Source: Candidatus Peregrinibacteria bacterium (GTDB lineage: Bacteria > Patescibacteriota > Gracilibacteria > Peribacterales > Peribacteraceae). From it: 64,000 bases of DNA. A program made the translations under genes and the position numbers. Positions 1-64,000 of the stretch are shown in pieces (positions within the stretch are counted from its first letter, which is position 1; each line of letters begins with the position of its first letter). A model generated the notes under the pieces. The model made no database searches, had not been told where the DNA came from, and worked only from the letters and a program-made list of their open reading frames with translations. The stretch is taken from NCBI GenBank assembly GCA_030649955.1, contig JAUSFD010000029.1:62001-126000 (forward strand). The letters are read 5' to 3'.

Positions 1-520
1 CGCAATCCACCGCGATCTCTTTTGCACTGCTGCCGTGCTCGTTCACGGCTTCATGGATGATGTTTAGGTATGCAGGCATCATTCGTTGCACCGTTTCTGG
101 ATTGAAGAATGCATAGAGTTCTTTCTCTTGAGCCAATGATTCATACATCTTCATTACAGATTCCTTCCCTTCCGAAAATTTCACTTTGGGTGTGACGCTC
201 AACGTACTTTCAAGTGCTTGCAGGGTAGGTAATTTTTCTTCCAGCAAGAGCAATGTCTGTTTGATATTTCTTTCCTCGGCTTTCAGAACGTCGGCGATGT
301 CCTTCACGGGAATGCATTTCACGTACTTGATGCCTGCTCGATCAAACTCCTCGATGAGACGGTGCTCTTTCAATTTTTCCACGATGAAATACATCGATGA
401 TCGGGGTATGCCTACATGCTTTGCTACGACGCTGATTGGTTGCGCTCCCAGCGTGAGGAGTTTCGTGAACGTCTCTGTTTCTTTCGTAGAAAGCCCGAAT
501 CGAGAGAAGAGGTCATCCAT
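1..520 (-). CDS. TrmB-family transcriptional regulator (C-terminal part outside window)
   Basis: Reading the minus strand from an ATG at 520 gives an uninterrupted frame to base 1 (about 173 residues), so the gene is cut by the window edge. The N-terminal 70 residues form a winged helix of TrmB type: a helix-turn-helix around residues 28-50 (VAKHVGIPRSSMYFIVEKL) followed by a wing. A helical segment around residues 75-100 could be the dimerising coiled coil that links TrmB winged helices to a sensor domain. The gene is divergent from the ABC transporter operon at 643-3161 and probably controls it, as TrmB proteins often regulate adjacent uptake genes. The effector is unknown because the sensor part is missing. 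Confidence 0.75.
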   Translation of the reverse strand, partial: MDDLFSRFGLSTKETETFTKLLTLGAQPISVVAKHVGIPRSSMYFIVEKLKEHRLIEEFDRAGIKYVKCIPVKDIADVLKAEERNIKQTLLLLEEKLPTLQALESTLSVTPKVKFSEGKESVMKMYESLAQEKELYAFFNPETVQRMMPAYLNIIHEAVNEHGSSAKEIAVDC

Positions 521-591
521 TTAGTGTTGTCGAAAAAACTCGGCATAGCGATTTTACCTTAATAGAGAGAAGAAAACCACATAAATTTAAC

Positions 592-616
592 TATAGTCCG
601 TATTCATTGACTGAAT
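592..616 (+). promoter_or_regulatory. Promoter and possible operator of the ABC transporter operon
   Basis: A TATAGT box lies at 592-597. Just after it ATTCA-TTGAC-TGAAT (602-616) is an interrupted palindrome with perfect 5-bp arms. It sits in the divergent gap next to the TrmB-like gene, so it is a candidate operator for that regulator. This is inference from position and symmetry. Confidence 0.4.
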
Positions 617-642
617 TTGACACATTCGAATATCATTATTTT

Positions 643-1662
643 ATGCAATTTAGATCTATCCGCCATCACTCTCTCAAACGTCAATTACACGGGTTCATAT
701 GTCTGCCGTTTCTTGTTTTGTTGCTTGCAAGCTGCACAGCGAATATTAGCGAAACCGGCAAAACGACGTTTAAGATCAATGTAGATACATGGATTGGTTA
801 CGCGCCGCTTCGTCTCGCTCAAGAGAAAGGATTTTTCGAGGATGTTGATGTTCAGATCATCACAACACCCGACGTCGCTCAGCGAAAACTGATTCTTGAG
901 CGTGGAGAGAATCAGGCGATAGCAGAAACGGTGGATCAATTGGTTCTCGATCATAGTCAGGGCATCCATTCAGTTGCGGTGACAGGTCTTGATTTCTCAA
1001 ATGGTGCCGACGGCATCGTAGCCGTAGACACGATCAAGACTCTGCAGGATCTGAAAGGCAAGATAATCCTCGTGCAGAAGAACTACGTGAGTGAATCGCT
1101 CCTCAATTATCTGCTCGAACAGAATGGGATTGATTTCGAGGACGTCACGACGGTCGATACCGAGGCGGGAGCGGCTGGGGCTGCGTTCGCTGCGGGGAGA
1201 ACGGATGCGGCGGTTACATTCGAGCCGTGGCTTTCGAAAGCCAAGGAACGGACGGGAAGCCACATCTTGGCGACCAGCAAAGACGCTCCGGGCGTGGTCG
1301 TGGATATCCTCTCTGTACAGCAGGACTACCTCAAAACTCATCCGGACATCGTTGCGAAGGTTGTCCGTGGCTGGTTCAAGGCAGTCGAGTATTGGAAGCA
1401 GCATCCGGACGAATCAAATGCGATCATGGCGAAATATTATTCGGTGACACCGAAGGAGTTCGCCGATCAGGTCTCAGGTTTGGTTTGGCCATCGTATGAC
1501 GAAAACCTGACCTACTTCACGCAGAATGCGAAGCCAAGTATCTACGATGTCGCTGACACCTTCGTGAGCATCTTTCTGAAGACAGGGCAGATCCGGAGCA
1601 AACCGGATTTAGAACCCGCAGTCGATACATCGATTCTTCAGAATCTTCATGCAAAGCAGTAA
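643..1662 (+). CDS. ABC transporter substrate-binding lipoprotein, NMT1/SsuA/TauA type
   Basis: 339 residues from ATG 643, chosen because it gives a compact lipoprotein signal: a basic n-region, a hydrophobic core and the lipobox LLASC near residue 31. A TTG at 607 would add 12 residues and lies 9 bases after a TATAGT box, so it is not excluded. The mature part has the periplasmic-binding fold of the NMT1/SsuA class (WIGYAPLRLAQEKGFFEDV near the N-terminus, LKGKIILVQ in the middle). Homologues bind sulfonates, nitrate, pyrimidines or similar small organics; the ligand here cannot be read from sequence. The gene overlaps the permease by 14 bp, so the three genes form one operon. Confidence 0.85.
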   Translation: MQFRSIRHHSLKRQLHGFICLPFLVLLLASCTANISETGKTTFKINVDTWIGYAPLRLAQEKGFFEDVDVQIITTPDVAQRKLILERGENQAIAETVDQLVLDHSQGIHSVAVTGLDFSNGADGIVAVDTIKTLQDLKGKIILVQKNYVSESLLNYLLEQNGIDFEDVTTVDTEAGAAGAAFAAGRTDAAVTFEPWLSKAKERTGSHILATSKDAPGVVVDILSVQQDYLKTHPDIVAKVVRGWFKAVEYWKQHPDESNAIMAKYYSVTPKEFADQVSGLVWPSYDENLTYFTQNAKPSIYDVADTFVSIFLKTGQIRSKPDLEPAVDTSILQNLHAKQ

Positions 1663-2425
1663 ATGGAGTTCTACGGCTCTTGGATCGATCTCCTTTCTCT
1701 TGCTTCTGCTGCTCTGGAGCCTTGTGACATACACGGGTTTCGTGAAGGACTTTTTTCTTCCAACTCCAACGTCGCTGTTACACGGTTTCTTTTCGCTTTT
1801 CACACAACAGAGTTTCGCTAATGACGTGCTCATCAGTGTCTACCGCGTTCTCGTCGGATTCATCATCGCGGTCGTCTGCGCGGTTCCCTTGGGAATCATC
1901 GTTGGGCTCAACCGTCGAATGGAAGCGCTTGTAGAACCTATTGTTGGCTTCATCCGCTACACACCGACGCCCGCTCTGATTCCTCTTTTCATCTTGTGGT
2001 TCGGGATTGGAGAGACAGAGAAAATCATCGTGATTTCTCAAACTGTGTTCTTCCAGCTTGTGCTGATGGTGGCGAATTCCGTCTCCTTCATTCCGAAAGA
2101 AATTGTCGAATCGGCACGTACTCTCGGTGCAACGAAGTGGCAAATCATCACGCGCGTGGTTTTCCCCTACGTGAAACCACGGATCTATGATGATTTGCGC
2201 ATTTCGATCGGGTGGGCATGGTCAGCATTGATGGCAGCGGAAATCGTAGGAGCAACGTCGGGGATCGGGCTCGTTATTGTCGAGGCGCAAAGGCTCCTGC
2301 GTACCGAAAATGTCATGGCCGGAATTCTGGTCATCGGCCTCCTCGGTTTAGTCACCGATCTTGTCATGAAGCGCCTGTATCCACTCTTTTTCCCTTGGGC
2401 CCCCAAGCTTGAGCACCATGCTTGA
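1649..2425 (+). CDS. ABC transporter permease, SsuC/TauC type
   Basis: 258 residues with about six membrane helices. The cytoplasmic EAA loop that docks on the ATPase is seen as ESARTLGATKWQIITRVVFPYV around residues 152-173. Family members form a homodimeric channel for the substrate delivered by the upstream lipoprotein. The start overlaps the substrate-binding gene by 14 bp and the end overlaps the ATPase gene, so translation is probably coupled. Confidence 0.88.
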   Translation: MQSSKWSSTALGSISFLLLLLLWSLVTYTGFVKDFFLPTPTSLLHGFFSLFTQQSFANDVLISVYRVLVGFIIAVVCAVPLGIIVGLNRRMEALVEPIVGFIRYTPTPALIPLFILWFGIGETEKIIVISQTVFFQLVLMVANSVSFIPKEIVESARTLGATKWQIITRVVFPYVKPRIYDDLRISIGWAWSALMAAEIVGATSGIGLVIVEAQRLLRTENVMAGILVIGLLGLVTDLVMKRLYPLFFPWAPKLEHHA

Positions 2426-3161
2426 ACTCTCCCATGTTTCCAAGGGCTTCCGCGCTCAAGACGGCACGATGGTCGAAGCTGTGCAAGATGTGTCCATGAC
2501 CATCAAAGAAAAAGAGTTCGTGTCGATCGTAGGACCGAGCGGCTGCGGCAAAACCACACTATTGCGCATGATCGCGGGATTGGAAACGTCCGAAGCATCT
2601 TCTATCCGATTCAACGGGCATCCTGTGAACGTACCGGATCGGGAGCGCGGCATGGTCTTTCAGAGTTTCGCCCTCTTCCCATGGCTCAATGTCTACGACA
2701 ATATCGCCAGTGGTCTTCGTTTTGCAGGAAGATCCGATGAAGAGGTTTCAAAGACCGTTTCACGGTACTTGGGACTTACCGGTCTGGAAGCCTTCTCAAA
2801 AGCGTATCCCATGACCTTATCCGGCGGGATGAGGCAGCGTGTTGCGATCGCGCGAACTCTCGCCAATGATCCGAAAGTCATCCTCATGGACGAGCCATTC
2901 GGGTCGTTGGATTCGCAAACACGTTCACAGATGCAGGAGTTTCTTGCGGATCTCTGGGAGAAGGACAGTAAAATGGTTATCTTCGTAACACACGATATTG
3001 AGGAAGCAGTCTTCCTTTCAGATCGTGTTTTTCTGATGTCCCCTCGTCCGGGGCGGATTAAGAAGGAATTCATTATCCCTTTCGGTGTGAGCAGACCGCG
3101 AGAACTCAAATTCTCCGATGACTTCTTTGCACTGAAGAAGGAAATCATGAGACTTATATGA
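2418..3161 (+). CDS. ABC transporter ATP-binding protein, SsuB/TauB type
   Basis: 247 residues. The Walker A motif GPSGCGKTT is at 39-47, the Q-loop follows at about 82, the signature LSGGMRQ is at 134-140 and Walker B VILMDEP is at 154-160. The ATG at 2418 shares ATGCTTGA with the permease stop, a typical coupled junction; a TTG at 2409 is the alternative. It completes a three-part importer (binding lipoprotein, permease, ATPase) under probable TrmB control. Such small-organic importers are not a usual feature of reduced CPR genomes, and the operon lies in the lower-GC stretch. Confidence 0.92.
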   Translation: MLELSHVSKGFRAQDGTMVEAVQDVSMTIKEKEFVSIVGPSGCGKTTLLRMIAGLETSEASSIRFNGHPVNVPDRERGMVFQSFALFPWLNVYDNIASGLRFAGRSDEEVSKTVSRYLGLTGLEAFSKAYPMTLSGGMRQRVAIARTLANDPKVILMDEPFGSLDSQTRSQMQEFLADLWEKDSKMVIFVTHDIEEAVFLSDRVFLMSPRPGRIKKEFIIPFGVSRPRELKFSDDFFALKKEIMRLI

Positions 3162-3172
3162 AAGCTGAATCC

Positions 3173-4012
3173 CTATTCAAATAGCGTTGGTTCGCGCTTT
3201 GGTGGCCAGAAGCAGCCAATAATCAGGAAAGGATTGTCGGCCCATTCGTTGTACCGCCGTGTCGTTCCCATGAAGAAGTAGAGATCCCGTTTTAGAAACT
3301 CGTCAAAGTACTTCTCTCGCACCTTCGCACAGGCCACCGCTTCATCACCTTCTGCTCTTTCGAGGCAATTCCAGTAGAGCTGACCGATCTCCCAATCCTC
3401 GATCATAAGCGCGCTGCGCTTGCCTCGCATATCCTCGAACTCGTAGCGGAACTCATACGGAAGCTTGTCCATGATTTTGAAGGGGTTCTCGCCTCCCCCG
3501 AACAGATCGCGCTGCGCCTTGCGTGACTCGATCGCTTTCAACTTCTCAGGGTCCCATGTGCGCTGTTTGGCTGGCGTAATCTTGAAATCCAGAACGCGTG
3601 TGGGCTTGAACACGGCGAGCGATACCTGTTTGGCATCGTCGCGCTTGTTATCCGCGATCAGTTTCCCCAAATCATCGTAGACGTTACGGAGAACGACCTG
3701 CCTGCGTTTCTCCCATCCATTCTTCGTGTCGATAGAGCCGTGAAACGTGATGTCCTCGCACATGTTGTACGGTCGGAAGCTTTCCGGGCGAGGGTCGGAG
3801 GTGTTTTTCTGCACGTCGATCTCCACCCATTGGTACTTTTTGTACCACTTATCGAAGTCGAGTTTGCGGTAGACGATTGGATAGAGGCGCAACCAACGTC
3901 CGTCCGGCGTCATTCCGGCGGTACAGACGAGTTCGTCGTATTTAGTTGATAACGTGGGATACGTTTTGACGAGAATCAGGAGGCGTTCTCGCTTATAGGT
4001 GGACGAGTTCAT
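3173..4012 (-). CDS. Dual-OB-like protein paired with DUF488
   Basis: 279 residues from the ATG at 4012 (MNSSTYKRERLLIL); a longer frame to 4045 exists but its first residues are the antisense of the neighbour's C-terminus. The N-terminus has the pattern KTYPTLSTKYDELVCTAGM-x-GRWLRLYPI, which from memory is typical of the dual OB-containing domain found beside DUF488 genes. No transmembrane segment or catalytic motif is visible. It overlaps the upstream DUF488 gene by 20 bp, so the two are co-translated and probably act together, perhaps in nucleic-acid binding or defence. Function unproven. Confidence 0.6.
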   Translation of the reverse strand: MNSSTYKRERLLILVKTYPTLSTKYDELVCTAGMTPDGRWLRLYPIVYRKLDFDKWYKKYQWVEIDVQKNTSDPRPESFRPYNMCEDITFHGSIDTKNGWEKRRQVVLRNVYDDLGKLIADNKRDDAKQVSLAVFKPTRVLDFKITPAKQRTWDPEKLKAIESRKAQRDLFGGGENPFKIMDKLPYEFRYEFEDMRGKRSALMIEDWEIGQLYWNCLERAEGDEAVACAKVREKYFDEFLKRDLYFFMGTTRRYNEWADNPFLIIGCFWPPKREPTLFE

Positions 4013-4883
4013 AGGCGTTGCAGCAGCGGTTGGCCAGTTTGGCACTCGTGCGGCTGCGGTGGCAATGGCAAACGTTCGCCTCGAAGCACAGCAAAGCGAT
4101 GCGCTTTCCGGCTTTCAGCATGTTCGCGAGTTCATCGATGGCATCATCCTGATTTGCAAGCGTTGTTCTTTCGTACTCATCAAATAACTTCTTGTAATCT
4201 TCGTCGGTATCAAGTTCCTGCCGGAGATGCGACTCGATACCAAGCTGAGGCATGCCTTTGTACTCGATGCCGCTTGCTGTGCAGTAGTCTGCGAGCTTTG
4301 GGAAAGAAAACCCGAATTTCATGCTGCGGGGGTTATTCCGAATATCGACAAGTACATGGACGTTATTCCGAATTAACAGATTCAAAAATGCATCAATAGT
4401 TTTCCCTTCATAGCCGATTGAGAAAATGGTCGCCTTCTGCAGTGCTGGATCATGTCGTGGATCATGCTTCGTATATTTCCCTTCATGCAGTGGGTTACGA
4501 ATCGCGTAGTAAGGGTGGCGATGGTAGACCTGCTCTAGCAATACATTGTCTTTGGTTTTTCCGTATTGTCGGATCACATTCGCCAGCGCGTACAGGATAT
4601 CCGAATCCATCTCTTCCACTATTTCATGCACATTCTGCGTCAGAAGAAGGTCATTTTTGGATTCCTGTAAGTAGCCGCGTAGCTGCAACGAGCGAAGATC
4701 GGCATACAACACCTGTGAGAAGGGGCCGCGCTGATAGGGGTAAAAATCGTAAACATTCCTGCGTAACTCTTCCTCACACAGCAAAAACATATTCTTTAAC
4801 AGAAACAGTTTCGTACAAGATCTATCTAGGAGTGCTAGGAATGAAAGAAGCACTTTTTGCCGACTGAGGAGCGAGGAGGACAT
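3993..4883 (-). CDS. DUF488 protein with N-terminal winged-helix-like domain
   Basis: 296 residues from ATG 4883 (a GTG at 4919 is an alternative). The C-terminal half is DUF488: FSIGYEGKTIDAFLNLL, then VLVDIRNNPRSMKFGFS, and near the end the family hallmark CFEANVCHCHRS. The N-terminal 120 residues are not part of DUF488; they contain YDFYPYQRGPFSQVLYADL-x-L-x-GYL, which resembles the winged-helix-like fold of SocA/Panacea proteins. DUF488 proteins have no settled biochemical role but often sit in accessory or defence regions. The gene overlaps the dual-OB-like partner and lies in a lower-GC stretch, consistent with acquisition. Confidence 0.75.
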   Translation of the reverse strand: MSSSLLSRQKVLLSFLALLDRSCTKLFLLKNMFLLCEEELRRNVYDFYPYQRGPFSQVLYADLRSLQLRGYLQESKNDLLLTQNVHEIVEEMDSDILYALANVIRQYGKTKDNVLLEQVYHRHPYYAIRNPLHEGKYTKHDPRHDPALQKATIFSIGYEGKTIDAFLNLLIRNNVHVLVDIRNNPRSMKFGFSFPKLADYCTASGIEYKGMPQLGIESHLRQELDTDEDYKKLFDEYERTTLANQDDAIDELANMLKAGKRIALLCFEANVCHCHRSRTSAKLANRCCNAYELVHL

Positions 4884-4896
4884 GGTAATTATGGGA

Positions 4897-4908
4897 GAGT
4901 GTACACTC
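4897..4908. promoter_or_regulatory. Perfect 12-bp palindrome upstream of the DUF488 gene
   Basis: GAGTGTACACTC is fully self-complementary and contains a TACACT box, 14 bases before the ATG at 4883. It could be an operator for autoregulation by the winged-helix-like N-terminus of the DUF488 protein. This is inference only. Confidence 0.35.
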
Positions 4909-5156
4909 GTACACCTCACACTACAAGAACTTGTTACGTTAAATCATCTGCACATTATAAAAGCCTTCGCTTAGGAGCGCCAGAACGCAGCCAGTGCGAA
5001 TGTGCAGGGTGCAAACGGCAACTACTGTACATCACAGTCTGCAATGCAGGAATGCCTACGCAGCTGTCAGCGCTCCCATCCTCTGCATGACCGCTCCAAG
5101 ATCGACTTTCATCAGTTCTAACAGCATCCTCTCGATGCCGCCATTCATGTTCGAGC
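4909..5156. other. Gap without a convincing gene
   Basis: No recognisable gene. A 30-codon minus-strand frame (5056-5148) starting MNGGIERMLLELM could be a remnant or a microprotein, but nothing supports its expression. No clear terminator was found for the toxin gene that ends at 5157. Confidence 0.3.
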
Positions 5157-5426
5157 TTATAGGCCGAGCTCTGCGTGAGTACCCATTCTGAGAAAATGGA
5201 CAGTTCCAGCCTGAAATCTGAGGAGCACCACCCAATTTTGTCGTAGATGAATGTCCCATATACCTGCAAACGGACCTTGCAGAAGGTGTGGTTCGTATTT
5301 TGCCGGTGGAGGCCATGTCTGCATGATGACTGCGACGAATCCATCAAACAATGCCATGCTCTGGCCGGATTTCCTCCATTTTCGCACATCCTTGAGGAAT
5401 TGCCTGGAAAAATTAAGTTGCGGCAT
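5157..5426 (-). CDS. YafQ-type mRNA interferase toxin (RelE superfamily)
   Basis: 89 residues from ATG 5426. The fold signature of YafQ is visible: FSRQFLKDVRKW at the start, LLQGPFAGIWDIHL in the middle and the catalytic-type ending MGTHAEL, with the histidine in the usual place. YafQ-like toxins cleave mRNA in the ribosomal A site and are neutralised by a RelB/DinJ antitoxin. The gene overlaps the antitoxin gene by 14 bp, the usual antitoxin-first order. Confidence 0.85.
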   Translation of the reverse strand: MPQLNFSRQFLKDVRKWRKSGQSMALFDGFVAVIMQTWPPPAKYEPHLLQGPFAGIWDIHLRQNWVVLLRFQAGTVHFLRMGTHAELGL

Positions 5427-5697
5427 ACAGGGCTTTGAGTGCACTTTCGGCATCATCAAATGGGCCCAGTACATCTTCGTCTGCCATAGCTTCCGCTATG
5501 ATTTTGCGCGTCTTCGGGGAAGCCTTTCGCAGAGCAGGCAATGAAAACGGCAGAGTCTGACCAAGTGCGATTTGTGCGTAGAAAAGCCGAATGGCAGAGG
5601 ACGTGTCGAGTCCCAGTGCAAAGAGGACTTTTTCCGCCTCGCGTTTCAGCTTGGCTGGAAGTCGGATATGGAGATTGGCAGCGGATGATTTCTTCAT
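5413..5697 (-). CDS. RelB/DinJ-family antitoxin
   Basis: 94 residues. The N-terminus (LHIRLPAKLKREAEKVLFALGLDTSSAIRLFYAQIA) is the ribbon-helix-helix DNA-binding and dimerisation domain of DinJ/RelB antitoxins; the C-terminal part wraps the toxin. The ATG at 5697 is preferred over the GTG at 5703 because a TATACT box ends 6 bases before it. RHH antitoxins usually repress their own operon. Confidence 0.88.
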   Translation of the reverse strand: MKKSSAANLHIRLPAKLKREAEKVLFALGLDTSSAIRLFYAQIALGQTLPFSLPALRKASPKTRKIIAEAMADEDVLGPFDDAESALKALYAAT

Positions 5698-5703
5698 GTT
5701 CAC

Positions 5704-5732
5704 AGTATAACCGTTTGTGTTGCAGAAGACAA
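5704..5732 (-). promoter_or_regulatory. Promoter of the relB/yafQ-type operon
   Basis: On the minus strand TTGTCT, a 17-bp spacer and TATACT precede the antitoxin ATG by 6 bases. The transcript would start at or within a base of the start codon. Confidence 0.6.
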
Positions 5733-5758
5733 GACAAAAAGTTCACATCACGTCAGTC

Positions 5759-5786
5759 TTGATTTTTGGATATTTTTGGATAAAAT
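5759..5786 (+). promoter_or_regulatory. Promoter of the Fic gene
   Basis: TTGATT, a 16-bp spacer, TAAAAT, then 6 bases to the ATG at 5793. The geometry implies a leaderless transcript. Confidence 0.65.
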
Positions 5787-5792
5787 ATAGAC

Positions 5793-6863
5793 ATGGTTCC
5801 CTTCGACTCTCCTCAGGACAGGCGACAGAGCTCACCACAGGCTATGAAAGAACTCAAGAAAATCGATGATCTGCAGGCAGAGATCGATACCTTCCGTCCT
5901 TTCAGCCAGGAGCTCCTCGCGCTGTGGCAAGAGAGACTCCGCATTGATTGGACGTACAACTCCAATGCCATCGAAGGTAACACGCTCACGTATGGTGAGA
6001 CGGCGTTCTTCCTGCGCGAAGGACTCACATCGGAAGGGAAGCCCCTGAAAGATTACGTCGAGGCAAAGAACCACGCTGAGGCCATTGATTACCTGCGTGA
6101 AGTGGTGCAATCGAAACGAAGGCTCACAGAGGGCTTCATCAAAGCACTTCATGGATTACTCTTGCGCGACATTGACCACACCATCGCAAAGAGCGCAGAT
6201 GGAAAGCTGATCCATAAGCCTCTCAGCGCGGGGAAGTACAAGGTACGCCCGAATCACGTCCTCACCCTCTCGGGCACGATGCACAAGTACACGGAACCGA
6301 TCAAAGTCCTTGATGAAATGCAGAATCTTCTCCGGTGGCTCCAGGAGAACAGGAAGCTGCATCCTGTGGAACGCGCTGCCCTCTTCCACTACCGCTTCGT
6401 CTGCATTCACCCGTTCGACGATGGTAATGGCCGTATGGCGCGGCTCCTCATGAACTTGCTCCTCATGCAGGCAGGCTATCCGCCTTGTGTCGTGCGAAAC
6501 AGCAAACGCAGGGAGTACCTGCAGAGTCTTGAGCGCGCGGACAGTACGGGATCCACAGATGAGTTTCTGCACTGTATCGCTGGTGAGCTCATCCAAACAG
6601 AAGAGACCATGTTGAGGGTCTTGGAAGGCAAACCACTGCCCCCCATTCCAGGGGAAAAGCTCCACCGTGATGCACGCAGGGAACTCATTCTGAAGGCTAT
6701 CGGCACGGACACGCTCTCCATCAGTCAGATCAGTGATCGCGTGCTTCGCATCAAGCGACCAACGCTCAAGTATGATCTGCGTGCACTCGTGCGTGCAAGA
6801 AAGCTCAGAAAGAGTGGTGTTGGAAAAGGCGTGGTCTACACACGCACTGAACGTGCAGGATAG
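5793..6863 (+). CDS. Fic-domain protein (putative AMP-transferase)
   Basis: 356 residues. The Fic active-site motif HPFDDGNGRMAR is at 206-217 with the catalytic histidine at 206. The auto-inhibitory motif SNAIEGN at 57-63 matches (S/T)xxxE(G/N) and lies N-terminal to the Fic core, as in class II Fic proteins, so activity is expected to be self-restrained. Residues 280-350 look like a winged helix (ISQISDRVLRIKRPTLKYDLRAL). Fic enzymes mostly AMPylate proteins. It stands alone with its own promoter and no separate antitoxin gene, in line with the built-in inhibitory helix. Confidence 0.93.
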   Translation: MVPFDSPQDRRQSSPQAMKELKKIDDLQAEIDTFRPFSQELLALWQERLRIDWTYNSNAIEGNTLTYGETAFFLREGLTSEGKPLKDYVEAKNHAEAIDYLREVVQSKRRLTEGFIKALHGLLLRDIDHTIAKSADGKLIHKPLSAGKYKVRPNHVLTLSGTMHKYTEPIKVLDEMQNLLRWLQENRKLHPVERAALFHYRFVCIHPFDDGNGRMARLLMNLLLMQAGYPPCVVRNSKRREYLQSLERADSTGSTDEFLHCIAGELIQTEETMLRVLEGKPLPPIPGEKLHRDARRELILKAIGTDTLSISQISDRVLRIKRPTLKYDLRALVRARKLRKSGVGKGVVYTRTERAG

Positions 6864-6923
6864 CATTCTTTCCTCGGTTTCTTCGGTCTCCTTCCAGATG
6901 AGGATTGAACAGGAACAACCCTC

Positions 6924-7937
6924 TCACTTGAGGTACAGGAGCGGATTCTTCTTCACGCCATTGAGAATCACCTCGAAGTGAATGTGGATCCCCGTCTGAC
7001 CGTAGACGAGACCGGTGTTGCCCATCCAGGAAATCACCTGACCGCGCGTCACCTTGTCGCCTTCCTTCACGTAGAGCTCTTTGTTGTGTCCGTAGACCGT
7101 GATGAGCCCGTTGCCATGGTCGACCTCGATGACGTTGCCGTAGCCACCGTTCCACCCTGTGTCTGCGCGCAGCACCGTGCCGCCTTCGGCAGCGAAGATG
7201 GGCCCGCCGCCCTTGGTCTGAATATCCACCGCCCAGTGACCGGCGTGGTAGTACTGTGTGTAGAAGCAGTTGTTGCAGGGCATCTGCAGCACGCCCTCAG
7301 TCGCCGTCGCCTCGACAGCTTCTGGCGGTGCAGGTGTCCCAGCGGGTGTGGTCGGCTGCGGTGTGGTGGGATCTTTCTTCACCGGCGGTTTCTGTGCGAC
7401 CTGCGTGGGCACGACGATCGGCCTTCCTCCCGGGATGATGAGCTGCTGTCCTGCGACGATGAATCCTCCGTCGATGGAGTTCTGGCGCGAGATCTCTTCC
7501 ACGGGGATATCGTAGAGCTGGGAAATCGCTGAGAGGTTCTGGCCGCGCTTCACGGTGTGGAGCACGCCATTCACTGGGAGGATGAGGAGCTCCTGGTCCG
7601 GACGAATGGGGACGTTTGGCTGCAGATTGTTCGCCCACTGGATCGTCTGCACCGCGATACCGTAGCGCTGGGCAATGCGCTCCAAGCTGTCGCCGTCCTT
7701 CACCTGATGCACGATCCCCTCTGTGTACGCGAGGCGCGCGCCCTGCTCGCCCAGCGAGGAGCTCTTCATGAGGAACCCATCCTCGACGAAGAGGAATTGG
7801 TCCGGTGATTCCTCCGCCTCTGGGACGGAGAGTGCGGCCTTGGGCACGTACGGCGGCAGGAGCGACCCCACGACGAAGACCACCGCGCAGAGTATGCGGA
7901 CACGAAGCGAGAGCCAGCGCTGAGGAGGGGTGTGCAC
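6924..7937 (-). CDS. Secreted LysM-M23 murein endopeptidase
   Basis: 337 residues from a GTG at 7937. A membrane or signal segment spans about 12-30, two LysM domains span about 76-121 and 126-169, a Pro/Thr linker follows to about 215, and an M23 (LytM) domain ends the protein. The M23 zinc ligands are present: H234 and D238 (HWAVD) and H318/H320 (HIHFE). It should cleave peptide cross-links in peptidoglycan outside the membrane. Two cysteines (CNNC, about 221-224) precede the catalytic domain, an uncommon detail. It starts 15 bp after the carboxypeptidase gene, so both probably share a transcript. Confidence 0.92.
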   Translation of the reverse strand: MHTPPQRWLSLRVRILCAVVFVVGSLLPPYVPKAALSVPEAEESPDQFLFVEDGFLMKSSSLGEQGARLAYTEGIVHQVKDGDSLERIAQRYGIAVQTIQWANNLQPNVPIRPDQELLILPVNGVLHTVKRGQNLSAISQLYDIPVEEISRQNSIDGGFIVAGQQLIIPGGRPIVVPTQVAQKPPVKKDPTTPQPTTPAGTPAPPEAVEATATEGVLQMPCNNCFYTQYYHAGHWAVDIQTKGGGPIFAAEGGTVLRADTGWNGGYGNVIEVDHGNGLITVYGHNKELYVKEGDKVTRGQVISWMGNTGLVYGQTGIHIHFEVILNGVKKNPLLYLK

Positions 7938-7952
7938 GGGAGGGATGGGGGC

Positions 7953-8828
7953 TTACGCGAGCGGCTTCGCCAATGCCTCGAGGATCACGCGCATGTCTGC
8001 GTACCGCTGGAGCGAGTGCAGGATAATCACGAGGTACTCACGACCGCCCTCCTCGACGAGGGAGAGCAGGCACTCGCCCGCGGAATCGGTGGTGCCGGTT
8101 TTGCCAGCGACCACGGGAGTATTGGCGTGGATGAGGGCGTGCGTGTGGGTAAGGTGAATAGTTTCTCCCTGGCGACTGTGGATGGTCGCGCCGCGCATGG
8201 ACATGCGCTCGCGGATGCTTTCGTGACGGAGGAGGAACGTCGCGAGCCAGGCGATGTCCTGCGGCGTCGACCACTGGAGGGAGTTATCGAAACCGATGGC
8301 ATTCTCGTACGACGTCTGCTTGAGCCCCAGCGCTGCGGCTCGGGTATTCATTTCCTCCGCGAACGCCTCCTCACTGCCACTGTGATAACGCGCGAGCATC
8401 TCCGCAGCATCGTTTGCAGAGGAGATGAGCAGAGCAGAGAGCAGATCACCCACGGTGAACTGATGCCCTGGTGGGAGGTACGCGACACTGCCGTTCATGG
8501 GACCCAGATCATCGGGGACCGTGACCCACTCTGTCAGCGCATGGTTCTCTACGATGATGAGCGCGGTCATGAGCTTCGTGAGACTCGCCATCGCCCTCTC
8601 CGTCGCCTCTTCTTTTCCGTACAGGAACTGACCACTCTGCAAATCCATCACGAGCACCCCGGAGGCAGAGAGGCGCTCCGTGAAGGTGAGCCCCTGCTCG
8701 GGAGCCGACGACCGCAGAGGGGAGGGAGCCGCGATTAGCAAATGCTCCAGGGTCACCCCCGTGGCCGGAGGCAGATCCCACACGGGTACCATCCCCATCA
8801 GCAACACCGCGATGACTGGACTGTACAT
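7953..8828 (-). CDS. D-alanyl-D-alanine carboxypeptidase, S11/PBP5 type
   Basis: 291 residues from ATG 8828, chosen because TAGACT ends 7 bases before it and because the first 20 residues then form a clean signal peptide; a frame to 8906 exists. The three penicillin-binding motifs are present: SLTK at 82-85, SAN at 137-139 and KTG at 243-245. The enzyme would trim the terminal D-Ala of the stem peptide. The protein ends soon after the catalytic domain, so the C-terminal beta domain and membrane anchor of DacA appear to be missing. Confidence 0.92.
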   Translation of the reverse strand: MYSPVIAVLLMGMVPVWDLPPATGVTLEHLLIAAPSPLRSSAPEQGLTFTERLSASGVLVMDLQSGQFLYGKEEATERAMASLTKLMTALIIVENHALTEWVTVPDDLGPMNGSVAYLPPGHQFTVGDLLSALLISSANDAAEMLARYHSGSEEAFAEEMNTRAAALGLKQTSYENAIGFDNSLQWSTPQDIAWLATFLLRHESIRERMSMRGATIHSRQGETIHLTHTHALIHANTPVVAGKTGTTDSAGECLLSLVEEGGREYLVIILHSLQRYADMRVILEALAKPLA

Positions 8829-8935
8829 CCCGGGCAGTCTAGAGCGTTTTGCGAGCGCGGGGAAGAAACCAACGATATTTTTTAGAATAAAAACACCCTC
8901 TGTCAATTTTTGAGAAGAAGCCTCATTCGAACGGA

Positions 8936-9874
8936 TTATCGGTACACAACGCGACTCGCGATCCGGAGATCGATGTACTCCTTCACATCTGCTACCCCAA
9001 CGGTCTGGAGGAAGACCCGGTAGCGCTTCAGCTGGGCATCGAGCGGACTCGCGGTATCGAACCAGAGGGTGAACTGCGGAGTTTCCAGGTGGAACTCCCG
9101 CGCTCGCAGGTGAATTTCGCGCGACAGGATCTCGTGCCCGAACTCGGAAGTGAGCGCTCGCTCGGCGTTGTCCATCATCATGAACATATCCGGCGGGAGG
9201 AGGTGCGTGAGGGGGAGGGGACGGCCACCCCAGTCGACGATGCGGATGAGCGGGAGCTGCATCCCCAGATCCTTCGAGGGAGAGGTAACGTAGATGCCGT
9301 TCGTCGTGAGGTAGTCGTAGCTCTGATCAACGATCGCCCCTGACTCAGCGACAGGTACTGCGCCCTCCTCTGGAGTCTCCTGAGGTGCATCAATCTCGAG
9401 ACGTGCGATGAGCGGCTGCATCTCGACACTCACGAAGAGCCGCCATGGGTAGACCTTGCTCACATCAACATTCTCGATATCCGGTCGCTCCGCGAGGAGG
9501 AGGTTACGGACCTCGTGAGCGGGAAGGAACAGCAGGTGCCTGCCGAACATGGGCGCGAGGATGCGCTGGACGTCCTCGATGTCCACACGCGGATCTGATC
9601 GCTGCACCGTGATCTCCTGCACGCGCACGAGCGGGGAGAAGATGACGAGACCGACCATGAGCAGGAGAATGCCCGCCACGAGAATCAGCGCCCACTTGCG
9701 TACCGCGTACGCGGCGGAGGCGAAGAAGCGATGCGAACGTCGCACGTACCGCTGCCATTGCTCTCTGCGCAGACGGTGCTTACGCTTGTGCCGGCGCTCG
9801 ACGAAGGCACGCGTCTCTGGCCGCACACGGCGGTTGAATCGCCGCGGGAGCGGACGGTTTGGACGGAGGAGCAT
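8936..9874 (-). CDS. ftsQ: Cell division protein FtsQ/DivIB
   Basis: 312 residues from ATG 9874, preceded by TATCAT with 6 bases between; a frame to 9916 exists. A very basic cytoplasmic tail (1-58) is followed by one membrane helix (about 61-79), a POTRA-type segment (VRVQEITVQRSDPRVDIEDVQRIL) and the FtsQ beta domain with VYPWRLFVSVEMQPLIARL. FtsQ recruits FtsB, FtsL and FtsWI to the divisome. The usual murC/ddl/ftsA/ftsZ neighbours are absent; here it lies beside murein hydrolase genes. Confidence 0.78.
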   Translation of the reverse strand: MLLRPNRPLPRRFNRRVRPETRAFVERRHKRKHRLRREQWQRYVRRSHRFFASAAYAVRKWALILVAGILLLMVGLVIFSPLVRVQEITVQRSDPRVDIEDVQRILAPMFGRHLLFLPAHEVRNLLLAERPDIENVDVSKVYPWRLFVSVEMQPLIARLEIDAPQETPEEGAVPVAESGAIVDQSYDYLTTNGIYVTSPSKDLGMQLPLIRIVDWGGRPLPLTHLLPPDMFMMMDNAERALTSEFGHEILSREIHLRAREFHLETPQFTLWFDTASPLDAQLKRYRVFLQTVGVADVKEYIDLRIASRVVYR

Positions 9875-9938
9875 GGGGATATGATAGGCGATTCTCTCCG
9901 GGGACGGGAATTTCATGAGAATTCATTTCTGCAGACAG

Positions 9939-10030
9939 AAAAGCCCAAGCACCAAAACCCAAACCCCAAAGAAACTCCAATGAACAAAGTCCAAACATCG
10001 GAAATTTGGGATTTGGGTTTTTGGGTTTTG
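9939..10030. repeat. CCCAAA/TTTGGG inverted repeat
   Basis: A left arm built of AAACCCAAACCCC-like words (to about 9970) faces a right arm of TTTGGGATTTGGG words (about 10002-10028). It lies in the divergent gap between ftsQ and a glycosyltransferase gene. A related element lies at 44009-44124. Confidence 0.7.
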
Positions 10031-10076
10031 CGATGTATCGGCTCTCAGTTCAGCCTTCTACCGTATACTGAGTCCG

Positions 10077-11195
10077 ATGCGCATTGCCATTGTCGCCGAT
10101 TGGCTCCCCGTCTTCGCCGGTGCGGAGCACAGTATCGCGGAGTGGACAGCGGTCTGGCCGCAGGCTCCCATTTTCACGACAGTCGCTCGCAAGCGGAACA
10201 TCGGACCACTGGGACAGAAGGATATCCACACCTCGCGCTTGCAGAAGTGGTTCCGCCTGCTACGACGCCACGAAGTGCTGCTCCCCGCCATGCCGAGAGC
10301 TGTGGAGGACATCGATCTGCGCGGGTTCGACGTGATCCTCAGCTCCTCGCACGCCGTTGGAAAAGGGATCATTCCCCCGGCGAATGCCGTGCACGTCTGC
10401 TACTGCCACACGCCGATGCGCTACGCGTGGGAGATGGAGGATCCGTACCTCGATGACTTCCGCGTCCCGCAGTTCCTGCGACCACTGATTCGCAGGCAGC
10501 TCAAGAAACTGCGACGGTGGGACCTCTCCACTGCGAAGAGGGTAGATGTGTTCCTTTCGAATTCCACAGAGACGCAGGAGCGGATCATGCGAACGTACGC
10601 GCGCGAATCCACGGTGATTCCGCCGCCGGTCTCTGACCGCTTCCTCGCAGAAGCCATCGTGCCGATGGAGGAGCGAGAAGCGTACCTCGCCGTCGGGAGG
10701 CTGGTGCCCTACAAGCGCTTCGATCTCCTCATCCAGCTCTCCAACGAGACACACCTCCCCCTCACCATCATCGGCACGGGGCAGGAGGAGAAGCGACTCC
10801 GGGAGATGGCGGGACCGCAGGTGCACTTCCAGGGATTCGTCCCCGACGAAGCGCTTCCGAAGTTCTACGCCTCCGCGAAGGCTCTGCTCTTTCCCCAGCA
10901 TGAGGACGCCGGCATCGTGCCACTGGAAGCGCAAGCGTGCGGCACGCCCGTGATCGCGTACCAGCGCGGTGGCGTGCGGGACACTGTGAAGGAAGGCGAG
11001 ACGGGTATCTTCTTCGCTGAGCAAACCGTCGCCTCGCTGGAGGAAGCAATCAAGCGATTCGACACGCTCTCGTTCGATCCCACAGCAATCCGGGAACACG
11101 CGCAGACGTTCTCGTCAGCGTCATTCCGGCAGCGCATGCAGGAAGAAGTCGAGAGGGCGTACGAGCGGTTCTGCATCCGAAACGAGGCGGAGTGA
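10077..11195 (+). CDS. Family 4 glycosyltransferase
   Basis: 372 residues with a GT-B fold. Family hallmarks are LAVGRLVPYKRFDLLI near residues 215-229 and EDAGIVPLEAQACGTPVIAY near 281-300 (the E-x7-E donor-binding pattern). The N-terminus (RIAIVADWLPVFAGAEHS) is the usual acceptor-domain start. It would transfer a nucleotide-activated sugar to a lipid- or glycan-linked acceptor at the inner face of the membrane. TATACT lies 7 bases before the ATG. The specific sugar cannot be inferred. Confidence 0.9.
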   Translation: MRIAIVADWLPVFAGAEHSIAEWTAVWPQAPIFTTVARKRNIGPLGQKDIHTSRLQKWFRLLRRHEVLLPAMPRAVEDIDLRGFDVILSSSHAVGKGIIPPANAVHVCYCHTPMRYAWEMEDPYLDDFRVPQFLRPLIRRQLKKLRRWDLSTAKRVDVFLSNSTETQERIMRTYARESTVIPPPVSDRFLAEAIVPMEEREAYLAVGRLVPYKRFDLLIQLSNETHLPLTIIGTGQEEKRLREMAGPQVHFQGFVPDEALPKFYASAKALLFPQHEDAGIVPLEAQACGTPVIAYQRGGVRDTVKEGETGIFFAEQTVASLEEAIKRFDTLSFDPTAIREHAQTFSSASFRQRMQEEVERAYERFCIRNEAE

Positions 11196-11222
11196 TCGCG
11201 GTCCGTCGTGTACACTTTCCCC

Positions 11223-11999
11223 ATGCAACGCGATCCCGATTCGCACAAAGGCGAGAACGGCAAGGTCGCCGTCATTGGCGGATCTTCGCGGATCCATGGA
11301 GCGCCCCTCTTCTCCGCCCTCGCTGCTGAGCGCAGTGGTGTGGATCTCCTGTACGTCTGCGTGCCCGCAATTCATCAGCACATCGCGCGGATGACGTCGC
11401 TCAACTTCCAAGTGCACCCATTCGCGGGCGATGAACTCACTGCTGCTGATGTGCCCGCCCTCCTCGAGCTCCTCGCAACCATGGACAGCGCCGTCATCGG
11501 TCCTGGATTGAGTAGAACAGAGGAGAGCCTCGATGCACTGCAATCTCTCATCGCATCGGCAACCTGCCCACTGGTACTCGATGCCTCTGCACTACAACCG
11601 TGGACACTCGATACCGTTGCGGGGAAGACTGCAGTCCTGACGCCGCACCTGGGGGAACTCGAACGCATGGGACTCTCGGTGCGAGATTTGCCCAAGGTCA
11701 CAACGGGTACGGCGATCACGATTCACCTGAAAGGGCAGACCGACGTGATCGTCACTGATGGGAAACGCGCGGAGATCGAGGGCGGCAATGCTGGCCTCAC
11801 CGTCGGCGGTACGGGTGATGCGCTCGCAGGATTGATTGTAGGACTGCTGGCCCAACGGGTTGCACCGAGTGATGCATGTCAGATTGCTTCACGGACAATC
11901 AAGCGCGGGGGGGCAGTGCTCTTCGCAGAGAAGGGACTCGGGTACACCACGGAGGAAGTCATTGAGCGAATCCCATCGCTGCTCAGGGATATCACATGA
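11223..11999 (+). CDS. nnrD: ADP-dependent NAD(P)H-hydrate dehydratase
   Basis: 258 residues, ribokinase-like. Characteristic parts are KVAVIGGSSRIHGAPLFSALAA at the start, the central AVIGPGLSR and the phosphate-binding GGTGDALAGLIVGLLA near the C-terminus. The enzyme repairs hydrated NAD(P)H using ADP or ATP. The N-terminal epimerase domain found in YjeF fusions is absent. ATG 11223 is preferred over GTG 11208 because TACACT ends 6 bases before it. Confidence 0.88.
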   Translation: MQRDPDSHKGENGKVAVIGGSSRIHGAPLFSALAAERSGVDLLYVCVPAIHQHIARMTSLNFQVHPFAGDELTAADVPALLELLATMDSAVIGPGLSRTEESLDALQSLIASATCPLVLDASALQPWTLDTVAGKTAVLTPHLGELERMGLSVRDLPKVTTGTAITIHLKGQTDVIVTDGKRAEIEGGNAGLTVGGTGDALAGLIVGLLAQRVAPSDACQIASRTIKRGGAVLFAEKGLGYTTEEVIERIPSLLRDIT

Positions 12000-12054
12000 A
12001 ACCAATACCGTATGGCAATCATCGGTACACTATGAACGTCCTTCCCCAGCCCAC

Positions 12055-12543
12055 ATGATCCTCGGAATTCTCTCGGACACACATGAGCACATTGAGAATA
12101 TCGAACGGGCCAAACATGTATTCGCAGAGCGCAATGCGTCTCCCATTATCCATCTTGGTGATTACTGCGCGGGACCTTCTGTACGTGCACTCGCAGGAAC
12201 GAAGATCATCGGCATCCTCGGCAACAACGACGGCGATCCCTTGCGCATTGAGCACAACTTCAAGCAAATCGGAGGGGACTTTCGCTGGGAATTCTGCGTA
12301 CTGGAATTCGATGGTCTCAAGATTGCTTGCTACCACGGTACGGTCCCTGAAATCACAGAGGCACTCATCACCTGCAAGAAGTACAACGTGGTGCTCTCTG
12401 GGCATACTCATGAACCTTCCCTCACGGAGAGAGATGGGGTGCTCGCACTGAATCCGGGGAGTGCGCATGGATTCGAGAATGCAGCGACTGTCGCCATACT
12501 CGATACGAAAACGAAGAAGGCAGAGATTATCGAACTCCAGTGA
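12055..12543 (+). CDS. YfcE/MJ0936-type metallophosphodiesterase
   Basis: 162 residues. The metallophosphoesterase motifs are complete and short: LSDTHEH (metal site 1), HLGDYC, GNNDGD, CYHGT and SGHTHEP, with NPGS near the C-terminus as in YfcE-type enzymes. Family members hydrolyse phosphodiesters in vitro; the physiological substrate is unknown. It is probably co-transcribed with nnrD (55 bp gap), although a TACACT box at 12026-12031 could add a promoter. Confidence 0.9.
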   Translation: MILGILSDTHEHIENIERAKHVFAERNASPIIHLGDYCAGPSVRALAGTKIIGILGNNDGDPLRIEHNFKQIGGDFRWEFCVLEFDGLKIACYHGTVPEITEALITCKKYNVVLSGHTHEPSLTERDGVLALNPGSAHGFENAATVAILDTKTKKAEIIELQ

Positions 12544-12598
12544 AAGAGAAGTCTACAACACGGCTGCGCCCTGCCATCGGCTCAACTACACTTACACT

Positions 12599-13273
12599 GT
12601 GATCGCACAACCCTTCTCCCTCCTCAAACCCTTCGCGGAGCGCCTCTCTGTGTGGATAAGTGCGAAGGACGATCCTCCGCGAACGGACGACGCACTCGCG
12701 ACGGAACTGGGAGTGAGCCGATCCGCTTCGCTCGATCAGGTACATGGGAACCGCGTCATCGTGGTCCGCGATGCGCTCGCGCGATCGGAGAAGGCGGATG
12801 GGTGCATTACTGATGCGAAGGACTTGCTCCTGTCCGTACGGTGGGCGGACTGCCAGAACTTCCTGGTCTACGCACCGGATAGGAATATCGTAGGGCTCGT
12901 GCACGTGGGATGGCGGTGCCTCGTTGCCGGGACCATCCCCTCGTTCTTCCGCACACTTGAGAGTGAGTGGGGCATCGATGGGGGTGACACGTACGTGTGT
13001 GGCGGACCTTCCTTGTGCCAGGAGTGCAGTGAATTCAGCGATCCCCTCAACGAACTCACCGGAATCAATCCAGAACTGGTCCACGGGAAGCGAGCGGATC
13101 TGCGCGGCTGGGCACTGCAACAGCTCACAGAAGCTGGTGTCCACGAGGACCGCTTTCAGCGCATCATAGACTGCACACGCTGTCGAGCCGATCAGTACTG
13201 GACGTACCGGGGTGGACACCAGGAAGAGGTGCGTGCGGGCCGATCCAATGCCCTCCTCTGCATCCTCCGGTAA
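12599..13273 (+). CDS. PgeF/YfiH-family protein (purine nucleoside phosphorylase/laccase-domain)
   Basis: 224 residues from GTG 12599; TACACT lies 6 bases before it, and no ATG gives a sensible start. Conserved family parts are QVHGNRV, RWADCQNFLVY, GLVHVGWR and GPSLCQECSEF, which supply the histidine/cysteine metal site. Family members act as purine nucleoside phosphorylases or adenosine deaminases and as peptidoglycan editing factor (PgeF, which prevents misloading of L-Ser in stem peptides). Given the neighbouring wall genes the editing role is attractive but unproven. Confidence 0.85.
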   Translation: MIAQPFSLLKPFAERLSVWISAKDDPPRTDDALATELGVSRSASLDQVHGNRVIVVRDALARSEKADGCITDAKDLLLSVRWADCQNFLVYAPDRNIVGLVHVGWRCLVAGTIPSFFRTLESEWGIDGGDTYVCGGPSLCQECSEFSDPLNELTGINPELVHGKRADLRGWALQQLTEAGVHEDRFQRIIDCTRCRADQYWTYRGGHQEEVRAGRSNALLCILR

Positions 13274-13327
13274 TCATGCAAATGCACTCGCCTTCTGCAG
13301 GCGGGAGGACTAGTGTAAATCCCAGTC

Positions 13328-13466
13328 TCAACGGCTCGTTAGCAGCAGGTACGTTTCTTCTCTAACAGCTTGTGACGGGAGGCTTAATCACTCCGCACTG
13401 TGGTGCGGGGTTGCGGCCACCCACCTGGATAGCCAGGGACAAGCGTTTCTGCTCGACGGTCGTTTG
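13328..13466 (+). ncRNA. Putative structured RNA, possibly 6S RNA
   Basis: The 320-bp gap 13274-13593 has no gene but can fold into a rod. AACGGCT (13330) pairs with GGTCGTT (13458), AGCAG (13341) with CTGCT (13449), then a large open bubble, then GCTTGT (13368) with ACAAGC (13439). Inside lie hairpins CCGCAC-TGTG-GTGCGG (13393-13408) and CCTGG-ATAG-CCAGG (13424-13437). A closed stem, central bubble and terminal stem recall 6S RNA, and the stretch from CACCTGG to ACAAGC resembles the 3' side of E. coli 6S from memory. Boundaries are approximate. The strand could be wrong and the 6S label is tentative. Confidence 0.4.
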
Positions 13467-13593
13467 GACGATCCTTTCGCCGCGGGCAGAAAGCCCGTTC
13501 TGCATCAAAAAATTCTTCTACCTATCAGAGCGCTTTTTCTAGGCGCGGCTGGATCGTTTTCAAACGTGACGAGCGCGCTGCTACACTCACCGC

Positions 13594-14694
13594 ATGAAAC
13601 CTCTCTCGCAGCGCATTCGCGAGAGCGATGCTCTCTTGGCCAGGTACGCCGTGCCCCACGGAGGGGCACTCGGGCGCGTGCACCCGGAAGCGGATGATGA
13701 GACACGGTTCCCGTTCCAACGAGATGGAGACCGCATCATTCACACGCAGGCATTCCGACGGCTGCAGGGGAAGACGCAGGTGTTCATCGCGGGGGAGGGG
13801 GACCACTACCGCACACGACTGACGCACACGATGGAGGTAGCGCAGATTGCGCGCGACCTCGCACGCACGCTCTCGCTGAATGAAGACCTGACGGAGGCGA
13901 TCGCCCTCGCGCACGACCTGGGGCACCCGCCCTTCGGGCACATGGGAGAGGAGGCACTGGATGCGTGGATGCGCGAGCAGGGAATGCACTTCGAACACAA
14001 TGAGCAGAGCGTGCGGATTGTGAGCGTCCTGGAGGAACATTCGTCGCAGTACATAGGGCTGAATCTCAATCAGGAGATTCTCGAGGGTCTTCGTAAACAC
14101 CGTCCACTCAAAGCCGACGCATCCGAGCGTGCACTCTCCCTGGAAGCGCAGATCGTGAACCTCGCGGACGAGATCGCCTACACGGCACATGATTGCGACG
14201 ATGGATTGCGTGCGGGGCTTTTCACCCTCGTGGAAATCCGTGATGTTCCCCTCGCGCAGGATGCGCTCGCACGGAGTGCTGAGCGTGGGACATCTCTGCG
14301 CGGGGGCCTCATCCACCTCCTCGTCTCCGATCTCTATCAGCAGACAACTGCGCGCATCGAACGTGCCAGCATCGGTTCACTGGAGAATGTGTACGCTGCG
14401 CAAGAGCCGATCGCCGCATTCTCACATGATACTCAGGAACGCCTGGCCACGATGCGCAGTTTCCTGTGGGAACACATGTATCTCCACCCCACGGTACGCA
14501 AATCCAACGAGCAAGGGCAGCGCGTCGTCCGCTCCCTCTGCGCATACTTCCTGGAGCACCCGAATGAGAAGATTTCCTCCCTGCAACGCTCGACAGGTGC
14601 AACCCTGCCCGAAGCGGTGAAGGACTACGTCGCGGGGATGACCGATGCATACGCGCGAGCGCAGGCGGAAAATCTCCGCAGCAGCGATTCATGA
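13594..14694 (+). CDS. dgt: dGTPase-like deoxynucleotide triphosphohydrolase (HD domain)
   Basis: 366 residues. The HD metal site is seen as RTRLTHTMEV (about 70-79), then LAHDLGHPPFGHMGEEAL (about 107-124), and NLADEIAYTAHDCDD later supplies the last aspartate. The type-2 dGTPase layout (HTQAFRRLQGKTQVF near the start) matches the family. It hydrolyses dNTPs to the nucleoside and triphosphate. TACACT ends 6 bases before the ATG. Confidence 0.93.
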   Translation: MKPLSQRIRESDALLARYAVPHGGALGRVHPEADDETRFPFQRDGDRIIHTQAFRRLQGKTQVFIAGEGDHYRTRLTHTMEVAQIARDLARTLSLNEDLTEAIALAHDLGHPPFGHMGEEALDAWMREQGMHFEHNEQSVRIVSVLEEHSSQYIGLNLNQEILEGLRKHRPLKADASERALSLEAQIVNLADEIAYTAHDCDDGLRAGLFTLVEIRDVPLAQDALARSAERGTSLRGGLIHLLVSDLYQQTTARIERASIGSLENVYAAQEPIAAFSHDTQERLATMRSFLWEHMYLHPTVRKSNEQGQRVVRSLCAYFLEHPNEKISSLQRSTGATLPEAVKDYVAGMTDAYARAQAENLRSSDS

Positions 14695-14749
14695 ATCGCT
14701 GCTCCAGGGGTACCTTCCCCCGCTCTTGAGAACGGGGGATAATGCTGCC

Positions 14750-15703
14750 GTGGAGCAAACACCGCACCCATCGGCCATGACCTTCCGCGAGAAGCTCTGG
14801 AACGTGATCCACAACGGCAAGGGGCAGACGGGACACGCGTTCAATCTGCTCTTGATCGTCCTCATCATTCTGTCCATTGCGATCCTCCCCCTCGAGCTCA
14901 TCCCCACACTCTCCGAGTACCACGGGATGCTCACCATCCTGGAAATCATCACGACCATCGCGTTCACGATTGAGTACATCCTGCGCATCTACGCTGCGCC
15001 GCGCAGACTCCGGTACATCTTCTCGTTCTACGGCTTCGTCGACCTCTTCTCCATCCTCCCGTTCTACTTCGCGTTCTTCGGGACACAGTACATAAGGGCT
15101 CTGCGCCTCATTCGCCTCGTGAAGATCGGGGAAATAGAAGCCGCTGCCGCGGAGGAGGAGGACGAGACCATGGAGCACGCGGTCGGGCTCGCAGACAATG
15201 AGCAGGTAGAATACATCGTCACGCACCATCCGCTCTACCTCTTCTTCGGCTGCATCCCCCCAGTACTCGCCTGCTCTGCCGGCCTCACGGTGCTCCTCAC
15301 GTTCCCATACCACCCGGTGTCTCTCTCGATCTCCGGTGTGCTCTTCTTCTTCGCACTCATCTTCCTGTGGAAGGCGTGGCTCGACTTCAGCTACGACGTG
15401 CTCTACATCACTTCGCAGCGCCTGATCTCGCAGAATCAGCACATCCTAGGAAGGAGCATCAACCAGGTGAACTACCACGCGATCACGAACGTGAAACCGT
15501 TCTACCCGAGCATGGTGAGTTACCTGCTCGGCTACGGATCCATTGTCATCGAGACTCCCTCAGCTGCGGTGGGACACATCGAGCTCAGCACCGTTCGCGA
15601 GCACGAGAAAGCCGCACACATCATCATGCACAAGTGCTTCCCTCCAGCACAGGAGAAAGTGGAGGCTTTGGGTGATGGACAAAGAGGGCAGGAAGGGCAG
15701 TAA
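14750..15703 (+). CDS. Voltage-sensor-like domain fused to a bacterial PH domain
   Basis: 317 residues from GTG 14750, 6 bases after GATAAT. Residues 30-126 are a four-helix voltage-sensor-like unit: S1 30-50, S2 60-82, S3 88-108 (YGFVDLFSILPFY, as in ion channels) and S4 with R116, R119, R122 and K125 at every third position. No pore helix or selectivity filter follows. Instead an acidic linker (130-142) leads to two membrane helices (163-183, 193-212) and a YdbS-like bacterial PH domain (213-297). The last residues (GQRGQEGQ) are encoded by a repeat element. The function is unknown; a voltage- or charge-responsive membrane sensor is one possibility. Confidence 0.7.
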   Translation: MEQTPHPSAMTFREKLWNVIHNGKGQTGHAFNLLLIVLIILSIAILPLELIPTLSEYHGMLTILEIITTIAFTIEYILRIYAAPRRLRYIFSFYGFVDLFSILPFYFAFFGTQYIRALRLIRLVKIGEIEAAAAEEEDETMEHAVGLADNEQVEYIVTHHPLYLFFGCIPPVLACSAGLTVLLTFPYHPVSLSISGVLFFFALIFLWKAWLDFSYDVLYITSQRLISQNQHILGRSINQVNYHAITNVKPFYPSMVSYLLGYGSIVIETPSAAVGHIELSTVREHEKAAHIIMHKCFPPAQEKVEALGDGQRGQEGQ

Positions 15704-15810
15704 TGGCAGGAAAGGCAAGCACGGCGAAGTAGCTCAAGTGCAAAAACCGTTCTTCGATCTTCCCTCTCTGCCCTTACTGCCCCTCCTCCTGCCTTTCCTG
15801 CCCTTCACCC
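15681..15810. repeat. GGGCAGGAA-type inverted repeat at two convergent gene ends
   Basis: The left arm 15681-15720 (AAAGAGGGCAGGAAGGGCAG and so on) and the right arm 15759-15810 (CCCTCTCTGCCCTTACTGCC and so on) are near-complementary purine and pyrimidine tracts. The arms supply the last codons of both convergent genes, which explains their odd Gly/Gln/Glu-rich tails. It probably acts as a bidirectional terminator. Confidence 0.75.
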
Positions 15811-16763
15811 CGTTGCTCCTGCACTGCCTCCCGCAATGACGGAAGGTACTCGAGCGGATCGGTCGTCACGCCGGTGACGAGGAGTTCCAAGTGGAGGTGC
15901 GGACCCGTGGAGAATCCTGCGCCCTTCGATCCCGGACGCCCCCCGGAGTACGCGATGGGATCGCCCGCTTCGACGCGGTCGCCCTCCTCTGCAATGAAGT
16001 CCGTGATGTGGCCGTAGAGCGTGGCGAAGCCATCCTCGTGCTGAATGGTGATGGCATTGAATCCTAGTCCATTGTCCATGACTTCCGTCACGACGCCATC
16101 ATGTGCCGCAGTGACGATCGTGCCCTGGAGGACGGGGACATCGATACCCTCGTGCGTGAATCCAAAGAGCTCCTCGTACGCGGCATCGTGGAAGTACGCG
16201 GAGATTCCCTCGATAGGCTCAACTGGCCACTGGAGGATGATCTCCGTCGGCACACCCGTGTGCAGCGCTCTGCCGAGTGCAACAGCGCGACCGCGGACAT
16301 CCCAGATCTGGTTGTAGGATGAGAGCAGGAACTGCTCCGCCTTGCGCTGGTCCATGAGGAGCTCCGATAGCGCACGTGTGCTCTCGCGGAATTCCTCTTC
16401 CAGCTCTGGATTCACTGTATCGCCGAGTAACCGGCGCTCCTCCTCGAGGACGAGCAGCTGGTAGCGAAGGATTTCCTCCCGGCGCTTGAGGAGCGCCTGC
16501 TCCGCACGGGCCTTGTGGAGATCCTGCTCCGCGACAGCACTCTTCTCGGCATCATCGGTCTCCTCGCCTCCCATGGCAACGTGCACCGCAGTGGCTGGAA
16601 TAGGTTCCAGATCCTGCGGGCCTACAGTGGAAACCTGAGCGACAACCGGCGCAGGGGCAACCGCTACATTCGCTCCACTCTGCATCCACACGACACCACC
16701 AACGATGGCAACGAGGAAGGTTGCAGTGACGATGGGACGTTGGATTTCTATTTCGATGTGCAT
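15774..16763 (-). CDS. Membrane-anchored coiled-coil M23 peptidase (EnvC-like)
   Basis: 329 residues. An N-terminal membrane or signal segment (about 10-30) is followed by a charged coiled coil (about 70-165, KRREEILRYQLLVLEEERRLL) and an M23 domain (about 190-310) with HEGIDV and HLHLELL as zinc ligands. The coiled coil plus LytM layout recalls EnvC/NlpD-type divisome activators, but here the zinc ligands are intact, so it may cut peptidoglycan itself. The C-terminal tail is repeat-encoded. On the minus strand TATACT lies 7 bases before the ATG. Confidence 0.88.
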   Translation of the reverse strand: MHIEIEIQRPIVTATFLVAIVGGVVWMQSGANVAVAPAPVVAQVSTVGPQDLEPIPATAVHVAMGGEETDDAEKSAVAEQDLHKARAEQALLKRREEILRYQLLVLEEERRLLGDTVNPELEEEFRESTRALSELLMDQRKAEQFLLSSYNQIWDVRGRAVALGRALHTGVPTEIILQWPVEPIEGISAYFHDAAYEELFGFTHEGIDVPVLQGTIVTAAHDGVVTEVMDNGLGFNAITIQHEDGFATLYGHITDFIAEEGDRVEAGDPIAYSGGRPGSKGAGFSTGPHLHLELLVTGVTTDPLEYLPSLREAVQEQRGEGQERQEEGQ

Positions 16764-16814
16764 TCCCCCCAGTATACCAGAAATGGCGTGCTGCTGCTAT
16801 GCCTCGGACAAGGG

Positions 16815-16931
16815 GGACTGCCCTCATCCCCGGCCCTTCTCCCGGACTCGGGAGAAGGGTGACGATGCAACAGAACAACAAACATTCCCCTCTCCCGAAT
16901 ACGGGAGAGGGGGTAGGAGTGAGGGCAGTTC
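16815..16931. repeat. 110-bp double-hairpin element, copy 1
   Basis: Outer arms CTGCCCTCA and TGAGGGCAG enclose two hairpins: CCCTTCTCCCG-GACT-CGGGAGAAGGG and CCCCTCTCCCG-AATA-CGGGAGAGGGG, separated by CAACAGAACAACA. The same element, inverted, lies at 56691-56804. This copy lies between divergent genes, just upstream of the promoter of the GT-C/TPR gene. Confidence 0.85.
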
Positions 16932-16968
16932 CCTTGGTCTCCTCCCCGTCAACGCGTACCCTCACTCC

Positions 16969-18759
16969 ATGCTCCGAGGATTCGCTGACCGCATTTCGCC
17001 GATATACATCGCCCTCGCAATCGCCGCAACTGTCCTCGTCATCTACCTGCCACACGTGGGACACGCGTTCGTTTCCTTCGATGATGGGGTCCTCATCTAC
17101 AGCAACCCTGCTGTGCAGGAGTTCACGCCGCGTGCGATCAAGTACATCTTCACCTCGTATGACCCCGAACTCTACGTGCCACTCACGCTGCTCACGTACC
17201 AGATCGAGCACGCACTCTTCGGGCTCGCACCCTGGATCTACCACCTGACGAATATCCTCCTCCATGCAGCGAATGCCGCCCTCGTCTTCGCTATCGTCAC
17301 CGCACTCGCCGGACGCAGATCTGTGGGAGTCATCGCAGGGTTCCTCTTCGCCGTGCATCCGCTCCACACAGAAGCTGTCCTGTGGGCAGCTGCGCGGAAG
17401 GACGTGCTCTCCGCATTCTTCTTCCTGCTCTCGATCGGCCTGTACTTACAGTACTGCAGAACGAGTAGGAAAAAATTCTCGGCATTGAGCATCATGAGCT
17501 TCGCGCTCGGGCTCCTCGCAAAAGTCTCCATCATCACGTTCCCCATCGTCCTGCTCCTCATCGATTGGAAGAGGGGACGGACGGGGTGGAGGAAACTCCT
17601 CTTCGAGAAGTGGCCGTACTTCGCGCTGAGCATCCTCTTCGGGATCATCGCGATCTATGGGAAGACGACCGTGCTCTCTGCTTCGAGCCCCATGCAAACA
17701 GCACTGCTCGCTCTGAAGAGCACAACGTTCTACGTGCTCAAGATCTTCGTGCCAATCCAACTCTCGGTGATCTACCCGCAGGAAACTCCGGTGACTCTGA
17801 CCTCCATTGAATTCCTCGTGCCGCTCCTCATCGCACTCGGATTGATCGGTACCGCAATTGCTAGCGCAAAGCGGCATCGGGACATCACATTCTGGATCGC
17901 GTTCTTCTTCCTGATGCTCCTCCCGAACTACACGAACTTCTGGAAGAATGGTTTCCTCTTCTTCGCGTCGGATCGTTACGCGTACTTGCCCTCGATCGGC
18001 ATTCTCGCACTGATCGCAGCAGCGGTGATCGCTCTGCATTCGAGAGTGCGCATGCAAGTGATGAGTGTAGGAGTGGGCATCGTCGTCATCGCTCTCGGCA
18101 CCCTCGCATCACTGCAAGGACGCACGTGGGAGAATAGCGAATCGCTCTACCGCAACGTCCTCGCGCTGTACCCATCGTCTGCCATGGCACACAACAACTT
18201 GGGAGACATCCTCCTGAAGAGCGGGCGCCCCACAGAAGCGGGCCGGGAATTTGCAACGGCGATCTCGCTCGATCCCGACCTCGTGCAAGCACACCTCAAC
18301 CAGGGCAATCTGCTGCGGGAGAAAGGGGATACTGAAGGCGCCATCGCGGAGTACGAGCTCGCAATCGCAGCAATCGGAAAGAAGCACGTGCTGAGTGCAG
18401 AGGACCTCGCAGGGTACTACTTCCTGGGAGAGTTCTATGACTCCCTCGGGAAGACGGAGGAAGCAATCGCACAGTTCAAGGCAGCTGTAGAGCGTGGTCC
18501 GCAGTTCCCGGACGCCCACTACAACCTAGGAGTGACGTACTACAAGCACGGAAAACTCGAGGAAGCAGAAGCAGCCTTCAAAGCAGCGATCGAGGTGCAC
18601 GACGGCTACGCAGAAACGTACTACAACCTCGCGGCGATCGAGGCGGAAACGGGACGCATTGAGCAAGCAATGGCGCACCTGGAAACTGTCCTGAAGCTTG
18701 ATCCCTACCACGTCAAAGCCCGCGAGCATCTGGAGACGATGCGGGGGATGCAACGGTGA
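16969..18759 (+). CDS. GT-C membrane glycosyltransferase-like protein with C-terminal TPRs (paralogue 1)
   Basis: 596 residues. About ten membrane helices (residues 10-390) carry GT-C features: an acidic loop after TM1 (FVSFDDGVLIYSNPAV), the PLTLLTYQIEHALFG stretch and the LFAVHPLHTEAVLWAAARKDVLSAFFFLLS block typical of TMTC-like protein O-mannosyltransferases. At least five TPR units follow (about 400-590). GT-C enzymes use lipid-linked sugars at the outer face. Start chosen from TACCCT 6 bases before the ATG, with TTGGTC 17 bp upstream of that box. It shares its architecture with the gene at 24644. The substrate is unknown. Confidence 0.8.
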   Translation: MLRGFADRISPIYIALAIAATVLVIYLPHVGHAFVSFDDGVLIYSNPAVQEFTPRAIKYIFTSYDPELYVPLTLLTYQIEHALFGLAPWIYHLTNILLHAANAALVFAIVTALAGRRSVGVIAGFLFAVHPLHTEAVLWAAARKDVLSAFFFLLSIGLYLQYCRTSRKKFSALSIMSFALGLLAKVSIITFPIVLLLIDWKRGRTGWRKLLFEKWPYFALSILFGIIAIYGKTTVLSASSPMQTALLALKSTTFYVLKIFVPIQLSVIYPQETPVTLTSIEFLVPLLIALGLIGTAIASAKRHRDITFWIAFFFLMLLPNYTNFWKNGFLFFASDRYAYLPSIGILALIAAAVIALHSRVRMQVMSVGVGIVVIALGTLASLQGRTWENSESLYRNVLALYPSSAMAHNNLGDILLKSGRPTEAGREFATAISLDPDLVQAHLNQGNLLREKGDTEGAIAEYELAIAAIGKKHVLSAEDLAGYYFLGEFYDSLGKTEEAIAQFKAAVERGPQFPDAHYNLGVTYYKHGKLEEAEAAFKAAIEVHDGYAETYYNLAAIEAETGRIEQAMAHLETVLKLDPYHVKAREHLETMRGMQR

Positions 18760-18762
18760 CGG

Positions 18763-20655
18763 TTAAGCACCCACGTCAATAGTGCTGAATTCTTTCTGCA
18801 CCATGGGTTGCTGCTTTGGAATATTGAGCGCCTTGCCGCCCTTGGGACCAGAAGGTTCTGGAGGTGGGGGTGAGGAGCCCCCTCCGCCTCCGCCTCCCCC
18901 GCGCCCATCGTCCGTACCCAAGAACAGCATGACGGGTTCTTTGGGACACCAAGCACCTATTTGCTGTAAATCTTTCACTTCTTCGTTATTCAATTTTTCG
19001 ACGCGATCGAGAATGCCTAGTCGCTCAGCGTCTGGCTTCGAAAACACGAGGTAGGCGTACCATTCCATTTTTTTATCACGAACGCGAATGCGCCGAACGT
19101 ACTGGACGCACTCCACTGCGAAAGATTCTTCAGAGAGGCGCTCAAGCAACTGCTCCTCACCAAGGAATCCACGGAGTTCACCCATGTGAGCTTGACCGAT
19201 CTCATAGAGGGATTTCCCGACCAGAGCCGCTGAATCTGCTTCAGGATTGCGAAACCTACTCATAGGAAGATGCGAGGATGCTGACAGGGTCTCCCCACCT
19301 GTTCGACGGTGCTTGACGATGGTGCCGTAGAACATCAGGGATGGTTGCTGGATATTCCCTCGAAACCTCATCACTGCAACGCGGAAACTGCCATCGAAGC
19401 TCCTTGGATTCTCTGAGCGCTTGACGTCGAAGATCGGTACTTTGCCGTTCATTTGTTCCATGACATCAACACTCATGAGAGGAGGCTGCAGCATCTGTTT
19501 CCCCTTCGGGAGTTCCGGCCTCTTCTTCATTAACGTTGCATCGCTGCAAATATCGCCCAGCAATGCCAAACTATTAAAACTGGCAATGCTCTTGTAGAGG
19601 AGTTGCAGACCATGAGCGCAGTGATACTCGAGTTCCCGCTTGGAATTGGACCCCTCGCTCAAGGGCACTCGTGCAAAGGATGGAGAAGCGCCCTCGAGAG
19701 TGTGCACTAGCTGCACTACTGCCTTGAGTAATTTGCTCCGGCGTTCGACTTGGTGAATGAATTCCTGTGTATCGACGCCCGCCTCCGGTACGGGCTCTTC
19801 CACTCGATGCATCATGGCTGGGAATCTGCGAGCAAGGAAGGAAATGAAGAGAGCCTCCGTCACAGAGTGGAGCACCTCGCCCAAAGCCGCTTCATCGATT
19901 TCCCTCACACGAATTTCCTCTGCAGACGTTCGTTGGCGGATTGCATTCCGCGCAGAGTACTGGAGTGTGTAGAAGAGGTAATGGAGGTACTCCTTAATGT
20001 CTCGCTCATCCGCATGAGTGAGCGCCTCTTCATTACCAATGCTCCCACCAGAAGACATGGGTAGGAAAGAGTGGTTCCGTAAATGTTGATGGAGTCCCAT
20101 TGATGCCTCCTCAAGGAGAGGGGCCATATCTCTGGCATACCGCATTGTTGCGGGTTCGCCCGAACACCTCAGGAGAATATCCCGCATCCCCCGTGGTCCG
20201 TTCGTACGACTACTGCTCGAGTACCGCAGCATCGTGAGCGTTGCATCTGTGCACTCTGGCTGTTCCACAAATGCGCTACTCTCTGCAATCGCATTGCGAA
20301 ACCCTGCGCTACGGTCTTTCTCACTCCCCAGTGGATCATCCCACTCGCGCATCATGCGTCCAACGTTCTGTACCTGCTGCTCCCGCTGAAGCTGCAGTGT
20401 CAGTGAACGGAGAAAGAGATCAATTCCCGTACCATCGAGAGCTCCGATGAGATTTGTGCGCTGCTCGACAGAGAGGATGCGCAGAGTCGCCATCACTTCT
20501 GCATCCTCGATAGTGCCATGAACAATGCCCCGCACGACGTTGACGATCTGCATTGCCGTCTCTGTTTGGGGGTACTGAAAGTACCCACGGAGGTCGAGGA
20601 GGAGCTCGACATGCTTTTCAAATCGCCTGTTCTGGTCATCGATGGTCTCGGCCAT
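18763..20655 (-). CDS. Orphan protein with glycine- and proline-rich C-terminus
   Basis: 630 residues from ATG 20655. I do not recognise a family. It is mostly helical and soluble with no membrane segment. Residues around 395-560 look more compact (IFDVKRSENPRSFDGSFRVAVMRFRG). The C-terminus has a run of eight glycines then SSPPPPEPSGPKGG, a disordered tail. GC is lower than in the flanking genes and the promoter is near consensus. It ends 3 bp from the convergent GT-C gene. Confidence 0.75.
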   Translation of the reverse strand: MAETIDDQNRRFEKHVELLLDLRGYFQYPQTETAMQIVNVVRGIVHGTIEDAEVMATLRILSVEQRTNLIGALDGTGIDLFLRSLTLQLQREQQVQNVGRMMREWDDPLGSEKDRSAGFRNAIAESSAFVEQPECTDATLTMLRYSSSSRTNGPRGMRDILLRCSGEPATMRYARDMAPLLEEASMGLHQHLRNHSFLPMSSGGSIGNEEALTHADERDIKEYLHYLFYTLQYSARNAIRQRTSAEEIRVREIDEAALGEVLHSVTEALFISFLARRFPAMMHRVEEPVPEAGVDTQEFIHQVERRSKLLKAVVQLVHTLEGASPSFARVPLSEGSNSKRELEYHCAHGLQLLYKSIASFNSLALLGDICSDATLMKKRPELPKGKQMLQPPLMSVDVMEQMNGKVPIFDVKRSENPRSFDGSFRVAVMRFRGNIQQPSLMFYGTIVKHRRTGGETLSASSHLPMSRFRNPEADSAALVGKSLYEIGQAHMGELRGFLGEEQLLERLSEESFAVECVQYVRRIRVRDKKMEWYAYLVFSKPDAERLGILDRVEKLNNEEVKDLQQIGAWCPKEPVMLFLGTDDGRGGGGGGGGSSPPPPEPSGPKGGKALNIPKQQPMVQKEFSTIDVGA

Positions 20656-20663
20656 GTTATAAT

Positions 20664-20691
20664 ATTTTAAATTAAAATCAATTTTTGTCAA
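20664..20691 (-). promoter_or_regulatory. Promoter of the orphan gene at 18763-20655
   Basis: Minus-strand TTGACA, a 16-bp spacer, TAAAAT and 8 bases to the ATG. One of the strongest promoters in the window. Confidence 0.7.
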
Positions 20692-20777
20692 TATACCACC
20701 GGACCACGCTCTCCCCCCTCTCCGCCAGCCTGGAATTGCTTGGAAAGGCTATACTCCAACAAATTCCCACTCTCTCC

Positions 20778-22832
20778 ATGGACATCGGATTCCTCATCCT
20801 GCTCCTCGTCATCGCTGCGATCTTCTACTTCCTGGTGCTGCCTGTCCTCGTGTTCCGGCTGCAGAGCCGCGTGCGTGAGCTCGAGGAGAGACTCCAGGGA
20901 AAAGTTCCCGCACTCACAAAACAGGCTCTCATCTTGGACGAGGAGGAGCAAGAATTCCCACGCGCTGCTCGAGCAGCGGAGAGAGTTCCAGAAGTCGTTA
21001 TGGAACGGAAAGTGGGAGCGAAGCCCGAGGCACCATCGACACACCCCGAGCACTCGCTGGAAGTGAAAGTGGGCGGGAACTTGTTCCAATGGATCGGCAT
21101 CGCAGCACTCGTCCTCGCGTTGCTCTTCTTCCTCAAGTGGTCGTTCGAGAACAATTACATCGGGCCTACCGGACGCACGATCATCGGGTATGTACTCTCC
21201 GGTGCGGCGATCGTCGCTGGCGACAGACTGCGCAAGCGGTACGGAACGTGGTCGCTCGCATTCACCGGTGGCGGCGCCCTCGGGTCGTACATCGTCACGT
21301 GGATCGCGCTCCACAGCTACCACCTGTTCCCCTCGGCGTTCGCGTTCCTCATCTACGTGCTCACGACCTTCGTCGTCTGCACGCTCGCGGGGTACTACGG
21401 ATCCCTGCCGCTCGCTGCCTTTGGCATCCTCGGCGGCTTCATCACGCCGGTGCTCACGGATCAGAGCGGCAGCACGCTCTCGCTGCTCCTCTACATCCTC
21501 ATCCTCGATGTCGGCGTCTTCCTCCTCGGGCACATGCGCCAGTGGCGCGGACTCAACGCCCTCACGCTCATCGGTACGGGAATCTACGAAATCATCGCGT
21601 ACATGGACTATCAGTTCACACCGTCACAAGCGTATGTATTCATCGGGGCATTCCTAGTGATCTACATGCTCGTCCCCATCGTCTACAACCTCCTGAAGCA
21701 GCAGAAGTCTGAGGCGCCGGATATCTTCATCCTCATCGGCAATGCGCTCCTGCACTTCAGCCTCACGCTCGCGTGGCTGGAGAAGACGCCGGGGATCCGC
21801 AGCCAGTACGACGCCTTCGTCGCTCTGGGGTACGCGGCACTCTTCCTCGTGTTCAGCAGCGAGGTGTACCGCAGGAACAGAGTGGATACACCGCTCGTAC
21901 TGGGGTCACTCTCGCTCACCATCCTCTTCGCATCGCTCGCGATCCCGCTGCAGTTCGGCGGCGTATGGGTGCCGCTCGCATGGAGCATCGAGGGCGCATT
22001 CCTGCTCTGGATGGCGCTCGCACTCAAGGACAAGCGCATCCAGACCTTCGCGTGGATCGTCATGATCGCGGCGTACATCTGGTACTTCATGGTGCCCGTG
22101 AACGCAGGCTCCTCCTTCCTGGGGGGGTACACCTCCACGGTCTTCCTCCCCACGAGCTTCCTGCTCTACCTGCTCTGGGCGGGGATGTTCGTCGCAGTTG
22201 GCGGGCTCGCCCTCACGCGCTCCGACCGGAAGGAGCACATGCTCTTCCCATTCATGCTGCTCCTCGCCTGCGGGCTGGGGGTCTCGCTCTTCACGACGCT
22301 CTTCGTCCGTGCCCCGCAAACCTTCACCGCAGTGCATCGCTTCATCGAGGCAGCCGCCCTCGTCGGCGGCGGCTATGCAGTACTCCTGCAAGCGCGTGCG
22401 AAGTGGAGCGATCTTTCCGAGGATGAACGTAGCATGTTCGGCGGGCTGGGGATCGCCGTGCAGATCGTCACGCTCACATACCTGACGAACGAGTTCGCGA
22501 TCGCCGTGCGCCAGGGGAAGATCTTCGTGGGCAATCCGCGCGCTTACCAGTACCTGCAGGTGGGCATCTCCATCCTCTGGGCAGCGTACGGCTCCATCAC
22601 CCTCGTCGTAGGGGTGATGAAGAACATCCGGCCACTGCGCCTCTTCTCGATTGCCCTCCTCCTCATCGCCATCGGGAAGCTGACGCTCATCGATTTCTTC
22701 AGCCTGGGCACCGGTGCCCGCGTCATCGGCTTGACCATCGTCGGCGCACTGCTCGTTTCTGCCTCGTTCCTGTACCAGCGCAAGCGCGACCTGTTCACAT
22801 CCCTCCTCGGCCCTTCCTCTTCTTCCAAATGA
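20778..22832 (+). CDS. DUF2339 polytopic membrane protein
   Basis: 684 residues from ATG 20778. A first membrane helix and a coiled coil (RLQSRVRELEERLQ) lead into about 18-20 further helices. DUF2339 hallmarks include GNLFQWIGIAALVLALLFFLKWSFENNYIGPTGR and later LGGFITPVLT. The role of the family is unknown. A TATACT box ends 22 bases before this ATG; 7 bases after it is an in-frame ATT (20763), so an unusual ATT start is conceivable but not assumed. It shares ATGA with the next gene. Confidence 0.88.
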   Translation: MDIGFLILLLVIAAIFYFLVLPVLVFRLQSRVRELEERLQGKVPALTKQALILDEEEQEFPRAARAAERVPEVVMERKVGAKPEAPSTHPEHSLEVKVGGNLFQWIGIAALVLALLFFLKWSFENNYIGPTGRTIIGYVLSGAAIVAGDRLRKRYGTWSLAFTGGGALGSYIVTWIALHSYHLFPSAFAFLIYVLTTFVVCTLAGYYGSLPLAAFGILGGFITPVLTDQSGSTLSLLLYILILDVGVFLLGHMRQWRGLNALTLIGTGIYEIIAYMDYQFTPSQAYVFIGAFLVIYMLVPIVYNLLKQQKSEAPDIFILIGNALLHFSLTLAWLEKTPGIRSQYDAFVALGYAALFLVFSSEVYRRNRVDTPLVLGSLSLTILFASLAIPLQFGGVWVPLAWSIEGAFLLWMALALKDKRIQTFAWIVMIAAYIWYFMVPVNAGSSFLGGYTSTVFLPTSFLLYLLWAGMFVAVGGLALTRSDRKEHMLFPFMLLLACGLGVSLFTTLFVRAPQTFTAVHRFIEAAALVGGGYAVLLQARAKWSDLSEDERSMFGGLGIAVQIVTLTYLTNEFAIAVRQGKIFVGNPRAYQYLQVGISILWAAYGSITLVVGVMKNIRPLRLFSIALLLIAIGKLTLIDFFSLGTGARVIGLTIVGALLVSASFLYQRKRDLFTSLLGPSSSSK

Positions 22833-24625
22833 ACACCCTCCGCCTCGCCACCATCGGTCTCCTCTGCGCTGCGACGACAGCCTTCGCCGCCCCCGCCTAC
22901 GAGCGTCCGATCTCCCTGCCATCGCTCAACGCGTCCACGCCCGTGTTCCTCGCCCTGCCTGCATCGCTCACTGCAGCGCATTCCCTGGAAGGACTCCGCA
23001 TCCACCGCGGTGGTGCGCTGGAGCCGATGAAGACGTCCGCGGAGAAGGAGGGGGAGCTACGCGGGATCATCGACCACATCATTGTGTGCTCTATTGAAGG
23101 TGGGAGTGAAACAGCGCTCCACGACGGCAACGCCTCGACGGTGCTCCGCCCCGATCCGCTGGGCAACCCTTCGACGTGCAGCATGGAAGTGGTATTCGTC
23201 ACAGAAATCCGCGTGAACGCTGTCTCCATCGATGCGGATACCGGGTTCACGAAGGTGACGGTCTCCGCCCGCAACGACGCGGGCGCGTTCGTGAAGCTCC
23301 GCGAGGCAAAGAACTCTGCAGATGTGAGCTTCTCCGACGTGACGACTGACCGTCTGCGCATCGACCTCTCGTACGAGTTCGTCCCCTCCATTGGCGAGGT
23401 GAACGTGCAGGGTACGCAGCCCGCGCGCATCCTCTTCCTCGCAGAACCGGGGGAGGACTACGTGCTCGTGTACGGCGACCCGAATCCCCCCGTACTCCCC
23501 TTGGCCCCGGCCTCCCTCGCAGCGACAATCGACACCCCGTACGCGAGACTGGGAGCGGAAGTCTCCCGCGGAGAAGATGCCGATGGCGATGGCATCGATG
23601 CAACGAGGGATAACTGCGTGGCGATCGCGAATGCCGATCAAGCTGATCGTGATCGCGACGGAATTGGCGACGCGTGCGACAACGCACCGAATGCACCGAA
23701 TGCGCCTCAGAATGATTGGGATCATGACGGAGTGGGCGATGCGAATGACAACTGCCCCGAGCACTTCAACCCCGATCAGCGAGATGATGATCTGAATGAC
23801 ATCGGGAACCCCTGCGATGATCCTGATCACGACCGCGTTCTGACGCACGTCGACAACTGCCCAGGAATTAGTAATCCGACGCAGGAGGACAGTGACGGGA
23901 ATGGTGTGGGAAACGCCTGTGAGTTGGATCGTGATTCCGATGGAGTTCCCGATGCAGTGGACGTCTGTCGCAGTGTTGCGAACCCGGACCAGGCTGATGC
24001 CGATGATGATGGCATTGGGGACAAGTGCGATTCGTGCCCGGCTGTGCGCAACCCCAATCAGGATGATAGGAACAGCAACGGACTCGGCGATGCATGCGAG
24101 GGTTCCGTCCTCGATCCTGATCAGGATGGCATTCCCAATGCGAACGACGTGTGTCCCGCAGCACCTAACCCCGATCAAGCGGACCGCGACAACGACGGCC
24201 TAGGGGATATGTGTGACAACTGCCCAACGATCCAGAATCGCGACCAGCGAGACCTCGACAAGGACGGTCAGGGTGAAGCCTGCACCGATCTGGATAGTGA
24301 CGGCCTCCTCCCGCCACTCGATAACTGCCCCACCGTCGCTAATGAAGATCAGGAGGACAAGAACAACGACGGGAAGGGCGACGCCTGCGAGGACGACGAT
24401 GGTGATGGCATCCTGAACGGCAACGACAACTGCCGTTACAAGAGTAATTACAGCCAAGAGGACCAGGATGCGGATGGGAGTGGGGACATCTGCGACACCG
24501 CGGATGACCGCTTCTCTGAGCGCTACCCCTGGCTCGTCTGGATTGGGCTCAGCTTCATCGTCCTGATCCTCGTCGGCTTCGCTGTCCGGATGGTCGTGCA
24601 GATCCAGCGAGGAGAGAAGCAGTAG
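22829..24625 (+). CDS. Exported thrombospondin type 3 repeat protein with C-terminal anchor (DUF3999-like N-terminus)
   Basis: 598 residues. A signal peptide (1-20) is followed by a beta-rich domain (about 25-240). The remainder is a string of about nine calcium-binding thrombospondin type 3 units (DxDxDGIxDxxDNC) with paired cysteines to about 560, then one membrane helix (about 570-590). DUF2339 genes often precede DUF3999 genes, and the N-terminal domain resembles that partner, so this may be a DUF3999 protein extended by calcium-stabilised repeats. It overlaps the DUF2339 gene by 4 bp. It should be anchored and extend outward. Confidence 0.82.
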   Translation: MNTLRLATIGLLCAATTAFAAPAYERPISLPSLNASTPVFLALPASLTAAHSLEGLRIHRGGALEPMKTSAEKEGELRGIIDHIIVCSIEGGSETALHDGNASTVLRPDPLGNPSTCSMEVVFVTEIRVNAVSIDADTGFTKVTVSARNDAGAFVKLREAKNSADVSFSDVTTDRLRIDLSYEFVPSIGEVNVQGTQPARILFLAEPGEDYVLVYGDPNPPVLPLAPASLAATIDTPYARLGAEVSRGEDADGDGIDATRDNCVAIANADQADRDRDGIGDACDNAPNAPNAPQNDWDHDGVGDANDNCPEHFNPDQRDDDLNDIGNPCDDPDHDRVLTHVDNCPGISNPTQEDSDGNGVGNACELDRDSDGVPDAVDVCRSVANPDQADADDDGIGDKCDSCPAVRNPNQDDRNSNGLGDACEGSVLDPDQDGIPNANDVCPAAPNPDQADRDNDGLGDMCDNCPTIQNRDQRDLDKDGQGEACTDLDSDGLLPPLDNCPTVANEDQEDKNNDGKGDACEDDDGDGILNGNDNCRYKSNYSQEDQDADGSGDICDTADDRFSERYPWLVWIGLSFIVLILVGFAVRMVVQIQRGEKQ

Positions 24626-24643
24626 AGGTCTATACTGCGGATG

Positions 24644-26527
24644 ATGACAGGAAGATCGCTGCGAAACGCGCTCACTCCTGCACTCGTCCTGAGTGCGATC
24701 CTCGCGTTGGTTCTCATCGCATATGGTCGCTCGATTGTCCAGGGCTTCGCTCCCATCGACGATAGCTTCCTCGTCTACTACAACCTGGCAGTGCGAGGGG
24801 TGACTTGGGAGAATCTGAAGGCGATCTTCACGACGTACGATCCGGAGCTCTACATCCCGGCGACGCTCTTCACATTTCAATTGAACTACATGATGGGAGG
24901 ACTGAATGCGGAGGTGTACCACATCACCAATCTCCTGCTGCACGCGGCGAACGCACTGCTCGTGACGTGGTACCTCACTCTGCTCAGCGGGAAGCGCTCG
25001 CTGGGAATCATCGGCGGCCTCCTCTTCGCGGTACATCCGCTCCATACAGAAGCCGTCGTGTGGATCGCGGGGCGCAAGGATCTCCTCTGTGGATTCTTCT
25101 TCCTGCTCTCGCTCATTGGCTACGTGAAGTACCGCGGAGGGAGTTCGCGGTGGTACGTAGTGAGCATCCTTTGCTTCCTGCTCGCACTACTCTCGAAAGT
25201 GCTCGCGATTACACTCCCAGCAATCCTGATCTTGCAGGATCTGCTCATCGAGCGACGTCCACTCACGCGGAAACTCCTCATCGACAAGCTCCCGTACATC
25301 GCTCTCGCGTTCATCTTCTTCATCATCGCAGCACTGGGGAAGGAACGCGTGCTCGCTTCAAGTTCCATTCTCGAGACTGTGCTGATGGCAATGCGCTCAA
25401 CGATGTTTTACGTAGGGAAGCTCTTCGTACCGGTGAACCTGAGCGTGTTCTATCCGCATCAGGGAGCGATATCCTTGTTCGATCCTGTATTCGCACTCTC
25501 CACACTGGGAGTCATCGCTCTCTTTGCATTCGCGCTCTTCAGTCTTCGAAAATGGCCATGGATAACCTTCGCGATCGCCTTCTTCCTCATCACTCTCGCA
25601 CCGACGTTCCTCAACTTCCACAAGGGCGATGCGATGTTCTTCGCGGTGGATCGGTACGCGTATCTGCCATCGATAGGGTTCCTCCTGCTCGTATTAATGG
25701 TGGTGCGAAGCTCAATGGAGCGACTTTCGAAGCACGGTACGATGGGCGTCCTCGCAGGAATCATCGCAGTGTTTGCAGTCCTCTCGCACGTCCAGACACG
25801 AGTGTGGGATTCACCGGAGAAGCTCTTCAGCAATGCGCTCGCGCTGTATCCGGAATCCGTCTCCGCGCGCACGGACCTGGCGCGAATTTTCCGTGAGAGT
25901 GGACAGCTGGAACGCGCGTTCGAAATTCTCAAAGATGGATTGGCATACGGCGACGATGGGCACCTGCACATCGCAGCGGGTGCGGTGTACGCCGCATCGG
26001 GACAGGTGACGGAGGCGATGGCGCAGTACACGAAAGCTCAAGAAATGTTGCCAGAAAATCCCGAACCACTCTTCGCCCTCGGATCACTCGCCGAGCACGA
26101 GAAGAGAACCGATGAAGCGATGGCCCACTACCGAACTGCGGTGGAGATGGATCCCTCGTACGTCGCAGCTCGCGTGCGATTGGCAACACTCCTGCTCCAG
26201 CAGGGGAAGGCTAGTGAAGCTGAGGAACAGCTCACGGAAGCCCTGAAGTGGAATAGCAGCTCCTACGAAGCGCAGAAGGCGATGGGCGAATTGCTCACTT
26301 CTCGGGGTGAGCACGAGCGCGCGTACGATCACTTGAGCAAGGCCGTCTCCCTGAGACCACACGAACTTGAGTCGCTCATCCTCCTCGCGGAGAACGCCCT
26401 CGCGCTCAAGAAGTTTGGAGAAGTAGGAGAGCTCCTCACGAGAGCGCGGTCGATCGATCAGGGGAACGCGCGGGTCGCGGAGCTCTTCAGGCGACTGGAG
26501 AAGGAAGATTCGAGCAGGTTCGAGTGA
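24644..26527 (+). CDS. GT-C membrane glycosyltransferase-like protein with C-terminal TPRs (paralogue 2)
   Basis: 627 residues from ATG 24644, 7 bases after TATACT (ATG 24641 is only 4 bases away). It is a clear paralogue of the gene at 16969: FAPIDDSFLVYYNLAVRG, TYDPELYIPATLFTFQLNY and LFAVHPLHTEAVVWIAGRKDLLCGFFFLLS align directly. About ten membrane helices are followed by six or more TPRs (about 385-620). The two paralogues flank the DUF2339/TSP3 pair, which suggests one functional unit, perhaps glycosylation of an exported surface protein. That is inference. Confidence 0.8.
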   Translation: MTGRSLRNALTPALVLSAILALVLIAYGRSIVQGFAPIDDSFLVYYNLAVRGVTWENLKAIFTTYDPELYIPATLFTFQLNYMMGGLNAEVYHITNLLLHAANALLVTWYLTLLSGKRSLGIIGGLLFAVHPLHTEAVVWIAGRKDLLCGFFFLLSLIGYVKYRGGSSRWYVVSILCFLLALLSKVLAITLPAILILQDLLIERRPLTRKLLIDKLPYIALAFIFFIIAALGKERVLASSSILETVLMAMRSTMFYVGKLFVPVNLSVFYPHQGAISLFDPVFALSTLGVIALFAFALFSLRKWPWITFAIAFFLITLAPTFLNFHKGDAMFFAVDRYAYLPSIGFLLLVLMVVRSSMERLSKHGTMGVLAGIIAVFAVLSHVQTRVWDSPEKLFSNALALYPESVSARTDLARIFRESGQLERAFEILKDGLAYGDDGHLHIAAGAVYAASGQVTEAMAQYTKAQEMLPENPEPLFALGSLAEHEKRTDEAMAHYRTAVEMDPSYVAARVRLATLLLQQGKASEAEEQLTEALKWNSSSYEAQKAMGELLTSRGEHERAYDHLSKAVSLRPHELESLILLAENALALKKFGEVGELLTRARSIDQGNARVAELFRRLEKEDSSRFE

Positions 26528-26533
26528 GACACG

Positions 26534-26740
26534 TCACGCTGCAGCCAGCGCAGTGGCGACCGCTCGGCGAATGACTTCCTCGATCGACACCGTTGCGGCT
26601 CTCTTCAACGCTTCCACGACTGCTTCTCGCACAGCGTTCAGCACTCTCCTCCACGTCGCTGGCTCCACCTTCTCTGGTGCTGGAGGGAGCTCCGCAATAG
26701 TGGGGATGGCCAGTGCCTGTGCTTCGCGCAATTTCTCCAT
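26534..26740 (-). CDS. Small helical protein of unknown function
   Basis: 68 residues from ATG 26740 (a frame to 26758 exists). Sequence is alanine-, valine- and arginine-rich and amphipathic (WRRVLNAVREAVVEALKRAATVSIEEVIRRAVATAL). The start is fixed by a good promoter with 6 bases to the ATG. It ends 7 bp from the convergent GT-C gene. Not recognised. Confidence 0.6.
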   Translation of the reverse strand: MEKLREAQALAIPTIAELPPAPEKVEPATWRRVLNAVREAVVEALKRAATVSIEEVIRRAVATALAAA

Positions 26741-26746
26741 ACAACC

Positions 26747-26774
26747 ATTGTGCGTCATTCTCTATGTCTGTCAA
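26747..26774 (-). promoter_or_regulatory. Promoter of the 68-residue gene
   Basis: Minus-strand TTGACA, 16-bp spacer, CACAAT, then 6 bases to the ATG at 26740. Confidence 0.6.
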
Positions 26775-26929
26775 AAACAGAGGCACTTGAACAGGACTTT
26801 CCCTCTATTCTCTGCGGAGAAGAGCCAAAAGGAAAAGGGAGTGGAAAGAGGGCAAATGCGAGCATCCTCACTGTGCAGGAGGATCATCTGCGCTTCCATT
26901 CTGCGTGGCGGCGTATACCATGACGCACT

Positions 26930-27571
26930 GTGGCGAAGCACACGTCTCCATCAACCCCATCCTCCTCTCCGAAGAAGCGAGGCGGCTGCCGACGACTCTT
27001 CCGGGGTTGCCTCTGGTTCCTGCTCATCCTCCTCATCCTCGTGGGACTCATCGCCGCGCTGTTCTACCGCGTGCCGGAGAGGCTAGGCCTGGGATCCACG
27101 CGCGCGGAGAAGCTGCTGAGTCCCACGCCAGACCGAGTGGCATCAGCGAAGATGCTGGATGAAGCGACGGCAGCAGGACTGAGCGCGAATGGCGTCCACC
27201 TCTACGTCCTGCCCATGAAGGATGGGAGTGCGTCCATCGCCTTCGCCATCCTAAGAGCAACGGAGGGATTCGCCTTCGCGCGTGGACAGAGAGATCCCGT
27301 CATCCAGACATTAGTTACCCTGGGAACGACGGCAACTGCACGCCAGAGTGGAGTCGCGGTCGTTGGCTTGGAGTTCTACGATGAGAAGGGCCGCTCGTAC
27401 ATGACCATCGCTGCGCGCACGGAGGATATTCAGAAGGTTGCGCAAGGGCAGATAACGGATGAGGAGTTCATGCGCATCGCGTACGGCGACGTCCGCATCG
27501 ATGAGGTCTTCAGTGCAGAGATGGATGCCCTCAAAGAATTTCTCTCCTCCTCCTCATCATCATCAGAATGA
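26930..27571 (+). CDS. Single-pass membrane protein of unknown function
   Basis: 213 residues from GTG 26930, with TACCAT 8 bases before it. A basic, serine-rich cytoplasmic tail (1-27) is followed by a membrane helix (about 28-46) and an extracytoplasmic domain of about 150 residues, ending in a run of serines. No family recognised. The stop overlaps the next start (ATGA), so it is paired with the lipoprotein gene. Confidence 0.7.
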   Translation: MAKHTSPSTPSSSPKKRGGCRRLFRGCLWFLLILLILVGLIAALFYRVPERLGLGSTRAEKLLSPTPDRVASAKMLDEATAAGLSANGVHLYVLPMKDGSASIAFAILRATEGFAFARGQRDPVIQTLVTLGTTATARQSGVAVVGLEFYDEKGRSYMTIAARTEDIQKVAQGQITDEEFMRIAYGDVRIDEVFSAEMDALKEFLSSSSSSSE

Positions 27572-28140
27572 CACGCGTACGCACCAGCATCGGGCTCTCG
27601 CTCCTCGCCCTCTCGTTGCTCCTGACGGCGTGCGAGAAGAAGGACAAAGATCTCGTCGTGGACTTCGCCAAGGAATGGGGAAAGCTCCACGGGCTCTACG
27701 ATGAGAACGGGAATTTAACAGGCAAGGCCATGGCAAGAGGTGCAGGGCAGAACCTCCCGAACTGGCTCAAGCCCGATGTGAAGGGGCCCGATGGAGAGAC
27801 GGATCCTGCTGGCAATGCAGCAGTGGATGCTGGCGCCGTCGTGAAGGACATCATGGATAACGACAAGCTTGTAGATCAGGCACAGCTGGACCTTGCGAAG
27901 AAACCCCCTGATCAAAAGGCAGCAATGGATAAGTACACGCAGGCAGTGAAGGCGCGGCCCGGTGACTGGTACTACAGGAACCGCCGTGCGCTCCTCCACA
28001 TGGAGATGGGGAATGAGACGGCAGCGGGGAAGGACTTCCGCGCTGCGGAGGATGCGTGCGGCGAGAGCAAGCTCTGCCTGGATGCCTACGAGAGCGATCG
28101 CAAGGCAATCCTCAGTGGGCGGGTCGTTCCGCCGCAGTAA
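27568..28140 (+). CDS. Putative lipoprotein with TPR-like segment
   Basis: 190 residues. The signal ends in the lipobox LLTAC (cysteine about 22) followed by lysine- and glutamate-rich sequence, so it should be lipid-anchored. Around residues 105-165 a TPR-like helical pair is visible (DKYTQAVKARPGDWYYRNRRALLHMEMGNETAAGKDFRAAEDAC). It is translationally coupled to the single-pass membrane protein upstream; the two probably form a complex. Function unknown. Confidence 0.75.
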   Translation: MTRVRTSIGLSLLALSLLLTACEKKDKDLVVDFAKEWGKLHGLYDENGNLTGKAMARGAGQNLPNWLKPDVKGPDGETDPAGNAAVDAGAVVKDIMDNDKLVDQAQLDLAKKPPDQKAAMDKYTQAVKARPGDWYYRNRRALLHMEMGNETAAGKDFRAAEDACGESKLCLDAYESDRKAILSGRVVPPQ

Positions 28141-28168
28141 GAAGAAATTTCGGCAATGCAGAATAGTA

Positions 28169-29572
28169 TCACTGCAACTGTTTCAGCATTGCGGCGACAG
28201 TGTGATTTGCGTGGTCTCGAGATTGTGCAGGGCGAATGTTCGTACCCGGACGCTGTCGCGTTGCCTGTGCCGCGAGATTCTTGAGGAAATCGATCAGCGC
28301 AACGTTGAGTGTCAGCCGGAGCAATCCTCCCGCTGCCAACTGCGCTTCAGGAGAATGCGCTCTGCGTTGAAGTTGCTCCTGCAGACGATGTATTCCTTCT
28401 CGATCGATCTTCACTTTCTGGAATGCGGGGTCTCCGAGTAATGCCTGCGCAGCACGCATGTATGCCTGATCCCCGGCAGCAAGGACAGCATCCGGTTTGA
28501 TGAGCTTCTCTTCCTTTCCGTAGTCCAACCAGGACTTCCTCTGGAGCTCTGCAGGCTGTGCACTGCGCATTCTCTCCAGAATTCGATCTTTCATAGTGGT
28601 GACGTGATCTACGTAGCGCATGTCATCTGAACCAACCTCCAGAGTGAAATCCTGGAACGCGCTGTCCATGCTCTTCTTGTTGAGTGCGAGGTACACATTC
28701 ACCATTGCCACGGTCGGCACTTCCTGGAGAACCTCACCTGCTAATCGTTCCGGAGCGAATTGATCCGCTTGCAAGACCGCTTCCACTGGCTCTTTCCGTC
28801 CGTTCCCCCCCTCTGGCTCCTTCCCCTCGCCCGCTGCCCCCTCCCGTCTCTGCTCATCGACTAGGACAGCATGCACCGCCTCACTGGCAGTCTGCGCTGC
28901 GGCGCCCACACTCCCTCCTTCACCCTCTGCGCGTTGTGCGGGTGAGAGGTACTTCTGCACGTATGCTTCTGCTGTGCTCGTTGTCGCAACGGCAACCTGG
29001 AGGACCCCTTCCGCTATCTGGTCATACTCACGTTTGAGGTTCTCCAGCAGTTCTCCTGCTCTCCTCTCCCTCTCCGGCTCATCCATCCTCTCGAGTTCCG
29101 GACGCATCGCTTCCAGTGCAGCTAGCTGATGATCGGCGTGCTGCTCCAACTTCTCGAATGCTTCTATCGTTTCCTCTAGCTGTTTGATGCCCAGGAATTC
29201 CTTGATTGCCTCCACCTCTGCAGGCCCCACCGTGAAGCCTAGCTCCCGAATGCGATCGAAAATGCCGGTTGCAGTCTTCACAATGCTCGTCAAGTCGATC
29301 ATCTCCAGCTTCTTCCGCGCCTCTTCCTTCGCCTGGGAATACATCATCTTCGCCTTCACTGGCAGGAGGAACAGGATACCCATGGGACCTGCCGCTTTTG
29401 CTGCTTGAATGGCAAGAGTGGCGATTGCTTCGCCCTTGATCTTCGTGACCATGGTGTCGATCGTCTCTCGGTGGAGCCGGTCGAATTTCTTACCCGTTAC
29501 TCTCTGTAGCACACGTACAGCGAGAGAGGGCTCTTCCGGCGCCGGTGGCTCATCTCCTTCTCTGTGAACCAT
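28169..29572 (-). CDS. Orphan helical protein
   Basis: 467 residues. Not recognised. A proline- and glutamate-rich start (1-16) is followed by helical sequence with one weakly hydrophobic stretch (about 60-75, AAGPMGILFLLPVKAK), a long charged helix region (about 130-200), a low-complexity Gly/Glu linker (about 225-260) and a second helical domain. GC is below that of neighbouring core genes. It has a near-consensus promoter and a leaderless start geometry. Confidence 0.72.
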   Translation of the reverse strand: MVHREGDEPPAPEEPSLAVRVLQRVTGKKFDRLHRETIDTMVTKIKGEAIATLAIQAAKAAGPMGILFLLPVKAKMMYSQAKEEARKKLEMIDLTSIVKTATGIFDRIRELGFTVGPAEVEAIKEFLGIKQLEETIEAFEKLEQHADHQLAALEAMRPELERMDEPERERRAGELLENLKREYDQIAEGVLQVAVATTSTAEAYVQKYLSPAQRAEGEGGSVGAAAQTASEAVHAVLVDEQRREGAAGEGKEPEGGNGRKEPVEAVLQADQFAPERLAGEVLQEVPTVAMVNVYLALNKKSMDSAFQDFTLEVGSDDMRYVDHVTTMKDRILERMRSAQPAELQRKSWLDYGKEEKLIKPDAVLAAGDQAYMRAAQALLGDPAFQKVKIDREGIHRLQEQLQRRAHSPEAQLAAGGLLRLTLNVALIDFLKNLAAQATRQRPGTNIRPAQSRDHANHTVAAMLKQLQ

Positions 29573-29580
29573 CGTTGTAA

Positions 29581-29608
29581 ATTATACCATATTATTTACT
29601 TATTACAA
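29581..29608 (-). promoter_or_regulatory. Promoter of the orphan gene at 28169-29572
   Basis: Minus-strand TTGTAA, 16-bp spacer, TATAAT, then 8 bases to the ATG. Confidence 0.7.
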
Positions 29609-29634
29609 ATATCATTCCCGCAATGGAGCGCGGA

Positions 29635-30000
29635 TCACCAGAGCTTTTGGTGTGTGTTCGTGAGTGAGCGAAGGTACTCTGCAATACGCGCTCGATCTTC
29701 ATTTGCCTTACCTGCTTTGTGGTACACCTCAATCCAGACAATCGTGATGCGGTCTTCATGATAGGCATAGATAATTCGCAACGAGTCACGTCGTAGCGTT
29801 TTGCAAAACAAATGACCCTTCACAATGCACGCCTTCTCGCTGCGATGGAGTACGGTCCGGTGTTGGCTAGGACCTGTGGGATCGAGAGCGATAACATTTT
29901 TCAGGCGTTCCAAGTCTTCAGGAAGTGTCCGGAATTTCCGAGTGAGCCGATCAAATTCCTTCTCGAACGGACCCCAGTGTTCAAAGCGGATCGCTGTCAT
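29635..30000 (-). CDS. RelE/ParE-superfamily toxin of an HTH-Panacea module
   Basis: 121 residues from ATG 30000; upstream in-frame codons are antitoxin antisense. It has the RelE-like order of elements: FEKEFDRLTRKFRTLPEDLERLKNVI, then GHLFCKTLRRDSLRIIYAYHEDRITIVWIEVYHK, and a C-terminal helix. Such proteins cleave ribosome-bound mRNA or inhibit translation. The gene overlaps the HTH-Panacea gene by 20 bp, in the antitoxin-first order. Confidence 0.8.
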   Translation of the reverse strand: MTAIRFEHWGPFEKEFDRLTRKFRTLPEDLERLKNVIALDPTGPSQHRTVLHRSEKACIVKGHLFCKTLRRDSLRIIYAYHEDRITIVWIEVYHKAGKANEDRARIAEYLRSLTNTHQKLW

Positions 30001-30766
30001 AGCTGCGCACTGAATAGGGAGCTTCGCGGTAAAAAACGTACTCGTAATCCAATGCCTCTCCCATTTTATGCACCTTCCAGGGAATATCTTCATGGGAATA
30101 CTCACGAATTTGTGCGGCGTTCATATCTGATAAGTGAGCGAGTACTGCATCGATATGCTGCAGTTCTCTCGAATCTATCTTGGAGAGATCCGGCTCGCGC
30201 AGTGGCATGTATTTTTTCTGCTCATACTGAAAATACTTACTCTTCACTCTCACGAGATCCTTATCCTTTTCCATTCTGGCAACCATCTGCGGAAAACCAA
30301 CTGGAGATGGCCCATGGTGGTTCTTGATGTACCGGAGACCCATCATTTGCTCCTCAAACTTCTCGTAGAAATCGAAATCAATGAAGTAGAGAATTTTGTA
30401 AATCACCGTTTCTCCCACATTGGGCTTCGCCCCTATTTTCTGAAGAATGTAGAGGAAAATTTCTCGGAACTTCTCCATATTCTCCTGTGGGATATTGCTA
30501 CGCATGTCCGCTCTCCCCTCTACTGCTTTCTGCTTAGCAGGCAATGCTGGCAACGACACCTGTGGTTCCTTTCCTCCCAAGAAATCCTCCAGGGTCATCC
30601 CAAAAATTGCCGCGATCTTCTGCGCTTCGGTCACGGTCAATTCGCGTTCTCCCTTTTCAATTTGTAGATAGGTAGGGCGCGAGACACCGATCTCCACAGC
30701 CAATTGCTCTTGAGAGATGTTGCGCTTTGTACGCAGTTGCCGAAGAGTGTGGGGGTCAAAAGCCAT
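29981..30766 (-). CDS. XRE HTH plus Panacea (DUF4065) antitoxin
   Basis: 261 residues from ATG 30766 (a frame to 30829 exists). Residues 1-65 are an XRE helix-turn-helix (LRTKRNISQEQLAVEIGVSRPTYLQIEKGERELT). Residues about 105-240 are a Panacea/SocA-like domain: ILQKIGAKPNVGETVIYKILYFIDFDFYEKF, then RYIKNHHGPSPVGF, and DAVLAHLSDMNAAQIREYSHEDIPWK. Panacea domains act as chaperone-like antitoxins able to neutralise unrelated toxins. The HTH probably represses its own operon. Confidence 0.85.
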   Translation of the reverse strand: MAFDPHTLRQLRTKRNISQEQLAVEIGVSRPTYLQIEKGERELTVTEAQKIAAIFGMTLEDFLGGKEPQVSLPALPAKQKAVEGRADMRSNIPQENMEKFREIFLYILQKIGAKPNVGETVIYKILYFIDFDFYEKFEEQMMGLRYIKNHHGPSPVGFPQMVARMEKDKDLVRVKSKYFQYEQKKYMPLREPDLSKIDSRELQHIDAVLAHLSDMNAAQIREYSHEDIPWKVHKMGEALDYEYVFYREAPYSVRSYDSDPL

Positions 30767-30939
30767 GGAGATCATGGTATTCCATGTAAAGAATTCCGTC
30801 AATACATACTGCTGTATTTCTTGACACATGTTTTCCTCGCCTGAGGAATTGCATCATTGTTGACCGGGTTTATGAACAGGCCACTTTACCGTATACGGCA
30901 CTCGTCCCCCTCCGCCATCTATGGTACAATACTCACCGT

Positions 30940-31143
30940 ATGGTGTTCACCGCAGTCATCCACCGGGAAGGGGATCTCTTCGTTGCCAACTGTCCGGAGG
31001 TCGGCTCCGTGAGTCAGGGCGAGAGTATGGAACAAGCGTTGCAGAATCTCCAGGAAGCGACGGAGTTGTACTTGGAGGAGTTCCCAAACGAAGCATCAGC
31101 TGACCGGTCATTCATCACCACGTTCCAAGCCACTCGTGCCTAA
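30940..31143 (+). CDS. hicB: HicB-like antitoxin
   Basis: 67 residues. It is the short form of HicB: VFTAVIHREGDLFVANCPEVGSVSQGESMEQALQNLQEATELYLEEF is the partially degraded RNase H-like fold typical of HicB. The usual C-terminal DNA-binding domain is missing. TACAAT lies 9 bases before the ATG. It overlaps hicA by 8 bp; the antitoxin-first order is common in short HicBA loci. Confidence 0.88.
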   Translation: MVFTAVIHREGDLFVANCPEVGSVSQGESMEQALQNLQEATELYLEEFPNEASADRSFITTFQATRA

Positions 31144-31354
31144 ACTTCCGCGTACCTCCGCGGAACGTATCATCCGCACTCTGGAGACGTTGGGCTTTCG
31201 CGCTGTGCGGCAACGGGGGAGTCATGTCGTGCTCCGACGAGGCGATCGAGGATGTGTCGTGCCCATGCACAGAGAAGTAGCTGTGGGGACATTAGGTGGA
31301 ATCCTCCGTCAGGCAGACGTCTCTCCGGAAGAGTTCGTTGAGGCATTTCGTTGA
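31136..31354 (+). CDS. hicA: HicA-like mRNA interferase toxin
   Basis: 72 residues from GTG 31136. The dsRBD-like fold is seen as RTLETLGFRAVRQRGSHVVLRR with the catalytic histidine in GSH, then VPMHREVAVGTLGGILRQADVSPEEF. HicA cleaves mRNA independently of translation and is blocked by HicB. Complete with its partner. Confidence 0.9.
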   Translation: MPKLPRTSAERIIRTLETLGFRAVRQRGSHVVLRRGDRGCVVPMHREVAVGTLGGILRQADVSPEEFVEAFR

Positions 31355-31374
31355 TGCGGAGATCTACTGCAATG

Positions 31375-31450
31375 TGGCAGGCGCGGCAGGGATCGAACCT
31401 GCGACCCCAGGTTTTGGAGACCTGTGCTCTACCAGCTGAGCTACGCGCCT
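31375..31450 (-). tRNA. tRNA-Trp (CCA anticodon)
   Basis: 76 nt on the minus strand with an encoded 3' CCA (31375-31377). Acceptor arms AGGCGCG and CGCGCCT pair, the D-loop is GTAGCTCAGCTGGTAGAGC, the anticodon loop is CTCCAAA giving CCA, and the T-arm contains GGTTCGATCC. It lies between hicA and an orphan gene; no rRNA or other tRNA is near. Confidence 0.95.
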
Positions 31451-31589
31451 AGGTGTTAGCAATGCTTCCATCTTATCGAGTTCCGGCAATGACACAATCA
31501 GAGAAGGAGTATGCATTACAATACGAATTGAATCGGCGTATTCCCAAACAGAGAGGCCACTCACTTTCTCTCGCATCCTCCTCTTAGGC

Positions 31590-32270
31590 TCAAGCTTGAA
31601 ATAATCCTTGTGCGCGCTTGAACGCATCGGAAAGTTGTGCGCTTCTCTTGGAAGAAAGAACATCGTTGCTCTTCAGAAATTTTCCAATGGTCTTCAGTCC
31701 ACGACTTTCCTGGCGCCATATTCCGTATCTGAGCGCATGAAGAACGAAGAGGTACACACTCTGTCCAACAGTATTCATGTCCGGAACGCCCGACAATTCA
31801 GCGAATCGCAATCCGCGAACGTTCTCGAATGCTAATGCATCGGAGAAATCGAAGAACCACTCGAGCACTGATCGCTCCCGACTCGATTTCGTTGACCAGC
31901 TGACAGGCAAAACCGTACAACCTGCACCACAGAGGGAACTACCCATCTCTTTCCGCGTAATGAGGTAGTCTCGCACAGCCAGAAGATCAGCGAAGAATGT
32001 GCGATTATACAAGTCTTGTAGGCATTCCAGCTCGATCATGATGCATGTTTCCCTCTCTCGACACCATTCGCGTTCACAGATCTCATCTTCGTGATACGTG
32101 AATCCGAGTTTCTTCATCCCTTCCCTATACTCCTCTTCGGTCTTCGTCGACTGCAGGAGATCATCAACCGCCTTCGCTTTGTTCAGGAAATCCTCACGCA
32201 GCTGCAAGGCTGCTTGATACTCGGCGTATGTCGGGTAGTCCTTCGGATTCAGAGGCGGGGAAATTTCCAT
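31590..32270 (-). CDS. Orphan soluble protein
   Basis: 226 residues. TATACT lies 7 bases before the ATG on the minus strand, which supports the start. Not recognised. The N-terminal 60 residues are charged and helical; cysteines at about 65-76 (ICEREWCRERETC) and 114-118 (CGAGC) could bind a metal. GC is lower than in core genes. Confidence 0.7.
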   Translation of the reverse strand: MEISPPLNPKDYPTYAEYQAALQLREDFLNKAKAVDDLLQSTKTEEEYREGMKKLGFTYHEDEICEREWCRERETCIMIELECLQDLYNRTFFADLLAVRDYLITRKEMGSSLCGAGCTVLPVSWSTKSSRERSVLEWFFDFSDALAFENVRGLRFAELSGVPDMNTVGQSVYLFVLHALRYGIWRQESRGLKTIGKFLKSNDVLSSKRSAQLSDAFKRAQGLFQA

Positions 32271-32542
32271 ACTGAGCAGTATAGCAAGCTGTTACCCTGC
32301 CATGGTAAACCGCAGACAAGCAAAGAGCGGCATAAAAGGGGGGTTGAAGACACTTGGTTACAGACACAAACTCCTAAGGAGTCCCGGTAAAGCAGCGCGT
32401 ATATTGTTCAGCACGGCCTGCCAGAATTCAATAGCCTCCATACGCATTCCAGAGTGTGCAATCTGCGATAGGCCACGCAAACATTGACAGAAAGTTGACG
32501 ATATGTATATATTGTCATATAAACTTCTCTTTACCAATTACT
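32271..32542. other. Gap with promoter-like sequences only
   Basis: No gene seen between the divergent genes. Near its end are TTGACA (32484-32489) with TATATA, and TTGACG (32496-32501) with TATAAA 16 bp later, which could drive the downstream orphan gene. Confidence 0.4.
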
Positions 32543-32941
32543 ATGCCAAACTCCTCAGAAGACCTGCCAATCGGTCCCCAACAAAAATCGGAGGCACTTG
32601 TGTCTAATCCAGAGATCGCGGGGGAAGGTGAGGTGGTTGAAGGAATACAAGTAAGTACAAGCAAAGAAGTACGGAATGCACTGGAAGTCGTGAAGTTTGA
32701 CTATCATGGTCGGGAACAAATTTGTGATGTGGTCGACTGTGGCGAAGGCATATATCGCCTTGAGATGCCTGACGCGATCCCACAAACCCTCCCCAGTGCT
32801 CTCGCAGCATGGCTTCGGAGACACAAGGACATGCAGGTCATCAGTGCAACACAGCTTGTCGACGTGAGACGGATCCGAATCCACACGGACTGCGTGACAA
32901 GCGACGACAAGCCCACTCTGCTCGTCATCACCAAACGGTAG
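32543..32941 (+). CDS. Small orphan protein with acidic N-terminus
   Basis: 132 residues from ATG 32543; an in-frame extension to 32456 overlaps the promoter region and is rejected. The first 40 residues are acidic and probably disordered, the rest a compact alpha/beta domain (EVVKFDYHGREQICDVVDCGEGIYRLEMPD). No family recognised. Confidence 0.6.
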   Translation: MPNSSEDLPIGPQQKSEALVSNPEIAGEGEVVEGIQVSTSKEVRNALEVVKFDYHGREQICDVVDCGEGIYRLEMPDAIPQTLPSALAAWLRRHKDMQVISATQLVDVRRIRIHTDCVTSDDKPTLLVITKR

Positions 32942-33005
32942 CAGAGCGCGTACCGTATAGTGATAAGGATGGCTGGGGCCCAACCGCGCCTTTGAGAATC
33001 ACGGA

Positions 33006-33788
33006 TTATCCATTTCCATCACTCACCAACGGCACATACCCGCACAATGTCCCTCGGTACTCCACCCTACAACCATGGGAGAATCGGATGATCCGCGTGA
33101 GCTGATGAATCGGCCCGTCTTCCATGTGATGGTCAGGTGGAAAATCAAATCCAGGTGCGTCCACAACGGCATTTCTCACCTCACCCACCTGTTGGGGATA
33201 GACGAGCCGACCACCTCGCCGTAACCGATCCTGCCAGAATGGAGGAACGTCTTTGCAGCCCGCGGCGCTGGTGATCACATCGAAAGGCCCCACGGGTACA
33301 TCCTGGGGATTGGTTGCGTCTCCGTGAATGACTTCGATATCCGTGAGTCCCAACCCCTGGAACCGCTTCCGGGTGCTCTCGCACAACGCCGCAAGCCTCT
33401 CTATGGCGATCACCTTGCCCTTCGCACCAACACATTCGCGCAGGATGGCAGCTTGCCACCCGGATCCCAGGCCAACATCGAGCACGACCTCCCCTTTCTT
33501 GATCCGTAAGAGCTTCATCACCATTGCCACAATTTGCGGTTGAGAGACCGATTGACCATGGTCGATCGACACTGGGGAATTGACCCCTGCTGCCTGACGA
33601 CGCGCAATGGGATCACGCTGGTCTACGAACAAGTGTCGTGGCCACCGTAGGAATGCGGCGTTGATTTTTTTGGACCGGATCACCCTCTGCTTCTCTAACG
33701 AGCGAACGAGGTCTGTCCACAGCGCATCACATTGGGCAGCGAGCTGATCCTCCTGAGGCTCAAATAGTTCCTGCAGTACTCTCCCCAT
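33006..33788 (-). CDS. Protein-L-isoaspartate O-methyltransferase-like
   Basis: 260 residues. The AdoMet-binding motif VVLDVGLGSGWQAAIL and the preceding SIDHGQSVSQPQIVAMVMKLL match Pcm; later HGDATN and FDVITSAAGCKDVPP follow the family order. Pcm methylates damaged isoaspartyl residues for repair. The N-terminal 60 residues form an unusual charged extension. TACAGT lies 7 bases before the ATG on the minus strand. Motif I is more divergent (GLGSGW rather than GTGSGY), so substrate identity is not certain. Confidence 0.82.
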   Translation of the reverse strand: MGRVLQELFEPQEDQLAAQCDALWTDLVRSLEKQRVIRSKKINAAFLRWPRHLFVDQRDPIARRQAAGVNSPVSIDHGQSVSQPQIVAMVMKLLRIKKGEVVLDVGLGSGWQAAILRECVGAKGKVIAIERLAALCESTRKRFQGLGLTDIEVIHGDATNPQDVPVGPFDVITSAAGCKDVPPFWQDRLRRGGRLVYPQQVGEVRNAVVDAPGFDFPPDHHMEDGPIHQLTRIIRFSHGCRVEYRGTLCGYVPLVSDGNG

Positions 33789-33835
33789 GCCGAGGACTGT
33801 ACCAAGCGTTCGACTCCGTTCTCAACTGGTATTTC

Positions 33836-36199
33836 TCACCCCCTCCGCTTCCATTTGCTCGGCCCCCTTGCCCGCTTCTTCGCAAGTAATTCAGCTGCCT
33901 CCTCCAAGGTCACGGTATCGGGAGAGAATTTCTTCGGGAGGGAGGCATTCGTCTTCCCGTCGGTGACGTAGGGACCGTAACGACCGGTCTTCACGAGGAT
34001 CTGTGCAGCGGTCGCGGGATCTTCGCCCAGGGTTCGTAATGGCTCCGCGGCTTTCTTGCGCTCCTCCTTCGAACGCGTGAGGAGCTCCACTGCCTGCTCG
34101 CCCGTGATCGCGAGCGGATCGATGTCCTTCAAGCTTACGGTAGCTTCACCGCACTTGAGGTACGGGCCAAAGCGTCCGAAAGCGACGATAACTTTCTCAC
34201 CGTTCGATTCCCCGATCTCCTTCGGGAACTGGAGGAGTGAGAGCGCTTGCTCGAGGGTGACATCAGCTGGAGGGAGGTGCTTGGGGATCGCCGCGCTCTT
34301 CGGCTTCACCTTCTTCACCTTTTTGCCCTTCCCCGCCTTGCCGACATCCGGGTAATCCTCGGGGCGGCCGAGCTGGATGTACGGGCCAAAGCGCCCGGTG
34401 CGGACGAGCACTTCGAAGTTCGTCCCCGGATCCCTCCCGAGGATGCGCTCCTTGAGCACGTCGCTCTTCTGGATCACCTTCGTCTTCTCTGCGACGAGCG
34501 CGCTGAAGGGTTTGTAGAAATCGCGGAGGAACTCACTGCCGCGCGCCTCGCCCTCGGCAATGTCGTCGAGGGACTGTTCCATTCGCGCAGTGAACTGGAG
34601 ATCCACGATATCCTGGAAGTGCTCCGCAAGGAGATCGATCACCGTGAAGGCGATGTCCTCCGGCGCCAGCTGCTTCCCCTCCTTCTTGATGTACCCGCGC
34701 TGCTGGATCGTGGAGATCGTCGGGGCGTAGGTGCTGGGGCGACCGATGCCCTCCTCCTCCATCTTCTTCACCAGGCTCGCTTCCGTGTACCGTGGGGGTG
34801 GTTTCGTGAAGTGCTGCTCTGGGAGGACTTCCGTCGCGGTGAGGGGTTGCCCCTCCGCGAGCGGCGGGAGGAATTTCTCGCCATCCTCCTCTTCGTTCTC
34901 CTTACGCTCATCGCCCTCATCTTTGCCCTCTTGGTAGAGACGGAGGAACCCATCGAAGAGCACCGTCTGCCCCGTGGCGCGGAAGGTGTAGCGGTCTGCG
35001 GAGATATCCACACCAACGCGCTTGAGTTCTGCTGCGGCCATCTGCGTTGCAACGGTGCGGTTCCAGATGAGCGTGTAGAGCTTGAGTTGCTGATGATCGA
35101 GTACGGAGGCGAGTGAACTCGGGGTGAGCGACATTTCGGAGGGGCGGATGGCCTCGTGCGCTTCCTGCGCACCCTTCGACTTCGTCTTGTAGCGACGCGG
35201 CTCTGGCAGCACATACTCCCGACCGTAGTGCTTCTCGATCACGGCCTTCGCGTCACCCAGTGCCTTCTCGCTCAAGTTCACCGAGTCCGTGCGCATGTAC
35301 GTGATGAGACCCATCATCCCTTCGCCCTTCCCCAGGCTCACGCCCTCGTAGAGCTGCTGTGCGATGACCATGGTCTGCTTCACAGAGAACCCGAGCTTGC
35401 GCCCGGCTTCCTGCTGGAGTGTCGAGGTCGTGAACGGCGAAGCAGGGGTCTTCTTGAGCTCCTTCTCCTCCACCGATGCAACTTTCCACACCGCGTCCTT
35501 CACGCTCGCGACGACATCGCTCGCCTCGGCTTCACTCGCGGGAACGAACTTCTCGCCATCGCGCTTGGAGAGGAATGCGCTCACGCTCTCCTGCTTCTGC
35601 GTCTCCAGCTTGGCTTCTATCGTCCAGTACTCCACGGGATTGAACGCGCGGATCTCGCGCTCGCGGTCGACGATCATGCGCACCGCGACGGACTGCACGC
35701 GACCTGCGGAGAGACCGCGGTAGACCTTCTTCCAGAGGAAAGGGGAGAGCGTGTACCCAACCAAGCGGTCGAGGATGCGACGCGCTTGCTGTGCATCGAC
35801 GAGCTTCATGTTGATGACGCGCGGGTGTTCCACCGCCTCGCGGATCGCGCTCTCCGTGATCTCGTGGAAGACGATGCGACGTACGGCCTCGGGGTTCGAA
35901 ACCTTGAGCACCTGCGTGAGATGCCAACCGATCGCCTCTCCCTCGCGGTCCTCATCAGTCGCGATCCAGAGATCATCGGCTTCCTTGAGTGCATCACGCA
36001 GACGCTTCACCGTCGTCTTCTTCTCGTCAGGCACCTCGTACTCCGCTGCGAAATCGCTATCGACATCCACACCCAAGGTACTGCTCGGCAGATCACGCAC
36101 ATGCCCCATGCTCGCCTCGACGATGAAATCCTTCCCGAGGAATCTCTTAATCGTCTTCGCCTTCGCGGGACTCTCGACGATGACTAAGTGTGTGCTCAT
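33836..36199 (-). CDS. topA: DNA topoisomerase I
   Basis: 787 residues from ATG 36199 (MSTHLVIVESPAKAKTI). The Toprim domain shows VESPAKAKTI and DEDREGEAIGWHL; the catalytic tyrosine is in LITYMRTDSVNLS. After the core (about residue 580) the C-terminus has at least three topoisomerase C-terminal repeats (FEVLVRTGRFGPYIQLG, VIVAFGRFGPYLKCG, ILVKTGRYGPYVTDG) and a basic tail, with no zinc fingers. It relaxes negative supercoils by single-strand passage. Confidence 0.97.
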   Translation of the reverse strand: MSTHLVIVESPAKAKTIKRFLGKDFIVEASMGHVRDLPSSTLGVDVDSDFAAEYEVPDEKKTTVKRLRDALKEADDLWIATDEDREGEAIGWHLTQVLKVSNPEAVRRIVFHEITESAIREAVEHPRVINMKLVDAQQARRILDRLVGYTLSPFLWKKVYRGLSAGRVQSVAVRMIVDREREIRAFNPVEYWTIEAKLETQKQESVSAFLSKRDGEKFVPASEAEASDVVASVKDAVWKVASVEEKELKKTPASPFTTSTLQQEAGRKLGFSVKQTMVIAQQLYEGVSLGKGEGMMGLITYMRTDSVNLSEKALGDAKAVIEKHYGREYVLPEPRRYKTKSKGAQEAHEAIRPSEMSLTPSSLASVLDHQQLKLYTLIWNRTVATQMAAAELKRVGVDISADRYTFRATGQTVLFDGFLRLYQEGKDEGDERKENEEEDGEKFLPPLAEGQPLTATEVLPEQHFTKPPPRYTEASLVKKMEEEGIGRPSTYAPTISTIQQRGYIKKEGKQLAPEDIAFTVIDLLAEHFQDIVDLQFTARMEQSLDDIAEGEARGSEFLRDFYKPFSALVAEKTKVIQKSDVLKERILGRDPGTNFEVLVRTGRFGPYIQLGRPEDYPDVGKAGKGKKVKKVKPKSAAIPKHLPPADVTLEQALSLLQFPKEIGESNGEKVIVAFGRFGPYLKCGEATVSLKDIDPLAITGEQAVELLTRSKEERKKAAEPLRTLGEDPATAAQILVKTGRYGPYVTDGKTNASLPKKFSPDTVTLEEAAELLAKKRARGPSKWKRRG

Positions 36200-36422
36200 G
36201 CGAAACAGTGGAAGGCAAACGGGGTGGAGACTAGGCAGTGTGAGGAGGCCTGTCAAAACGAACTCGCGCGTTTGACCATTCTGCCACAAGATCTTGAGGG
36301 AGATGCGGAATTAGTATGGGGTAGTGGAGCGTATTACCCCCCCAATATGCTTTGTTTTTGGCTGTAGTAAGCCACAATATGTACCTTCCGTGTTGCGGAG
36401 GCTCTGACCCAATGTTTTTGGC
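36200..36422. other. Divergent gap between topA and the HU gene
   Basis: No gene. On the minus strand a TAGTCT box lies about 34 bases before the topA ATG. Small weak hairpins can be drawn (for example CCTTCCG-TGTTG-CGGAGG near 36382) but nothing decisive. Confidence 0.4.
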
Positions 36423-36450
36423 TTGCCCAAGCCCACTCTGAGCGTACACT
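36423..36450 (+). promoter_or_regulatory. Promoter of the HU gene
   Basis: TTGCCC, 16-bp spacer, TACACT. Unlike most genes here the ATG lies 33 bases downstream, giving a short pyrimidine-rich leader. Confidence 0.5.
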
Positions 36451-36483
36451 GGAGGTCAGCCTACTTCCTTCCCCCCCCTCTTC

Positions 36484-36759
36484 ATGTCCAAGCAGGATCT
36501 GATTGCAGCCATCGCGGACGCCGCTGGTATTACGAAGCGCGCCGCTGGTGATGCGCTCCAGGCCATCATCAATATCATTATCAAGAACCTCAAGAAGGGG
36601 ACTTCCGTCACGATCACCGGCTTCGGCACCTTCAAGCTGTCGCACCGCGCTGCGCGCATGGGCGTGAACCCGAGGAACCCGACCCAGAAGATCTCCATCC
36701 CTGCGATGAAGGTCCCATCCTTCAAGGCCGGCAAGACGCTCAAGGACGCCGTCCGCTAA
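36484..36759 (+). CDS. hup: HU-family nucleoid protein
   Basis: 91 residues. It begins MSKQDLIAAIADAAGITKRAAGDAL and has the HU arm region VTITGFGTFKLSHRAARMGVNPRNPTQKISIPA with the conserved NP tip. It bends and compacts DNA as a dimer. A terminator follows directly. Confidence 0.95.
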   Translation: MSKQDLIAAIADAAGITKRAAGDALQAIINIIIKNLKKGTSVTITGFGTFKLSHRAARMGVNPRNPTQKISIPAMKVPSFKAGKTLKDAVR

Positions 36760-36776
36760 TCCTTCGATTTTCGAAC

Positions 36777-36803
36777 GAAGCCTCCCCATCGACGGGGGGC
36801 TTC
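36777..36803 (+). terminator. Hairpin terminator after the HU gene
   Basis: GAAGCCTCCCC - ATCGA - CGGGGGGCTTC forms a long GC stem, followed by a weak TTC stretch. One of the few conventional hairpins at a gene end in the window. Confidence 0.65.
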
Positions 36804-36859
36804 TTCGCGGTATAGGTTGATGTTCCCTCCCCGCGCAACTCGCGCTATCCTCACACTCG

Positions 36860-37396
36860 ATGAATACCTCCGTCATCCAGGACAAGCTCGCAACGCTCCT
36901 CACACACCTCGGTCTCCCTTTCGAGAAGATCGTCATCGGCGAGGAGGAGGGCAGTATGATCCGCGTGGACATCGTCTCTCCACAGCCCAGCCGCATCATC
37001 GGGTGGCACGGCGAAACACTGCAGGCGCTCGAGCACCTGCTCAAATCCCTGGTGCGAGCGGCGGAGAACATGACGACACCCCCTTTCATCTTGCTCGATA
37101 CCGATGGCTACCGCCGCATGCAGGAGGACAAAGTCTGCAAGATCGCGGAGCAGAAGGCGGACTTCGTCCGTCGCACCGGCACGCGCGTCGCGCTCGCCCC
37201 CATGAGTCCCTACTTCCGCCGCATCGTGCACCTGCACGTCGCGAACACGCCAAGCTTGAGTGATCTCACCACGGAGAGCGTGGGTGAAGGCGAGTACCGG
37301 CAGATCGTGCTGCGCATGAAGACGGAGAAAGCCTCTGATAGTGGCGAGCTCTCGCCGACGATGGCGGAGGACGATCTTGGCAACTTAGATATTTGA
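36860..37396 (+). CDS. Jag-type KH-R3H RNA-binding protein
   Basis: 178 residues. A KH domain contains RIIGWHGETLQALEHLLKSLV (GxxG-type loop) and an R3H domain contains MSPYFRRIVHLHVANTPSLSDLTTESVGEGEYR. The N-terminal Jag domain of the full-length family is missing, and the usual rnpA-yidC-jag neighbourhood is absent. Family members bind RNA and influence division and wall synthesis. TATCCT lies 8 bases before the ATG. Confidence 0.88.
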   Translation: MNTSVIQDKLATLLTHLGLPFEKIVIGEEEGSMIRVDIVSPQPSRIIGWHGETLQALEHLLKSLVRAAENMTTPPFILLDTDGYRRMQEDKVCKIAEQKADFVRRTGTRVALAPMSPYFRRIVHLHVANTPSLSDLTTESVGEGEYRQIVLRMKTEKASDSGELSPTMAEDDLGNLDI

Positions 37397-37419
37397 AGAG
37401 AATGACTCCGACCACGAGA

Positions 37420-37504
37420 CGTTTATTCGTTGATTGGTTTATTCGTTTACTCGAGTACTCATCTATTCGAATAAACGAATCAACGAGTAAACCAATAAAC
37501 GAGC
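37420..37504. repeat. Octamer-built inverted repeat, copy 1
   Basis: The left arm is four tandem 8-mers (CGTTTATT, CGTTGATT, GGTTTATT, CGTTTACT) and the right arm runs of complementary words such as AATAAACG and AATCAACG. The units are shuffled so the arms pair only approximately. It lies between convergent jag and dnaJ. Copies at 44695-44769 and 52904-52984. Confidence 0.85.
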
Positions 37505-37505
37505 G

Positions 37506-38600
37506 TCACAGTGTCTTGAGCTTCCGCCACTCCTCCACAATCCTCCTCTCCTCTCGGCTCAGCTTCGTCGGTATCTCCACCTGCACGGTCACGTAGTGAT
37601 CTCCCATTTTACTGCTGCTGAGGACGGGCATCCCCTGCCCGCGGATGCGGAAGACCTGCTGAGGCTGCGTCCCCTCGGGAACTTTCAGCATCATGCTGTC
37701 GTGCACAGTCTCCACGGAGACTTCTGCACCCAGGAGCGCATCGAGGACAGAGATCTTCTTCACCGAGCGCACATCATCACCATCTCGCACGAACTCAGGA
37801 TGGGGCGTGACGCGGACCGTGACGTAGAGGTCCCCTGCAGGAGCCTTGCGCCTCCCCGCATCGCCGAGCCCGCGCATCCGGAGCGTCTGACCATCGTGGA
37901 GACCTGCGGGGATACCAATAGTGAGCTCAACAGTCTGCTGCACTCTCCCCTCGCCATCGCACTTCTTGCACGGCTTCTCTGGCACCTTCCCGGACCCTCT
38001 GCACTTCGAACACACGTAGCGCTGCTGAATCGTGCCGAAAAAGGATGCTGTGGAGCGTGTTACCTGCCCCGTGCCACCGCACTCCGTGCACGTGATGAGC
38101 GCCGCTCCCCCCTCCGCACCCGTTCCCTCGCACCGCTCGCAGGGAGCGAGCTTCCGGACGGAAATAATCTTCGTCGCGCCCTTCACGACATCCATGAAGG
38201 GGACGGTGATCGAAACTTCGCGATCAGCTCCGGCGTCATCTGCAACCGCTCCTCTCCTCCCGCCCTGCGCGCTCCCGCCGAAGAAGCTCTCGAAAATATC
38301 GGAGAAGCCCGACATGTCACCACCGGAGAACGAGGAGAAATCGAATCCGCCGAACCCGTTGCCTCCACCACCTTGTGGGCCGTTCCCACCGACACCGTAC
38401 TGGTCGTACATCTGCTTCTTCTTCGGATTGCTGAGCACTTCGTACGCCTCGTTCACCTCCTTGAACTTCCGCTCTGCATCCTTGTCACCTTTGTGCTTGT
38501 CCGGATGGAGCTCCTTGCTGAGCTGGCGGTACGCCTTCTTGACCTCCTCCGCAGATGCGCCCTTCTTCAAGCCGAGCACCTCGTAGAAATCCTTTGCCAT
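37506..38600 (-). CDS. dnaJ: Chaperone DnaJ
   Basis: 364 residues from ATG 38600, 7 bases after TATGCT. The J domain has the HPD motif (ELHPDKHKG), then a Gly/Phe-rich region, four zinc-binding CxxCxGxG repeats (CERCEGTG, CTECGGTG, CSKCRGSG, CKKCDGEG) and the C-terminal substrate domain. It is the co-chaperone of DnaK; neither dnaK nor grpE is in the window. Confidence 0.97.
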   Translation of the reverse strand: MAKDFYEVLGLKKGASAEEVKKAYRQLSKELHPDKHKGDKDAERKFKEVNEAYEVLSNPKKKQMYDQYGVGGNGPQGGGGNGFGGFDFSSFSGGDMSGFSDIFESFFGGSAQGGRRGAVADDAGADREVSITVPFMDVVKGATKIISVRKLAPCERCEGTGAEGGAALITCTECGGTGQVTRSTASFFGTIQQRYVCSKCRGSGKVPEKPCKKCDGEGRVQQTVELTIGIPAGLHDGQTLRMRGLGDAGRRKAPAGDLYVTVRVTPHPEFVRDGDDVRSVKKISVLDALLGAEVSVETVHDSMMLKVPEGTQPQQVFRIRGQGMPVLSSSKMGDHYVTVQVEIPTKLSREERRIVEEWRKLKTL

Positions 38601-38743
38601 CTCGCACAGCATACCGAATCGCGCCGTCCCCGCCATCCCTGATGGAAGCCAAAAACTGCGCGCCTCCTGTCAAGATAACCTCCGGGCAGAGAATGGGCAG
38701 GAAGAAGGAAAAATGGTATAATGTTCGGAACACATCAATATCC

Positions 38744-39781
38744 ATGCCCATGCGCAGTGCTATCCGCTGGCTCACTCTCTCGCTCGCGGTGAGTTGCATC
38801 GCCATCGTCGGCTACGCGTTGACAGGCTACGACGTCTCGCAACTGCAGGGACGCGTGCTGGCGCCAGAGACGCAGCTCGACATCCCCTGGCGCACATTCG
38901 ACCCAGAGGAAGTGGCGAGCGGCTCCACCATCGCACCGAATACGCACACGATTTTCCACCTCCCCGCGGACGCGGGTAGAGTCGCGCGGAAGGTGCTCTT
39001 TGGAGACACTGGGGATACCGTGCGCTACTGGGGCTACTGCTACCCAGAGGGGTACGACGAGAGCGAGATTGCGCACATCGTCGGTTTCCCTGGGAAACTC
39101 TTCCTCTCGGAAGCCGAGCGCGCCGACCGGCAGGAGCAGTTCAACAAGCGGTTCCGCACGTTCTCCATCTTCCAACCCCCCACGAAACTGGAGACGGAAC
39201 TCAAGGAACGCACGCGCATGGGAGTGATTCGACACCAGCTGGAGGTGTTCACTGCGGGCATGAGTTGCTACGTGATGAGTGAAGCTCCCCTCCCCATCGG
39301 CACCGATCTGGATGAGGACATGCTCAACTCCATGCTCGAGAAGATGCACCGTACAGATCCCGAGAATGAAGATACGGACGGGGATGGTCTTTGGGATGGA
39401 CCGGAAGTGCTGATTGCGAAGACGGACCCGCTGCGCCGCGATACGGACAGCGACGGCATTATCGACGGTATCGAGGACGTGAACCACAACGGCATCCGCG
39501 ACTCGGGGGAAACGGATCCCACGAACATCGACTCGGACCGGGACGGCCTGTGTGATGGATACTGCCGCATCTCCAAGGGCGGCCGCGTGTGCAGCGACTT
39601 CGGTAAGACGATCGGCTGCATCCCGACGATCAGCATCAAGTGGCGCGGAGAGGACAAGAACTTGAACGGGCAGCTGGATGCGAACGAAACGGACCCACTG
39701 GATATCGATACCGACGGCGACGGCGTCTTCGATGAACAGGAGTACTTCCAGTGTCTCCTGGAGAAGAAAACAGGTTGTTAG
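38744..39781 (+). CDS. Secreted calcium-binding repeat protein
   Basis: 345 residues from ATG 38744 (38750 also possible). An N-terminal signal or anchor helix (about 8-28) is followed by about 160 residues without recognisable domain, then several DxDxDG calcium loops of thrombospondin-3/EF-like type (NEDTDGDGLWDG, RRDTDSDGIIDG, NIDSDRDGLCDG, DIDTDGDGVFDE) from about 205. TATAAT lies at 38717-38722, 21 bases upstream, so this gene has a short leader. It is divergent from dnaJ. Confidence 0.75.
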   Translation: MPMRSAIRWLTLSLAVSCIAIVGYALTGYDVSQLQGRVLAPETQLDIPWRTFDPEEVASGSTIAPNTHTIFHLPADAGRVARKVLFGDTGDTVRYWGYCYPEGYDESEIAHIVGFPGKLFLSEAERADRQEQFNKRFRTFSIFQPPTKLETELKERTRMGVIRHQLEVFTAGMSCYVMSEAPLPIGTDLDEDMLNSMLEKMHRTDPENEDTDGDGLWDGPEVLIAKTDPLRRDTDSDGIIDGIEDVNHNGIRDSGETDPTNIDSDRDGLCDGYCRISKGGRVCSDFGKTIGCIPTISIKWRGEDKNLNGQLDANETDPLDIDTDGDGVFDEQEYFQCLLEKKTGC

Positions 39782-39809
39782 GGCACCATTTATCCTGTAT
39801 ACTGTCCAG

Positions 39810-40352
39810 ATGGATCGAACACACATCCTCACCGTAAGCCTCACGCTCGCCCTCGTCGCAATCGCGGTGCCGCAGGCACACGCGTACATGACCCCCGAAC
39901 AGGTGCTACTCCAACAGGAGCACATGTACTACTTCCCGACGGCGGAAGCGAAGACCGCGCGGGAAATCCGGGCTGAACAGGAGGAGAAGCGGGTGGCGAA
40001 GCACCTCCAGGAACAAGAGGAACTCATCGCGAAGTCACGTGAGGAGGAACGTGTGCACGCTGCTGCGCTCGCGGGAGAACCTACGGAGGAGGAAGACGAG
40101 GAGATCGATGATGAACCGCAACTGGTGCCCGGTGCACAGACACCCGGCATCACGCTCGATGCTGCAGCGCTTCGCTTACTCTCGCGCATCGAACGCATTC
40201 GCGAACCCAACCTCCCAGCAGAGACTGTGCACAGCGGCGCTCCGCTGACACCCACGGGACCTGCGGTGGTCATCGCTATCGTCGCGCTCGTGTGTGCAGG
40301 CATCTGGACAGTTCGGCGCGCAACCAAGCTGGAGCGGGCGTACATTCGCTGA
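39810..40352 (+). CDS. Secreted charged protein with C-terminal membrane helix
   Basis: 180 residues from ATG 39810, 6 bases after TATACT with TTGTTA 17 bp further up. A signal peptide ends PQAHAYM (about 25), then a very charged helical stretch (about 45-110, REIRAEQEEKRVAKHLQEQEELIAKSREEER), an acidic linker and a membrane helix (about 153-170). Not recognised. Confidence 0.72.
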   Translation: MDRTHILTVSLTLALVAIAVPQAHAYMTPEQVLLQQEHMYYFPTAEAKTAREIRAEQEEKRVAKHLQEQEELIAKSREEERVHAAALAGEPTEEEDEEIDDEPQLVPGAQTPGITLDAAALRLLSRIERIREPNLPAETVHSGAPLTPTGPAVVIAIVALVCAGIWTVRRATKLERAYIR

Positions 40353-40449
40353 AAGCGACGTTCTACGACGTCGTAGAACGGGCACGATTTTGCCGTGGGA
40401 AAACACGCCCCTTTGTTGTCGCTGCAGACCAGTCTGCTACCGTGATGCG

Positions 40450-42123
40450 GTGACGCAGTTCTCCCTCACCGGCAAGCGGTGGATCCTCAGGCAGCCGCGT
40501 GGGACGCAGCTTGGCGCGCTCATCCCCTCCCTCTGCGCGGAGCGCGCGATCGATCCCACTCTCGACCTCACCAGCGCTTCGCTGATGGCTCCCGATCTCT
40601 TCCCGTCCATGCAGGATGCTGTGCGGATCACCCGCGATGCAATGACGGATGGAAGGAAGATCAGCATCTTCGGGGACTACGATTGCGACGGGGTGACGGC
40701 AACTGCGCAGATCGTGCGCTTCTTCCTCAGACATGGCGTCACTCCCCACGTCCGGCTGCCCCACCGCGTGAAGGATGGCTACGGCCTCAAGGATGGCACG
40801 ATCGAGGAACTGCACGCGCTCGGCACGGAGCTCCTCATCACCGTAGATACGGGCATCTCGTCCCTGGGACCCATCACTCTTGCGAAGGAGCACGGCATGC
40901 AGGTGATCGTCCTCGATCACCACCACGTCCCCGCGATGCTGCCACCTGCCGATGCGCTGGTGCACCCCGCGCTCTCCCCTGCGTTCCCACACCCACATCC
41001 CTCTGCTGCAGGCATCGCCTTCACGTACGTCACTGCACTGGAGCAATCCTTCGGGAGCGGGAGCACGTGGACCGGCGCGGAAGTGGAGATGGACATCGCC
41101 CTCGCAGCGGTGGGGACGGTTGCAGATGTCGTTCCCCTCCAGGGTCACAACCGTTCGCTCGTGCGACAGGGGATCGGCGCCCTTCAACGCATGCAGGGAT
41201 CGCCGCTGTGGACGCTCCTCGCGAGTACGGGATCGCCTGGTGCCCTCACGAGTCGCGACATCGCCTTCCGCATCGCTCCGCGTCTCAACGCCGCAGGTCG
41301 TATGGCGGATCCTATGATCGCGCTCAAGGCACTCCTGGGAGATCAGCAATCCCTCGCTGCGCTCGACTCCCTCAACCGGGAACGCCAGGAGCAGACCGCC
41401 ACCCTCCTCGAGGAACTCCTTGAAGACGAGAGCCTCGATTTCTCCTCTCCATTCCTCGCGAGCGTGAGCGAACGCTATCCCCCCGGCATCGCCGGCCTCC
41501 TCGCTGGGAAACTCACGGAGCTCTACGGGAAGCCCAGTATCGTGGGTCATGTCCGGGGAGATCTGGTCACCGCATCGCTGCGGAGTCCCCCCTGCTACAG
41601 CATCATCGACGGTCTCACGGCGTGCGCGGACCTCCTGATGACGTTCGGCGGACATGCGCAAGCCGCCGGGTGCACGTTCGAAGTCGCGAAGGCACCCCTC
41701 CTCTTCGAGAGACTCGAGCAGCACATCCTCGACCGCGTCGACGCAGATGAGCTCTGCCCCTCCCTCCTCCTCGAGGCGGAACTTTCTCCCGCGCACATCA
41801 CTGCTGATCTCCTTCGCGAGATCACCCTCCTGGAGCCCTTCGGACAGGGCAATCCCGAGCCTCGCTTCCTCCTGCGTTCGATCCTCCTCTCCGAACCCCG
41901 CATTGTCGGGAGCAGCGCCTCACACATCCAGGCACGCATCGGTCCGCACAAGGCAATAGGTTTCAAGTTGGGAGATCACTTCCCATTAGTCACGGAGCCC
42001 CTCGACCTCGCGTGCAGAGTGGGATTCGACACGTGGCAGGGGAGGGTGGGAGTGCAGCTCTACATTGATGATCTCAGAGTTGCTGCCCGAACTGCCTCAC
42101 CCATCGGAGAATATAGAATATAG
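40450..42123 (+). CDS. recJ: RecJ-type single-stranded-DNA 5'-3' exonuclease
   Basis: 557 residues from GTG 40450, 6 bases after TACCGT. The DHH phosphoesterase motifs are clear: GDYDCDGVTATAQ, VDTGISS, DHHHVP and VGTVADVVPL, followed by RIAPRLNAAGRM and the DHHA1 region with GGHAQAAGCTF. RecJ degrades 5' ends in recombination and mismatch repair. The last codons (EYRI) lie inside a repeat element. Confidence 0.93.
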   Translation: MTQFSLTGKRWILRQPRGTQLGALIPSLCAERAIDPTLDLTSASLMAPDLFPSMQDAVRITRDAMTDGRKISIFGDYDCDGVTATAQIVRFFLRHGVTPHVRLPHRVKDGYGLKDGTIEELHALGTELLITVDTGISSLGPITLAKEHGMQVIVLDHHHVPAMLPPADALVHPALSPAFPHPHPSAAGIAFTYVTALEQSFGSGSTWTGAEVEMDIALAAVGTVADVVPLQGHNRSLVRQGIGALQRMQGSPLWTLLASTGSPGALTSRDIAFRIAPRLNAAGRMADPMIALKALLGDQQSLAALDSLNRERQEQTATLLEELLEDESLDFSSPFLASVSERYPPGIAGLLAGKLTELYGKPSIVGHVRGDLVTASLRSPPCYSIIDGLTACADLLMTFGGHAQAAGCTFEVAKAPLLFERLEQHILDRVDADELCPSLLLEAELSPAHITADLLREITLLEPFGQGNPEPRFLLRSILLSEPRIVGSSASHIQARIGPHKAIGFKLGDHFPLVTEPLDLACRVGFDTWQGRVGVQLYIDDLRVAARTASPIGEYRI

Positions 42124-42203
42124 AATGTGGAATATTGAATGGAATCTTGAATCAAGAAATGCGGAATATTCTACATTCCATATTCAACATTCAATATTCT
42201 GAT
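42109..42203. repeat. GAATATT-type inverted repeat spanning the end of recJ
   Basis: Left arm words such as AGAATATAGAATGTGGAATATTGAAT face right arm words such as ATTCCATATTCAACATTCAATATTC, with a short centre near 42153. It includes the recJ stop codon and abuts the stop of the convergent HTH gene. Probably a bidirectional terminator. Confidence 0.8.
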
Positions 42204-42428
42204 TCACACCGGTGCAAGTTTCCCTTCCATGGAGAACACCTCGGTCAAATCCACACCCAAGGCTGAGGAGATTTTGTAGGCGAGGAGAATCGAGGGGTTC
42301 GTGCGGCCGCGCTCGATCGACATGATCGTCTGGCGACTGACTCCCGTGCGGAGCGCCAGCTCCTCCTGCGTCATGTTGCGCTCGAAGCGCAGGCGGCGGA
42401 TCGCGTTCTTCAGGAGGATGGTCGACAT
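42204..42428 (-). CDS. Small XRE-family helix-turn-helix regulator
   Basis: 74 residues, almost entirely one XRE domain (LRFERNMTQEELALRTGVSRQTIMSIERGRTNPSILLAYKISSALG). Such single-domain regulators bind DNA as dimers; the target is unknown. TATTGT lies 23 bases before the ATG. Confidence 0.88.
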   Translation of the reverse strand: MSTILLKNAIRRLRFERNMTQEELALRTGVSRQTIMSIERGRTNPSILLAYKISSALGVDLTEVFSMEGKLAPV

Positions 42429-42535
42429 GGAGAGGAGTGGAGAGGTTGCCTACAATAGCGAGGGGGGAGCCAGCGCGCTAGTGCTCCTTAAGCTGGCGCA
42501 TTGTACTGATGCAATTGCCAAGGGCAAGGGCAATG

Positions 42536-43951
42536 TCAGGGGTACTGTACACTTAACTCTCGCCGCTGCTGCTTCTTCATACGCCGCTCGAGAATCCAGA
42601 TGATACCGATGCAGAGGAGGAAGAGGAGGAGTCCCCCCGTCCCGACGATGGAGAGGACCCACTCCATCTGATCGCGCAGGAGGAACCCAAGCCCGAGGAG
42701 GAGTGACGCCCACACAATCGTGCCGCCGAGCATGAAGAGGAAGTAGGTGTGCTTTGGCATCGCTACCGTCCCTGCGACGAACGCAGAGAACGGACGGACT
42801 CCCCCCACGAACTGTCCCAGGAACACGCTCAGGCTCCCGAAGCGACGCATGAACGCATCCACCGCGCGCAGGCGGTGCTCGGAGAGGTAGAACCGATGGG
42901 CGATGCGCCTGCCGTAGAGCTGCCCAATCATGTAGAAGAACGTGTTCCCGGTAGCCGATCCGGCAATGGCAGCGCAGAAGAAGAACGCGGCCATCTCGAC
43001 ATCACCGATGAGCGCACCCGCGACGATGAGCGCGAGCACGCCGGGCGAGAAGAAGCTCAGGGGAGGGACGGACTCTATGAGCGCGAAGAGGAACACGACG
43101 ATCGCACCGTACTGCTTCACCGTTGCCGTAACGAACGCCGGATCCCCAAAGCGCTCTATCGGGAAATCGCGTAGGAGGAGGACCGCAGAGAGGGGGAGCA
43201 AATACACGGCGAACCACGAGAGCTTCCAGTGACGCACCCACTTCTGGAGGAGCAGGATCGCGACGAGACTCGCCGCGAAGGACGTAAGGAATCCCGCAGT
43301 GACAATGGGGGCTGGGGGGAGCGTGATGTCTCCCTGCCACACCTCCATAGAAGTGAGGAGTACAGCACCCGCGATGACGGGCACCGCCATGAGGAACGAG
43401 AAATTGAGTGCATCTTTGGGTGAGAGTCCCATTGCTCTCCCCGCGCTGATCGTCATCCCGGAGCGCGAGAGGGAGGGGAAGAGTGCAAACGTCTGGGCCA
43501 GCCCGATCATGACGGCATGGAGTGGGCGGATGCTCGTGAGAACGCTCCTGGCCGGTAATGCCTCTGTCATGAGGAGGACCGCGGCGGAGAGGCTGAGGCC
43601 GAGCGCAATCGCCTCCATCGAGCGGAACTGTTCCGCGATCACTTCCTCGAGGAAGTACCCAGCGAGTGCTGCGGGGATGGTTGCAATGATGAGCATGAGG
43701 AGGAGCCTGCGCTCTGCACGATCGCCACCGAAGACCGCCCTGCACATCGAGAGATACCTCTTACCGTACACGAGGAGAAGAGCGAGCAGGCTCCCCGCGT
43801 GGAGCATCACATCGAAGCCAAGGAGATTGCGTGCAGAGAGTGGAATCGCGAGCAGCTCCTCCGCGAGCACCAGGTGACCGGAGCTCGAGATGGGGAGGAA
43901 TTCGGTGAAACCTTGGAGGATGCCGAGGAAGACGGCCTGCAGGAAAGTCAT
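42536..43951 (-). CDS. Fusion of undecaprenyl-diphosphatase (UppP/BacA) with a DedA-family domain
   Basis: 471 residues from ATG 43951 (the frame continues to 44050 through a repeat). Residues 1-260 are UppP: GFTEFLPISSSGHL at 14-27 and PSLSRSGMT at 159-167 are the two catalytic motifs. Residues 265-450 are DedA/SNARE-associated: LIESVPPLSFFSPGVLALIVAGAL at 291-314, GSATGNTFFYMIGQLYGRR at 331-349 and GQFVGGVRPFSAFVAGTVAM at 379-398. UppP makes undecaprenyl phosphate at the outer face; DedA members return it to the inner face. One protein could therefore couple both steps of carrier recycling. The basic C-terminus is cytoplasmic. Confidence 0.9.
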   Translation of the reverse strand: MTFLQAVFLGILQGFTEFLPISSSGHLVLAEELLAIPLSARNLLGFDVMLHAGSLLALLLVYGKRYLSMCRAVFGGDRAERRLLLMLIIATIPAALAGYFLEEVIAEQFRSMEAIALGLSLSAAVLLMTEALPARSVLTSIRPLHAVMIGLAQTFALFPSLSRSGMTISAGRAMGLSPKDALNFSFLMAVPVIAGAVLLTSMEVWQGDITLPPAPIVTAGFLTSFAASLVAILLLQKWVRHWKLSWFAVYLLPLSAVLLLRDFPIERFGDPAFVTATVKQYGAIVVFLFALIESVPPLSFFSPGVLALIVAGALIGDVEMAAFFFCAAIAGSATGNTFFYMIGQLYGRRIAHRFYLSEHRLRAVDAFMRRFGSLSVFLGQFVGGVRPFSAFVAGTVAMPKHTYFLFMLGGTIVWASLLLGLGFLLRDQMEWVLSIVGTGGLLLFLLCIGIIWILERRMKKQQRRELSVQYP

Positions 43952-44008
43952 GGGCGTTTCGATGAGGATACGCGAGAGAGTTGGGAGATGACTAGACCCC
44001 CCTGGGGG

Positions 44009-44124
44009 AAATCCCAAAACACAAAACTCGAAAACCCAAACAATTTCCAATACCCAACTCTCAACATTTTGGCACTTGGCATTTGAAGCTTTTTTTGGAT
44101 TTGGGTTTTGTGTTTTGGGATTTT
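44009..44124. repeat. CCCAAA/TTTGGG inverted repeat, second copy
   Basis: The left arm AATCCCAAAACACAAAAC (44010-44027) is exactly complementary to GTTTTGTGTTTTGGGATT (44105-44122); further CCCAAA words follow inward. It lies upstream of the UppP-DedA gene and downstream on the other strand of nothing coding, in the divergent gap with the Hsp20 gene. Confidence 0.8.
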
Positions 44125-44230
44125 CTCTCCATTGCTCAACAAACCCTAGAACCGACTAGCTCACAACTCTGCAAAGAGCACCACCTCTCCTTTTTGCAGG
44201 GAGAACCCGAATATTGGTACGATGGGGCGA

Positions 44231-44680
44231 ATGACTCCTTCCCCCTTCCACGGCATCTTCAGTGCGCTCCAGGAGGGAGCAGGCCGCGGAGGCTCACTCT
44301 TTGGCGGTGATGACCCCACGCCTCCACCAGCGTCCAGTGCCGGAACCAGCGCCGTTGGCAGGGTCGCCGTCGACATCTACGAGCAGGACGACTACTACAT
44401 CATCAAGGCCCCCATTGCGGGCGTGCGCCTGTCTGATCTGGATATCGAAGTAAACGAGAACGTCATCACGATCCGCGGCATGCGGCGCCAGACGGATGCC
44501 CTCCCCCAGGACCAGTACTACCTCCAGGAGTGCTTCTGGGGCGAGTTCAGCAGGTCGGTAACGCTCCCCACCGTCGTGGATCCTCGCAAGATAAAGGCAA
44601 CCTTCAATAAGGAGAACGTGCTGAAGATCCTCGTGCCTAAGGAGGAGAGGGTGAAGATCGTGAAAATCAACGAAGCGTAA
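44231..44680 (+). CDS. Small heat-shock protein, Hsp20 family
   Basis: 149 residues from ATG 44231, 7 bases after TACGAT; an ATG at 44222 lies inside that box. After a glycine/proline-rich N-terminus (1-45) an alpha-crystallin domain runs to about 140 (VDIYEQDDYYIIKAPIAGVRLSDLDIEVNENVITIRG, then LQECFWGEFSRSVTLPTVVDPRKIKATFNKENVLKILVPK). It holds unfolding proteins without ATP. The conserved final IxI motif may be VKIVKINEA. Confidence 0.93.
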   Translation: MTPSPFHGIFSALQEGAGRGGSLFGGDDPTPPPASSAGTSAVGRVAVDIYEQDDYYIIKAPIAGVRLSDLDIEVNENVITIRGMRRQTDALPQDQYYLQECFWGEFSRSVTLPTVVDPRKIKATFNKENVLKILVPKEERVKIVKINEA

Positions 44681-44694
44681 CACGAACCGGAGAA

Positions 44695-44769
44695 CGTTTA
44701 TTCGTTTATTGGTTTACTCGTTTACTGGAACGAGCGAATCAACGAATAAACGAGTAAACGAATCAACGA
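44695..44769. repeat. Octamer-built inverted repeat, copy 2
   Basis: CGTTTATT CGTTTATT GGTTTACT CGTTTACT followed after a short centre by GCGAATCAACGAATAAACGA-type words. It lies just after the Hsp20 stop, between convergent genes. Confidence 0.85.
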
Positions 44770-44802
44770 AAGAATATGCAGAAGAACAGAAATCGAGTGT
44801 TC

Positions 44803-45114
44803 TCACTTCCTCTTCTTCCGTCGTATCGTCTTCTTCACGACTCTCTCCTTCCGCACTTTCCCCTTCGTCATCGGATACGACTTCAGGTGCACGATCACTT
44901 CGCCCGGAACTTTCTCGAGAGACTCGTAGACATCCATCCCTCCCATGAAGCGCCAGTCGGCTGCACGGAGGAGTTGCTCGAAGGCTTTCACCTGAGCGCG
45001 CGCTTCCTTGCGTACCTTGGGATCGCTCAAGTCGCTGTCGAGCATGCTCCACAGCTTCTGCTGGAGAGAGTAGAGGTCCTGAACAACCTCGAGTGCCTGG
45101 GTGGTCTTGGGCAT
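44803..45114 (-). CDS. Small basic protein of unknown function
   Basis: 103 residues. Two helices (about 5-52, with SLQQKLWSMLDSDLSDPKVRKEARAQVKAFEQLL) are followed by a short domain and a very basic tail (KVRKERVVKKTIRRKKRK), which suggests nucleic-acid binding. Not recognised. Confidence 0.65.
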   Translation of the reverse strand: MPKTTQALEVVQDLYSLQQKLWSMLDSDLSDPKVRKEARAQVKAFEQLLRAADWRFMGGMDVYESLEKVPGEVIVHLKSYPMTKGKVRKERVVKKTIRRKKRK

Positions 45115-45162
45115 TGGTGTTTGTTGGGAATTTCGTCACCATTCTATTCATTTTCATGCCAA

Positions 45163-45222
45163 TTGTCAAAGGAGCCGAGGATGCGTACACTGTACACGGG
45201 CTCAGGAGACGACTTCCTGAGC
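45163..45222 (+). promoter_or_regulatory. galU promoter and 5'-terminal leader hairpin
   Basis: TTGTCA (45163-45168), 17-bp spacer and TACACT (45186-45191) place the transcript start near 45198. The leader then begins with GCTCAGGA - GACGACT - TCCTGAGC (45200-45222), an 8-bp hairpin at the very 5' end, which could stabilise the mRNA or regulate it. The galU ATG is 29 bases further on. Confidence 0.5.
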
Positions 45223-45251
45223 GGTATTCCGTACTTGTGTAACTACACACT

Positions 45252-46085
45252 ATGAAGCTCCGTCAGGCAATCCTCCCGGTCGCGGGACTCGGCACGCGGT
45301 TCCTCCCCTGGACGAAGGTCGTGCCGAAGGAGCTCCTGCCCATCGGCAACCAACCGATCATCGCGCTGCTCGTCGATGAGTGCATGAGTGTGGGGATTAC
45401 GGACATCTGCTTCGTCATCAGCAAGGGGAAGGAGGCGATCCCGCAGTACTTCCAGAGTCATCCGGAGCTGGAGAAGACCCTCGCGAAGAAGGGGAAGAGC
45501 GATGCGCTCAAGGAGCTCAACCGTTACGACAACGTGCGCTTCTCCGTCGTCTACCAGGATGAGCAGCACGGTGACGGGCACGCGATCCTCCAGGCCGCAC
45601 CGTGGGTGAAGGATGATGTGATCGCCATCCTCTTTGGTGATGATCTCATTTCCGGCGCGGAGCATTCTGGACTCAAGCAGCTCGCGAATGCCTACGCTCA
45701 GGTGCAGGAATCTCTGGAGGAAGGCAGCCCTCTACCCGCAATTCTCTCCCTGGAGAATGTGCCAAGGGAACTTGTCAACAAGTATGGAATAGTTGACGTC
45801 TCTGCGCACGCACCGCGCTTGCACCGTGTGAAAGGTCTCGTGGAGAAGCCGCATCCCAACGATGCACCTTCCACATTGGGCATCGTCGGCAAGTACCTGA
45901 TCCCGCGCTCGACCATCGACCTGCTCCCGAGTGTGACGAGCGGACACGGCGGAGAGATCCGTCTCATCGACGCACTGAAGGCGCAGTTGAAAACGACGCC
46001 GATTTTCGGCTACGAATTCCTGGGCAAGCGCTTCGACACGGGGACACCCGAGGGCTACAAAGAGGCAGTGCACGCGTTGGGGTAG
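45252..46085 (+). CDS. galU: UTP-glucose-1-phosphate uridylyltransferase
   Basis: 277 residues. The nucleotide-binding start LPVAGLGTRFLPWTKVVPKELLPIGNQPII and later FGDDLI, GIVDVS, VEKPHP and FLGKRFDTGTPEGYKEAV match GalU throughout. It makes UDP-glucose for glycan and lipid glycosylation, consistent with the glycosyltransferases in the window. Confidence 0.95.
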   Translation: MKLRQAILPVAGLGTRFLPWTKVVPKELLPIGNQPIIALLVDECMSVGITDICFVISKGKEAIPQYFQSHPELEKTLAKKGKSDALKELNRYDNVRFSVVYQDEQHGDGHAILQAAPWVKDDVIAILFGDDLISGAEHSGLKQLANAYAQVQESLEEGSPLPAILSLENVPRELVNKYGIVDVSAHAPRLHRVKGLVEKPHPNDAPSTLGIVGKYLIPRSTIDLLPSVTSGHGGEIRLIDALKAQLKTTPIFGYEFLGKRFDTGTPEGYKEAVHALG

Positions 46086-46163
46086 TCTACAGAGTTCACA
46101 CACTGCGCGACTGACGCACACGAAAATGAAATCACCACACACAGATCTGAATGTAGATTTTAG

Positions 46164-46191
46164 TTGACAAGAGGGAATTCACAACTAGGAT
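46164..46191 (+). promoter_or_regulatory. Promoter of the orphan gene at 46226
   Basis: TTGACA, 16-bp spacer, TAGGAT. The ATG at 46190 overlaps the -10 box, so translation should start at the next in-frame ATG, 46226. Confidence 0.6.
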
Positions 46192-46225
46192 GCACGGGAA
46201 TTTTCACCCCTTTTCCCCTTTTGCG

Positions 46226-46684
46226 ATGTCTGAAACTGGCCGCCCCGAAGATATACCTGTTGAGACTTCTCCTGCAGTCTCGGTTGAGACAGTGAATCCA
46301 ACAGAAACACCTACAGGAAATCACATCTTCCCTATCAAGGTTTCCGCAAGGGAACTCCTCTCAGGCGTATCTGGTAATCCCCTGCGACCCCCTGCAAATT
46401 TGCCATCCGTAGCAAGCGCTTCGATGGCTTCGCTCTCTGCGAAGAAGATACCATTGCGCGGTCTGCGGCTCACACCTTCACCGGAGTGTGAGTGCACCCT
46501 CACTTGCGAAGCTGCCAACGGCACAGTTCTCACCGAAGAACATAGGGCACAAATTGCCAGAGATGTGAGTTATAACCTCACCATGCATGCTCGGACCGAT
46601 TACGAACATGGAATCGATCGCTCTAAGCCTCCTGTGCCACAGAATCGGATCGCCAGAATAGAGAATATGGGAATGGTGCAGTAG
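46226..46684 (+). CDS. Small orphan protein
   Basis: 152 residues from ATG 46226. The first 50 residues are acidic, Thr/Pro-rich and probably disordered; a compact part follows from about 75 (LTPSPECECTLTCEAANGTVLTEEHRAQIARDVSYNLTMHARTDYEHG) with three close cysteines. No family recognised. The stop directly abuts the convergent uvrB stop with no gap. Confidence 0.62.
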   Translation: MSETGRPEDIPVETSPAVSVETVNPTETPTGNHIFPIKVSARELLSGVSGNPLRPPANLPSVASASMASLSAKKIPLRGLRLTPSPECECTLTCEAANGTVLTEEHRAQIARDVSYNLTMHARTDYEHGIDRSKPPVPQNRIARIENMGMVQ

Positions 46685-48661
46685 TTACATCTCTCTGCGA
46701 AGCAGTTCAATCTCGTCACGGAGATCAGCTGCTTTCTCGAATTCGAGATTCTGGGCGGCGAGCTCCATCTGCTTCTCGAGCTCGTCCATGAGGCGCTTCT
46801 TCTCGTCCTTGGGGATCTTCTGGTGATCGTACTTGGGTCGGCGCAGCTCCAGCTTGCGCGACTCCTCGGAGATATCGTGCACCGCCTTCTGGATCGACTT
46901 CGGCGTGATGCCGTGCTCCTTGTTGTGCGCGTCCTGAATCGAGCGGCGACGGTTCGTCTCTGCAATAGCAGCCTCCATGGCGACGGTCATCTTGTCCGCG
47001 TAGAGCGTGACATGTCCGTTGAGGTTGCGTGCGGCGCGTCCAATCGTTTGGATGAGCGCATCCCGCGAGCGGAGGAAACCCTGCTTATCGGCATCGAGGA
47101 TGGCGATGTAGCTCACCTCTGGGAGGTCCAGACCTTCGCGGAGGAGGTTGATACCAACGAGGATGTCGATGTCGCCCGTTCGCAACTGCCGCAGGATTTC
47201 GATACGCTCGAGGGTCTCCACGTCGCTGTGGAGGTAGCGGACCTTGAAGTTCGCCTCCTGCAGGTATTTCGTGAGGTCCTCTGCCATCTTCTTCGTGAGT
47301 GTTGTGATGAGGGAGCGCTCGCCGCGCTTGATGGTCGCCTGTATCTCCGCCGTGATGTCATCGATCTGGTGCTTCGAGGGCTTCACCGTCACGGGTGGAT
47401 CGAGGAGCCCCGTGGGGCGGATGATCTGCTCCACGAGTGACTCCTTGGGCGTGTGCTCGTACTCGTACCGCGCGGGGGTAGCGGACACATAAATGCGCTG
47501 ACCCACGCGTTGCTCGAACTCCGCGAATTTGAGCGGGCGGTTGTCCATGGCGCTCTGCAGGCGGAAGCCGTAGTCGATGAGGGTCTGCTTGCGGCTGCGG
47601 TTCCCCTCGTGCATGCCCCCCACCTGTGGAATCGTGATGTGGGACTCGTCGATGATGAGGAGAAAATCCTTCGGGAAGTAGTCGAGGAGTGTCGATGGTG
47701 GTGTGCCGGGCACCTGATCGCCCAGGTAGCGCACGTAGTTCTCGATGCCCGTGCAGTAGCCCGTCTCCTTGAGCATCTCGATGTCGTACTCCGTGCGCGT
47801 ACGGATGCGCTCCGCCTTCACGAGTTCATTCATCTTCAAGAGTTCCTTCTCCCGAACATCGAGCTCTGTGCGAATGCCATCCACGGCACGATCGATCTTC
47901 TCCTTCGTGGTGACGTTATGGGCGGCTGGGTAGATCGATACATCTTGGAGGTCCTGGATCAGTTCCCCAGTGAAGCTATCGACCTCCTGGATCACCTCGA
48001 TCTCGTCGAAGGGGAGCTCCAGGCGGATCACCGTGTCGCCGCTGGGAGGGAAGATTTCCACCGTATCCCCGAGCACGTGGTACATGCCCTGCTTGAATTC
48101 GATGGAACTTCGGCGGTACTGGATATCCGTGAGGCGGCGCAGGAGCTGATCGCGCTTGATGGGCATACCGCGCTCCAGCTTGATCGCGAGTGCTTCGTAA
48201 TCCTCGACATTGCCGAGGCCGTAGATGCACGACACAGAGGCGATGATGATCACGTCCCGGCGCGTGAGGAGGTTGAAGGTCGCCGCGTGCCGGTACTTCT
48301 CGATCTCCTCGTTGATGCTCGCGTCCTTCTCGATGTAGGTATCCGTCGTGGGCAGGTACGCCTCTGGTTGGTAGTAGTCGTAGTACGAGACGAAGTAGGA
48401 GATGGCGTTCTCTGGAAAGAACCCCTGGAACTCGGAGCAGAGCTGCGCAGCGAGGGTCTTGTTGTGCGCCAATACAAGCGTGGGGCGCTGTACCTGCTGG
48501 ATGATGTTCGCCATCGTGAAGGTCTTGCCGGTCCCGGTCGCACCCAGGAGTGTCTGATGCTTCTCCTTCTTCGCGAGCCCTGCGACGAGCTTCACTATGG
48601 CCTTCGGCTGGTCGCCTGTGGGCTGGAACGGTGAAACCAGTTTGAATGCTTTCTGCTTCAT
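46685..48661 (-). CDS. uvrB: Excinuclease ABC subunit B
   Basis: 658 residues, full length. Walker A LLGATGTGKTFT near 40-50; the damage-sensing beta-hairpin region YYDYYQPEAYLPTTDTYIEKD near 95-115; helicase motifs later, including LREGLDLPEVS; and the C-terminal UVR domain (QMELAAQNLEFEKAADLRDEIELL). It verifies damage and recruits UvrC in nucleotide excision repair. No uvrA or uvrC in the window. Confidence 0.97.
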   Translation of the reverse strand: MKQKAFKLVSPFQPTGDQPKAIVKLVAGLAKKEKHQTLLGATGTGKTFTMANIIQQVQRPTLVLAHNKTLAAQLCSEFQGFFPENAISYFVSYYDYYQPEAYLPTTDTYIEKDASINEEIEKYRHAATFNLLTRRDVIIIASVSCIYGLGNVEDYEALAIKLERGMPIKRDQLLRRLTDIQYRRSSIEFKQGMYHVLGDTVEIFPPSGDTVIRLELPFDEIEVIQEVDSFTGELIQDLQDVSIYPAAHNVTTKEKIDRAVDGIRTELDVREKELLKMNELVKAERIRTRTEYDIEMLKETGYCTGIENYVRYLGDQVPGTPPSTLLDYFPKDFLLIIDESHITIPQVGGMHEGNRSRKQTLIDYGFRLQSAMDNRPLKFAEFEQRVGQRIYVSATPARYEYEHTPKESLVEQIIRPTGLLDPPVTVKPSKHQIDDITAEIQATIKRGERSLITTLTKKMAEDLTKYLQEANFKVRYLHSDVETLERIEILRQLRTGDIDILVGINLLREGLDLPEVSYIAILDADKQGFLRSRDALIQTIGRAARNLNGHVTLYADKMTVAMEAAIAETNRRRSIQDAHNKEHGITPKSIQKAVHDISEESRKLELRRPKYDHQKIPKDEKKRLMDELEKQMELAAQNLEFEKAADLRDEIELLRREM

Positions 48662-48787
48662 GCGTTCGGGTATGGTAGCAGAATAACGGGCTGGGTTACA
48701 GGGGGGATCCCTTTGAGCCCATGAAGGTGAAATTTGCGTTTATTCCATGTATCGGGCATAAATGCATTTCGTTACGCCTATTCGCCA

Positions 48788-50089
48788 ATGATCGACCTCG
48801 TTGACCTTAGAAATCGGCCAGACGCCTACGCAGATGCCGCGAAGAAGAAGCGGATCGGCGTCGATGTGCACGCGTTCCTGAAGCTCGATGACCAGCGCAG
48901 GGCGCTCCTTCCAGCAGTGGAGCAGATGCGCGCGAAGAGAAACGCCGTGAGCAAGCAGGTGCCCACGATGAAGGGAGACGAGAAGCAGAAGGTGATCGCG
49001 GAGATGAAGCAGCTCTCCGAGGAACTCAAAGTGAAAGAGGAGCAGTTGAACGCGATGGAAGAGGAGTGGAAAACCCTGCAGCTCATGCTCCCCTCGATCC
49101 CGCTCCAGAGGGTGCCTGTGGGGAAAGACGACACGGAGAACGAGGAAATACGCACCTGGGGCGAGAAACCGACGTTCGCCTTCGAGCCGAAGGACCACGT
49201 GATCCTCGGCGAGGAGCTCGACATCATTGATATCCCGCGGGGCGTGAAGGTCGGGGGGAGCAGGATGTACTTCCTGAAGGGTGATGGCGCACGCCTGGAG
49301 CTCGCAGTCCTCCTCTTCACGCTCGATCACCTGCGGAAGAAGGGCTTCACGATGTTCCTGCCGCCGGTACTCGCGAACTATCAAGCAATGATGGGCACAA
49401 GCTACTTCCCGGGCGGTGAGGAGCAGGCGTACGCCGTGGGCGTGCAAAAGAAGCGTGGGGAGCCAATCGAGAGCGACGATCTCTACCTTATTGGCACTTC
49501 CGAGGTCTCTGTTACGAGTTACCACAGCGACGAGCTCCTGAAGATCGAGGAATTGCCCAAGCGCTACTGCGGCCTCAGTAACTGCTTCCGTCGGGAAGCG
49601 GGGACGTACGGAAAGGATACGAAGGGCCTCTACCGCATCCACCAGTTCCAGAAGGTGGAGCAGGTCGTACTCTGCGAAGCGGATGCTGACGTGAGCGCGG
49701 AGATGCACAAGGAACTCCTCACAAATGCGGAGGAAGTCCTGCAAGCAATGAAGCTCCCGTACCGCGTCGTCGATGTGTGCACCGGCGACATGGGCAGGGG
49801 ACAGATCTACAAGAACGACATCGAGACGTGGATGCCCAGCCGCGGAAACTACGGCGAGACGCACAGCTGCTCGACCTTCTACGATTTCCAATCCCGCAGG
49901 CTTAACATCAAATATGAGACGGCAGACGGGCAGAAGAAATTCGTCCACACGCTGAACAACACCTGCATCGCATCGCCGCGCATCCTCATCCCCATTCTCG
50001 AGATCTACCAGAATGCGGATGGATCGGTGACGATCCCGGAAGTCCTGCGTCCGTATATGGCCGGTCAGGAACGCATCGCTCATGCGTAA
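48788..50089 (+). CDS. serS: Seryl-tRNA synthetase
   Basis: 433 residues from ATG 48788 (MIDLVDLRNRPDAY). The N-terminal long coiled-coil arm (about 35-105) binds tRNA-Ser; class II motifs follow: LYLIGTSEVSVTSYHSDELL, FRREAGTYGKDTKGLYRIHQFQKVEQ (motif 2) and LNNTCIASPRILIPILEIYQN (motif 3). It charges tRNA-Ser. Confidence 0.97.
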   Translation: MIDLVDLRNRPDAYADAAKKKRIGVDVHAFLKLDDQRRALLPAVEQMRAKRNAVSKQVPTMKGDEKQKVIAEMKQLSEELKVKEEQLNAMEEEWKTLQLMLPSIPLQRVPVGKDDTENEEIRTWGEKPTFAFEPKDHVILGEELDIIDIPRGVKVGGSRMYFLKGDGARLELAVLLFTLDHLRKKGFTMFLPPVLANYQAMMGTSYFPGGEEQAYAVGVQKKRGEPIESDDLYLIGTSEVSVTSYHSDELLKIEELPKRYCGLSNCFRREAGTYGKDTKGLYRIHQFQKVEQVVLCEADADVSAEMHKELLTNAEEVLQAMKLPYRVVDVCTGDMGRGQIYKNDIETWMPSRGNYGETHSCSTFYDFQSRRLNIKYETADGQKKFVHTLNNTCIASPRILIPILEIYQNADGSVTIPEVLRPYMAGQERIAHA

Positions 50090-50121
50090 TGTTGTTCAGC
50101 TGGAGAGCGCCATGCTTTTCC

Positions 50122-50685
50122 TCACGCGCTCTCGCCACTCGCTGCTGCCAACTCTTCAATCTTCGTCACAGTGGGACCGAGCATTGGGCTCTTTCGCATG
50201 AGCTCAATTGCACTAACCATAGGAGGAAAATCACTCCCTTTCAGTCCGATGTCCTTCCACCGGAGGTGCATCATGTTTCGAGAGACGCCGAAGTGCTCTG
50301 ACATCTTGTATCCCATGAGCTTCGCTCTCGGCATCTTCGCATGTGCTTCGAGAATTTGGAGGAGAGTCAACACTCGCTCGCTAAAGCGCATCATCTCATC
50401 GATGACGCCACGGGAATGCCCTCCTTGCTCTTCGTGCGATCCTGGAAGCCGTATCGATCCTGTATCGACGTATCTGCGCACCAGAGTGAAGAGCACCCTC
50501 GATGTTCTACCCATGAATTCTCGTGCTTCCTGCAAGCGTACGTGCACCATGTGTGCAGGTTCTGGCTCTGCTGGCACCTCGGGGGCAACTTGCTCACGGC
50601 CGGGAACGGCCTCCTCTTCCTGGAGAGATGTAGGAGGAATGGAGAAATGGATGAAGCATTGGCTGACGAATTCTCGTTCAGACAT
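50122..50685 (-). CDS. Orphan protein with helix-turn-helix-like C-terminus
   Basis: 187 residues. A disordered Pro/Glu-rich N-terminus (about 15-45) is followed by a helical core, and at about 125-152 YKMSEHFGVSRNMMHLRWKDIG looks like a helix-turn-helix. It may be a DNA-binding regulator. Lower GC than neighbours. Its promoter is strong and the start geometry leaderless. Confidence 0.65.
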   Translation of the reverse strand: MSEREFVSQCFIHFSIPPTSLQEEEAVPGREQVAPEVPAEPEPAHMVHVRLQEAREFMGRTSRVLFTLVRRYVDTGSIRLPGSHEEQGGHSRGVIDEMMRFSERVLTLLQILEAHAKMPRAKLMGYKMSEHFGVSRNMMHLRWKDIGLKGSDFPPMVSAIELMRKSPMLGPTVTKIEELAAASGESA

Positions 50686-50691
50686 AATTCT

Positions 50692-50719
50692 AATTTAAAC
50701 TTTTGTAAATATAAGTCAA
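50692..50719 (-). promoter_or_regulatory. Promoter of the orphan gene at 50122-50685
   Basis: Minus-strand TTGACT, 16-bp spacer, TAAATT, then 6 bases to the ATG. Confidence 0.7.
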
Positions 50720-50755
50720 TTCCCATCCATGGCCCTCTGCAGGGACAATCCTCCC

Positions 50756-51151
50756 ATGCACGATCGTCACTTCCTCATCGCCGATGATTCTGAGGCGAAG
50801 ATGTTCTTCCTCGCCTCCATCGTGAAGAAACACTGGGCAGGGGAGCTCCACCGGGCGAAATCGACGGAGGAAGCGAAGAAGCTGATCGATGCACATCCGG
50901 AGATCGCGGCGGCGTTCATTGATTACGAGATTCCCTCGGAGAACGGTCCTGCAGTGATCCGGTATCTCCGCGGAAAGAACCCCCAAGCGAAGATCGCGCT
51001 CGTGACGGCTTTCGATTCGCCACGGTACGGAGAAGATGCGAAGTCCGCCGGGGCGGATGCCTTCGTCACGACGTCTCAGGAGATGCACGAGGTTGCAGAA
51101 AGTTTGGAGAACCTGCTCCAGCTGTGGGCAGTGGAACTGGAAAAAGAATGA
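50756..51151 (+). CDS. Stand-alone response-regulator receiver domain
   Basis: 131 residues from ATG 50756, 6 bases after GACAAT. The receiver fold has the acidic pair D10/D11, the likely phospho-acceptor D56 (AAFIDYEIP) and T84 (LVTAFDS). The conserved lysine after beta-5 is replaced: AFVTTS has threonine at about 105. No output domain and no histidine kinase nearby. The missing lysine suggests altered phosphorylation dynamics or phosphorylation-independent signalling. Confidence 0.85.
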   Translation: MHDRHFLIADDSEAKMFFLASIVKKHWAGELHRAKSTEEAKKLIDAHPEIAAAFIDYEIPSENGPAVIRYLRGKNPQAKIALVTAFDSPRYGEDAKSAGADAFVTTSQEMHEVAESLENLLQLWAVELEKE

Positions 51152-51153
51152 CC

Positions 51154-51207
51154 AATAACCAAGCACCAATGACACATTGGTCATTGCGTCATTGGTGCTT
51201 GGTTATT
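51154..51207. repeat. Long perfect-arm palindrome after the receiver gene
   Basis: A left arm of 20 bases (51154-51173, AATAACCAAGCACC...) is exactly complementary to the right arm (51188-51207). The 14-base centre is largely complementary to the neighbouring bases too. It starts 2 bases after the stop codon and lies before the next + gene. Probably a terminator-like element. Confidence 0.85.
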
Positions 51208-51275
51208 CCCTCTGGGTCTGCGTTTGCGAGAAAAAGGGTAGCGGACTGCCTCCCCCTGGGGCGTATACTGCCCGC

Positions 51276-51686
51276 ATGATTATCCTCCTCGCAGGCGGTA
51301 CGGAAGTGAGCCGATCCGCCATTGCCGCGAAAATTCTCAAGAAGCACAAGAAGTGGCGCCACCTGCCGGTGGCGGAAATCGGCGGCGTGACGCAGCTCTT
51401 TGGAGTAGAAATGGAGACGGATGATGACCTGCTCTTCGGCATCGCGTGCGAGTGCGTGACTGGCCTCACGGAGGAGGGCTTCCACGTGGTGCTCACGCAC
51501 GACGATGCTCCGGCCCTCGTGAAGATGCTCCGGCGCGAGTGCGGCAAGGACGCCGTGACAGCGATCCTCCTGGGCGGCGATGACGAGAAGGTTGTGTACG
51601 ACGACGTGATCGACACGAGGAAATCGACCTCCAACGATGTGTTCGCCATGATCGAGAAGATCATCGTGAAGCACAGAGCTGCATGA
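51276..51686 (+). CDS. Kinase-like protein with degenerate P-loop
   Basis: 136 residues from ATG 51276, 6 bases after TATACT. The start IILLAGGTEVSRSAIAAKIL looks like a P-loop kinase of the adenylate-kinase/dephospho-CoA kinase type, but the GxxxxGK(S/T) lysine is not there. A DDxxFG stretch and STSNDVFAMIEKII end also fit a nucleotide kinase fold. Either a degenerate binding protein or an unrelated fold. Function unknown. Confidence 0.65.
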   Translation: MIILLAGGTEVSRSAIAAKILKKHKKWRHLPVAEIGGVTQLFGVEMETDDDLLFGIACECVTGLTEEGFHVVLTHDDAPALVKMLRRECGKDAVTAILLGGDDEKVVYDDVIDTRKSTSNDVFAMIEKIIVKHRAA

Positions 51687-51765
51687 GCCGCATCCTCATT
51701 CACCCTTCGATGAACTCAGGGTCATCTCTCTCTTTAAGAGATCTTGCATTCTGCCTCTGCTGCTT

Positions 51766-52866
51766 ATGAGGATACTGATGACTCGGTTTCCGCTGGAGAG
51801 CGCCCACGGCGGCGCCGAGGTGCAGACGATGTCCCTGGTGAAGGGCCTGGGTGTTCACGGGCATGCTGTCGCATTCCTAGGGAGTTGTCCCGTGCTCCTC
51901 GAGGAAATGCGGGCAGCGAGATTGCCCAGCGCAGAGCTGTACATCGGGCCGCCTCCCGTGACGAAGTGGGGGGCAGTCTCCTTCCTGTGGCGGAGGAGGA
52001 GGATGCAAAAGGCTCTGATCCACGCGCTCGACCAGTTCTCTGACCTCTCCGCGATTGTCATGCTCTCGCTCTCGGAGAAGCTCCTGCTCACCGAGGAAGC
52101 CTTCAACCGCGGCATCCGCGTCCTGTGGGTGGAGCACGACCGTGTGGGACCATGGCTCACGAGGAGCCCGTACCTGCGCGAGCTCAGGCGCCTGAGTAGT
52201 ATGGCGCTCACCGTTCCTGTGTCCGAGCTGAGCCGGGAGATCTACATCGCGCTCGGTTGGGACCCGGAGCTCGTCATCGCTATTCCCAATGGGGTAGATA
52301 CGGAGAGATTGGGCAATCAAAGAAAAGCCGATGCGAGATCCTCATCGAAACTCCTACGCCTCGGCTGCGTCGCACGACTCACGCGGGATAAAGGCGTGGA
52401 TGTACTCATCGATGCAGTGGCAACCATTCCCGAAGTTTCTCTCGAGATCATCGGAGAGGGGAGGGAAGAAGCAACACTGCGAAAACTCATCCGCACCAGC
52501 GGCGCTGAAGACAGAATTACCCTGCGCCCAACCGTGCCGAGTATTGCCTCGTTCTACATATCTCTCGACGCTCTGATTCTCCCTTCCCGCGAGCACGATC
52601 CCTTTGGACTGGTTGCAGCGGAGGCGATGAGCCTCGGGGTACCGGTGATCGTGACGACCGCATGCGGAATCGCCGGCTCCCTCGCCGATGGTGAGGACGC
52701 CATCATCGTAGAGCCCGATTCCCAGGGAGCCCTGCAGCAAGGCATCCGCAGGCTCCTCGATCCCTCCGTTCGCGCAGCGATCGGCACCCGAGGAAAGGCA
52801 ACAGTAGAGTCGCTGTTTTCTCTCGAGAAGATGGTGGAGAGGTACGAGGATGTGCTGGCGTTGTAA
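51766..52866 (+). CDS. Family 4 glycosyltransferase
   Basis: 366 residues, GT-B fold. RFPLESAHGGAEVQTMSL (glycine-rich acceptor loop), AIPNGVDTERLG, LGCVARLTRDKGVDVLIDAV and EHDPFGLVAAEAMSLGVPVIVT (E-x7-E) are all in order. It would extend a surface glycan or glycolipid. Unlike most neighbours no TANNNT box is visible immediately before the ATG. Confidence 0.92.
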   Translation: MRILMTRFPLESAHGGAEVQTMSLVKGLGVHGHAVAFLGSCPVLLEEMRAARLPSAELYIGPPPVTKWGAVSFLWRRRRMQKALIHALDQFSDLSAIVMLSLSEKLLLTEEAFNRGIRVLWVEHDRVGPWLTRSPYLRELRRLSSMALTVPVSELSREIYIALGWDPELVIAIPNGVDTERLGNQRKADARSSSKLLRLGCVARLTRDKGVDVLIDAVATIPEVSLEIIGEGREEATLRKLIRTSGAEDRITLRPTVPSIASFYISLDALILPSREHDPFGLVAAEAMSLGVPVIVTTACGIAGSLADGEDAIIVEPDSQGALQQGIRRLLDPSVRAAIGTRGKATVESLFSLEKMVERYEDVLAL

Positions 52867-52903
52867 AGGAGACCGATGAGACCGAGGAACGAGAAACGAG
52901 AAA

Positions 52904-52984
52904 CGTTTACTCGTTTATTAGTTTATTCGTTTACTCGCTGTGCAGCAATTCGAATAAACGAGTCAACGAATAAACGAATCAACG
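52904..52984. repeat. Octamer-built inverted repeat, copy 3
   Basis: CGTTTACT CGTTTATT AGTTTATT CGTTTACT, a centre with TGTGCAGC, then CGAATAAACGAGTCAACGAA-type words. It lies 38 bases after the glycosyltransferase stop and before a gene on the same strand. Confidence 0.85.
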
Positions 52985-53179
52985 GTATCTGGAGATGTGT
53001 CGTTCCTCGGTCTCATCGGACTCCTCCGAAAAATCCACACCATCTTCAAGCATGTCCTTCACTCTCCTATTACAATGCACACCCTACACCACTTCGCCCC
53101 GTCTGCGGGGCTACGCGGTGCGAGACGAGGAAATAATTGGTTCTCTCGAGTACTTTCCATTTTTCTGCATCCTGGAACC

Positions 53180-55552
53180 ATGCGCCAGTGGATCCTTCCT
53201 ATCCTCTTCGCGTTCGCAGCCCCCCTGAGTTCGGGGATGGTTGAGACGACGGTCAATTTCGGAAATCCCATCGATGCGCTGAGCATCCAGATGGACCCGA
53301 GTGCACAGGCGGAAGTGAGCGGATGGGATGGGGAGCGATGGACAGCTTGGGAACCACTCGCGGTGGAGACGGAGTTCGATCCGCTGCTGCGAGAATCGAA
53401 CTTGATCCTGTTCCCACGCGCTGTGACGCAAGTGCGATTACGTGGAGCTCCTGCGGAAAAAATCCATCCGATAACGGTGTCGAACGAGCCTGCGCGCACC
53501 CTCGTAGCAGCGACGAAGCCCGTTGCAACTCCGCGGATTCTCTCCCGCAGTGCTTGGGGTGCAGACGATTCGCTTCTACTCGTGGGGGACGAGAGTTCGC
53601 GATCAGATCTCCCTGATAAAGGCGATAATGGCGCCACGGATTCATCGACGTCCTCCGTACGCGTGCGGGACTGCGAGGAGGCACAAAAGCTCTACCCACA
53701 GGAATTCAAGAGCGCGCGCACGGTGACGGAGAACGGCAATGGGAAAAAATTTCGCTGGGCGCAGCAGTACTCCAAGGATGTGCGTCTGCTCGTCGTGCAC
53801 CACACCGCGATGAAGGTGAGTGACGAGACGCGTTCCGGACTGGAGCGCATCCGCGCACTCTACCAATTTCACGCGAACAGCCGCGGATGGGGCGACATCG
53901 GGTATCACTACATCATCGATGAGGAGGGGCAGATCTACGAGGGGAGGGCAGGCGGGGATTACGTCGTGGGCGGGCATGTGTACTGCAGCAACGTCGGCAC
54001 CGTCGGCGTGGCGCTCATGGGGAATTTCGATTTGGAGAAGCCAACGCAGGAACAGGTCCACAGCCTGCAATGGCTGCTCGATACTCTCGCGAAGCAGTAC
54101 GACATCGACACTACAGAGAAGGTCACGTTCCACGGGAAATCGATGCCACCCATCGTCGGACATCGCGCGCTCGTCTCGACGGATTGTCCGGGCTATTACG
54201 TTTGGGAAACTCTGAGTCAACTGCGGATCAACGTCGCGAACGGCGACCTCGATACCGATATCCGGTTCCCGTCACTCGCAAGGCGTTCCCCATCAACACC
54301 AAAACCGGGGGCTGTGCAGTGGCTGAGTGCCATCGGTTCCACGGATATCGAAGGACGGCCGGGTGGCGAGGTGACGATCGACATCGCCGTGGCGCCAGAT
54401 GGTATGGAGGGGAAGAAGCGCCCGCGCGCGGTGAGTGTGAAGCGGTCGGATACGCGTCTCGCCGTGTGGCAGGAGAAGGACGGTGCGTGGGAACGACTGC
54501 GGACGAGCCTGCCGCTCAAGGGAAGTGATGGGGAAGTGCGCCTGCGTGTTCAGCTTCCAAGAACGAAGGGCAGCTCTACGCTCACCATTGGCGACCTAAC
54601 GTTCACACTGGGCATTGAGGGACGAAGGCTGCGCACAGTGCAAACCCCCACGCGCGATCCTCCCGCCGCAAAGCCGCGGTCCACGACGGAGAAGCGCGTC
54701 TCTCTCCGACCACGACAGCCCTCCTCTGCATCATCGGAACAGAGTGGTGATGATCATACGATCCGCATCCGCCTCACCTACACGGGAGACGCTGCCACTC
54801 TGCGCAGTGCGGAAACGCTGCGCATCAATGGCGCCGACGCTGCGGGGGATGTGACGCTCACGAAGGAGGGGACTCTCTGTCGCGCGTCTGGAGGCGGGAA
54901 AGAGACGATCTCCGAGAGCGTGCGCATCGAAGGAGGCATCATCACCATTGTGAATTCCACGAAGGCGACAAACCGATTCCGCGGTGTCATCGAGTGCCGC
55001 GTGGTCGATGGAGCGTTGACGCTCATCAATGAACTCCCGCTCGAGGAGTACCTGTGGGGCCTCGCGGAGGAACCGGATACGGAACCGTACGAGAAGCAGC
55101 GCGCTTTCGCCATCGCTGCACGTACGTACGCGCTCTTCTACCTCGATCCTCTGCAGCGCAAATTTCCCGGCAAGCCCTACGACGGTTCCGATAGCCCAGC
55201 GACCTTCCAGGCGTACGGCGGAGTGGTCTTCGAGGAGCAGAATCCACGCTGGGTGAAGGCCGTGGACGAGACGAAGGCTACCGTCCTCACGAAGAACGGA
55301 ACGGTCATCAAGCCACCGTACTTCTCCTCCGATGACGGCCGCACACGCTCACCAGCCGAAGCGGGGTGGAAGGATTTCCCCTTCGCGGAAGTCTTCGCGA
55401 GCAAACCTGATCCGTGGTGCGTAGGGAAGCCCCTCGCCGGCCACGGTGTCGGCATGTCTGGCTGTGGCTCCGAAGGGCAGGCGGAGGAGGGGAAGACTGC
55501 GGAGGAGATCCTCAGCTACTACTACCCGACGACAGCGCTGGAGAGGCGGTAG
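53180..55552 (+). CDS. Secreted amidase-SpoIID fusion (predicted bifunctional murein hydrolase)
   Basis: 790 residues from ATG 53180, chosen for its signal peptide (1-19). Residues about 200-345 are an N-acetylmuramoyl-L-alanine amidase/PGRP domain with zinc ligands in VVHHTA (207/208), H328 and C336 (VGHRALVSTDCPG) and the active-site Y242 (GYHY). A disordered basic linker (about 365-570) leads to a SpoIID/LytB domain (about 580-785): LPLEEYLWG, AFAIAARTYALFY, FQAYGG and GHGVGMSGCG. SpoIID is a lytic transglycosylase acting on peptide-free glycan strands, so amidase and SpoIID activities are complementary. Confidence 0.9.
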   Translation: MRQWILPILFAFAAPLSSGMVETTVNFGNPIDALSIQMDPSAQAEVSGWDGERWTAWEPLAVETEFDPLLRESNLILFPRAVTQVRLRGAPAEKIHPITVSNEPARTLVAATKPVATPRILSRSAWGADDSLLLVGDESSRSDLPDKGDNGATDSSTSSVRVRDCEEAQKLYPQEFKSARTVTENGNGKKFRWAQQYSKDVRLLVVHHTAMKVSDETRSGLERIRALYQFHANSRGWGDIGYHYIIDEEGQIYEGRAGGDYVVGGHVYCSNVGTVGVALMGNFDLEKPTQEQVHSLQWLLDTLAKQYDIDTTEKVTFHGKSMPPIVGHRALVSTDCPGYYVWETLSQLRINVANGDLDTDIRFPSLARRSPSTPKPGAVQWLSAIGSTDIEGRPGGEVTIDIAVAPDGMEGKKRPRAVSVKRSDTRLAVWQEKDGAWERLRTSLPLKGSDGEVRLRVQLPRTKGSSTLTIGDLTFTLGIEGRRLRTVQTPTRDPPAAKPRSTTEKRVSLRPRQPSSASSEQSGDDHTIRIRLTYTGDAATLRSAETLRINGADAAGDVTLTKEGTLCRASGGGKETISESVRIEGGIITIVNSTKATNRFRGVIECRVVDGALTLINELPLEEYLWGLAEEPDTEPYEKQRAFAIAARTYALFYLDPLQRKFPGKPYDGSDSPATFQAYGGVVFEEQNPRWVKAVDETKATVLTKNGTVIKPPYFSSDDGRTRSPAEAGWKDFPFAEVFASKPDPWCVGKPLAGHGVGMSGCGSEGQAEEGKTAEEILSYYYPTTALERR

Positions 55553-55994
55553 CAAGATATCCATTGGACCCTGCGTTCCCACGCGACATCTCCCACACGG
55601 ACTTCAGGATGCGATCGGAGAGCTGGTGTATCACCGGATGGATCATGAACATCGGAACCCCTGATGGCACTTGCTCAATTTCCCGCAAAAGAGGATGGGA
55701 GGAGGTCACTTCCACGCAGGATCCCTCTTGATGGTCAAATACCTGGAAGGTAATCCCCAGCGCTGCGAGGCGTTCATCCCGCTGCCGGAGCACCGCAGCA
55801 ATGAGATCAGCAATGGTCTTCTCAGGGAGATAGAATCCGGTTGGCGGGATCTCCACCTCTGCCTTGAGTCCGGGACAAGGGGGATACGTCACTGTGAGGA
55901 ATGAGGTCTTCCTCCGGGTCCAGTACGTCGCGAGCATGCCATCGGAGAGCTCTTTCGTATGCGATGCTCTGCCGTTTGAGTCGGGGGTACCCAT
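55512..55994 (-). CDS. Orphan protein overlapping the amidase-SpoIID gene
   Basis: 160 residues. A compact alpha/beta domain (LTVTYPPCPGLKAEVEIPPTGFYLPEKTIADLIAAVLRQRDERLAALGITFQVF) without recognised family and a serine-rich tail. The last 41 bp overlap the 3' end of the convergent gene. ATG 55994 is the longest start; ATG 55937 is possible. Confidence 0.6.
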   Translation of the reverse strand: MGTPDSNGRASHTKELSDGMLATYWTRRKTSFLTVTYPPCPGLKAEVEIPPTGFYLPEKTIADLIAAVLRQRDERLAALGITFQVFDHQEGSCVEVTSSHPLLREIEQVPSGVPMFMIHPVIHQLSDRILKSVWEMSRGNAGSNGYLATASPALSSGSSS

Positions 55995-56020
55995 AGGAGT
56001 GAGGGAAATGAAAAAATCTC

Positions 56021-56051
56021 CTCTCCGCGGTAGGCGGAGGAGGGGGAAAGT
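56021..56051 (-). terminator. Rho-independent terminator for the ProX-like gene
   Basis: Minus strand: CTCCTCCGC - CTACC - GCGGAGAGGAG followed by ATTTTTT. It lies about 105 bases after the stop at 56157. Confidence 0.7.
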
Positions 56052-56156
56052 CAGATCAAGGTCACCCTCTCACGCCTGGCGCGAGACGACGATGACGAGA
56101 CCGACGACGAGGTTCTTCCTGATCACGAGCGCATCGTACATTCAGATAATTTTCTG

Positions 56157-56663
56157 TCAAGAAACAGCCTCGACCCTTCCGGGAACATCACAAATCCGCA
56201 CGGAATGCCCTGTAGCCTGGAGAAAGCGCTCGATACCGTCACGTGGGATGACGAGCGTCGCCGTGTTCACGAGCGGATGGCACCGCAGGGCTTCACTCCT
56301 CCACAGTTCCTCGTCGATGACGACTTCGACACGGTGCTCCGGATCGTTCATGAGCCCCAGGAGCGTGACGGAACCCGGTGTGAGTTTGAGATACTCCATA
56401 AGTCGATCGGGGGAGGCAAAAGAGAGCCCCTTCGTTCCGAGGACATCGGAGAGAGCTTTCAGGTCCACCTGCTTCTTGTGCCCGACGCTCACGAGGATGT
56501 GGCGCTTCCCGGGCTTGTCGCGAAGGAAGAGGTTCTTCGTATCTGCGCTGCCGGGCATCGGTGGAAGTACACGCTCGGCTTCTTCACACGTGAAGACGGC
56601 AACATGATCGAAGCGTTGGAAGTCGATCTGGTGGGCGCGGAGGAAGGACTCGATGTCGGGCAT
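56157..56663 (-). CDS. ProX/PrdX-type aminoacyl-tRNA editing protein (YbaK superfamily)
   Basis: 168 residues; TATTCT lies 6 bases before the ATG on the minus strand. The family order is clear: SADTKNLFLRDKPGKRHILVSVGHKKQVDLKALSDVLG, then LSFASPDRLMEYLKLTPGSVTLLGLMND and HPLVNTATLVI. Stand-alone ProXp-ala enzymes hydrolyse Ala-tRNA-Pro, correcting errors of prolyl-tRNA synthetase. Confidence 0.9.
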   Translation of the reverse strand: MPDIESFLRAHQIDFQRFDHVAVFTCEEAERVLPPMPGSADTKNLFLRDKPGKRHILVSVGHKKQVDLKALSDVLGTKGLSFASPDRLMEYLKLTPGSVTLLGLMNDPEHRVEVVIDEELWRSEALRCHPLVNTATLVIPRDGIERFLQATGHSVRICDVPGRVEAVS

Positions 56664-56690
56664 GGTGAAAGAATAGCAGGAACGAAGACT

Positions 56691-56804
56691 GTGCCCTCAC
56701 CTCTAACCCCTCTCCCGAATTCGGGAGAGGGGAATGTACGTTGTTCTGTTGAAGCGCTCCCTTCTCCCGCGTCCGGGAGAAGGGTCGGGGATGAGGGCAC
56801 CTGC
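56691..56804. repeat. 110-bp double-hairpin element, copy 2 (inverted)
   Basis: TGCCCTCA and TGAGGGCA outer arms enclose CCCCTCTCCCG-AATT-CGGGAGAGGGG and CCCTTCTCCCG-CGTC-CGGGAGAAGGG with GTTGTTCTGTTG between, the reverse of copy 1. It abuts the metK stop codon at 56805. Confidence 0.85.
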
Positions 56805-58010
56805 TCAGACTGCCGCCGCAATCATCATCCCCGCCTTCCTCGCTGGCTTGGCGCCACCTACAGCCTTGAGGAGGGCATCGACGCGGTCGCACTGCTCCCA
56901 CTTCACGTTGAGATCCTCGCGACCCATGTGGCCGTACGCAGCGAGCTGCTTAAATTGCGGCTTGAGGAGATCGAGGTCGCGGATGATGGAGGCAGGACGG
57001 AGGTCGAAGACCTGGGCGATCGCCTTCTCGAGCGAGCGGTCATCAACGGAGCCAGTGCCGAAGGTATCGACATGGATGGAGACAGGTGCTGCGACACCGA
57101 TCGCATAGGCGATCTGCAGTTCGCACTTGCTCGCGAGCCCGGCCTTCACAACGTGCTTCGCGACCCAGCGCGCAGCGTACGCTGCGGAGCGGTCGACTTT
57201 GCTCGGATCCTTGCCGGAGAATGCGCCACCGCCGTGTCGGCTGTAGCCGCCGTACGTGTCGACGATGATCTTGCGTCCCGTAAGCCCGCAGTCACCCGGA
57301 GGGCCTCCGATGACGAAGCGGCCAGTGGGATTGATGTGGTATTTCGTCTTCTCGTCGAGGTAATCCCCGCACACTGGGCGGATGACATGCTCCAGCACAT
57401 CTCTGCAAATCTCCTCGTGCGACACAGACTCCGAGTGCTGTGTCGAGAGGACCACGCAATCGACGCGCTCCGGTTTCCCTGCATCGCTGTACTGCACGGT
57501 GACCTGACTCTTCCCGTCGGGGCGGAGGAACTTGAGGCCATTCTTCTTGCGGACATCGGCGAGTTTCTGTGTGAGTTTGTGAGCGAGGGAGATGGGGAGT
57601 GGCATGAGCTCCGGCGTCTCGTCGCACGCGAATCCGAACATCAATCCCTGATCCCCTGCGCCCTGCTCCTTCTGCTTCCCTGCGTCTTCATCCACACCGA
57701 CGGCAATATCCGCACTCTGTTCGCCGACACTCACCACGACCGCGCACGCCTTGTGATCGAACCCGTACGTCGCGTCGTTGTATCCGATGTCGCGAATGGT
57801 GCGGCGCGCGATCCCTGCGACGTCGATGTAGCCCTTCGTGCGCATTTCGCCGGCCACAATCACGAGGCCCGTAGTGACGAGGCATTCGCACGCCACGTGC
57901 GCATGAGGATCCTGACGCAGTGCGTCATCGAGGATCGCATCGGAGATCTGGTCGCAGATCTTATCGGGATGACCCTCGGTTACAGATTCGGAAGTGAAGA
58001 AGTAGGACAT
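56805..58010 (-). CDS. metK: S-adenosylmethionine synthetase
   Basis: 401 residues from ATG 58010 ([26 protein letters not shown]). GHPDK (ATP site), [13 protein letters not shown], and [23 protein letters not shown] are the family signatures. It makes S-adenosylmethionine from methionine and ATP. A GTG at 58052, 9 bases after a TAGTGT box, is in frame and would add [13 protein letters not shown] encoded by a telomere-like repeat; by the leaderless rule of this genome that start cannot be excluded. Confidence 0.97.
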
Positions 58011-58048
58011 AGGATTAGGGTTAGGATTAGGGCTAGGGCTAGGAATAG
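58011..58048. repeat. Telomere-like tandem repeat before metK
   Basis: About six units of AGGATTAGGGTT/GGGCTAGG type directly precede the metK ATG. They may be transcribed leader or N-terminal codons (Pro-Asn/Pro-Ser) of metK. Confidence 0.75.
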
Positions 58049-58092
58049 ACACGAGAATTGAACACTATTGCATAACCAGCGCGGACATACTT

Positions 58093-58118
58093 GGCACGTC
58101 ACTCGCGAGTGACGTGCC
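58093..58118. repeat. Perfect 26-bp palindrome
   Basis: GGCACGTCACTCG and its exact complement CGAGTGACGTGCC meet without a spacer. It lies between the metK promoter region and the upstream RNA terminator. Could be an operator or a cruciform-type terminator. Confidence 0.75.
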
Positions 58119-58167
58119 TTGCCCGCATTGCGGATAAACGGATGGATGAATGAACAGAGAATAGTTA

Positions 58168-58196
58168 CAAAAATCTCTTCCCGTGCGAGGAAGAGA
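58168..58196 (-). terminator. Rho-independent terminator upstream of metK
   Basis: Minus strand CTCTTCC - TCGCAC - GGGAAGAG followed by ATTTTTG. It ends the structured RNA, or acts as an attenuator in a long metK leader. Confidence 0.7.
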
Positions 58197-58355
58197 GAGG
58201 GTGTATTCCTATCTTCCCCCGCAGAGGGGCTGGATTTCCCACCGTCTCCTTTCGAAGGAAGGTTGGGGAGCACTTAGAAGGGGCCAGATCCCCCGTCCAC
58301 CGAAGCTCGAAAGCGTAGGTGGGCTTAGTGCTACTCAGGATAGAGCAGTGATGTG
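58168..58355 (-). ncRNA. Unassigned structured RNA with its own terminator
   Basis: The gap 58053-58432 lacks a gene, but the minus strand can fold into a compact multi-branched RNA: CTATC/GATAG closing, AGCACT/AGTGCT, CCACC/GGTGG, GGGG/CCCC, TCCTT-CGA-AAGGA and a second CCCC/GGGG hairpin, ending at a U-tract terminator. TTGCAG and TAGGGT with a 17-bp spacer precede it. It matches no SRP, RNase P, tmRNA or SAM riboswitch core that I can recognise. The 5' end is approximate. Confidence 0.45.
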
Positions 58356-58432
58356 GAACTACCCTACTCGCGGAGTCTGACGACTGCAAGGTATGCGAGT
58401 TTTTGCTTGTGGAATGCCAAAATTCTGCACAG

Positions 58433-61400
58433 TTATTGGCTCAGTTCGAGTGCTCTGCCAGACAATCTTGTGAAGAGATCGGAGGCCATGTCCGGTGTAA
58501 TGCTCTTTATATTCCCCTGCTTCTTGTCTTCGGACATCTTCGTTAATTCTTCCCTCATCGCTTTCAGGAAGAGCTCCTGCTTAGCAGGATCGAAAGCAAA
58601 TTTCGGATTCATGGCTTTCATTCTTTGCACAATACTATCGAGATCCCGCATAAGCCACTCGTACGTAGGATTATCGACACGGAAATCTGCGAGTGTGAGC
58701 ATCACCGATGCTTGAAGATTATTCTCAAATGGCAAGGCCTGAATCTTCCGGAACTCCTCTGGAAGAAGGCCATTCTCAGCCTCTTGCCAAGCACCAAAGC
58801 CCGCATTATCGGGTAGTGACTCCAGGGTTTTCGCAGCGTTTTTCTCCTGCTCCGTGAGCTCAGGGACAGGAAGAGGATTGCTGATTTGCGTCTTTCCTCT
58901 CGGGAATGAAGCAACAATCAGCCTCGCCTGCTGCACCATTCGCTCTTGCTCTTCAGCATCCTTATCGCGAGGCTCAGCAGGGATATTCTTCGCCATGGAT
59001 TGAATATCGACTTTCTTGTACTGAAGTCGTCCATTAGGTCCGAATCGCACGAGCATTATGTTCCCTCCGATATTCGTCGCGTAGGTGTTCGCGCCGATAT
59101 CCAGGAAGTACGCATTCTGCTTCATTGCACGGATGAGGCGTTCCCCTTGGGTCATCTTGTTCAACTTCTCCGCATTCTCCTGGGAGATAGTGACTATATC
59201 CGTCTTTGTATCTCTCTCCATCTGCTCCTTCTCTCGCCGATCGAACTCGAAACTCGCTACCTGCCGGGCGACATCGCCGCGTCTGGGTATGGACCAGTCC
59301 TGATACCTGATAGGACTGAACATCAATTCTCTATCGTCACTCTCGACTGCGGTCATCGTCGCAATTCTCCTCTCTTCCTTCTTCTTCCCGAAGAACTCAG
59401 AACTGTATTCAAACGTGACGAAATATCCCTGTCGCTCCTTCCCATCAATGTTCATCCTCTGTTCTGCGCAGTGAATCCACTGCACTTTTTGTCCTGAATA
59501 ATCCGCTCTTGCAGATGCTTCCACAGTTATCCTCGTGGAAATTTCGCGTAGAGCTGCTGCATGCTCTTCAACCTTGTTTTCGGAGAATTCTCCTGAGAAG
59601 ACGACGATAGCCTCGGGGAATACATCTCTCAATACCCGTACTGCCATGGGCTCTCTCAATTTCGCTTGTTCATCCGTTTCGAACTCCTCAAAAACTTCTC
59701 GGCTGTGTTCTGCCCCCTTCATCACGTTCCATGCTTGTTCAATAGCCTTCAGGGCATCGGTGGCCTGTCCTAATTTGCTCGTGAGAATACGCTCCCGCTG
59801 CGCATAGTCTCCCCCGAGCTTGCGCGTTTCATCCAGGAATGTGCTGGGTAATCCTTGAACTTCGCTCACCTTCTGAGCGCCACGTAAGTTTGCCTGGCGG
59901 AGGCAGAGACGATACAGATTCACTTTCTGTAGATTGCTCATCATTTCGCTTTGCAATACTTCGATTTCCCCCAGTTTCTCTGGTGGTAATTTGGCAACAA
60001 TGTCTGGATTCTGCCTGAGGAGCGGCGTGTACTTTTGATTGATGTCGATTCTCTGATGCAAGAGCGTATGCGTTTCGGGTTTGAAATCAGTGGAGAGACA
60101 CGAGAGAACTTGCTGCCTCGCATTCAGTACCTCGTTGCTCTGATTTTCCTCTCGCTTTACCAAGCGTTCTACTTCGGATGATTCGGTTGCAAGGCTTTGC
60201 TTGTAGCGTTGCGAAGAGTACTGACCTGAAAGGACACTGGTATCAATATCCAGCGAGAGTGAGAAGGGCAACCCTTGAACCAAGTGTTTCCCCTCTGGAT
60301 TCTGATGGAGAAGGCTCATGTATCGCAAAGCGAGGAAGCGCTTGTAAGGATCTAGGACAGATTCCTGGTACTCCGGTGCACGTTTCTTCCCATACCACTG
60401 GTGCATAACGCCCCTATGAGGGGCATCGGGTGTCCCGGTATTCGCAAGCCCCTCACTGAGATCCAAATCGCTTTGCCTCTTATGTTCCTGTTCCAGCTTC
60501 GCTAACTGCTCTCGCTCCTCTGCATTGATGAGCGGCCGAATGCTCTTCTCAAAAATATCCGGCATGTAGACGGACTTCTTGGGATCAATCGATCCGATCA
60601 TCGAGTAAACACCGTCAGATACTAGACGCGCTCGTGTCCACGGCGCGTGCCTCTGAGAGGTCTTGTTGTTCGCTTGAAGAGTCCCCAGTTTCCAGTCCTC
60701 CTCAAGCGTTCTGCTGAAGACCACCTCCTTGCCCATCTTTGTGACTTCACGCTCGAGCATTGCTACTTGCAGACGAGGATCGTTGTTTGCAATGCCAAGA
60801 CTCGTGAGGATTTGCTTCTGCTCAACAGAGAGCTCTTTCTTTCCTTTCAGATCTGCAACCAGGAATTGGTACGTAATGAATCGATGCTCCTTCACGTGGA
60901 GCAAGTAGAACTCTGCAGCGTCGGTGAAGAGATTTTCTATCTGTGTTTTCTCAAGGTTGAGTATGCCATTCTTGATGTTGTCGAGGTGAGATTTGCCATG
61001 GAGGACAGCATGTCCATACATATAGTTGAGGATGACACTCTTGAAATCCTCATTGAAGAATTTGTCCGTTTGGGTCGAGCTGATGAAGTGCACAGCAATC
61101 GCCCTATGTGCATCCGGGTGCTGCTTCTGGAATTCCTTATCAGCAAGTTTCCCTGAGAAAATAGCGAAGAGAGCTTTCTCTGCGATTTGCGGGCTCATGC
61201 TCTCCGGCTTGATGAATGTGTCGAGGAACCAGCTCGTGGTGAATGTCTCCTCAGAACTCCCCGTGAAACGTTTAGATCCACAAGCAGCAATGATCCATGG
61301 AGGTAACTCTTTGATGATGTCTCTGGATTTCTCCCAGTCCTTCTTCGCATACATGACATGGAGAACAACTGTCACCGTGCCGGTGGCTAAAGCAACGGGA

Positions 61401-64000
61401 ACTCCTACGCCACTCTGTGCGAACAAGAGCGTAACAGAGCCCCCGAGTGCGAGGACATCTGCTCCAACTTTGTACGCAGCGATGCTATCTCTGTCTGCCA
61501 TCAACTGCTTCCCCGCTTTGACATCCACGTAGACATTTTCATCGAGTTTGCCATCGCTCCTCCGCAGGTAGTACCTGCCTTTTTCCCCTGGCTTCTCGAA
61601 CATGTTGGCAGTGTGGAGCTGTTTATCCAATGTGGCGTTCGCCTGCTTCGTCAGTTCCTGTTGCTGGATGAGACCATAGATATCGATCCCGAGCAGAGCT
61701 GCATCCAATACAGCGAATCCTCCAGCTACGACGGTGCCAGCTTTCAGACCTCTGGCTGCCTCGGCAGCCTTCAGTACACTCTCTGCACCTTCTGCCACTC
61801 GAATCTCTCTCACTACTGTTGCCCCCTCGCCAGTACGCACAATGGCAGACATCCCTCTCCCCCCCTCAGCTGTCCGGGCTACCAGCCCTATCGCCTGCTC
61901 TCCCGGTTTCAAGGAAAGTCCTGCACCGCGGACGAGATCGCCCACCATTTCCGCATCGAGTGCGAGCACTTTCCCCTTGCCGAGTGCACCGAGGTCAATG
62001 AGCGTGCTCGTCACATTGGCATACTTTCCGCCTTTGTAAGCCCGCAAGCTCGATCCGATAGCATCGATATTTGCGATATTGCGACAATCCATGTTGTGCA
62101 AACTTAGGAAGAACGTCCGTTCCTGCGCAGAGAGTGTTTGACCAGCCTTGAGGATGTTCTTTTCCTGCAGAACACCTTCGATCAATTGAATGCGTGCTTC
62201 CTCTGCTGCCTTGAGACACTTTGGAAGCCCCTCTGCTGCGAGCTGCGTTGCCTGCTCTTCGAGCGCTCGCAGTTCCGTGAGAGCACCGAGGTACCTGTCC
62301 ATCACGCCTCCTTGCCCCACGGGCTTGAGTTTGCTGATCTGCTCAGAGAGTAATTTCTCGATCTGCAAATTCTTCTCTGCGATACTCGCTTCGCGAGCAG
62401 CACGAGACGCAGACTCCGGACCATTCGGTTTGGTAGGCGGGGGTTCTGGCGGTGGCTTAGTCGGCGGTGGTTCTCTCGGGACTTTCCCTGGAGCATCGGG
62501 GGGGGTACTGCCGGAGCTTGGGGGTGTACCGGAAGGTGTGATTGGAGTTTTTGGCGGGGTACCGCCGCCACCTAGGTACCTATTCCATCCCCACTTCCCC
62601 AATTGCCCCCCTCTTCGTACCAAATTCAGAATTTCTGCGGGGTAAGTAACAGGAGCGGAAAGCGCCCTTTGGAAGTAACTTGGCTGCAATGCGCTGCTCC
62701 ATCCCTTTGCTCTCCACTTACCAACGAATTCGATGGGATGGCGAATTTTCTTGTAGGAGTAGAGAACGAATGCTGCAGGAGCCCCGTACTTGAAGTAGTA
62801 CGGCAAGAAAATGTCGAGAGCAAAATCTGGAGCTAGACCTTTATGGAGATCAGAGAGCCCGAAGTGCTGCGTCATATTCCGATCCACAGCCATGCGAAAA
62901 CTGCGATGTTGGAATTCAAAAAGCTGCTCGAGCTGCCTCTCTCGACGGAGTAGGCGCTCGTAGATCCACTTCGCTTCCTTGTGGAACTTCTCATCTGCAT
63001 CTTCTTTCCCCTTCGGTAACGTGAGATGTTGGAGAATTGCGGTATCTGTTACATCAGCTCTACGTTCAATTCTCCTCATGAGTGCGTGGTAGATACGCAT
63101 GAGTTCTTCGTACGAAGCGCCCTTCGCTTTTTCTCGCACAACTTCCGCTGTTGGCCTCCCCCCTTGGCCATTCCACCACTCGGGAGGTTTCCCTAGGGAA
63201 TCGACTCCTTTGAACCGAGCGAGGATATCTGGCTCATTGTTGTTACGCTCGAGAATCAGAGGCTGCAGTTCCGTGGCGAGCCGAATATCCTCTTCCTCCA
63301 TCGCTGGCCACCAGTCTGGCTGCTCTGGTTTCACTCCTGGTCGCAAATTCTGCGTTTTTGCGTACTGTTTATTCTTGGGATCACTCACGAGTTGCAGCAC
63401 GGAGTTATCCCCTTTCATGGTATTGAGGAGTGGTCCTAGCAAGAACGCCTGACTCTCTTCAATATTATTGATGACGGATTTAATCTTCGGGCACTCTGCA
63501 AGAGCCTTCCGCTGATCTTCTGGAGAAAGTTGAAAGTAGTTCTCGGGGAGCTGCAAGCTTACGCGCAGCTTCTCCAAGAGCTGATGCTTTCGCCCTTTAT
63601 CGATAAAGAGACTCGACGCCCACTGCGTCCACGGTACAGACATGGCATTCGGAATTTCTACTCCTCCCACCACCGGAATGTGCGGACCGATTGGTGTGAG
63701 TTTTTCGGGAATTTTGTCCGTCTCCCAATTGCTATTAATATCCTCCGCTTCCTTCTGACGGGCTTCCAGAGTCTCACGAGTAGCATTGATATTGCCAAAC
63801 AATTGATGATCGACGAACTCTTCGAGAGTCCATTGACCGGAAAGTACTGACTTCGAGAACTCGCTAATGTACGAAGCTGAGCCTTCTAAACTCTCTTTCC
63901 TCGTTACTTCAAGATCTGCAATAGTTTTTGCATCGAGTCTCGGTACACGCATCGGAATTACACCTTCCGCAGTGTCAGGATAGGGAATCCCAACATGGCC
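58433..64000 (-). CDS. Giant orphan protein, 5' end not resolved
   Basis: At least 1839 residues from the first in-window ATG (63952), but the frame has no stop up to base 64000, so the gene may begin outside. Not recognised. Layout counted from 63952: helical region (1-370); one hydrophobic segment near 380-400 (FALDIFLPYYFKYGAPAAFVLYSY); Pro/Thr/Gly linker (about 465-525); helical region; hydrophobic segments near 755-775 and 850-885; then about 950 residues of mostly soluble, charged sequence. GC is lower than in core genes. It may be a cell-surface or envelope-spanning protein. Confidence 0.75.
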   Translation of the reverse strand, partial: GHVGIPYPDTAEGVIPMRVPRLDAKTIADLEVTRKESLEGSASYISEFSKSVLSGQWTLEEFVDHQLFGNINATRETLEARQKEAEDINSNWETDKIPEKLTPIGPHIPVVGGVEIPNAMSVPWTQWASSLFIDKGRKHQLLEKLRVSLQLPENYFQLSPEDQRKALAECPKIKSVINNIEESQAFLLGPLLNTMKGDNSVLQLVSDPKNKQYAKTQNLRPGVKPEQPDWWPAMEEEDIRLATELQPLILERNNNEPDILARFKGVDSLGKPPEWWNGQGGRPTAEVVREKAKGASYEELMRIYHALMRRIERRADVTDTAILQHLTLPKGKEDADEKFHKEAKWIYERLLRRERQLEQLFEFQHRSFRMAVDRNMTQHFGLSDLHKGLAPDFALDIFLPYYFKYGAPAAFVLYSYKKIRHPIEFVGKWRAKGWSSALQPSYFQRALSAPVTYPAEILNLVRRGGQLGKWGWNRYLGGGGTPPKTPITPSGTPPSSGSTPPDAPGKVPREPPPTKPPPEPPPTKPNGPESASRAAREASIAEKNLQIEKLLSEQISKLKPVGQGGVMDRYLGALTELRALEEQATQLAAEGLPKCLKAAEEARIQLIEGVLQEKNILKAGQTLSAQERTFFLSLHNMDCRNIANIDAIGSSLRAYKGGKYANVTSTLIDLGALGKGKVLALDAEMVGDLVRGAGLSLKPGEQAIGLVARTAEGGRGMSAIVRTGEGATVVREIRVAEGAESVLKAAEAARGLKAGTVVAGGFAVLDAALLGIDIYGLIQQQELTKQANATLDKQLHTANMFEKPGEKGRYYLRRSDGKLDENVYVDVKAGKQLMADRDSIAAYKVGADVLALGGSVTLLFAQSGVGVPVALATGTVTVVLHVMYAKKDWEKSRDIIKELPPWIIAACGSKRFTGSSEETFTTSWFLDTFIKPESMSPQIAEKALFAIFSGKLADKEFQKQHPDAHRAIAVHFISSTQTDKFFNEDFKSVILNYMYGHAVLHGKSHLDNIKNGILNLEKTQIENLFTDAAEFYLLHVKEHRFITYQFLVADLKGKKELSVEQKQILTSLGIANNDPRLQVAMLEREVTKMGKEVVFSRTLEEDWKLGTLQANNKTSQRHAPWTRARLVSDGVYSMIGSIDPKKSVYMPDIFEKSIRPLINAEEREQLAKLEQEHKRQSDLDLSEGLANTGTPDAPHRGVMHQWYGKKRAPEYQESVLDPYKRFLALRYMSLLHQNPEGKHLVQGLPFSLSLDIDTSVLSGQYSSQRYKQSLATESSEVERLVKREENQSNEVLNARQQVLSCLSTDFKPETHTLLHQRIDINQKYTPLLRQNPDIVAKLPPEKLGEIEVLQSEMMSNLQKVNLYRLCLRQANLRGAQKVSEVQGLPSTFLDETRKLGGDYAQRERILTSKLGQATDALKAIEQAWNVMKGAEHSREVFEEFETDEQAKLREPMAVRVLRDVFPEAIVVFSGEFSENKVEEHAAALREISTRITVEASARADYSGQKVQWIHCAEQRMNIDGKERQGYFVTFEYSSEFFGKKKEERRIATMTAVESDDRELMFSPIRYQDWSIPRRGDVARQVASFEFDRREKEQMERDTKTDIVTISQENAEKLNKMTQGERLIRAMKQNAYFLDIGANTYATNIGGNIMLVRFGPNGRLQYKKVDIQSMAKNIPAEPRDKDAEEQERMVQQARLIVASFPRGKTQISNPLPVPELTEQEKNAAKTLESLPDNAGFGAWQEAENGLLPEEFRKIQALPFENNLQASVMLTLADFRVDNPTYEWLMRDLDSIVQRMKAMNPKFAFDPAKQELFLKAMREELTKMSEDKKQGNIKSITPDMASDLFTRLSGRALELSQ

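Follow-up and report, generated by a model that had tools for sequence, protein, structure and literature searches.

A -10 box adjoining start codons and a changed 16S anti-Shine-Dalgarno in a Peribacteraceae genome

In a genome of the family Peribacteraceae (Candidatus Peregrinibacteria bacterium, assembly GCA_030649955.1), start codons are preceded, at a distance of 6-8 bases, by a sigma-70-type -10 box far more often than chance predicts, Shine-Dalgarno (SD) motifs are depleted, and the 16S rRNA has lost the anti-SD core CCUCC. It is probable that the boxes mark mRNAs made with no leader, that SD pairing is unused and that re-initiation at ATGA overlaps serves the operons. A large minority of genes in this Patescibacteria (CPR) genome, perhaps close to half, would have a box-adjoined start. 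The window referred to below is the whole stretch of 64,000 nucleotides that was analysed (contig JAUSFD010000029.1, positions 62,001 to 126,000).

The proposed mechanism begins with a sigma-70-type promoter whose -10 box would be separated from the start codon by 6-8 bases. RNA polymerase would then start at the AUG or GUG, or at most about two bases from it, yielding a leaderless mRNA. The ribosome would have to engage directly with a start codon at the very 5' end, presumably through the 70S or the IF2/initiator-tRNA route, both of which are known for leaderless mRNAs. Downstream operon genes, often ATGA-joined, would presumably be translated by termination-coupled re-initiation. SD pairing is seemingly unused, given the depletion of SD motifs and the altered anti-SD core of the 16S.

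Boxes at start codons in the window

The preliminary description listed 27 genes of the window with a TANNNT or similar box 6-8 bases 5' of the start codon and no SD, four of them with GTG starts. That observation is confirmed. An exact TANNNT with a spacer of 6, 7 or 8 bases (last T to start codon) is present at 24 of the 27. The other three are near-misses, all with spacer 6: GATAAT at 14750(+), CACAAT at 26740(-) and GACAAT at 50756(+). None of the 27 has GGAG, GAGG, AGGA or AAGG at -18..-4, and the GTG starts are indeed four (12599, 14750, 26930 and 40450). The boxes are as follows, with three unlisted genes at the end.

5704..5709, minus strand: -10 box TATACT, spacer 6, start ATG 5697(-), TTG at -35 distance
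5781..5786, plus strand: -10 box TAAAAT, spacer 6, start ATG 5793, Fic-domain protein
8836..8841, minus strand: -10 box TAGACT, spacer 7, start ATG 8828(-), Peptidase_S11
9881..9886, minus strand: -10 box TATCAT, spacer 6, start ATG 9874(-)
10064..10069, plus strand: -10 box TATACT, spacer 7, start ATG 10077, glycosyltransferase
11211..11216, plus strand: -10 box TACACT, spacer 6, start ATG 11223, NAD(P)H-hydrate dehydratase, domain from residue 15
12587..12592, plus strand: -10 box TACACT, spacer 6, start GTG 12599, Cu-oxidase_4
13582..13587, plus strand: -10 box TACACT, spacer 6, start ATG 13594, HD-domain phosphohydrolase
14738..14743, plus strand: near-miss GATAAT, not exact TANNNT, spacer 6, start GTG 14750, Ion_trans
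16771..16776, minus strand: -10 box TATACT, spacer 7, start ATG 16763(-), Peptidase_M23
16957..16962, plus strand: -10 box TACCCT, spacer 6, start ATG 16969, TPR protein
20664..20669, minus strand: -10 box TAAAAT, spacer 8, start ATG 20655(-)
24631..24636, plus strand: -10 box TATACT, spacer 7, start ATG 24644, TPR protein
26747..26752, minus strand: near-miss CACAAT, not exact TANNNT, spacer 6, start ATG 26740(-), short ORF of 68 aa
26916..26921, plus strand: -10 box TACCAT, spacer 8, start GTG 26930
29581..29586, minus strand: -10 box TATAAT, spacer 8, start ATG 29572(-)
32278..32283, minus strand: -10 box TATACT, spacer 7, start ATG 32270(-)
33796..33801, minus strand: -10 box TACAGT, spacer 7, start ATG 33788(-), PCMT
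36846..36851, plus strand: -10 box TATCCT, spacer 8, start ATG 36860, R3H domain, weak KH match
38608..38613, minus strand: -10 box TATGCT, spacer 7, start ATG 38600(-), DnaJ, domain from residue 4
39798..39803, plus strand: -10 box TATACT, spacer 6, start ATG 39810
40438..40443, plus strand: -10 box TACCGT, spacer 6, start GTG 40450, RecJ
44218..44223, plus strand: -10 box TACGAT, spacer 7, start ATG 44231, HSP20
50692..50697, minus strand: -10 box TAAATT, spacer 6, start ATG 50685(-), weak coding support for start
50744..50749, plus strand: near-miss GACAAT, not exact TANNNT, spacer 6, start ATG 50756
51264..51269, plus strand: -10 box TATACT, spacer 6, start ATG 51276
56670..56675, minus strand: -10 box TATTCT, spacer 6, start ATG 56663(-), tRNA_edit
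48788..48790, plus strand: seryl-tRNA synthetase start codon, unlisted, no exact box of its own at 6-8; homology-fixed relatives boxed in 16/22
45252..45254, plus strand: nucleotidyltransferase start codon, unlisted, no exact box of its own at 6-8; relatives boxed in 8/16 at 6-8 and 12/16 at 5-11
48659..48661, minus strand: uvrB start codon, unlisted, no exact box of its own at 6-8; relatives boxed in 2/10 at 6-8 and 7/10 at 5-11

The DnaJ domain begins at residue 4, which favours the start at 38600(-) over one at 38636. For HSP20 (44231) the box is present at 7 of 8 homology-fixed starts of relatives, despite differing flanks.

The box across the genome

Since the 27 starts were hand-picked, tests independent of the list were run. 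One of these uses no gene calls. Counting TANNNT, s bases and ATG on both strands of the window gives 21 occurrences at s = 6 and 22 at s = 7, whereas every other spacing between 0 and 28 yields 3 to 14; s = 29, however, reaches 21 as well. In the 424 kb outside the window this signal is weaker (91, 79 and 71 at s = 6-8 versus 27-84 at the other s from 0 to 29), and the raw spacing count for GTG and TTG has no clear peak.

Another test takes starts from hexamer coding potential only, which provided 383 of them (386 genes were called and three had no usable candidate). A box at spacer 6-8 adjoins 87 of these coding-only starts, compared with a mean of 14.0 (sd 3.5, maximum 25) in 500 dinucleotide shuffles, and 16 of 1906 internal in-frame ATGs. 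The box is thus found genome-wide, as had been proposed. The spacing had also been called constant. From spacer 5 to spacer 10 the counts are 6, 42, 28, 17, 14 and 13, so the peak at 6-8 stands and strict constancy, given the tail to 10, does not. The reverse complement A...TA has no such spacer peak.

A blind EM motif search in this genome returned TA[CT]A[CA]T, mainly at spacers 6-8, with a log-likelihood gain of 241.9 versus 37.7-42.5 in five shuffled sets. In the other genomes of the family the gain was 216.0 versus 33.4-46.3, and all four other family sets tested have a box spike (13/55, 17/55, 18/68 and 38/137). The EM weight of 0.55 at fixed starts is not taken as a leaderless fraction; the calibrated excess given below is used instead. 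A mixture model with free start choice put that fraction at 0.94, but reached 0.54-0.63 on shuffled upstream sequence and was dropped because this indicates overfitting to pyrimidine-rich leaders.

Could a pyrimidine-rich, G-poor tract be the main initiation signal, through bS1 binding or absence of structure, with leaderless genes in a minor role? Pyrimidines make up 0.57-0.65 of positions -20..-1 (boxed, unboxed and operon-inner starts) versus 0.45-0.49 before internal ATGs, CCCCC, TCCCC and CCCTC rank near the top of the enriched 5-mers, and S1-domain proteins occur in 40 of 40 genomes. However, the strongest single 5-mer is TACAC, part of the -10 box, it is this box that the blind search yields, and the tract could merely reflect avoidance of G and structure. 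The idea is a serious contender, if an unlikely one.

How many starts are boxed

The background-corrected box excess at coding-only starts is 25-32% (thresholds 3 and 2, all and first genes) and 11-21% at the strict thresholds 4 and 5 (about 20% at 4 and 11% at 5). At homology-fixed starts it is 43% (45 of 94 boxed versus 5.0 expected from control spacers), in a set that comes from 26 own genes and is not independent, 68 of the 94 tracing to six genes of the window in and around uvrB (42428 to 48788). Per-gene figures are for genes with at least four relatives; within that group of six, none of 7 relatives has a box at 42428(-), and 2 of 10 have one at uvrB. Conservation of the box between orthologs has p = 0.001 at the 94 non-independent homology-fixed starts and is not significant at coding-only starts (p = 0.14, 102 pairs).

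With an excess of this size, the earlier proposal that most single genes are leaderless was overstated, and the leaderless interpretation as a whole is partly supported. The majority of starts are unexplained by any visible box. These have no SD either, only a pyrimidine-rich, G-poor upstream tract. The accompanying suggestion that genes inside operons use ATGA-type overlaps holds up well: 19 same-strand neighbour pairs overlap by exactly 4 bases, while every other distance from -60 to +120 occurs in at most 4 pairs.

The boxes might instead be promoters of leadered mRNAs, the true starts lying further downstream and the box-adjoining ATG being unused. Start prediction is indeed uncertain: the coding-only start coincides with the listed position in only 16 of the 51 called window genes (the listed position is a plausible start candidate in 25 of 51). 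Nevertheless, this alternative is improbable. Domains begin at the predicted start in two cases examined (the seryl-tRNA synthetase N-terminal domain at residue 1 and DnaJ at residue 4), start codons of relatives share an alignment column and 45 of 94 such starts are boxed, and internal ATGs are seldom boxed (the 16 of 1906 above).

The box as a probable promoter element

Among 173 boxes, TTG lies at offsets -24, -23 and -22 from the box in 10, 16 and 14 cases versus 2.3 per offset elsewhere, and 40 have an extended -10 TG versus 10.4. The TTG at -35 distance is a set-wide enrichment, and most single boxes are without one. Because TTG is enriched 22-24 bases 5' of it, the box looks like a sigma-70-type promoter element. 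It lies at a distance from which transcription would begin at the start codon. When the spacer is 6, a pyrimidine immediately precedes the start codon in 65 of 76 cases versus 343 of 473 unboxed starts (p = 0.01), which is weakly consistent with such a transcription start; the pyrimidine frequency there is 0.73 without a box and only 0.54 at spacer 7.

A fixed distance from box to start codon would also suit a translation signal within the mRNA, and with SD missing another signal is needed. Moreover, operon-inner genes, where a promoter is not expected, have a scored-box excess of 14-20% (n = 58, thresholds 2-4). However, the box matches the sigma-70 -10 consensus and has both the TTG at -35 distance and the extended TG, and an exact box at 6-8 is rarer in operon-inner genes (5/58) than in first genes (74/296). 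A translation signal of this kind is very improbable.

SD motifs and the 16S 3' end

SD 4-mers occur at 34 of 383 starts versus 71 in a control window and are depleted, as scored by motif, unlike the thermodynamic method of PMC10783764. As positive controls the same test gives 33/47 versus 7 for E. coli and 121/205 versus 29 for Firmicutes. The 16S of this genome ends in ACUUUUCCUUA, in which the core CCUCC is lost. Of 74 family genomes searched, 63 gave a match, and 60 of these lack CCUCC, against 4 of 129 genomes from other classes; the tails of the 60 fall into shared, lineage-specific variants. A compensated SD that matches the changed tail was not found: AAGGA, AGGAA, GGAAA and GAAAA occur 4, 5, 4 and 2 times versus 5, 13, 6 and 9 in the control window.

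The 16S is on contigs other than that of the window, and the link between them is binning plus family consistency. An assembly or binning artefact, which the split of the 16S across the ends of two contigs might suggest, is scarcely credible given the 60 of 63 relatives with their shared, lineage-specific variants and the listing of Ca. Peribacter riflensis without CCUCC in the part of PMC10783764 cited here.

If SD pairing is unused, what still constrains the tail? Across the family its changes still go along with changes in the precursor's 3' trailer, and so the remaining constraint may be precursor folding, not mRNA pairing. In the tail-trailer helix, pair 9-23 is U-A in 12, C-G in 9 and unpaired in 2 of 23 distinct rows, the present genome being one of the two that break it. 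This covariation amounts to one varying pair only, and 2 of 5 measures are no higher than shuffles.

S1-domain proteins are present in this genome. Loss of S1 or IF3 as the cause was rejected, S1-domain proteins and IF3 both being found in 40 of 40 genomes. S21 has no match in this genome and matches in 15 of 40 (4 over cut-off), with no clear pattern. Era is over cut-off in 36 of 40, but this count merges adjacent matches that share a frame. Of the matches listed, those in G037 (f3) and G048 (f14) alone span the full Era model; the other strong ones, mostly two halves of one 450-500 aa frame, are read as Der. According to the part of PMC12641178 cited here, era is mostly absent from CPR classes, so that its absence alone would not explain the anti-SD change.

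Relation to known systems and possible order of loss

The TA-led leaderless genes of Deinococcus-Thermus and Actinobacteria are described as carrying a TANNNT whose first T lies about 12 bases ahead of the start and which is interpreted as a -10 of sigma-70 type (Zheng 2011, PMC3160421; Zhong 2025, PMC12340547). Their fraction in D. radiodurans, 46.1%, is the highest that Zheng 2011 gives for any bacterium (PMC3160421). In the same species, PMC12340547 exchanged upstream regions of 50 bp in front of eGFP. The present genome has the same TANNNT placement at a fixed short distance, above chance (87/383 vs 14.0 +/- 3.5), and a fraction of the same order. In Deinococcus-Thermus, as far as these descriptions go, an RBS motif stands alongside the -10 motif, whereas here SD is depleted in the genome sample and the 16S anti-SD changed.

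Anti-SD loss in Ca. Peribacter riflensis (Peregrinibacteria) is already published, with 7% SD and a 16S without CCUCC, and SR1 Absconditabacteria are also listed among SD-scarce organisms lacking CCUCC (PMC10783764, part cited). The present genome, with its own tail and few SD genes, resembles that paper's class iv. The cited part of the paper gives no start architecture for Peregrinibacteria and describes no -10 box at the start codon; it does report leaderless mRNAs and loss of the CCUCC core in Nanoarchaeia (PMC10783764). The literature searches made found no leaderless report for this group. Mammalian mitochondria likewise have leaderless mRNAs and have lost the CCUCC core. Nanoarchaeia use archaeal promoters and mitochondria organelle transcription, whereas the genome here is bacterial and its promoters are of sigma-70 type.

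Bacteria with leaderless genes are known, and so are bacteria with anti-SD loss; here both features would occur in one lineage. With the anti-SD decayed in nearly all relatives examined, Peribacteraceae are a natural test case for translation minus the textbook signal, and they raise the question of what constrains a 16S tail once it no longer reads mRNAs. This also matters for genome annotation: in a large uncultured group, many starts may be misplaced by software that relies on SD, and the -10 spacing could be used to put them right.

A wider proposal is tentative, with the balance somewhat against it: the whole family would translate without SD pairing, with a large share of promoters giving leaderless starts, operons relying on stop-start re-initiation and pyrimidine-rich leaders serving elsewhere, the 16S tail being kept only for the precursor-trailer fold. 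If so, sister families that carry CCUCC and these boxes but make no clear use of SD would mean that SD was dropped first and the anti-SD decayed later. Two sister-family genomes that keep CCUCC also carry the box, and therefore SD abandonment in mRNAs may precede anti-SD loss. Neighbouring families at different stages make it testable whether the mRNA signal or its ribosomal partner was lost first.

Outside the family, the per-genome box test (five sets with fewer than 15 genes excluded) found no significant spike in most AT-rich genomes, where background is high. EM on 748 starts pooled from other families of the class, whose genomes differ greatly in base composition, gave an AT-rich motif and not the -10 box (gain 153 versus 50-60 shuffled). 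The spike is clear in f4 G246 and f6 G150 and borderline in f14 G236, f21 G128, f18 G172 and f27 G211 (p 0.003-0.04, uncorrected). In two control sets whose size was insufficient for use, 2 of 13 Actinomycetota starts are boxed, and 3 of 28 in Chloroflexota versus 0.6 expected. By UvrB, the best named relative is Peregrinibacteria GW2011_GWC2_39_14 at 63%, in a search that may omit very near records. UvrB frames of the same class contain an in-frame TGA in five genomes.

A -10 element at start codons

The TANNNT -10 element (the box) before start codons is a real and genome-wide architecture. The preliminary description had picked 27 gene starts in the window as leaderless, and an exact TANNNT is present in 24 of these at a spacer of 6-8 (bases between its last T and the start codon), with near-misses in the remaining three. 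When the window was scanned for TANNNT-N(s)-ATG without using that list, the maxima were s = 6 (21) and s = 7 (22), with 21 also at s = 29. Elsewhere in the genome the raw pattern occurs 91, 79, and 71 times at s = 6-8 and 27 to 84 times at other spacings from 0 to 29. Because this peak is weaker outside the window, gene starts had to be called. Hexamer coding potential was applied to 488 kb of the genome including the window, ignoring upstream sequence when choosing starts (coding-only starts), and 383 of the 386 genes called had a usable start. TANNNT occurs 42, 28, and 17 times at spacers 6, 7, and 8. These 87 starts compare with 14.0 +/- 3.5, and never more than 25, after dinucleotide shuffling (500 rounds), so the predicted enrichment extends across the genome. 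Only 16 of 1906 internal in-frame ATGs have a box, and the reversed pattern has no peak before starts. An EM motif search from many seeds found TA[CT]A[CA]T in this genome, chiefly at spacers 6-8, and recovered it separately from 315 genes of other members of the family (f1 by UvrB). The gain over background was 242 and 216, respectively, vs. 33-46 in shuffled sets. Boxed genes between 16969 and 42120 of the window include several encoding TPR proteins, a chaperone (DnaJ) and a repair gene (RecJ).

The surroundings of the box point to a promoter. Sigma-70 promoters have a 16-18 base spacer between -35 and -10. Of 173 boxed genes from the family, 10 have TTG 24 bases upstream of the box, 16 have it at 23 bases and 14 at 22 (mean at other offsets, 2.3), which is the sigma-70 layout. 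An extended -10 TG is found in 40 vs. 10.4. At spacer 6, a pyrimidine directly precedes the start codon in 65 of 76 genes vs. 343 of 473 unboxed ones (p = 0.01), which would agree with transcription starting on the codon's first base, but at spacer 7 there is no pyrimidine excess (0.54).

Boxes of this kind are known from the leaderless TANNNT genes described as strongest in Deinococcus-Thermus, according to the available text of PMC3160421 and PMC12340547. The latter scanned the whole bacterial domain and may include CPR. No published report of leaderless architecture in Patescibacteria/CPR, including Peregrinibacteria, was found among the matches listed. Peribacter genomes are described in PMC4736985, the available text of which yielded no mention of Shine-Dalgarno (SD), promoter or start.

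Operons and the extent of boxed starts

The absence of SD motifs is borne out. None of the 27 picked starts has an SD 4-mer, and across the genome sample 34 of 383 starts have one at the usual distance vs. 71 in a control window. The test has power, since the same procedure found SD motifs in E. coli (33 of 47, control 7) and Firmicutes (121 of 205, control 29). Elsewhere in the class, outside the family, there is again no enrichment (40 of 748 vs. 78).

Genes inside operons had been said to use ATGA-type overlaps, and indeed an overlap of exactly 4 bases is shared by 19 pairs of neighbours on the same strand. Any other distance from -60 to +120 accounts for at most 4 pairs. An exact box precedes 5 of 58 operon-inner genes, and SD motifs are not enriched there (3 vs. 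11). Upstream of these genes, as at other starts, the sequence is pyrimidine-rich and G-poor. Over -20 to -1 the pyrimidine fraction is 0.57-0.65 before starts, with or without a box, vs. 0.45-0.49 before internal ATGs.

How many genes carry the box was estimated by scoring it at spacers 6-10 against background from upstream positions. At thresholds 3 and 2, boxes in excess of this background amount to 25-30% for all starts and 27-32% for first genes; threshold 4 lowers the figure to about 20% and threshold 5 to about 11%. For operon-inner genes the excess is 14-20% (thresholds 4 to 2, n = 58). Alignment to 26 own genes fixed 94 starts in relatives. Of these, 45 are boxed, compared with 5.0 for control spacers, so the excess is 43%. 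As many of the loci fetched lie around uvrB, 68 of the 94 starts belong to just six genes of the window (42428 to 48788).

Boxes at alignment-fixed starts of relatives
HSP20, 44231: 7 of 8
Seryl-tRNA synthetase: 16 of 22
uvrB: 2 of 10
Gene at 42428, minus strand: 0 of 7

An own box predicts a relative's box at fixed starts (15 of 18 vs. 30 of 76, p = 0.001, with starts that are non-independent) but not significantly at coding-only starts (p = 0.14). Given these excesses and ortholog tests, a box at most single genes is possible. The preliminary description was largely correct in its interpretation but overstated the extent.

Loss of the anti-SD

A piece missing from that account is the changed anti-SD. 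The 16S 3' end of the source genome (G000) reads GGAUGGAACUUUUCCUUA in place of the Rfam consensus GGCUGGAUCACCUCCUUU. This half is already known, since the available text of PMC10783764 describes Ca. Peribacter riflensis as SD-scarce and without CCUCC. The window is bases 62001-126000 of contig C1 in a 1.67 Mb genome (34 contigs, 98.6% complete). UvrB comparison placed the genome in f1, which holds many genera, the closest named relative found being Peregrinibacteria GW2011_GWC2_39_14 (63% UvrB identity), and we infer a Peribacter-type member of the Patescibacteria (CPR). The window also holds a very long ORF at 58433-63952 (minus strand; 1789 aa from 63802) with no Pfam match at E 0.001. The 16S gene of G000 is split across the ends of contigs C34 and C28, perhaps reflecting an assembly break.

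CCUCC was scored by eye from 16S 3' end listings. Of 74 family genomes searched, 63 had a match, and 60 of these lack it, the exceptions being G001, G018, and G062. A class-wide survey matched 171 of 242 genomes. Among the matches listed, CCUCC is kept in 42 of 105 class genomes outside the family; loss is near-total there in f10 (kept in 1 of 28), f14 (0 of 11) and f22 (0 of 9). A survey of other classes matched 142 of 192 genomes, 13 of these in the own class, and CCUCC is kept in 125 of 129, being absent in G278, G312, G355, and G382. Two assemblies have two 16S copies with unlike tails, G014 (contigs C11 and C14) and G443 (C2 and C6, one of each kind, counted as keeping CCUCC), which means two operons or a binning mix. 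From the class-wide tails, erosion seems to have occurred several times. Eroded families are f10 and f14 (UvrB with in-frame TGA), f22, parts of f4, f6, f7, f16, f18, and f20, and others. Five genomes of the class other than G000 have in-frame TGA within their UvrB frames, as though the codon were a sense codon there.

IF3 and S1-domain proteins, the latter raised by the preliminary description, are present in 40 of 40 genomes. S21 has a match in 15 of 40 but none in G000, and full-length Era is found solely in G037 and G048 among the matches listed.

What came first? Three of the genomes that keep CCUCC bear on this.

Boxes and SD motifs (vs. control) with CCUCC intact
G246 (f4), tail TCACCTCC: boxes at 15 of 40 starts (control 3.1), SD 4 vs. 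2
G150 (f6), tail AATCCCTCC: boxes at 14 of 43 starts (control 4.1), SD 3 vs. 4
G018 (inside the family), tail with CCTCC: boxes at 18 of 68 starts (control 1.0), SD 4 vs. 9

Within f4 and f6, the tail is changed in other genera. Boxes with little or no SD use alongside intact CCUCC fit abandonment of SD before the anti-SD decayed, although samples are small and AT-rich genomes are hard to read.

Possible pairing of the 16S tail with the precursor trailer

In 31 sequences from the family, 23 of them distinct (alignment A1; loci L002 and L174-L203), AGGGAG or AGGGAA in the trailer, just past the expected mature 16S end, is a possible pairing partner for the tail, CUCCUU or UUCCUU. Of the 23 distinct rows, 12 have U-A as the outer pair and 9 have C-G; in the other 2, the own genome among them, it is unpaired. 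Pairing holds in 97% of cells, compared with 45-75% after sliding. The covariation score is above all 500 shuffles, unlike the counts of changed pairs and additional pair types. With only one covarying pair and related rows, this is suggestive of the changed region being held by pairing with the precursor's 3' trailer. A similar CUCC...GGAG match is common in CPR tails of the other-class survey, and the hairpin may therefore predate the loss of the anti-SD.

Follow-up and report, generated by a model that had tools for sequence, protein, structure and literature searches.

A 2024 review treats the voltage-sensing phosphatases (VSP), Hv1, TMEM266, and SLC9C1 as proteins that carry a voltage-sensor domain (VSD) and are not ordinary pore channels; the pore-less VSD effectors it names are eukaryotic, and Hv channels are stated to be absent from eubacteria and archaea (PMC13095418). 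Among bacterial membrane proteins with a PH domain, YdbS of B. subtilis has 159 amino acids, two transmembrane (TM) helices, and one PHb2 domain (PMC8657885). Xu et al. reported that bacterial PH (PHb) domains form rings, lack the lipid site and the basic surface of eukaryotic PH domains, and probably bind proteins, and they suggested that PHb proteins of the membrane serve as transporters or as pores that PHb rings hold together (PMC2817789). Within the window, i.e., the whole 64,000-nucleotide stretch of DNA that was analyzed, one gene joins a pore-less VSD to a YdbS-like module in a single open frame, with the following features.

14738..14743, + strand: -10-like box GATAAT, 6 nt before the GTG, putative promoter of a leaderless mRNA
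14750..15703, + strand: coding sequence of the fusion (VSD, two TM helices, PHb domain), 317 amino acids, GTG start
14825..14896, + strand: S1 helix, residues 26-49 (AlphaFold helix 25-49, pLDDT ~87-89)
14924..14995, + strand: S2 helix, residues 59-82, with the charge-transfer centre E65/F72/E75/R79 (family conservation)
15026..15073, + strand: S3 helix, residues 93-108, with D98 and P104 (both in 29/29 fusions)
15089..15127, + strand: S4, residues 114-126, with R116/R119/R122/K125 (basic run of at least 3 in 28/29)
15128..15232, + strand: acidic cytoplasmic linker, residues 127-161, in place of the S4-S5 linker and S5 entry (alignment)
15233..15298, + strand: TM5, residues 162-183, which opens the YdbS-like hairpin (AlphaFold, profile alignment)
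15314..15376, + strand: TM6, residues 189-209 (AlphaFold, profile alignment)
15377..15640, + strand: bacterial PH domain, residues 210-297, bPH_2/bPH_3 type (Pfam matches of the family, profile alignment)

The N-terminal half resembles the sensor of Kv channels. The Pfam Ion_trans profile matched residues 30 to 126 of the window protein (E value 9.1e-14) with positions 3 to 105 of its 241, which is the sensor part only and ends after S4; the best solved relatives were Kv2.1 and Kv4.3, and the profile of the fusion family matched the VSD of Kv4.3 with an E value of 2.3e-21. The sequence-only reading of this DNA had placed R116, R119, R122, and K125 at every third position of S4 after a typical S3, and this spacing proved exact when residues were numbered from the GTG; when the window protein was shuffled with its composition kept, 0.36% of the shuffles contained a four-fold run of this type. 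Across 29 full-length fusions, E/D65, F72, E75, D98, and P104 were each found in every protein and R79 in 28, so that the S2/S3 countercharges which that reading had proposed to check (E/D65, E75, and D98) are intact in all homologues. Their order and spacing (E-x6-F-x2-E-x3-R, then D) are those of E226/F233/E236/R240/D259 in Kv1.2. Homologues also keep the S4 charges, on which the earlier proposal had been made to depend: basic residues occupy every third position in runs of at least three in 28/29 fusions, the run in the window protein being four, and the family extends from the full Kv pattern R-R-R-R-K-R in L007 and a run of five in L088 to only two basic residues in L093. The outermost S4 charge of the window protein, R116, is kept in 9/29 fusions, and the total gating charge is therefore probably modest.

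AlphaFold, with an alignment of 14 rows that included channel VSD rows from viral contigs, predicted S1 to S3 with a pLDDT of ~90 and S4 with ~72, and the best Foldseek matches in the PDB were Kv4.3, Kv4.2, Kv1, and Kv2 channels, with TM-scores kept low by the remainder of the chain, which is unlike Kv channels. Since rows of this alignment are themselves channel VSDs, the structural match represents consistency and not independent proof; a two-row alignment gave a pLDDT of 51, and the VSD rows from viral contigs raised mainly the transmembrane part.

No P-loop, TVGYG filter, or S5-P-S6 pore was found in the window protein or in the fusion alignment, which bears out the initial statement that no pore domain follows S4. 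A hidden pore was likewise ruled out by the lack of a P-loop together with the early end of the Ion_trans match, and the gap between TM5 and TM6, only ~5 residues in the fusions, is too short to hold a P-loop. The position after S4 is occupied by the two-helix bacterial PH (YdbS-like) module that had been recognized from the sequence. By itself the window protein gave no Pfam PH match; among the 29 fusions, bPH_3 matched 26 (best E value 7e-5) and bPH_2 matched 20 (best E value 2.5e-5). Moreover, the profile of the C-terminal half aligned in hhalign with stand-alone proteins of the phylum at 99.9% (E value 3.4e-32) over 150 columns, that is, over the whole length, and nine of the ten stand-alone proteins aligned had a bPH_2 match. 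Such stand-alone 2TM-PHb proteins are common in the phylum and show the same E-V-R/K-H-P opening segment, two helices, and one PHb domain. Because the C-terminal half matches full stand-alone proteins, the fusion is best described as a VSD plus a whole YdbS-like protein, not as a VSD with a loose PH domain, and the second half of the linker (from residue 147) already belongs to the YdbS-like module. Conservation was lowest in the linker (0.37), with TM5 and TM6 also among the less conserved segments (0.49-0.50). At residues 211 to 300, where the alignment was shallow, AlphaFold pLDDT was 34 to 62, and the PHb fold is assigned from sequence profiles; no solved PHb relative was found by sequence. 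Stand-alone 2TM-PHb copies are also present in the genome of the window, and in L106 and L107 such a gene lies directly 3' of the fusion gene; this pairing, recorded also for L128:5215-5826 (- strand) and the corresponding L107 gene, is reminiscent of ydbS-ydbT.

Compared with the described systems, the fusion shares S1 to S4, the charge-transfer centre, and the S4 repeat with Kv channels (Kv4, Kv2, and Kv1, and the bacterial Kv channels of the Ion_trans type), but it has a YdbS-like module instead of S5-P-S6, and the S4 of the window protein is one helical turn shorter than that of channels. With Hv1 and TMEM266 it has in common a VSD that lacks a pore, whereas the Hv1 signature residues are absent and a PHb effector replaces the coiled coil. 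The C-terminal half corresponds over its whole length to the YdbS-like PHb2 membrane proteins (COG3402), from which the fusion differs by the added N-terminal VSD. By analogy, its logic may be that of Ci-VSP, in which a pore-less VSD is joined to a cytoplasmic effector, although the fusion is bacterial, contains two extra TM helices, and has no phosphatase or C2 domain; Pfam scans of the 29 fusions detected no PTEN-like phosphatase domain. The fusion most likely resembles the voltage-sensing phosphatases in mechanism while standing outside that family. Searches of the literature, mostly of papers available without subscription, for VSDs combined with bacterial PH domains, pore-less prokaryotic VSDs, and voltage sensors of Patescibacteria returned nothing relevant, and no described family with the order VSD then PH was found in the literature searched, in agreement with the sequence-only reading.

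To describe the distribution of the fusion, relatives were sought in the window's own family, in its class, and in the phylum, with one close-relative scan beyond the phylum. These searches yielded 29 distinct full-length proteins in which a single open frame spans both VSD and PHb and which are 28 to 58% identical to the window protein. They come from four families within a single class of the candidate phylum: the window's family contributed 8, f4 17, f158 3, and f159 1. The named match L031 belongs to Candidatus Peribacteria, the lineage of the window. In G024 both halves lie at contig ends, and in G661 and G571 the second half is cut by contig ends. The samples taken from the other classes of the phylum yielded stand-alone PHb proteins and channels and no fusion. 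The VSD tree placed all 29 fusions in one group apart from channels (support 92), and the PHb tree set the fusions as one group apart from 64 stand-alone rows (support 98). Since both half-trees keep the fusions together, the sequences are consistent with one old fusion that was vertically inherited. In the genome of the window the fusion is single copy and the only Ion_trans protein; f4 genomes encode, next to the fusion, a true K+ channel of its own with TVTTVGYGD, so the fusion is not simply the broken channel of the lineage.

Several other origins and roles were considered and rejected. Viral contigs carried ordinary K+ channels with a TVGYG-like filter and one short non-fusion frame, which speaks against a mobile or viral gene; matches on plasmids were confined to ion transporters aligned with the VSD, and none of them reached 80% coverage; and there was no meaningful PADLOC match to a defence system (one member, E value 0.008). 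In addition, a second pore-less VSD fusion occurs in the same class, at L017:709-1989 (- strand; G016:C43) and L145:57-1163, in which an Ion_trans sensor is followed by a bestrophin-type domain. The Bestrophin_2 score of the L017 protein was 27.4 bits against a cut-off of 27, and the L145 protein is apparently homologous and has no Pfam bestrophin match. Like the VSD-PHb family, this fusion sets a pore-less Ion_trans sensor on another membrane protein; it differs in the effector, and its VSD branches with channels, apart from the VSD-PHb family. In f157 genomes, many TGA codons break up the Ion_trans and PHb frames, which would fit a genetic code in which TGA specifies an amino acid.

At the 5' end of the gene, six out of seven Peribacteria relatives (L002 to L008) have a -10-like box 7 to 8 nt ahead of the start codon, and in L003 the distance is 13 nt. 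With the box of the window, this makes seven of eight genes with a box at 6 to 8 nt, which supports the GTG start and suggests leaderless transcripts for the Peribacteria fusion genes; a nearby ATG at 14777 may be an alternative start of the window frame. The upstream neighbor is an HD-domain gene (dGTPase-like, dgt; HD and HD_assoc), and the downstream neighbor is a convergent M23 peptidase gene. The order dgt/fusion/M23 is kept in most Peribacteria relatives, and the other families have different neighbors; because this arrangement is conserved in the window's family only, dgt and M23 probably have no functional link to the fusion. Comparison of the neighborhoods of relatives found no partner gene conserved across the whole fusion family. 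Between the convergent fusion and M23 genes, window positions 15681 to 15806 hold a purine-rich repeat with a 9-bp period (GGCAGGAAN) that forms a long imperfect stem-loop (z -5.2); the C-terminal residues of the window protein are encoded by it. Across the genome the motif GGGCAGNAANGGCAG was counted 59 times, against 0 in the reversed control, and its copies are frequently arranged in inverted pairs with 50 to 100 bp between them. Farther downstream, window positions 18763 to 20691 (- strand) contain a 642-amino-acid open reading frame with no Pfam match and a tail rich in glycine and proline.

Judging from these sequence features, we consider it an even bet that the gene product is a pore-less protein in which a Kv-type voltage sensor is coupled to a YdbS-like PHb scaffold. 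When the membrane potential changes, S4 would move across the constriction formed by F72, E75, and D98, the acidic linker would relay this movement to TM5, and the PHb domains would in consequence alter their packing or their oligomeric state. The PHb domain would then act by protein-protein contact, as a scaffold or by binding a partner, with neither lipid binding nor ion conduction, so that the overall logic may be like that of a voltage-sensing phosphatase or TMEM266, with the PHb assembly as the effector. The coupling step is the weakest part of this explanation because the linker is so poorly conserved. The modest gating charge, the S4 of the window protein that is one turn short, the reduced basic run of L093, the lack of a family-wide partner gene, and the low AlphaFold confidence for the PHb region also weigh against it. 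The original reading had also offered a lipid-charge sensor, which found no support; since bacterial PH domains of published structure oligomerise or bind proteins and have neither the lipid site nor the basic surface of their eukaryotic counterparts, lipid-charge sensing is unlikely (PMC2817789).

Two other readings rank behind this voltage-controlled scaffold, which remains the most likely of all, and are about equal to each other. It is rather improbable that the protein is a non-canonical voltage-gated channel or transporter in which TM5 and TM6 of several subunits line a pore or an export path. S1 to S4, two further TM helices, and a cytoplasmic ring-forming PHb domain would copy the layout of a six-helix channel, the second pore-less VSD fusion of the class bears a domain of the anion channel (bestrophin) type, membrane PHb proteins have been proposed as transporters or PHb-ring pores by Xu et al. 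(PMC2817789), and deletion of the PHb2 proteins DdE and DdF blocks export of enterocin DD14 (PMC8657885). However, the fusions lack a P-loop or selectivity filter, the loop between TM5 and TM6 is too short to supply one, and these two helices combine low conservation with no obvious conserved polar pore-lining residues. A similarly small share of probability goes to S1 to S4 as a relic, a structural or lipid-contact anchor of a YdbS-like protein that has lost voltage sensing, a view consistent with the many members that have only three or four S4 charges and with the loss of the outermost arginine in most. Indeed, the S1-S4 domains of several channel families are voltage insensitive. In contrast, the strict conservation of the charge-transfer residues in proteins of such low identity, with the S4 charges in register, argues that sensor function has been retained.

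The remaining two explanations carry far less weight. As the VSD has no pore attached, it might itself be an Hv1-like proton channel, with the PHb domain only organizing it. The Hv1 signature consists of an aspartate in S1 and RxWRxxR in S4, but in the fusion alignment S1 has no conserved aspartate in its hydrophobic core and S4 has no RxWRxxR, which makes a proton channel very improbable. An assembly chimera or a K+ channel pseudogene, for which the single copy and sole Ion_trans match in the window's genome might be cited, is refuted by the 29 full-length open frames from four families, on long and short contigs and with matching trees, and keeps only a vanishing probability.

If the voltage-controlled scaffold is true, VSDs would be re-used as portable sensors in prokaryotes too, and bacterial membrane-potential signaling would gain a candidate receptor of a non-channel type. 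These small bacterial proteins would also lend themselves to studies of VSD-effector coupling, and they would give a hint at the signal sensed by membrane PHb (YdbS) proteins. At a little short of even odds, bacteria may own a class of proteins that voltage controls but that are not channels, with a Kv-type sensor acting on a PH-domain assembly or, in the sister architecture, on a bestrophin, so that modular re-use of VSDs outside channels would not be confined to eukaryotes. The same VSD-PHb protein has been kept in ~30 related genomes of tiny uncultured bacteria.
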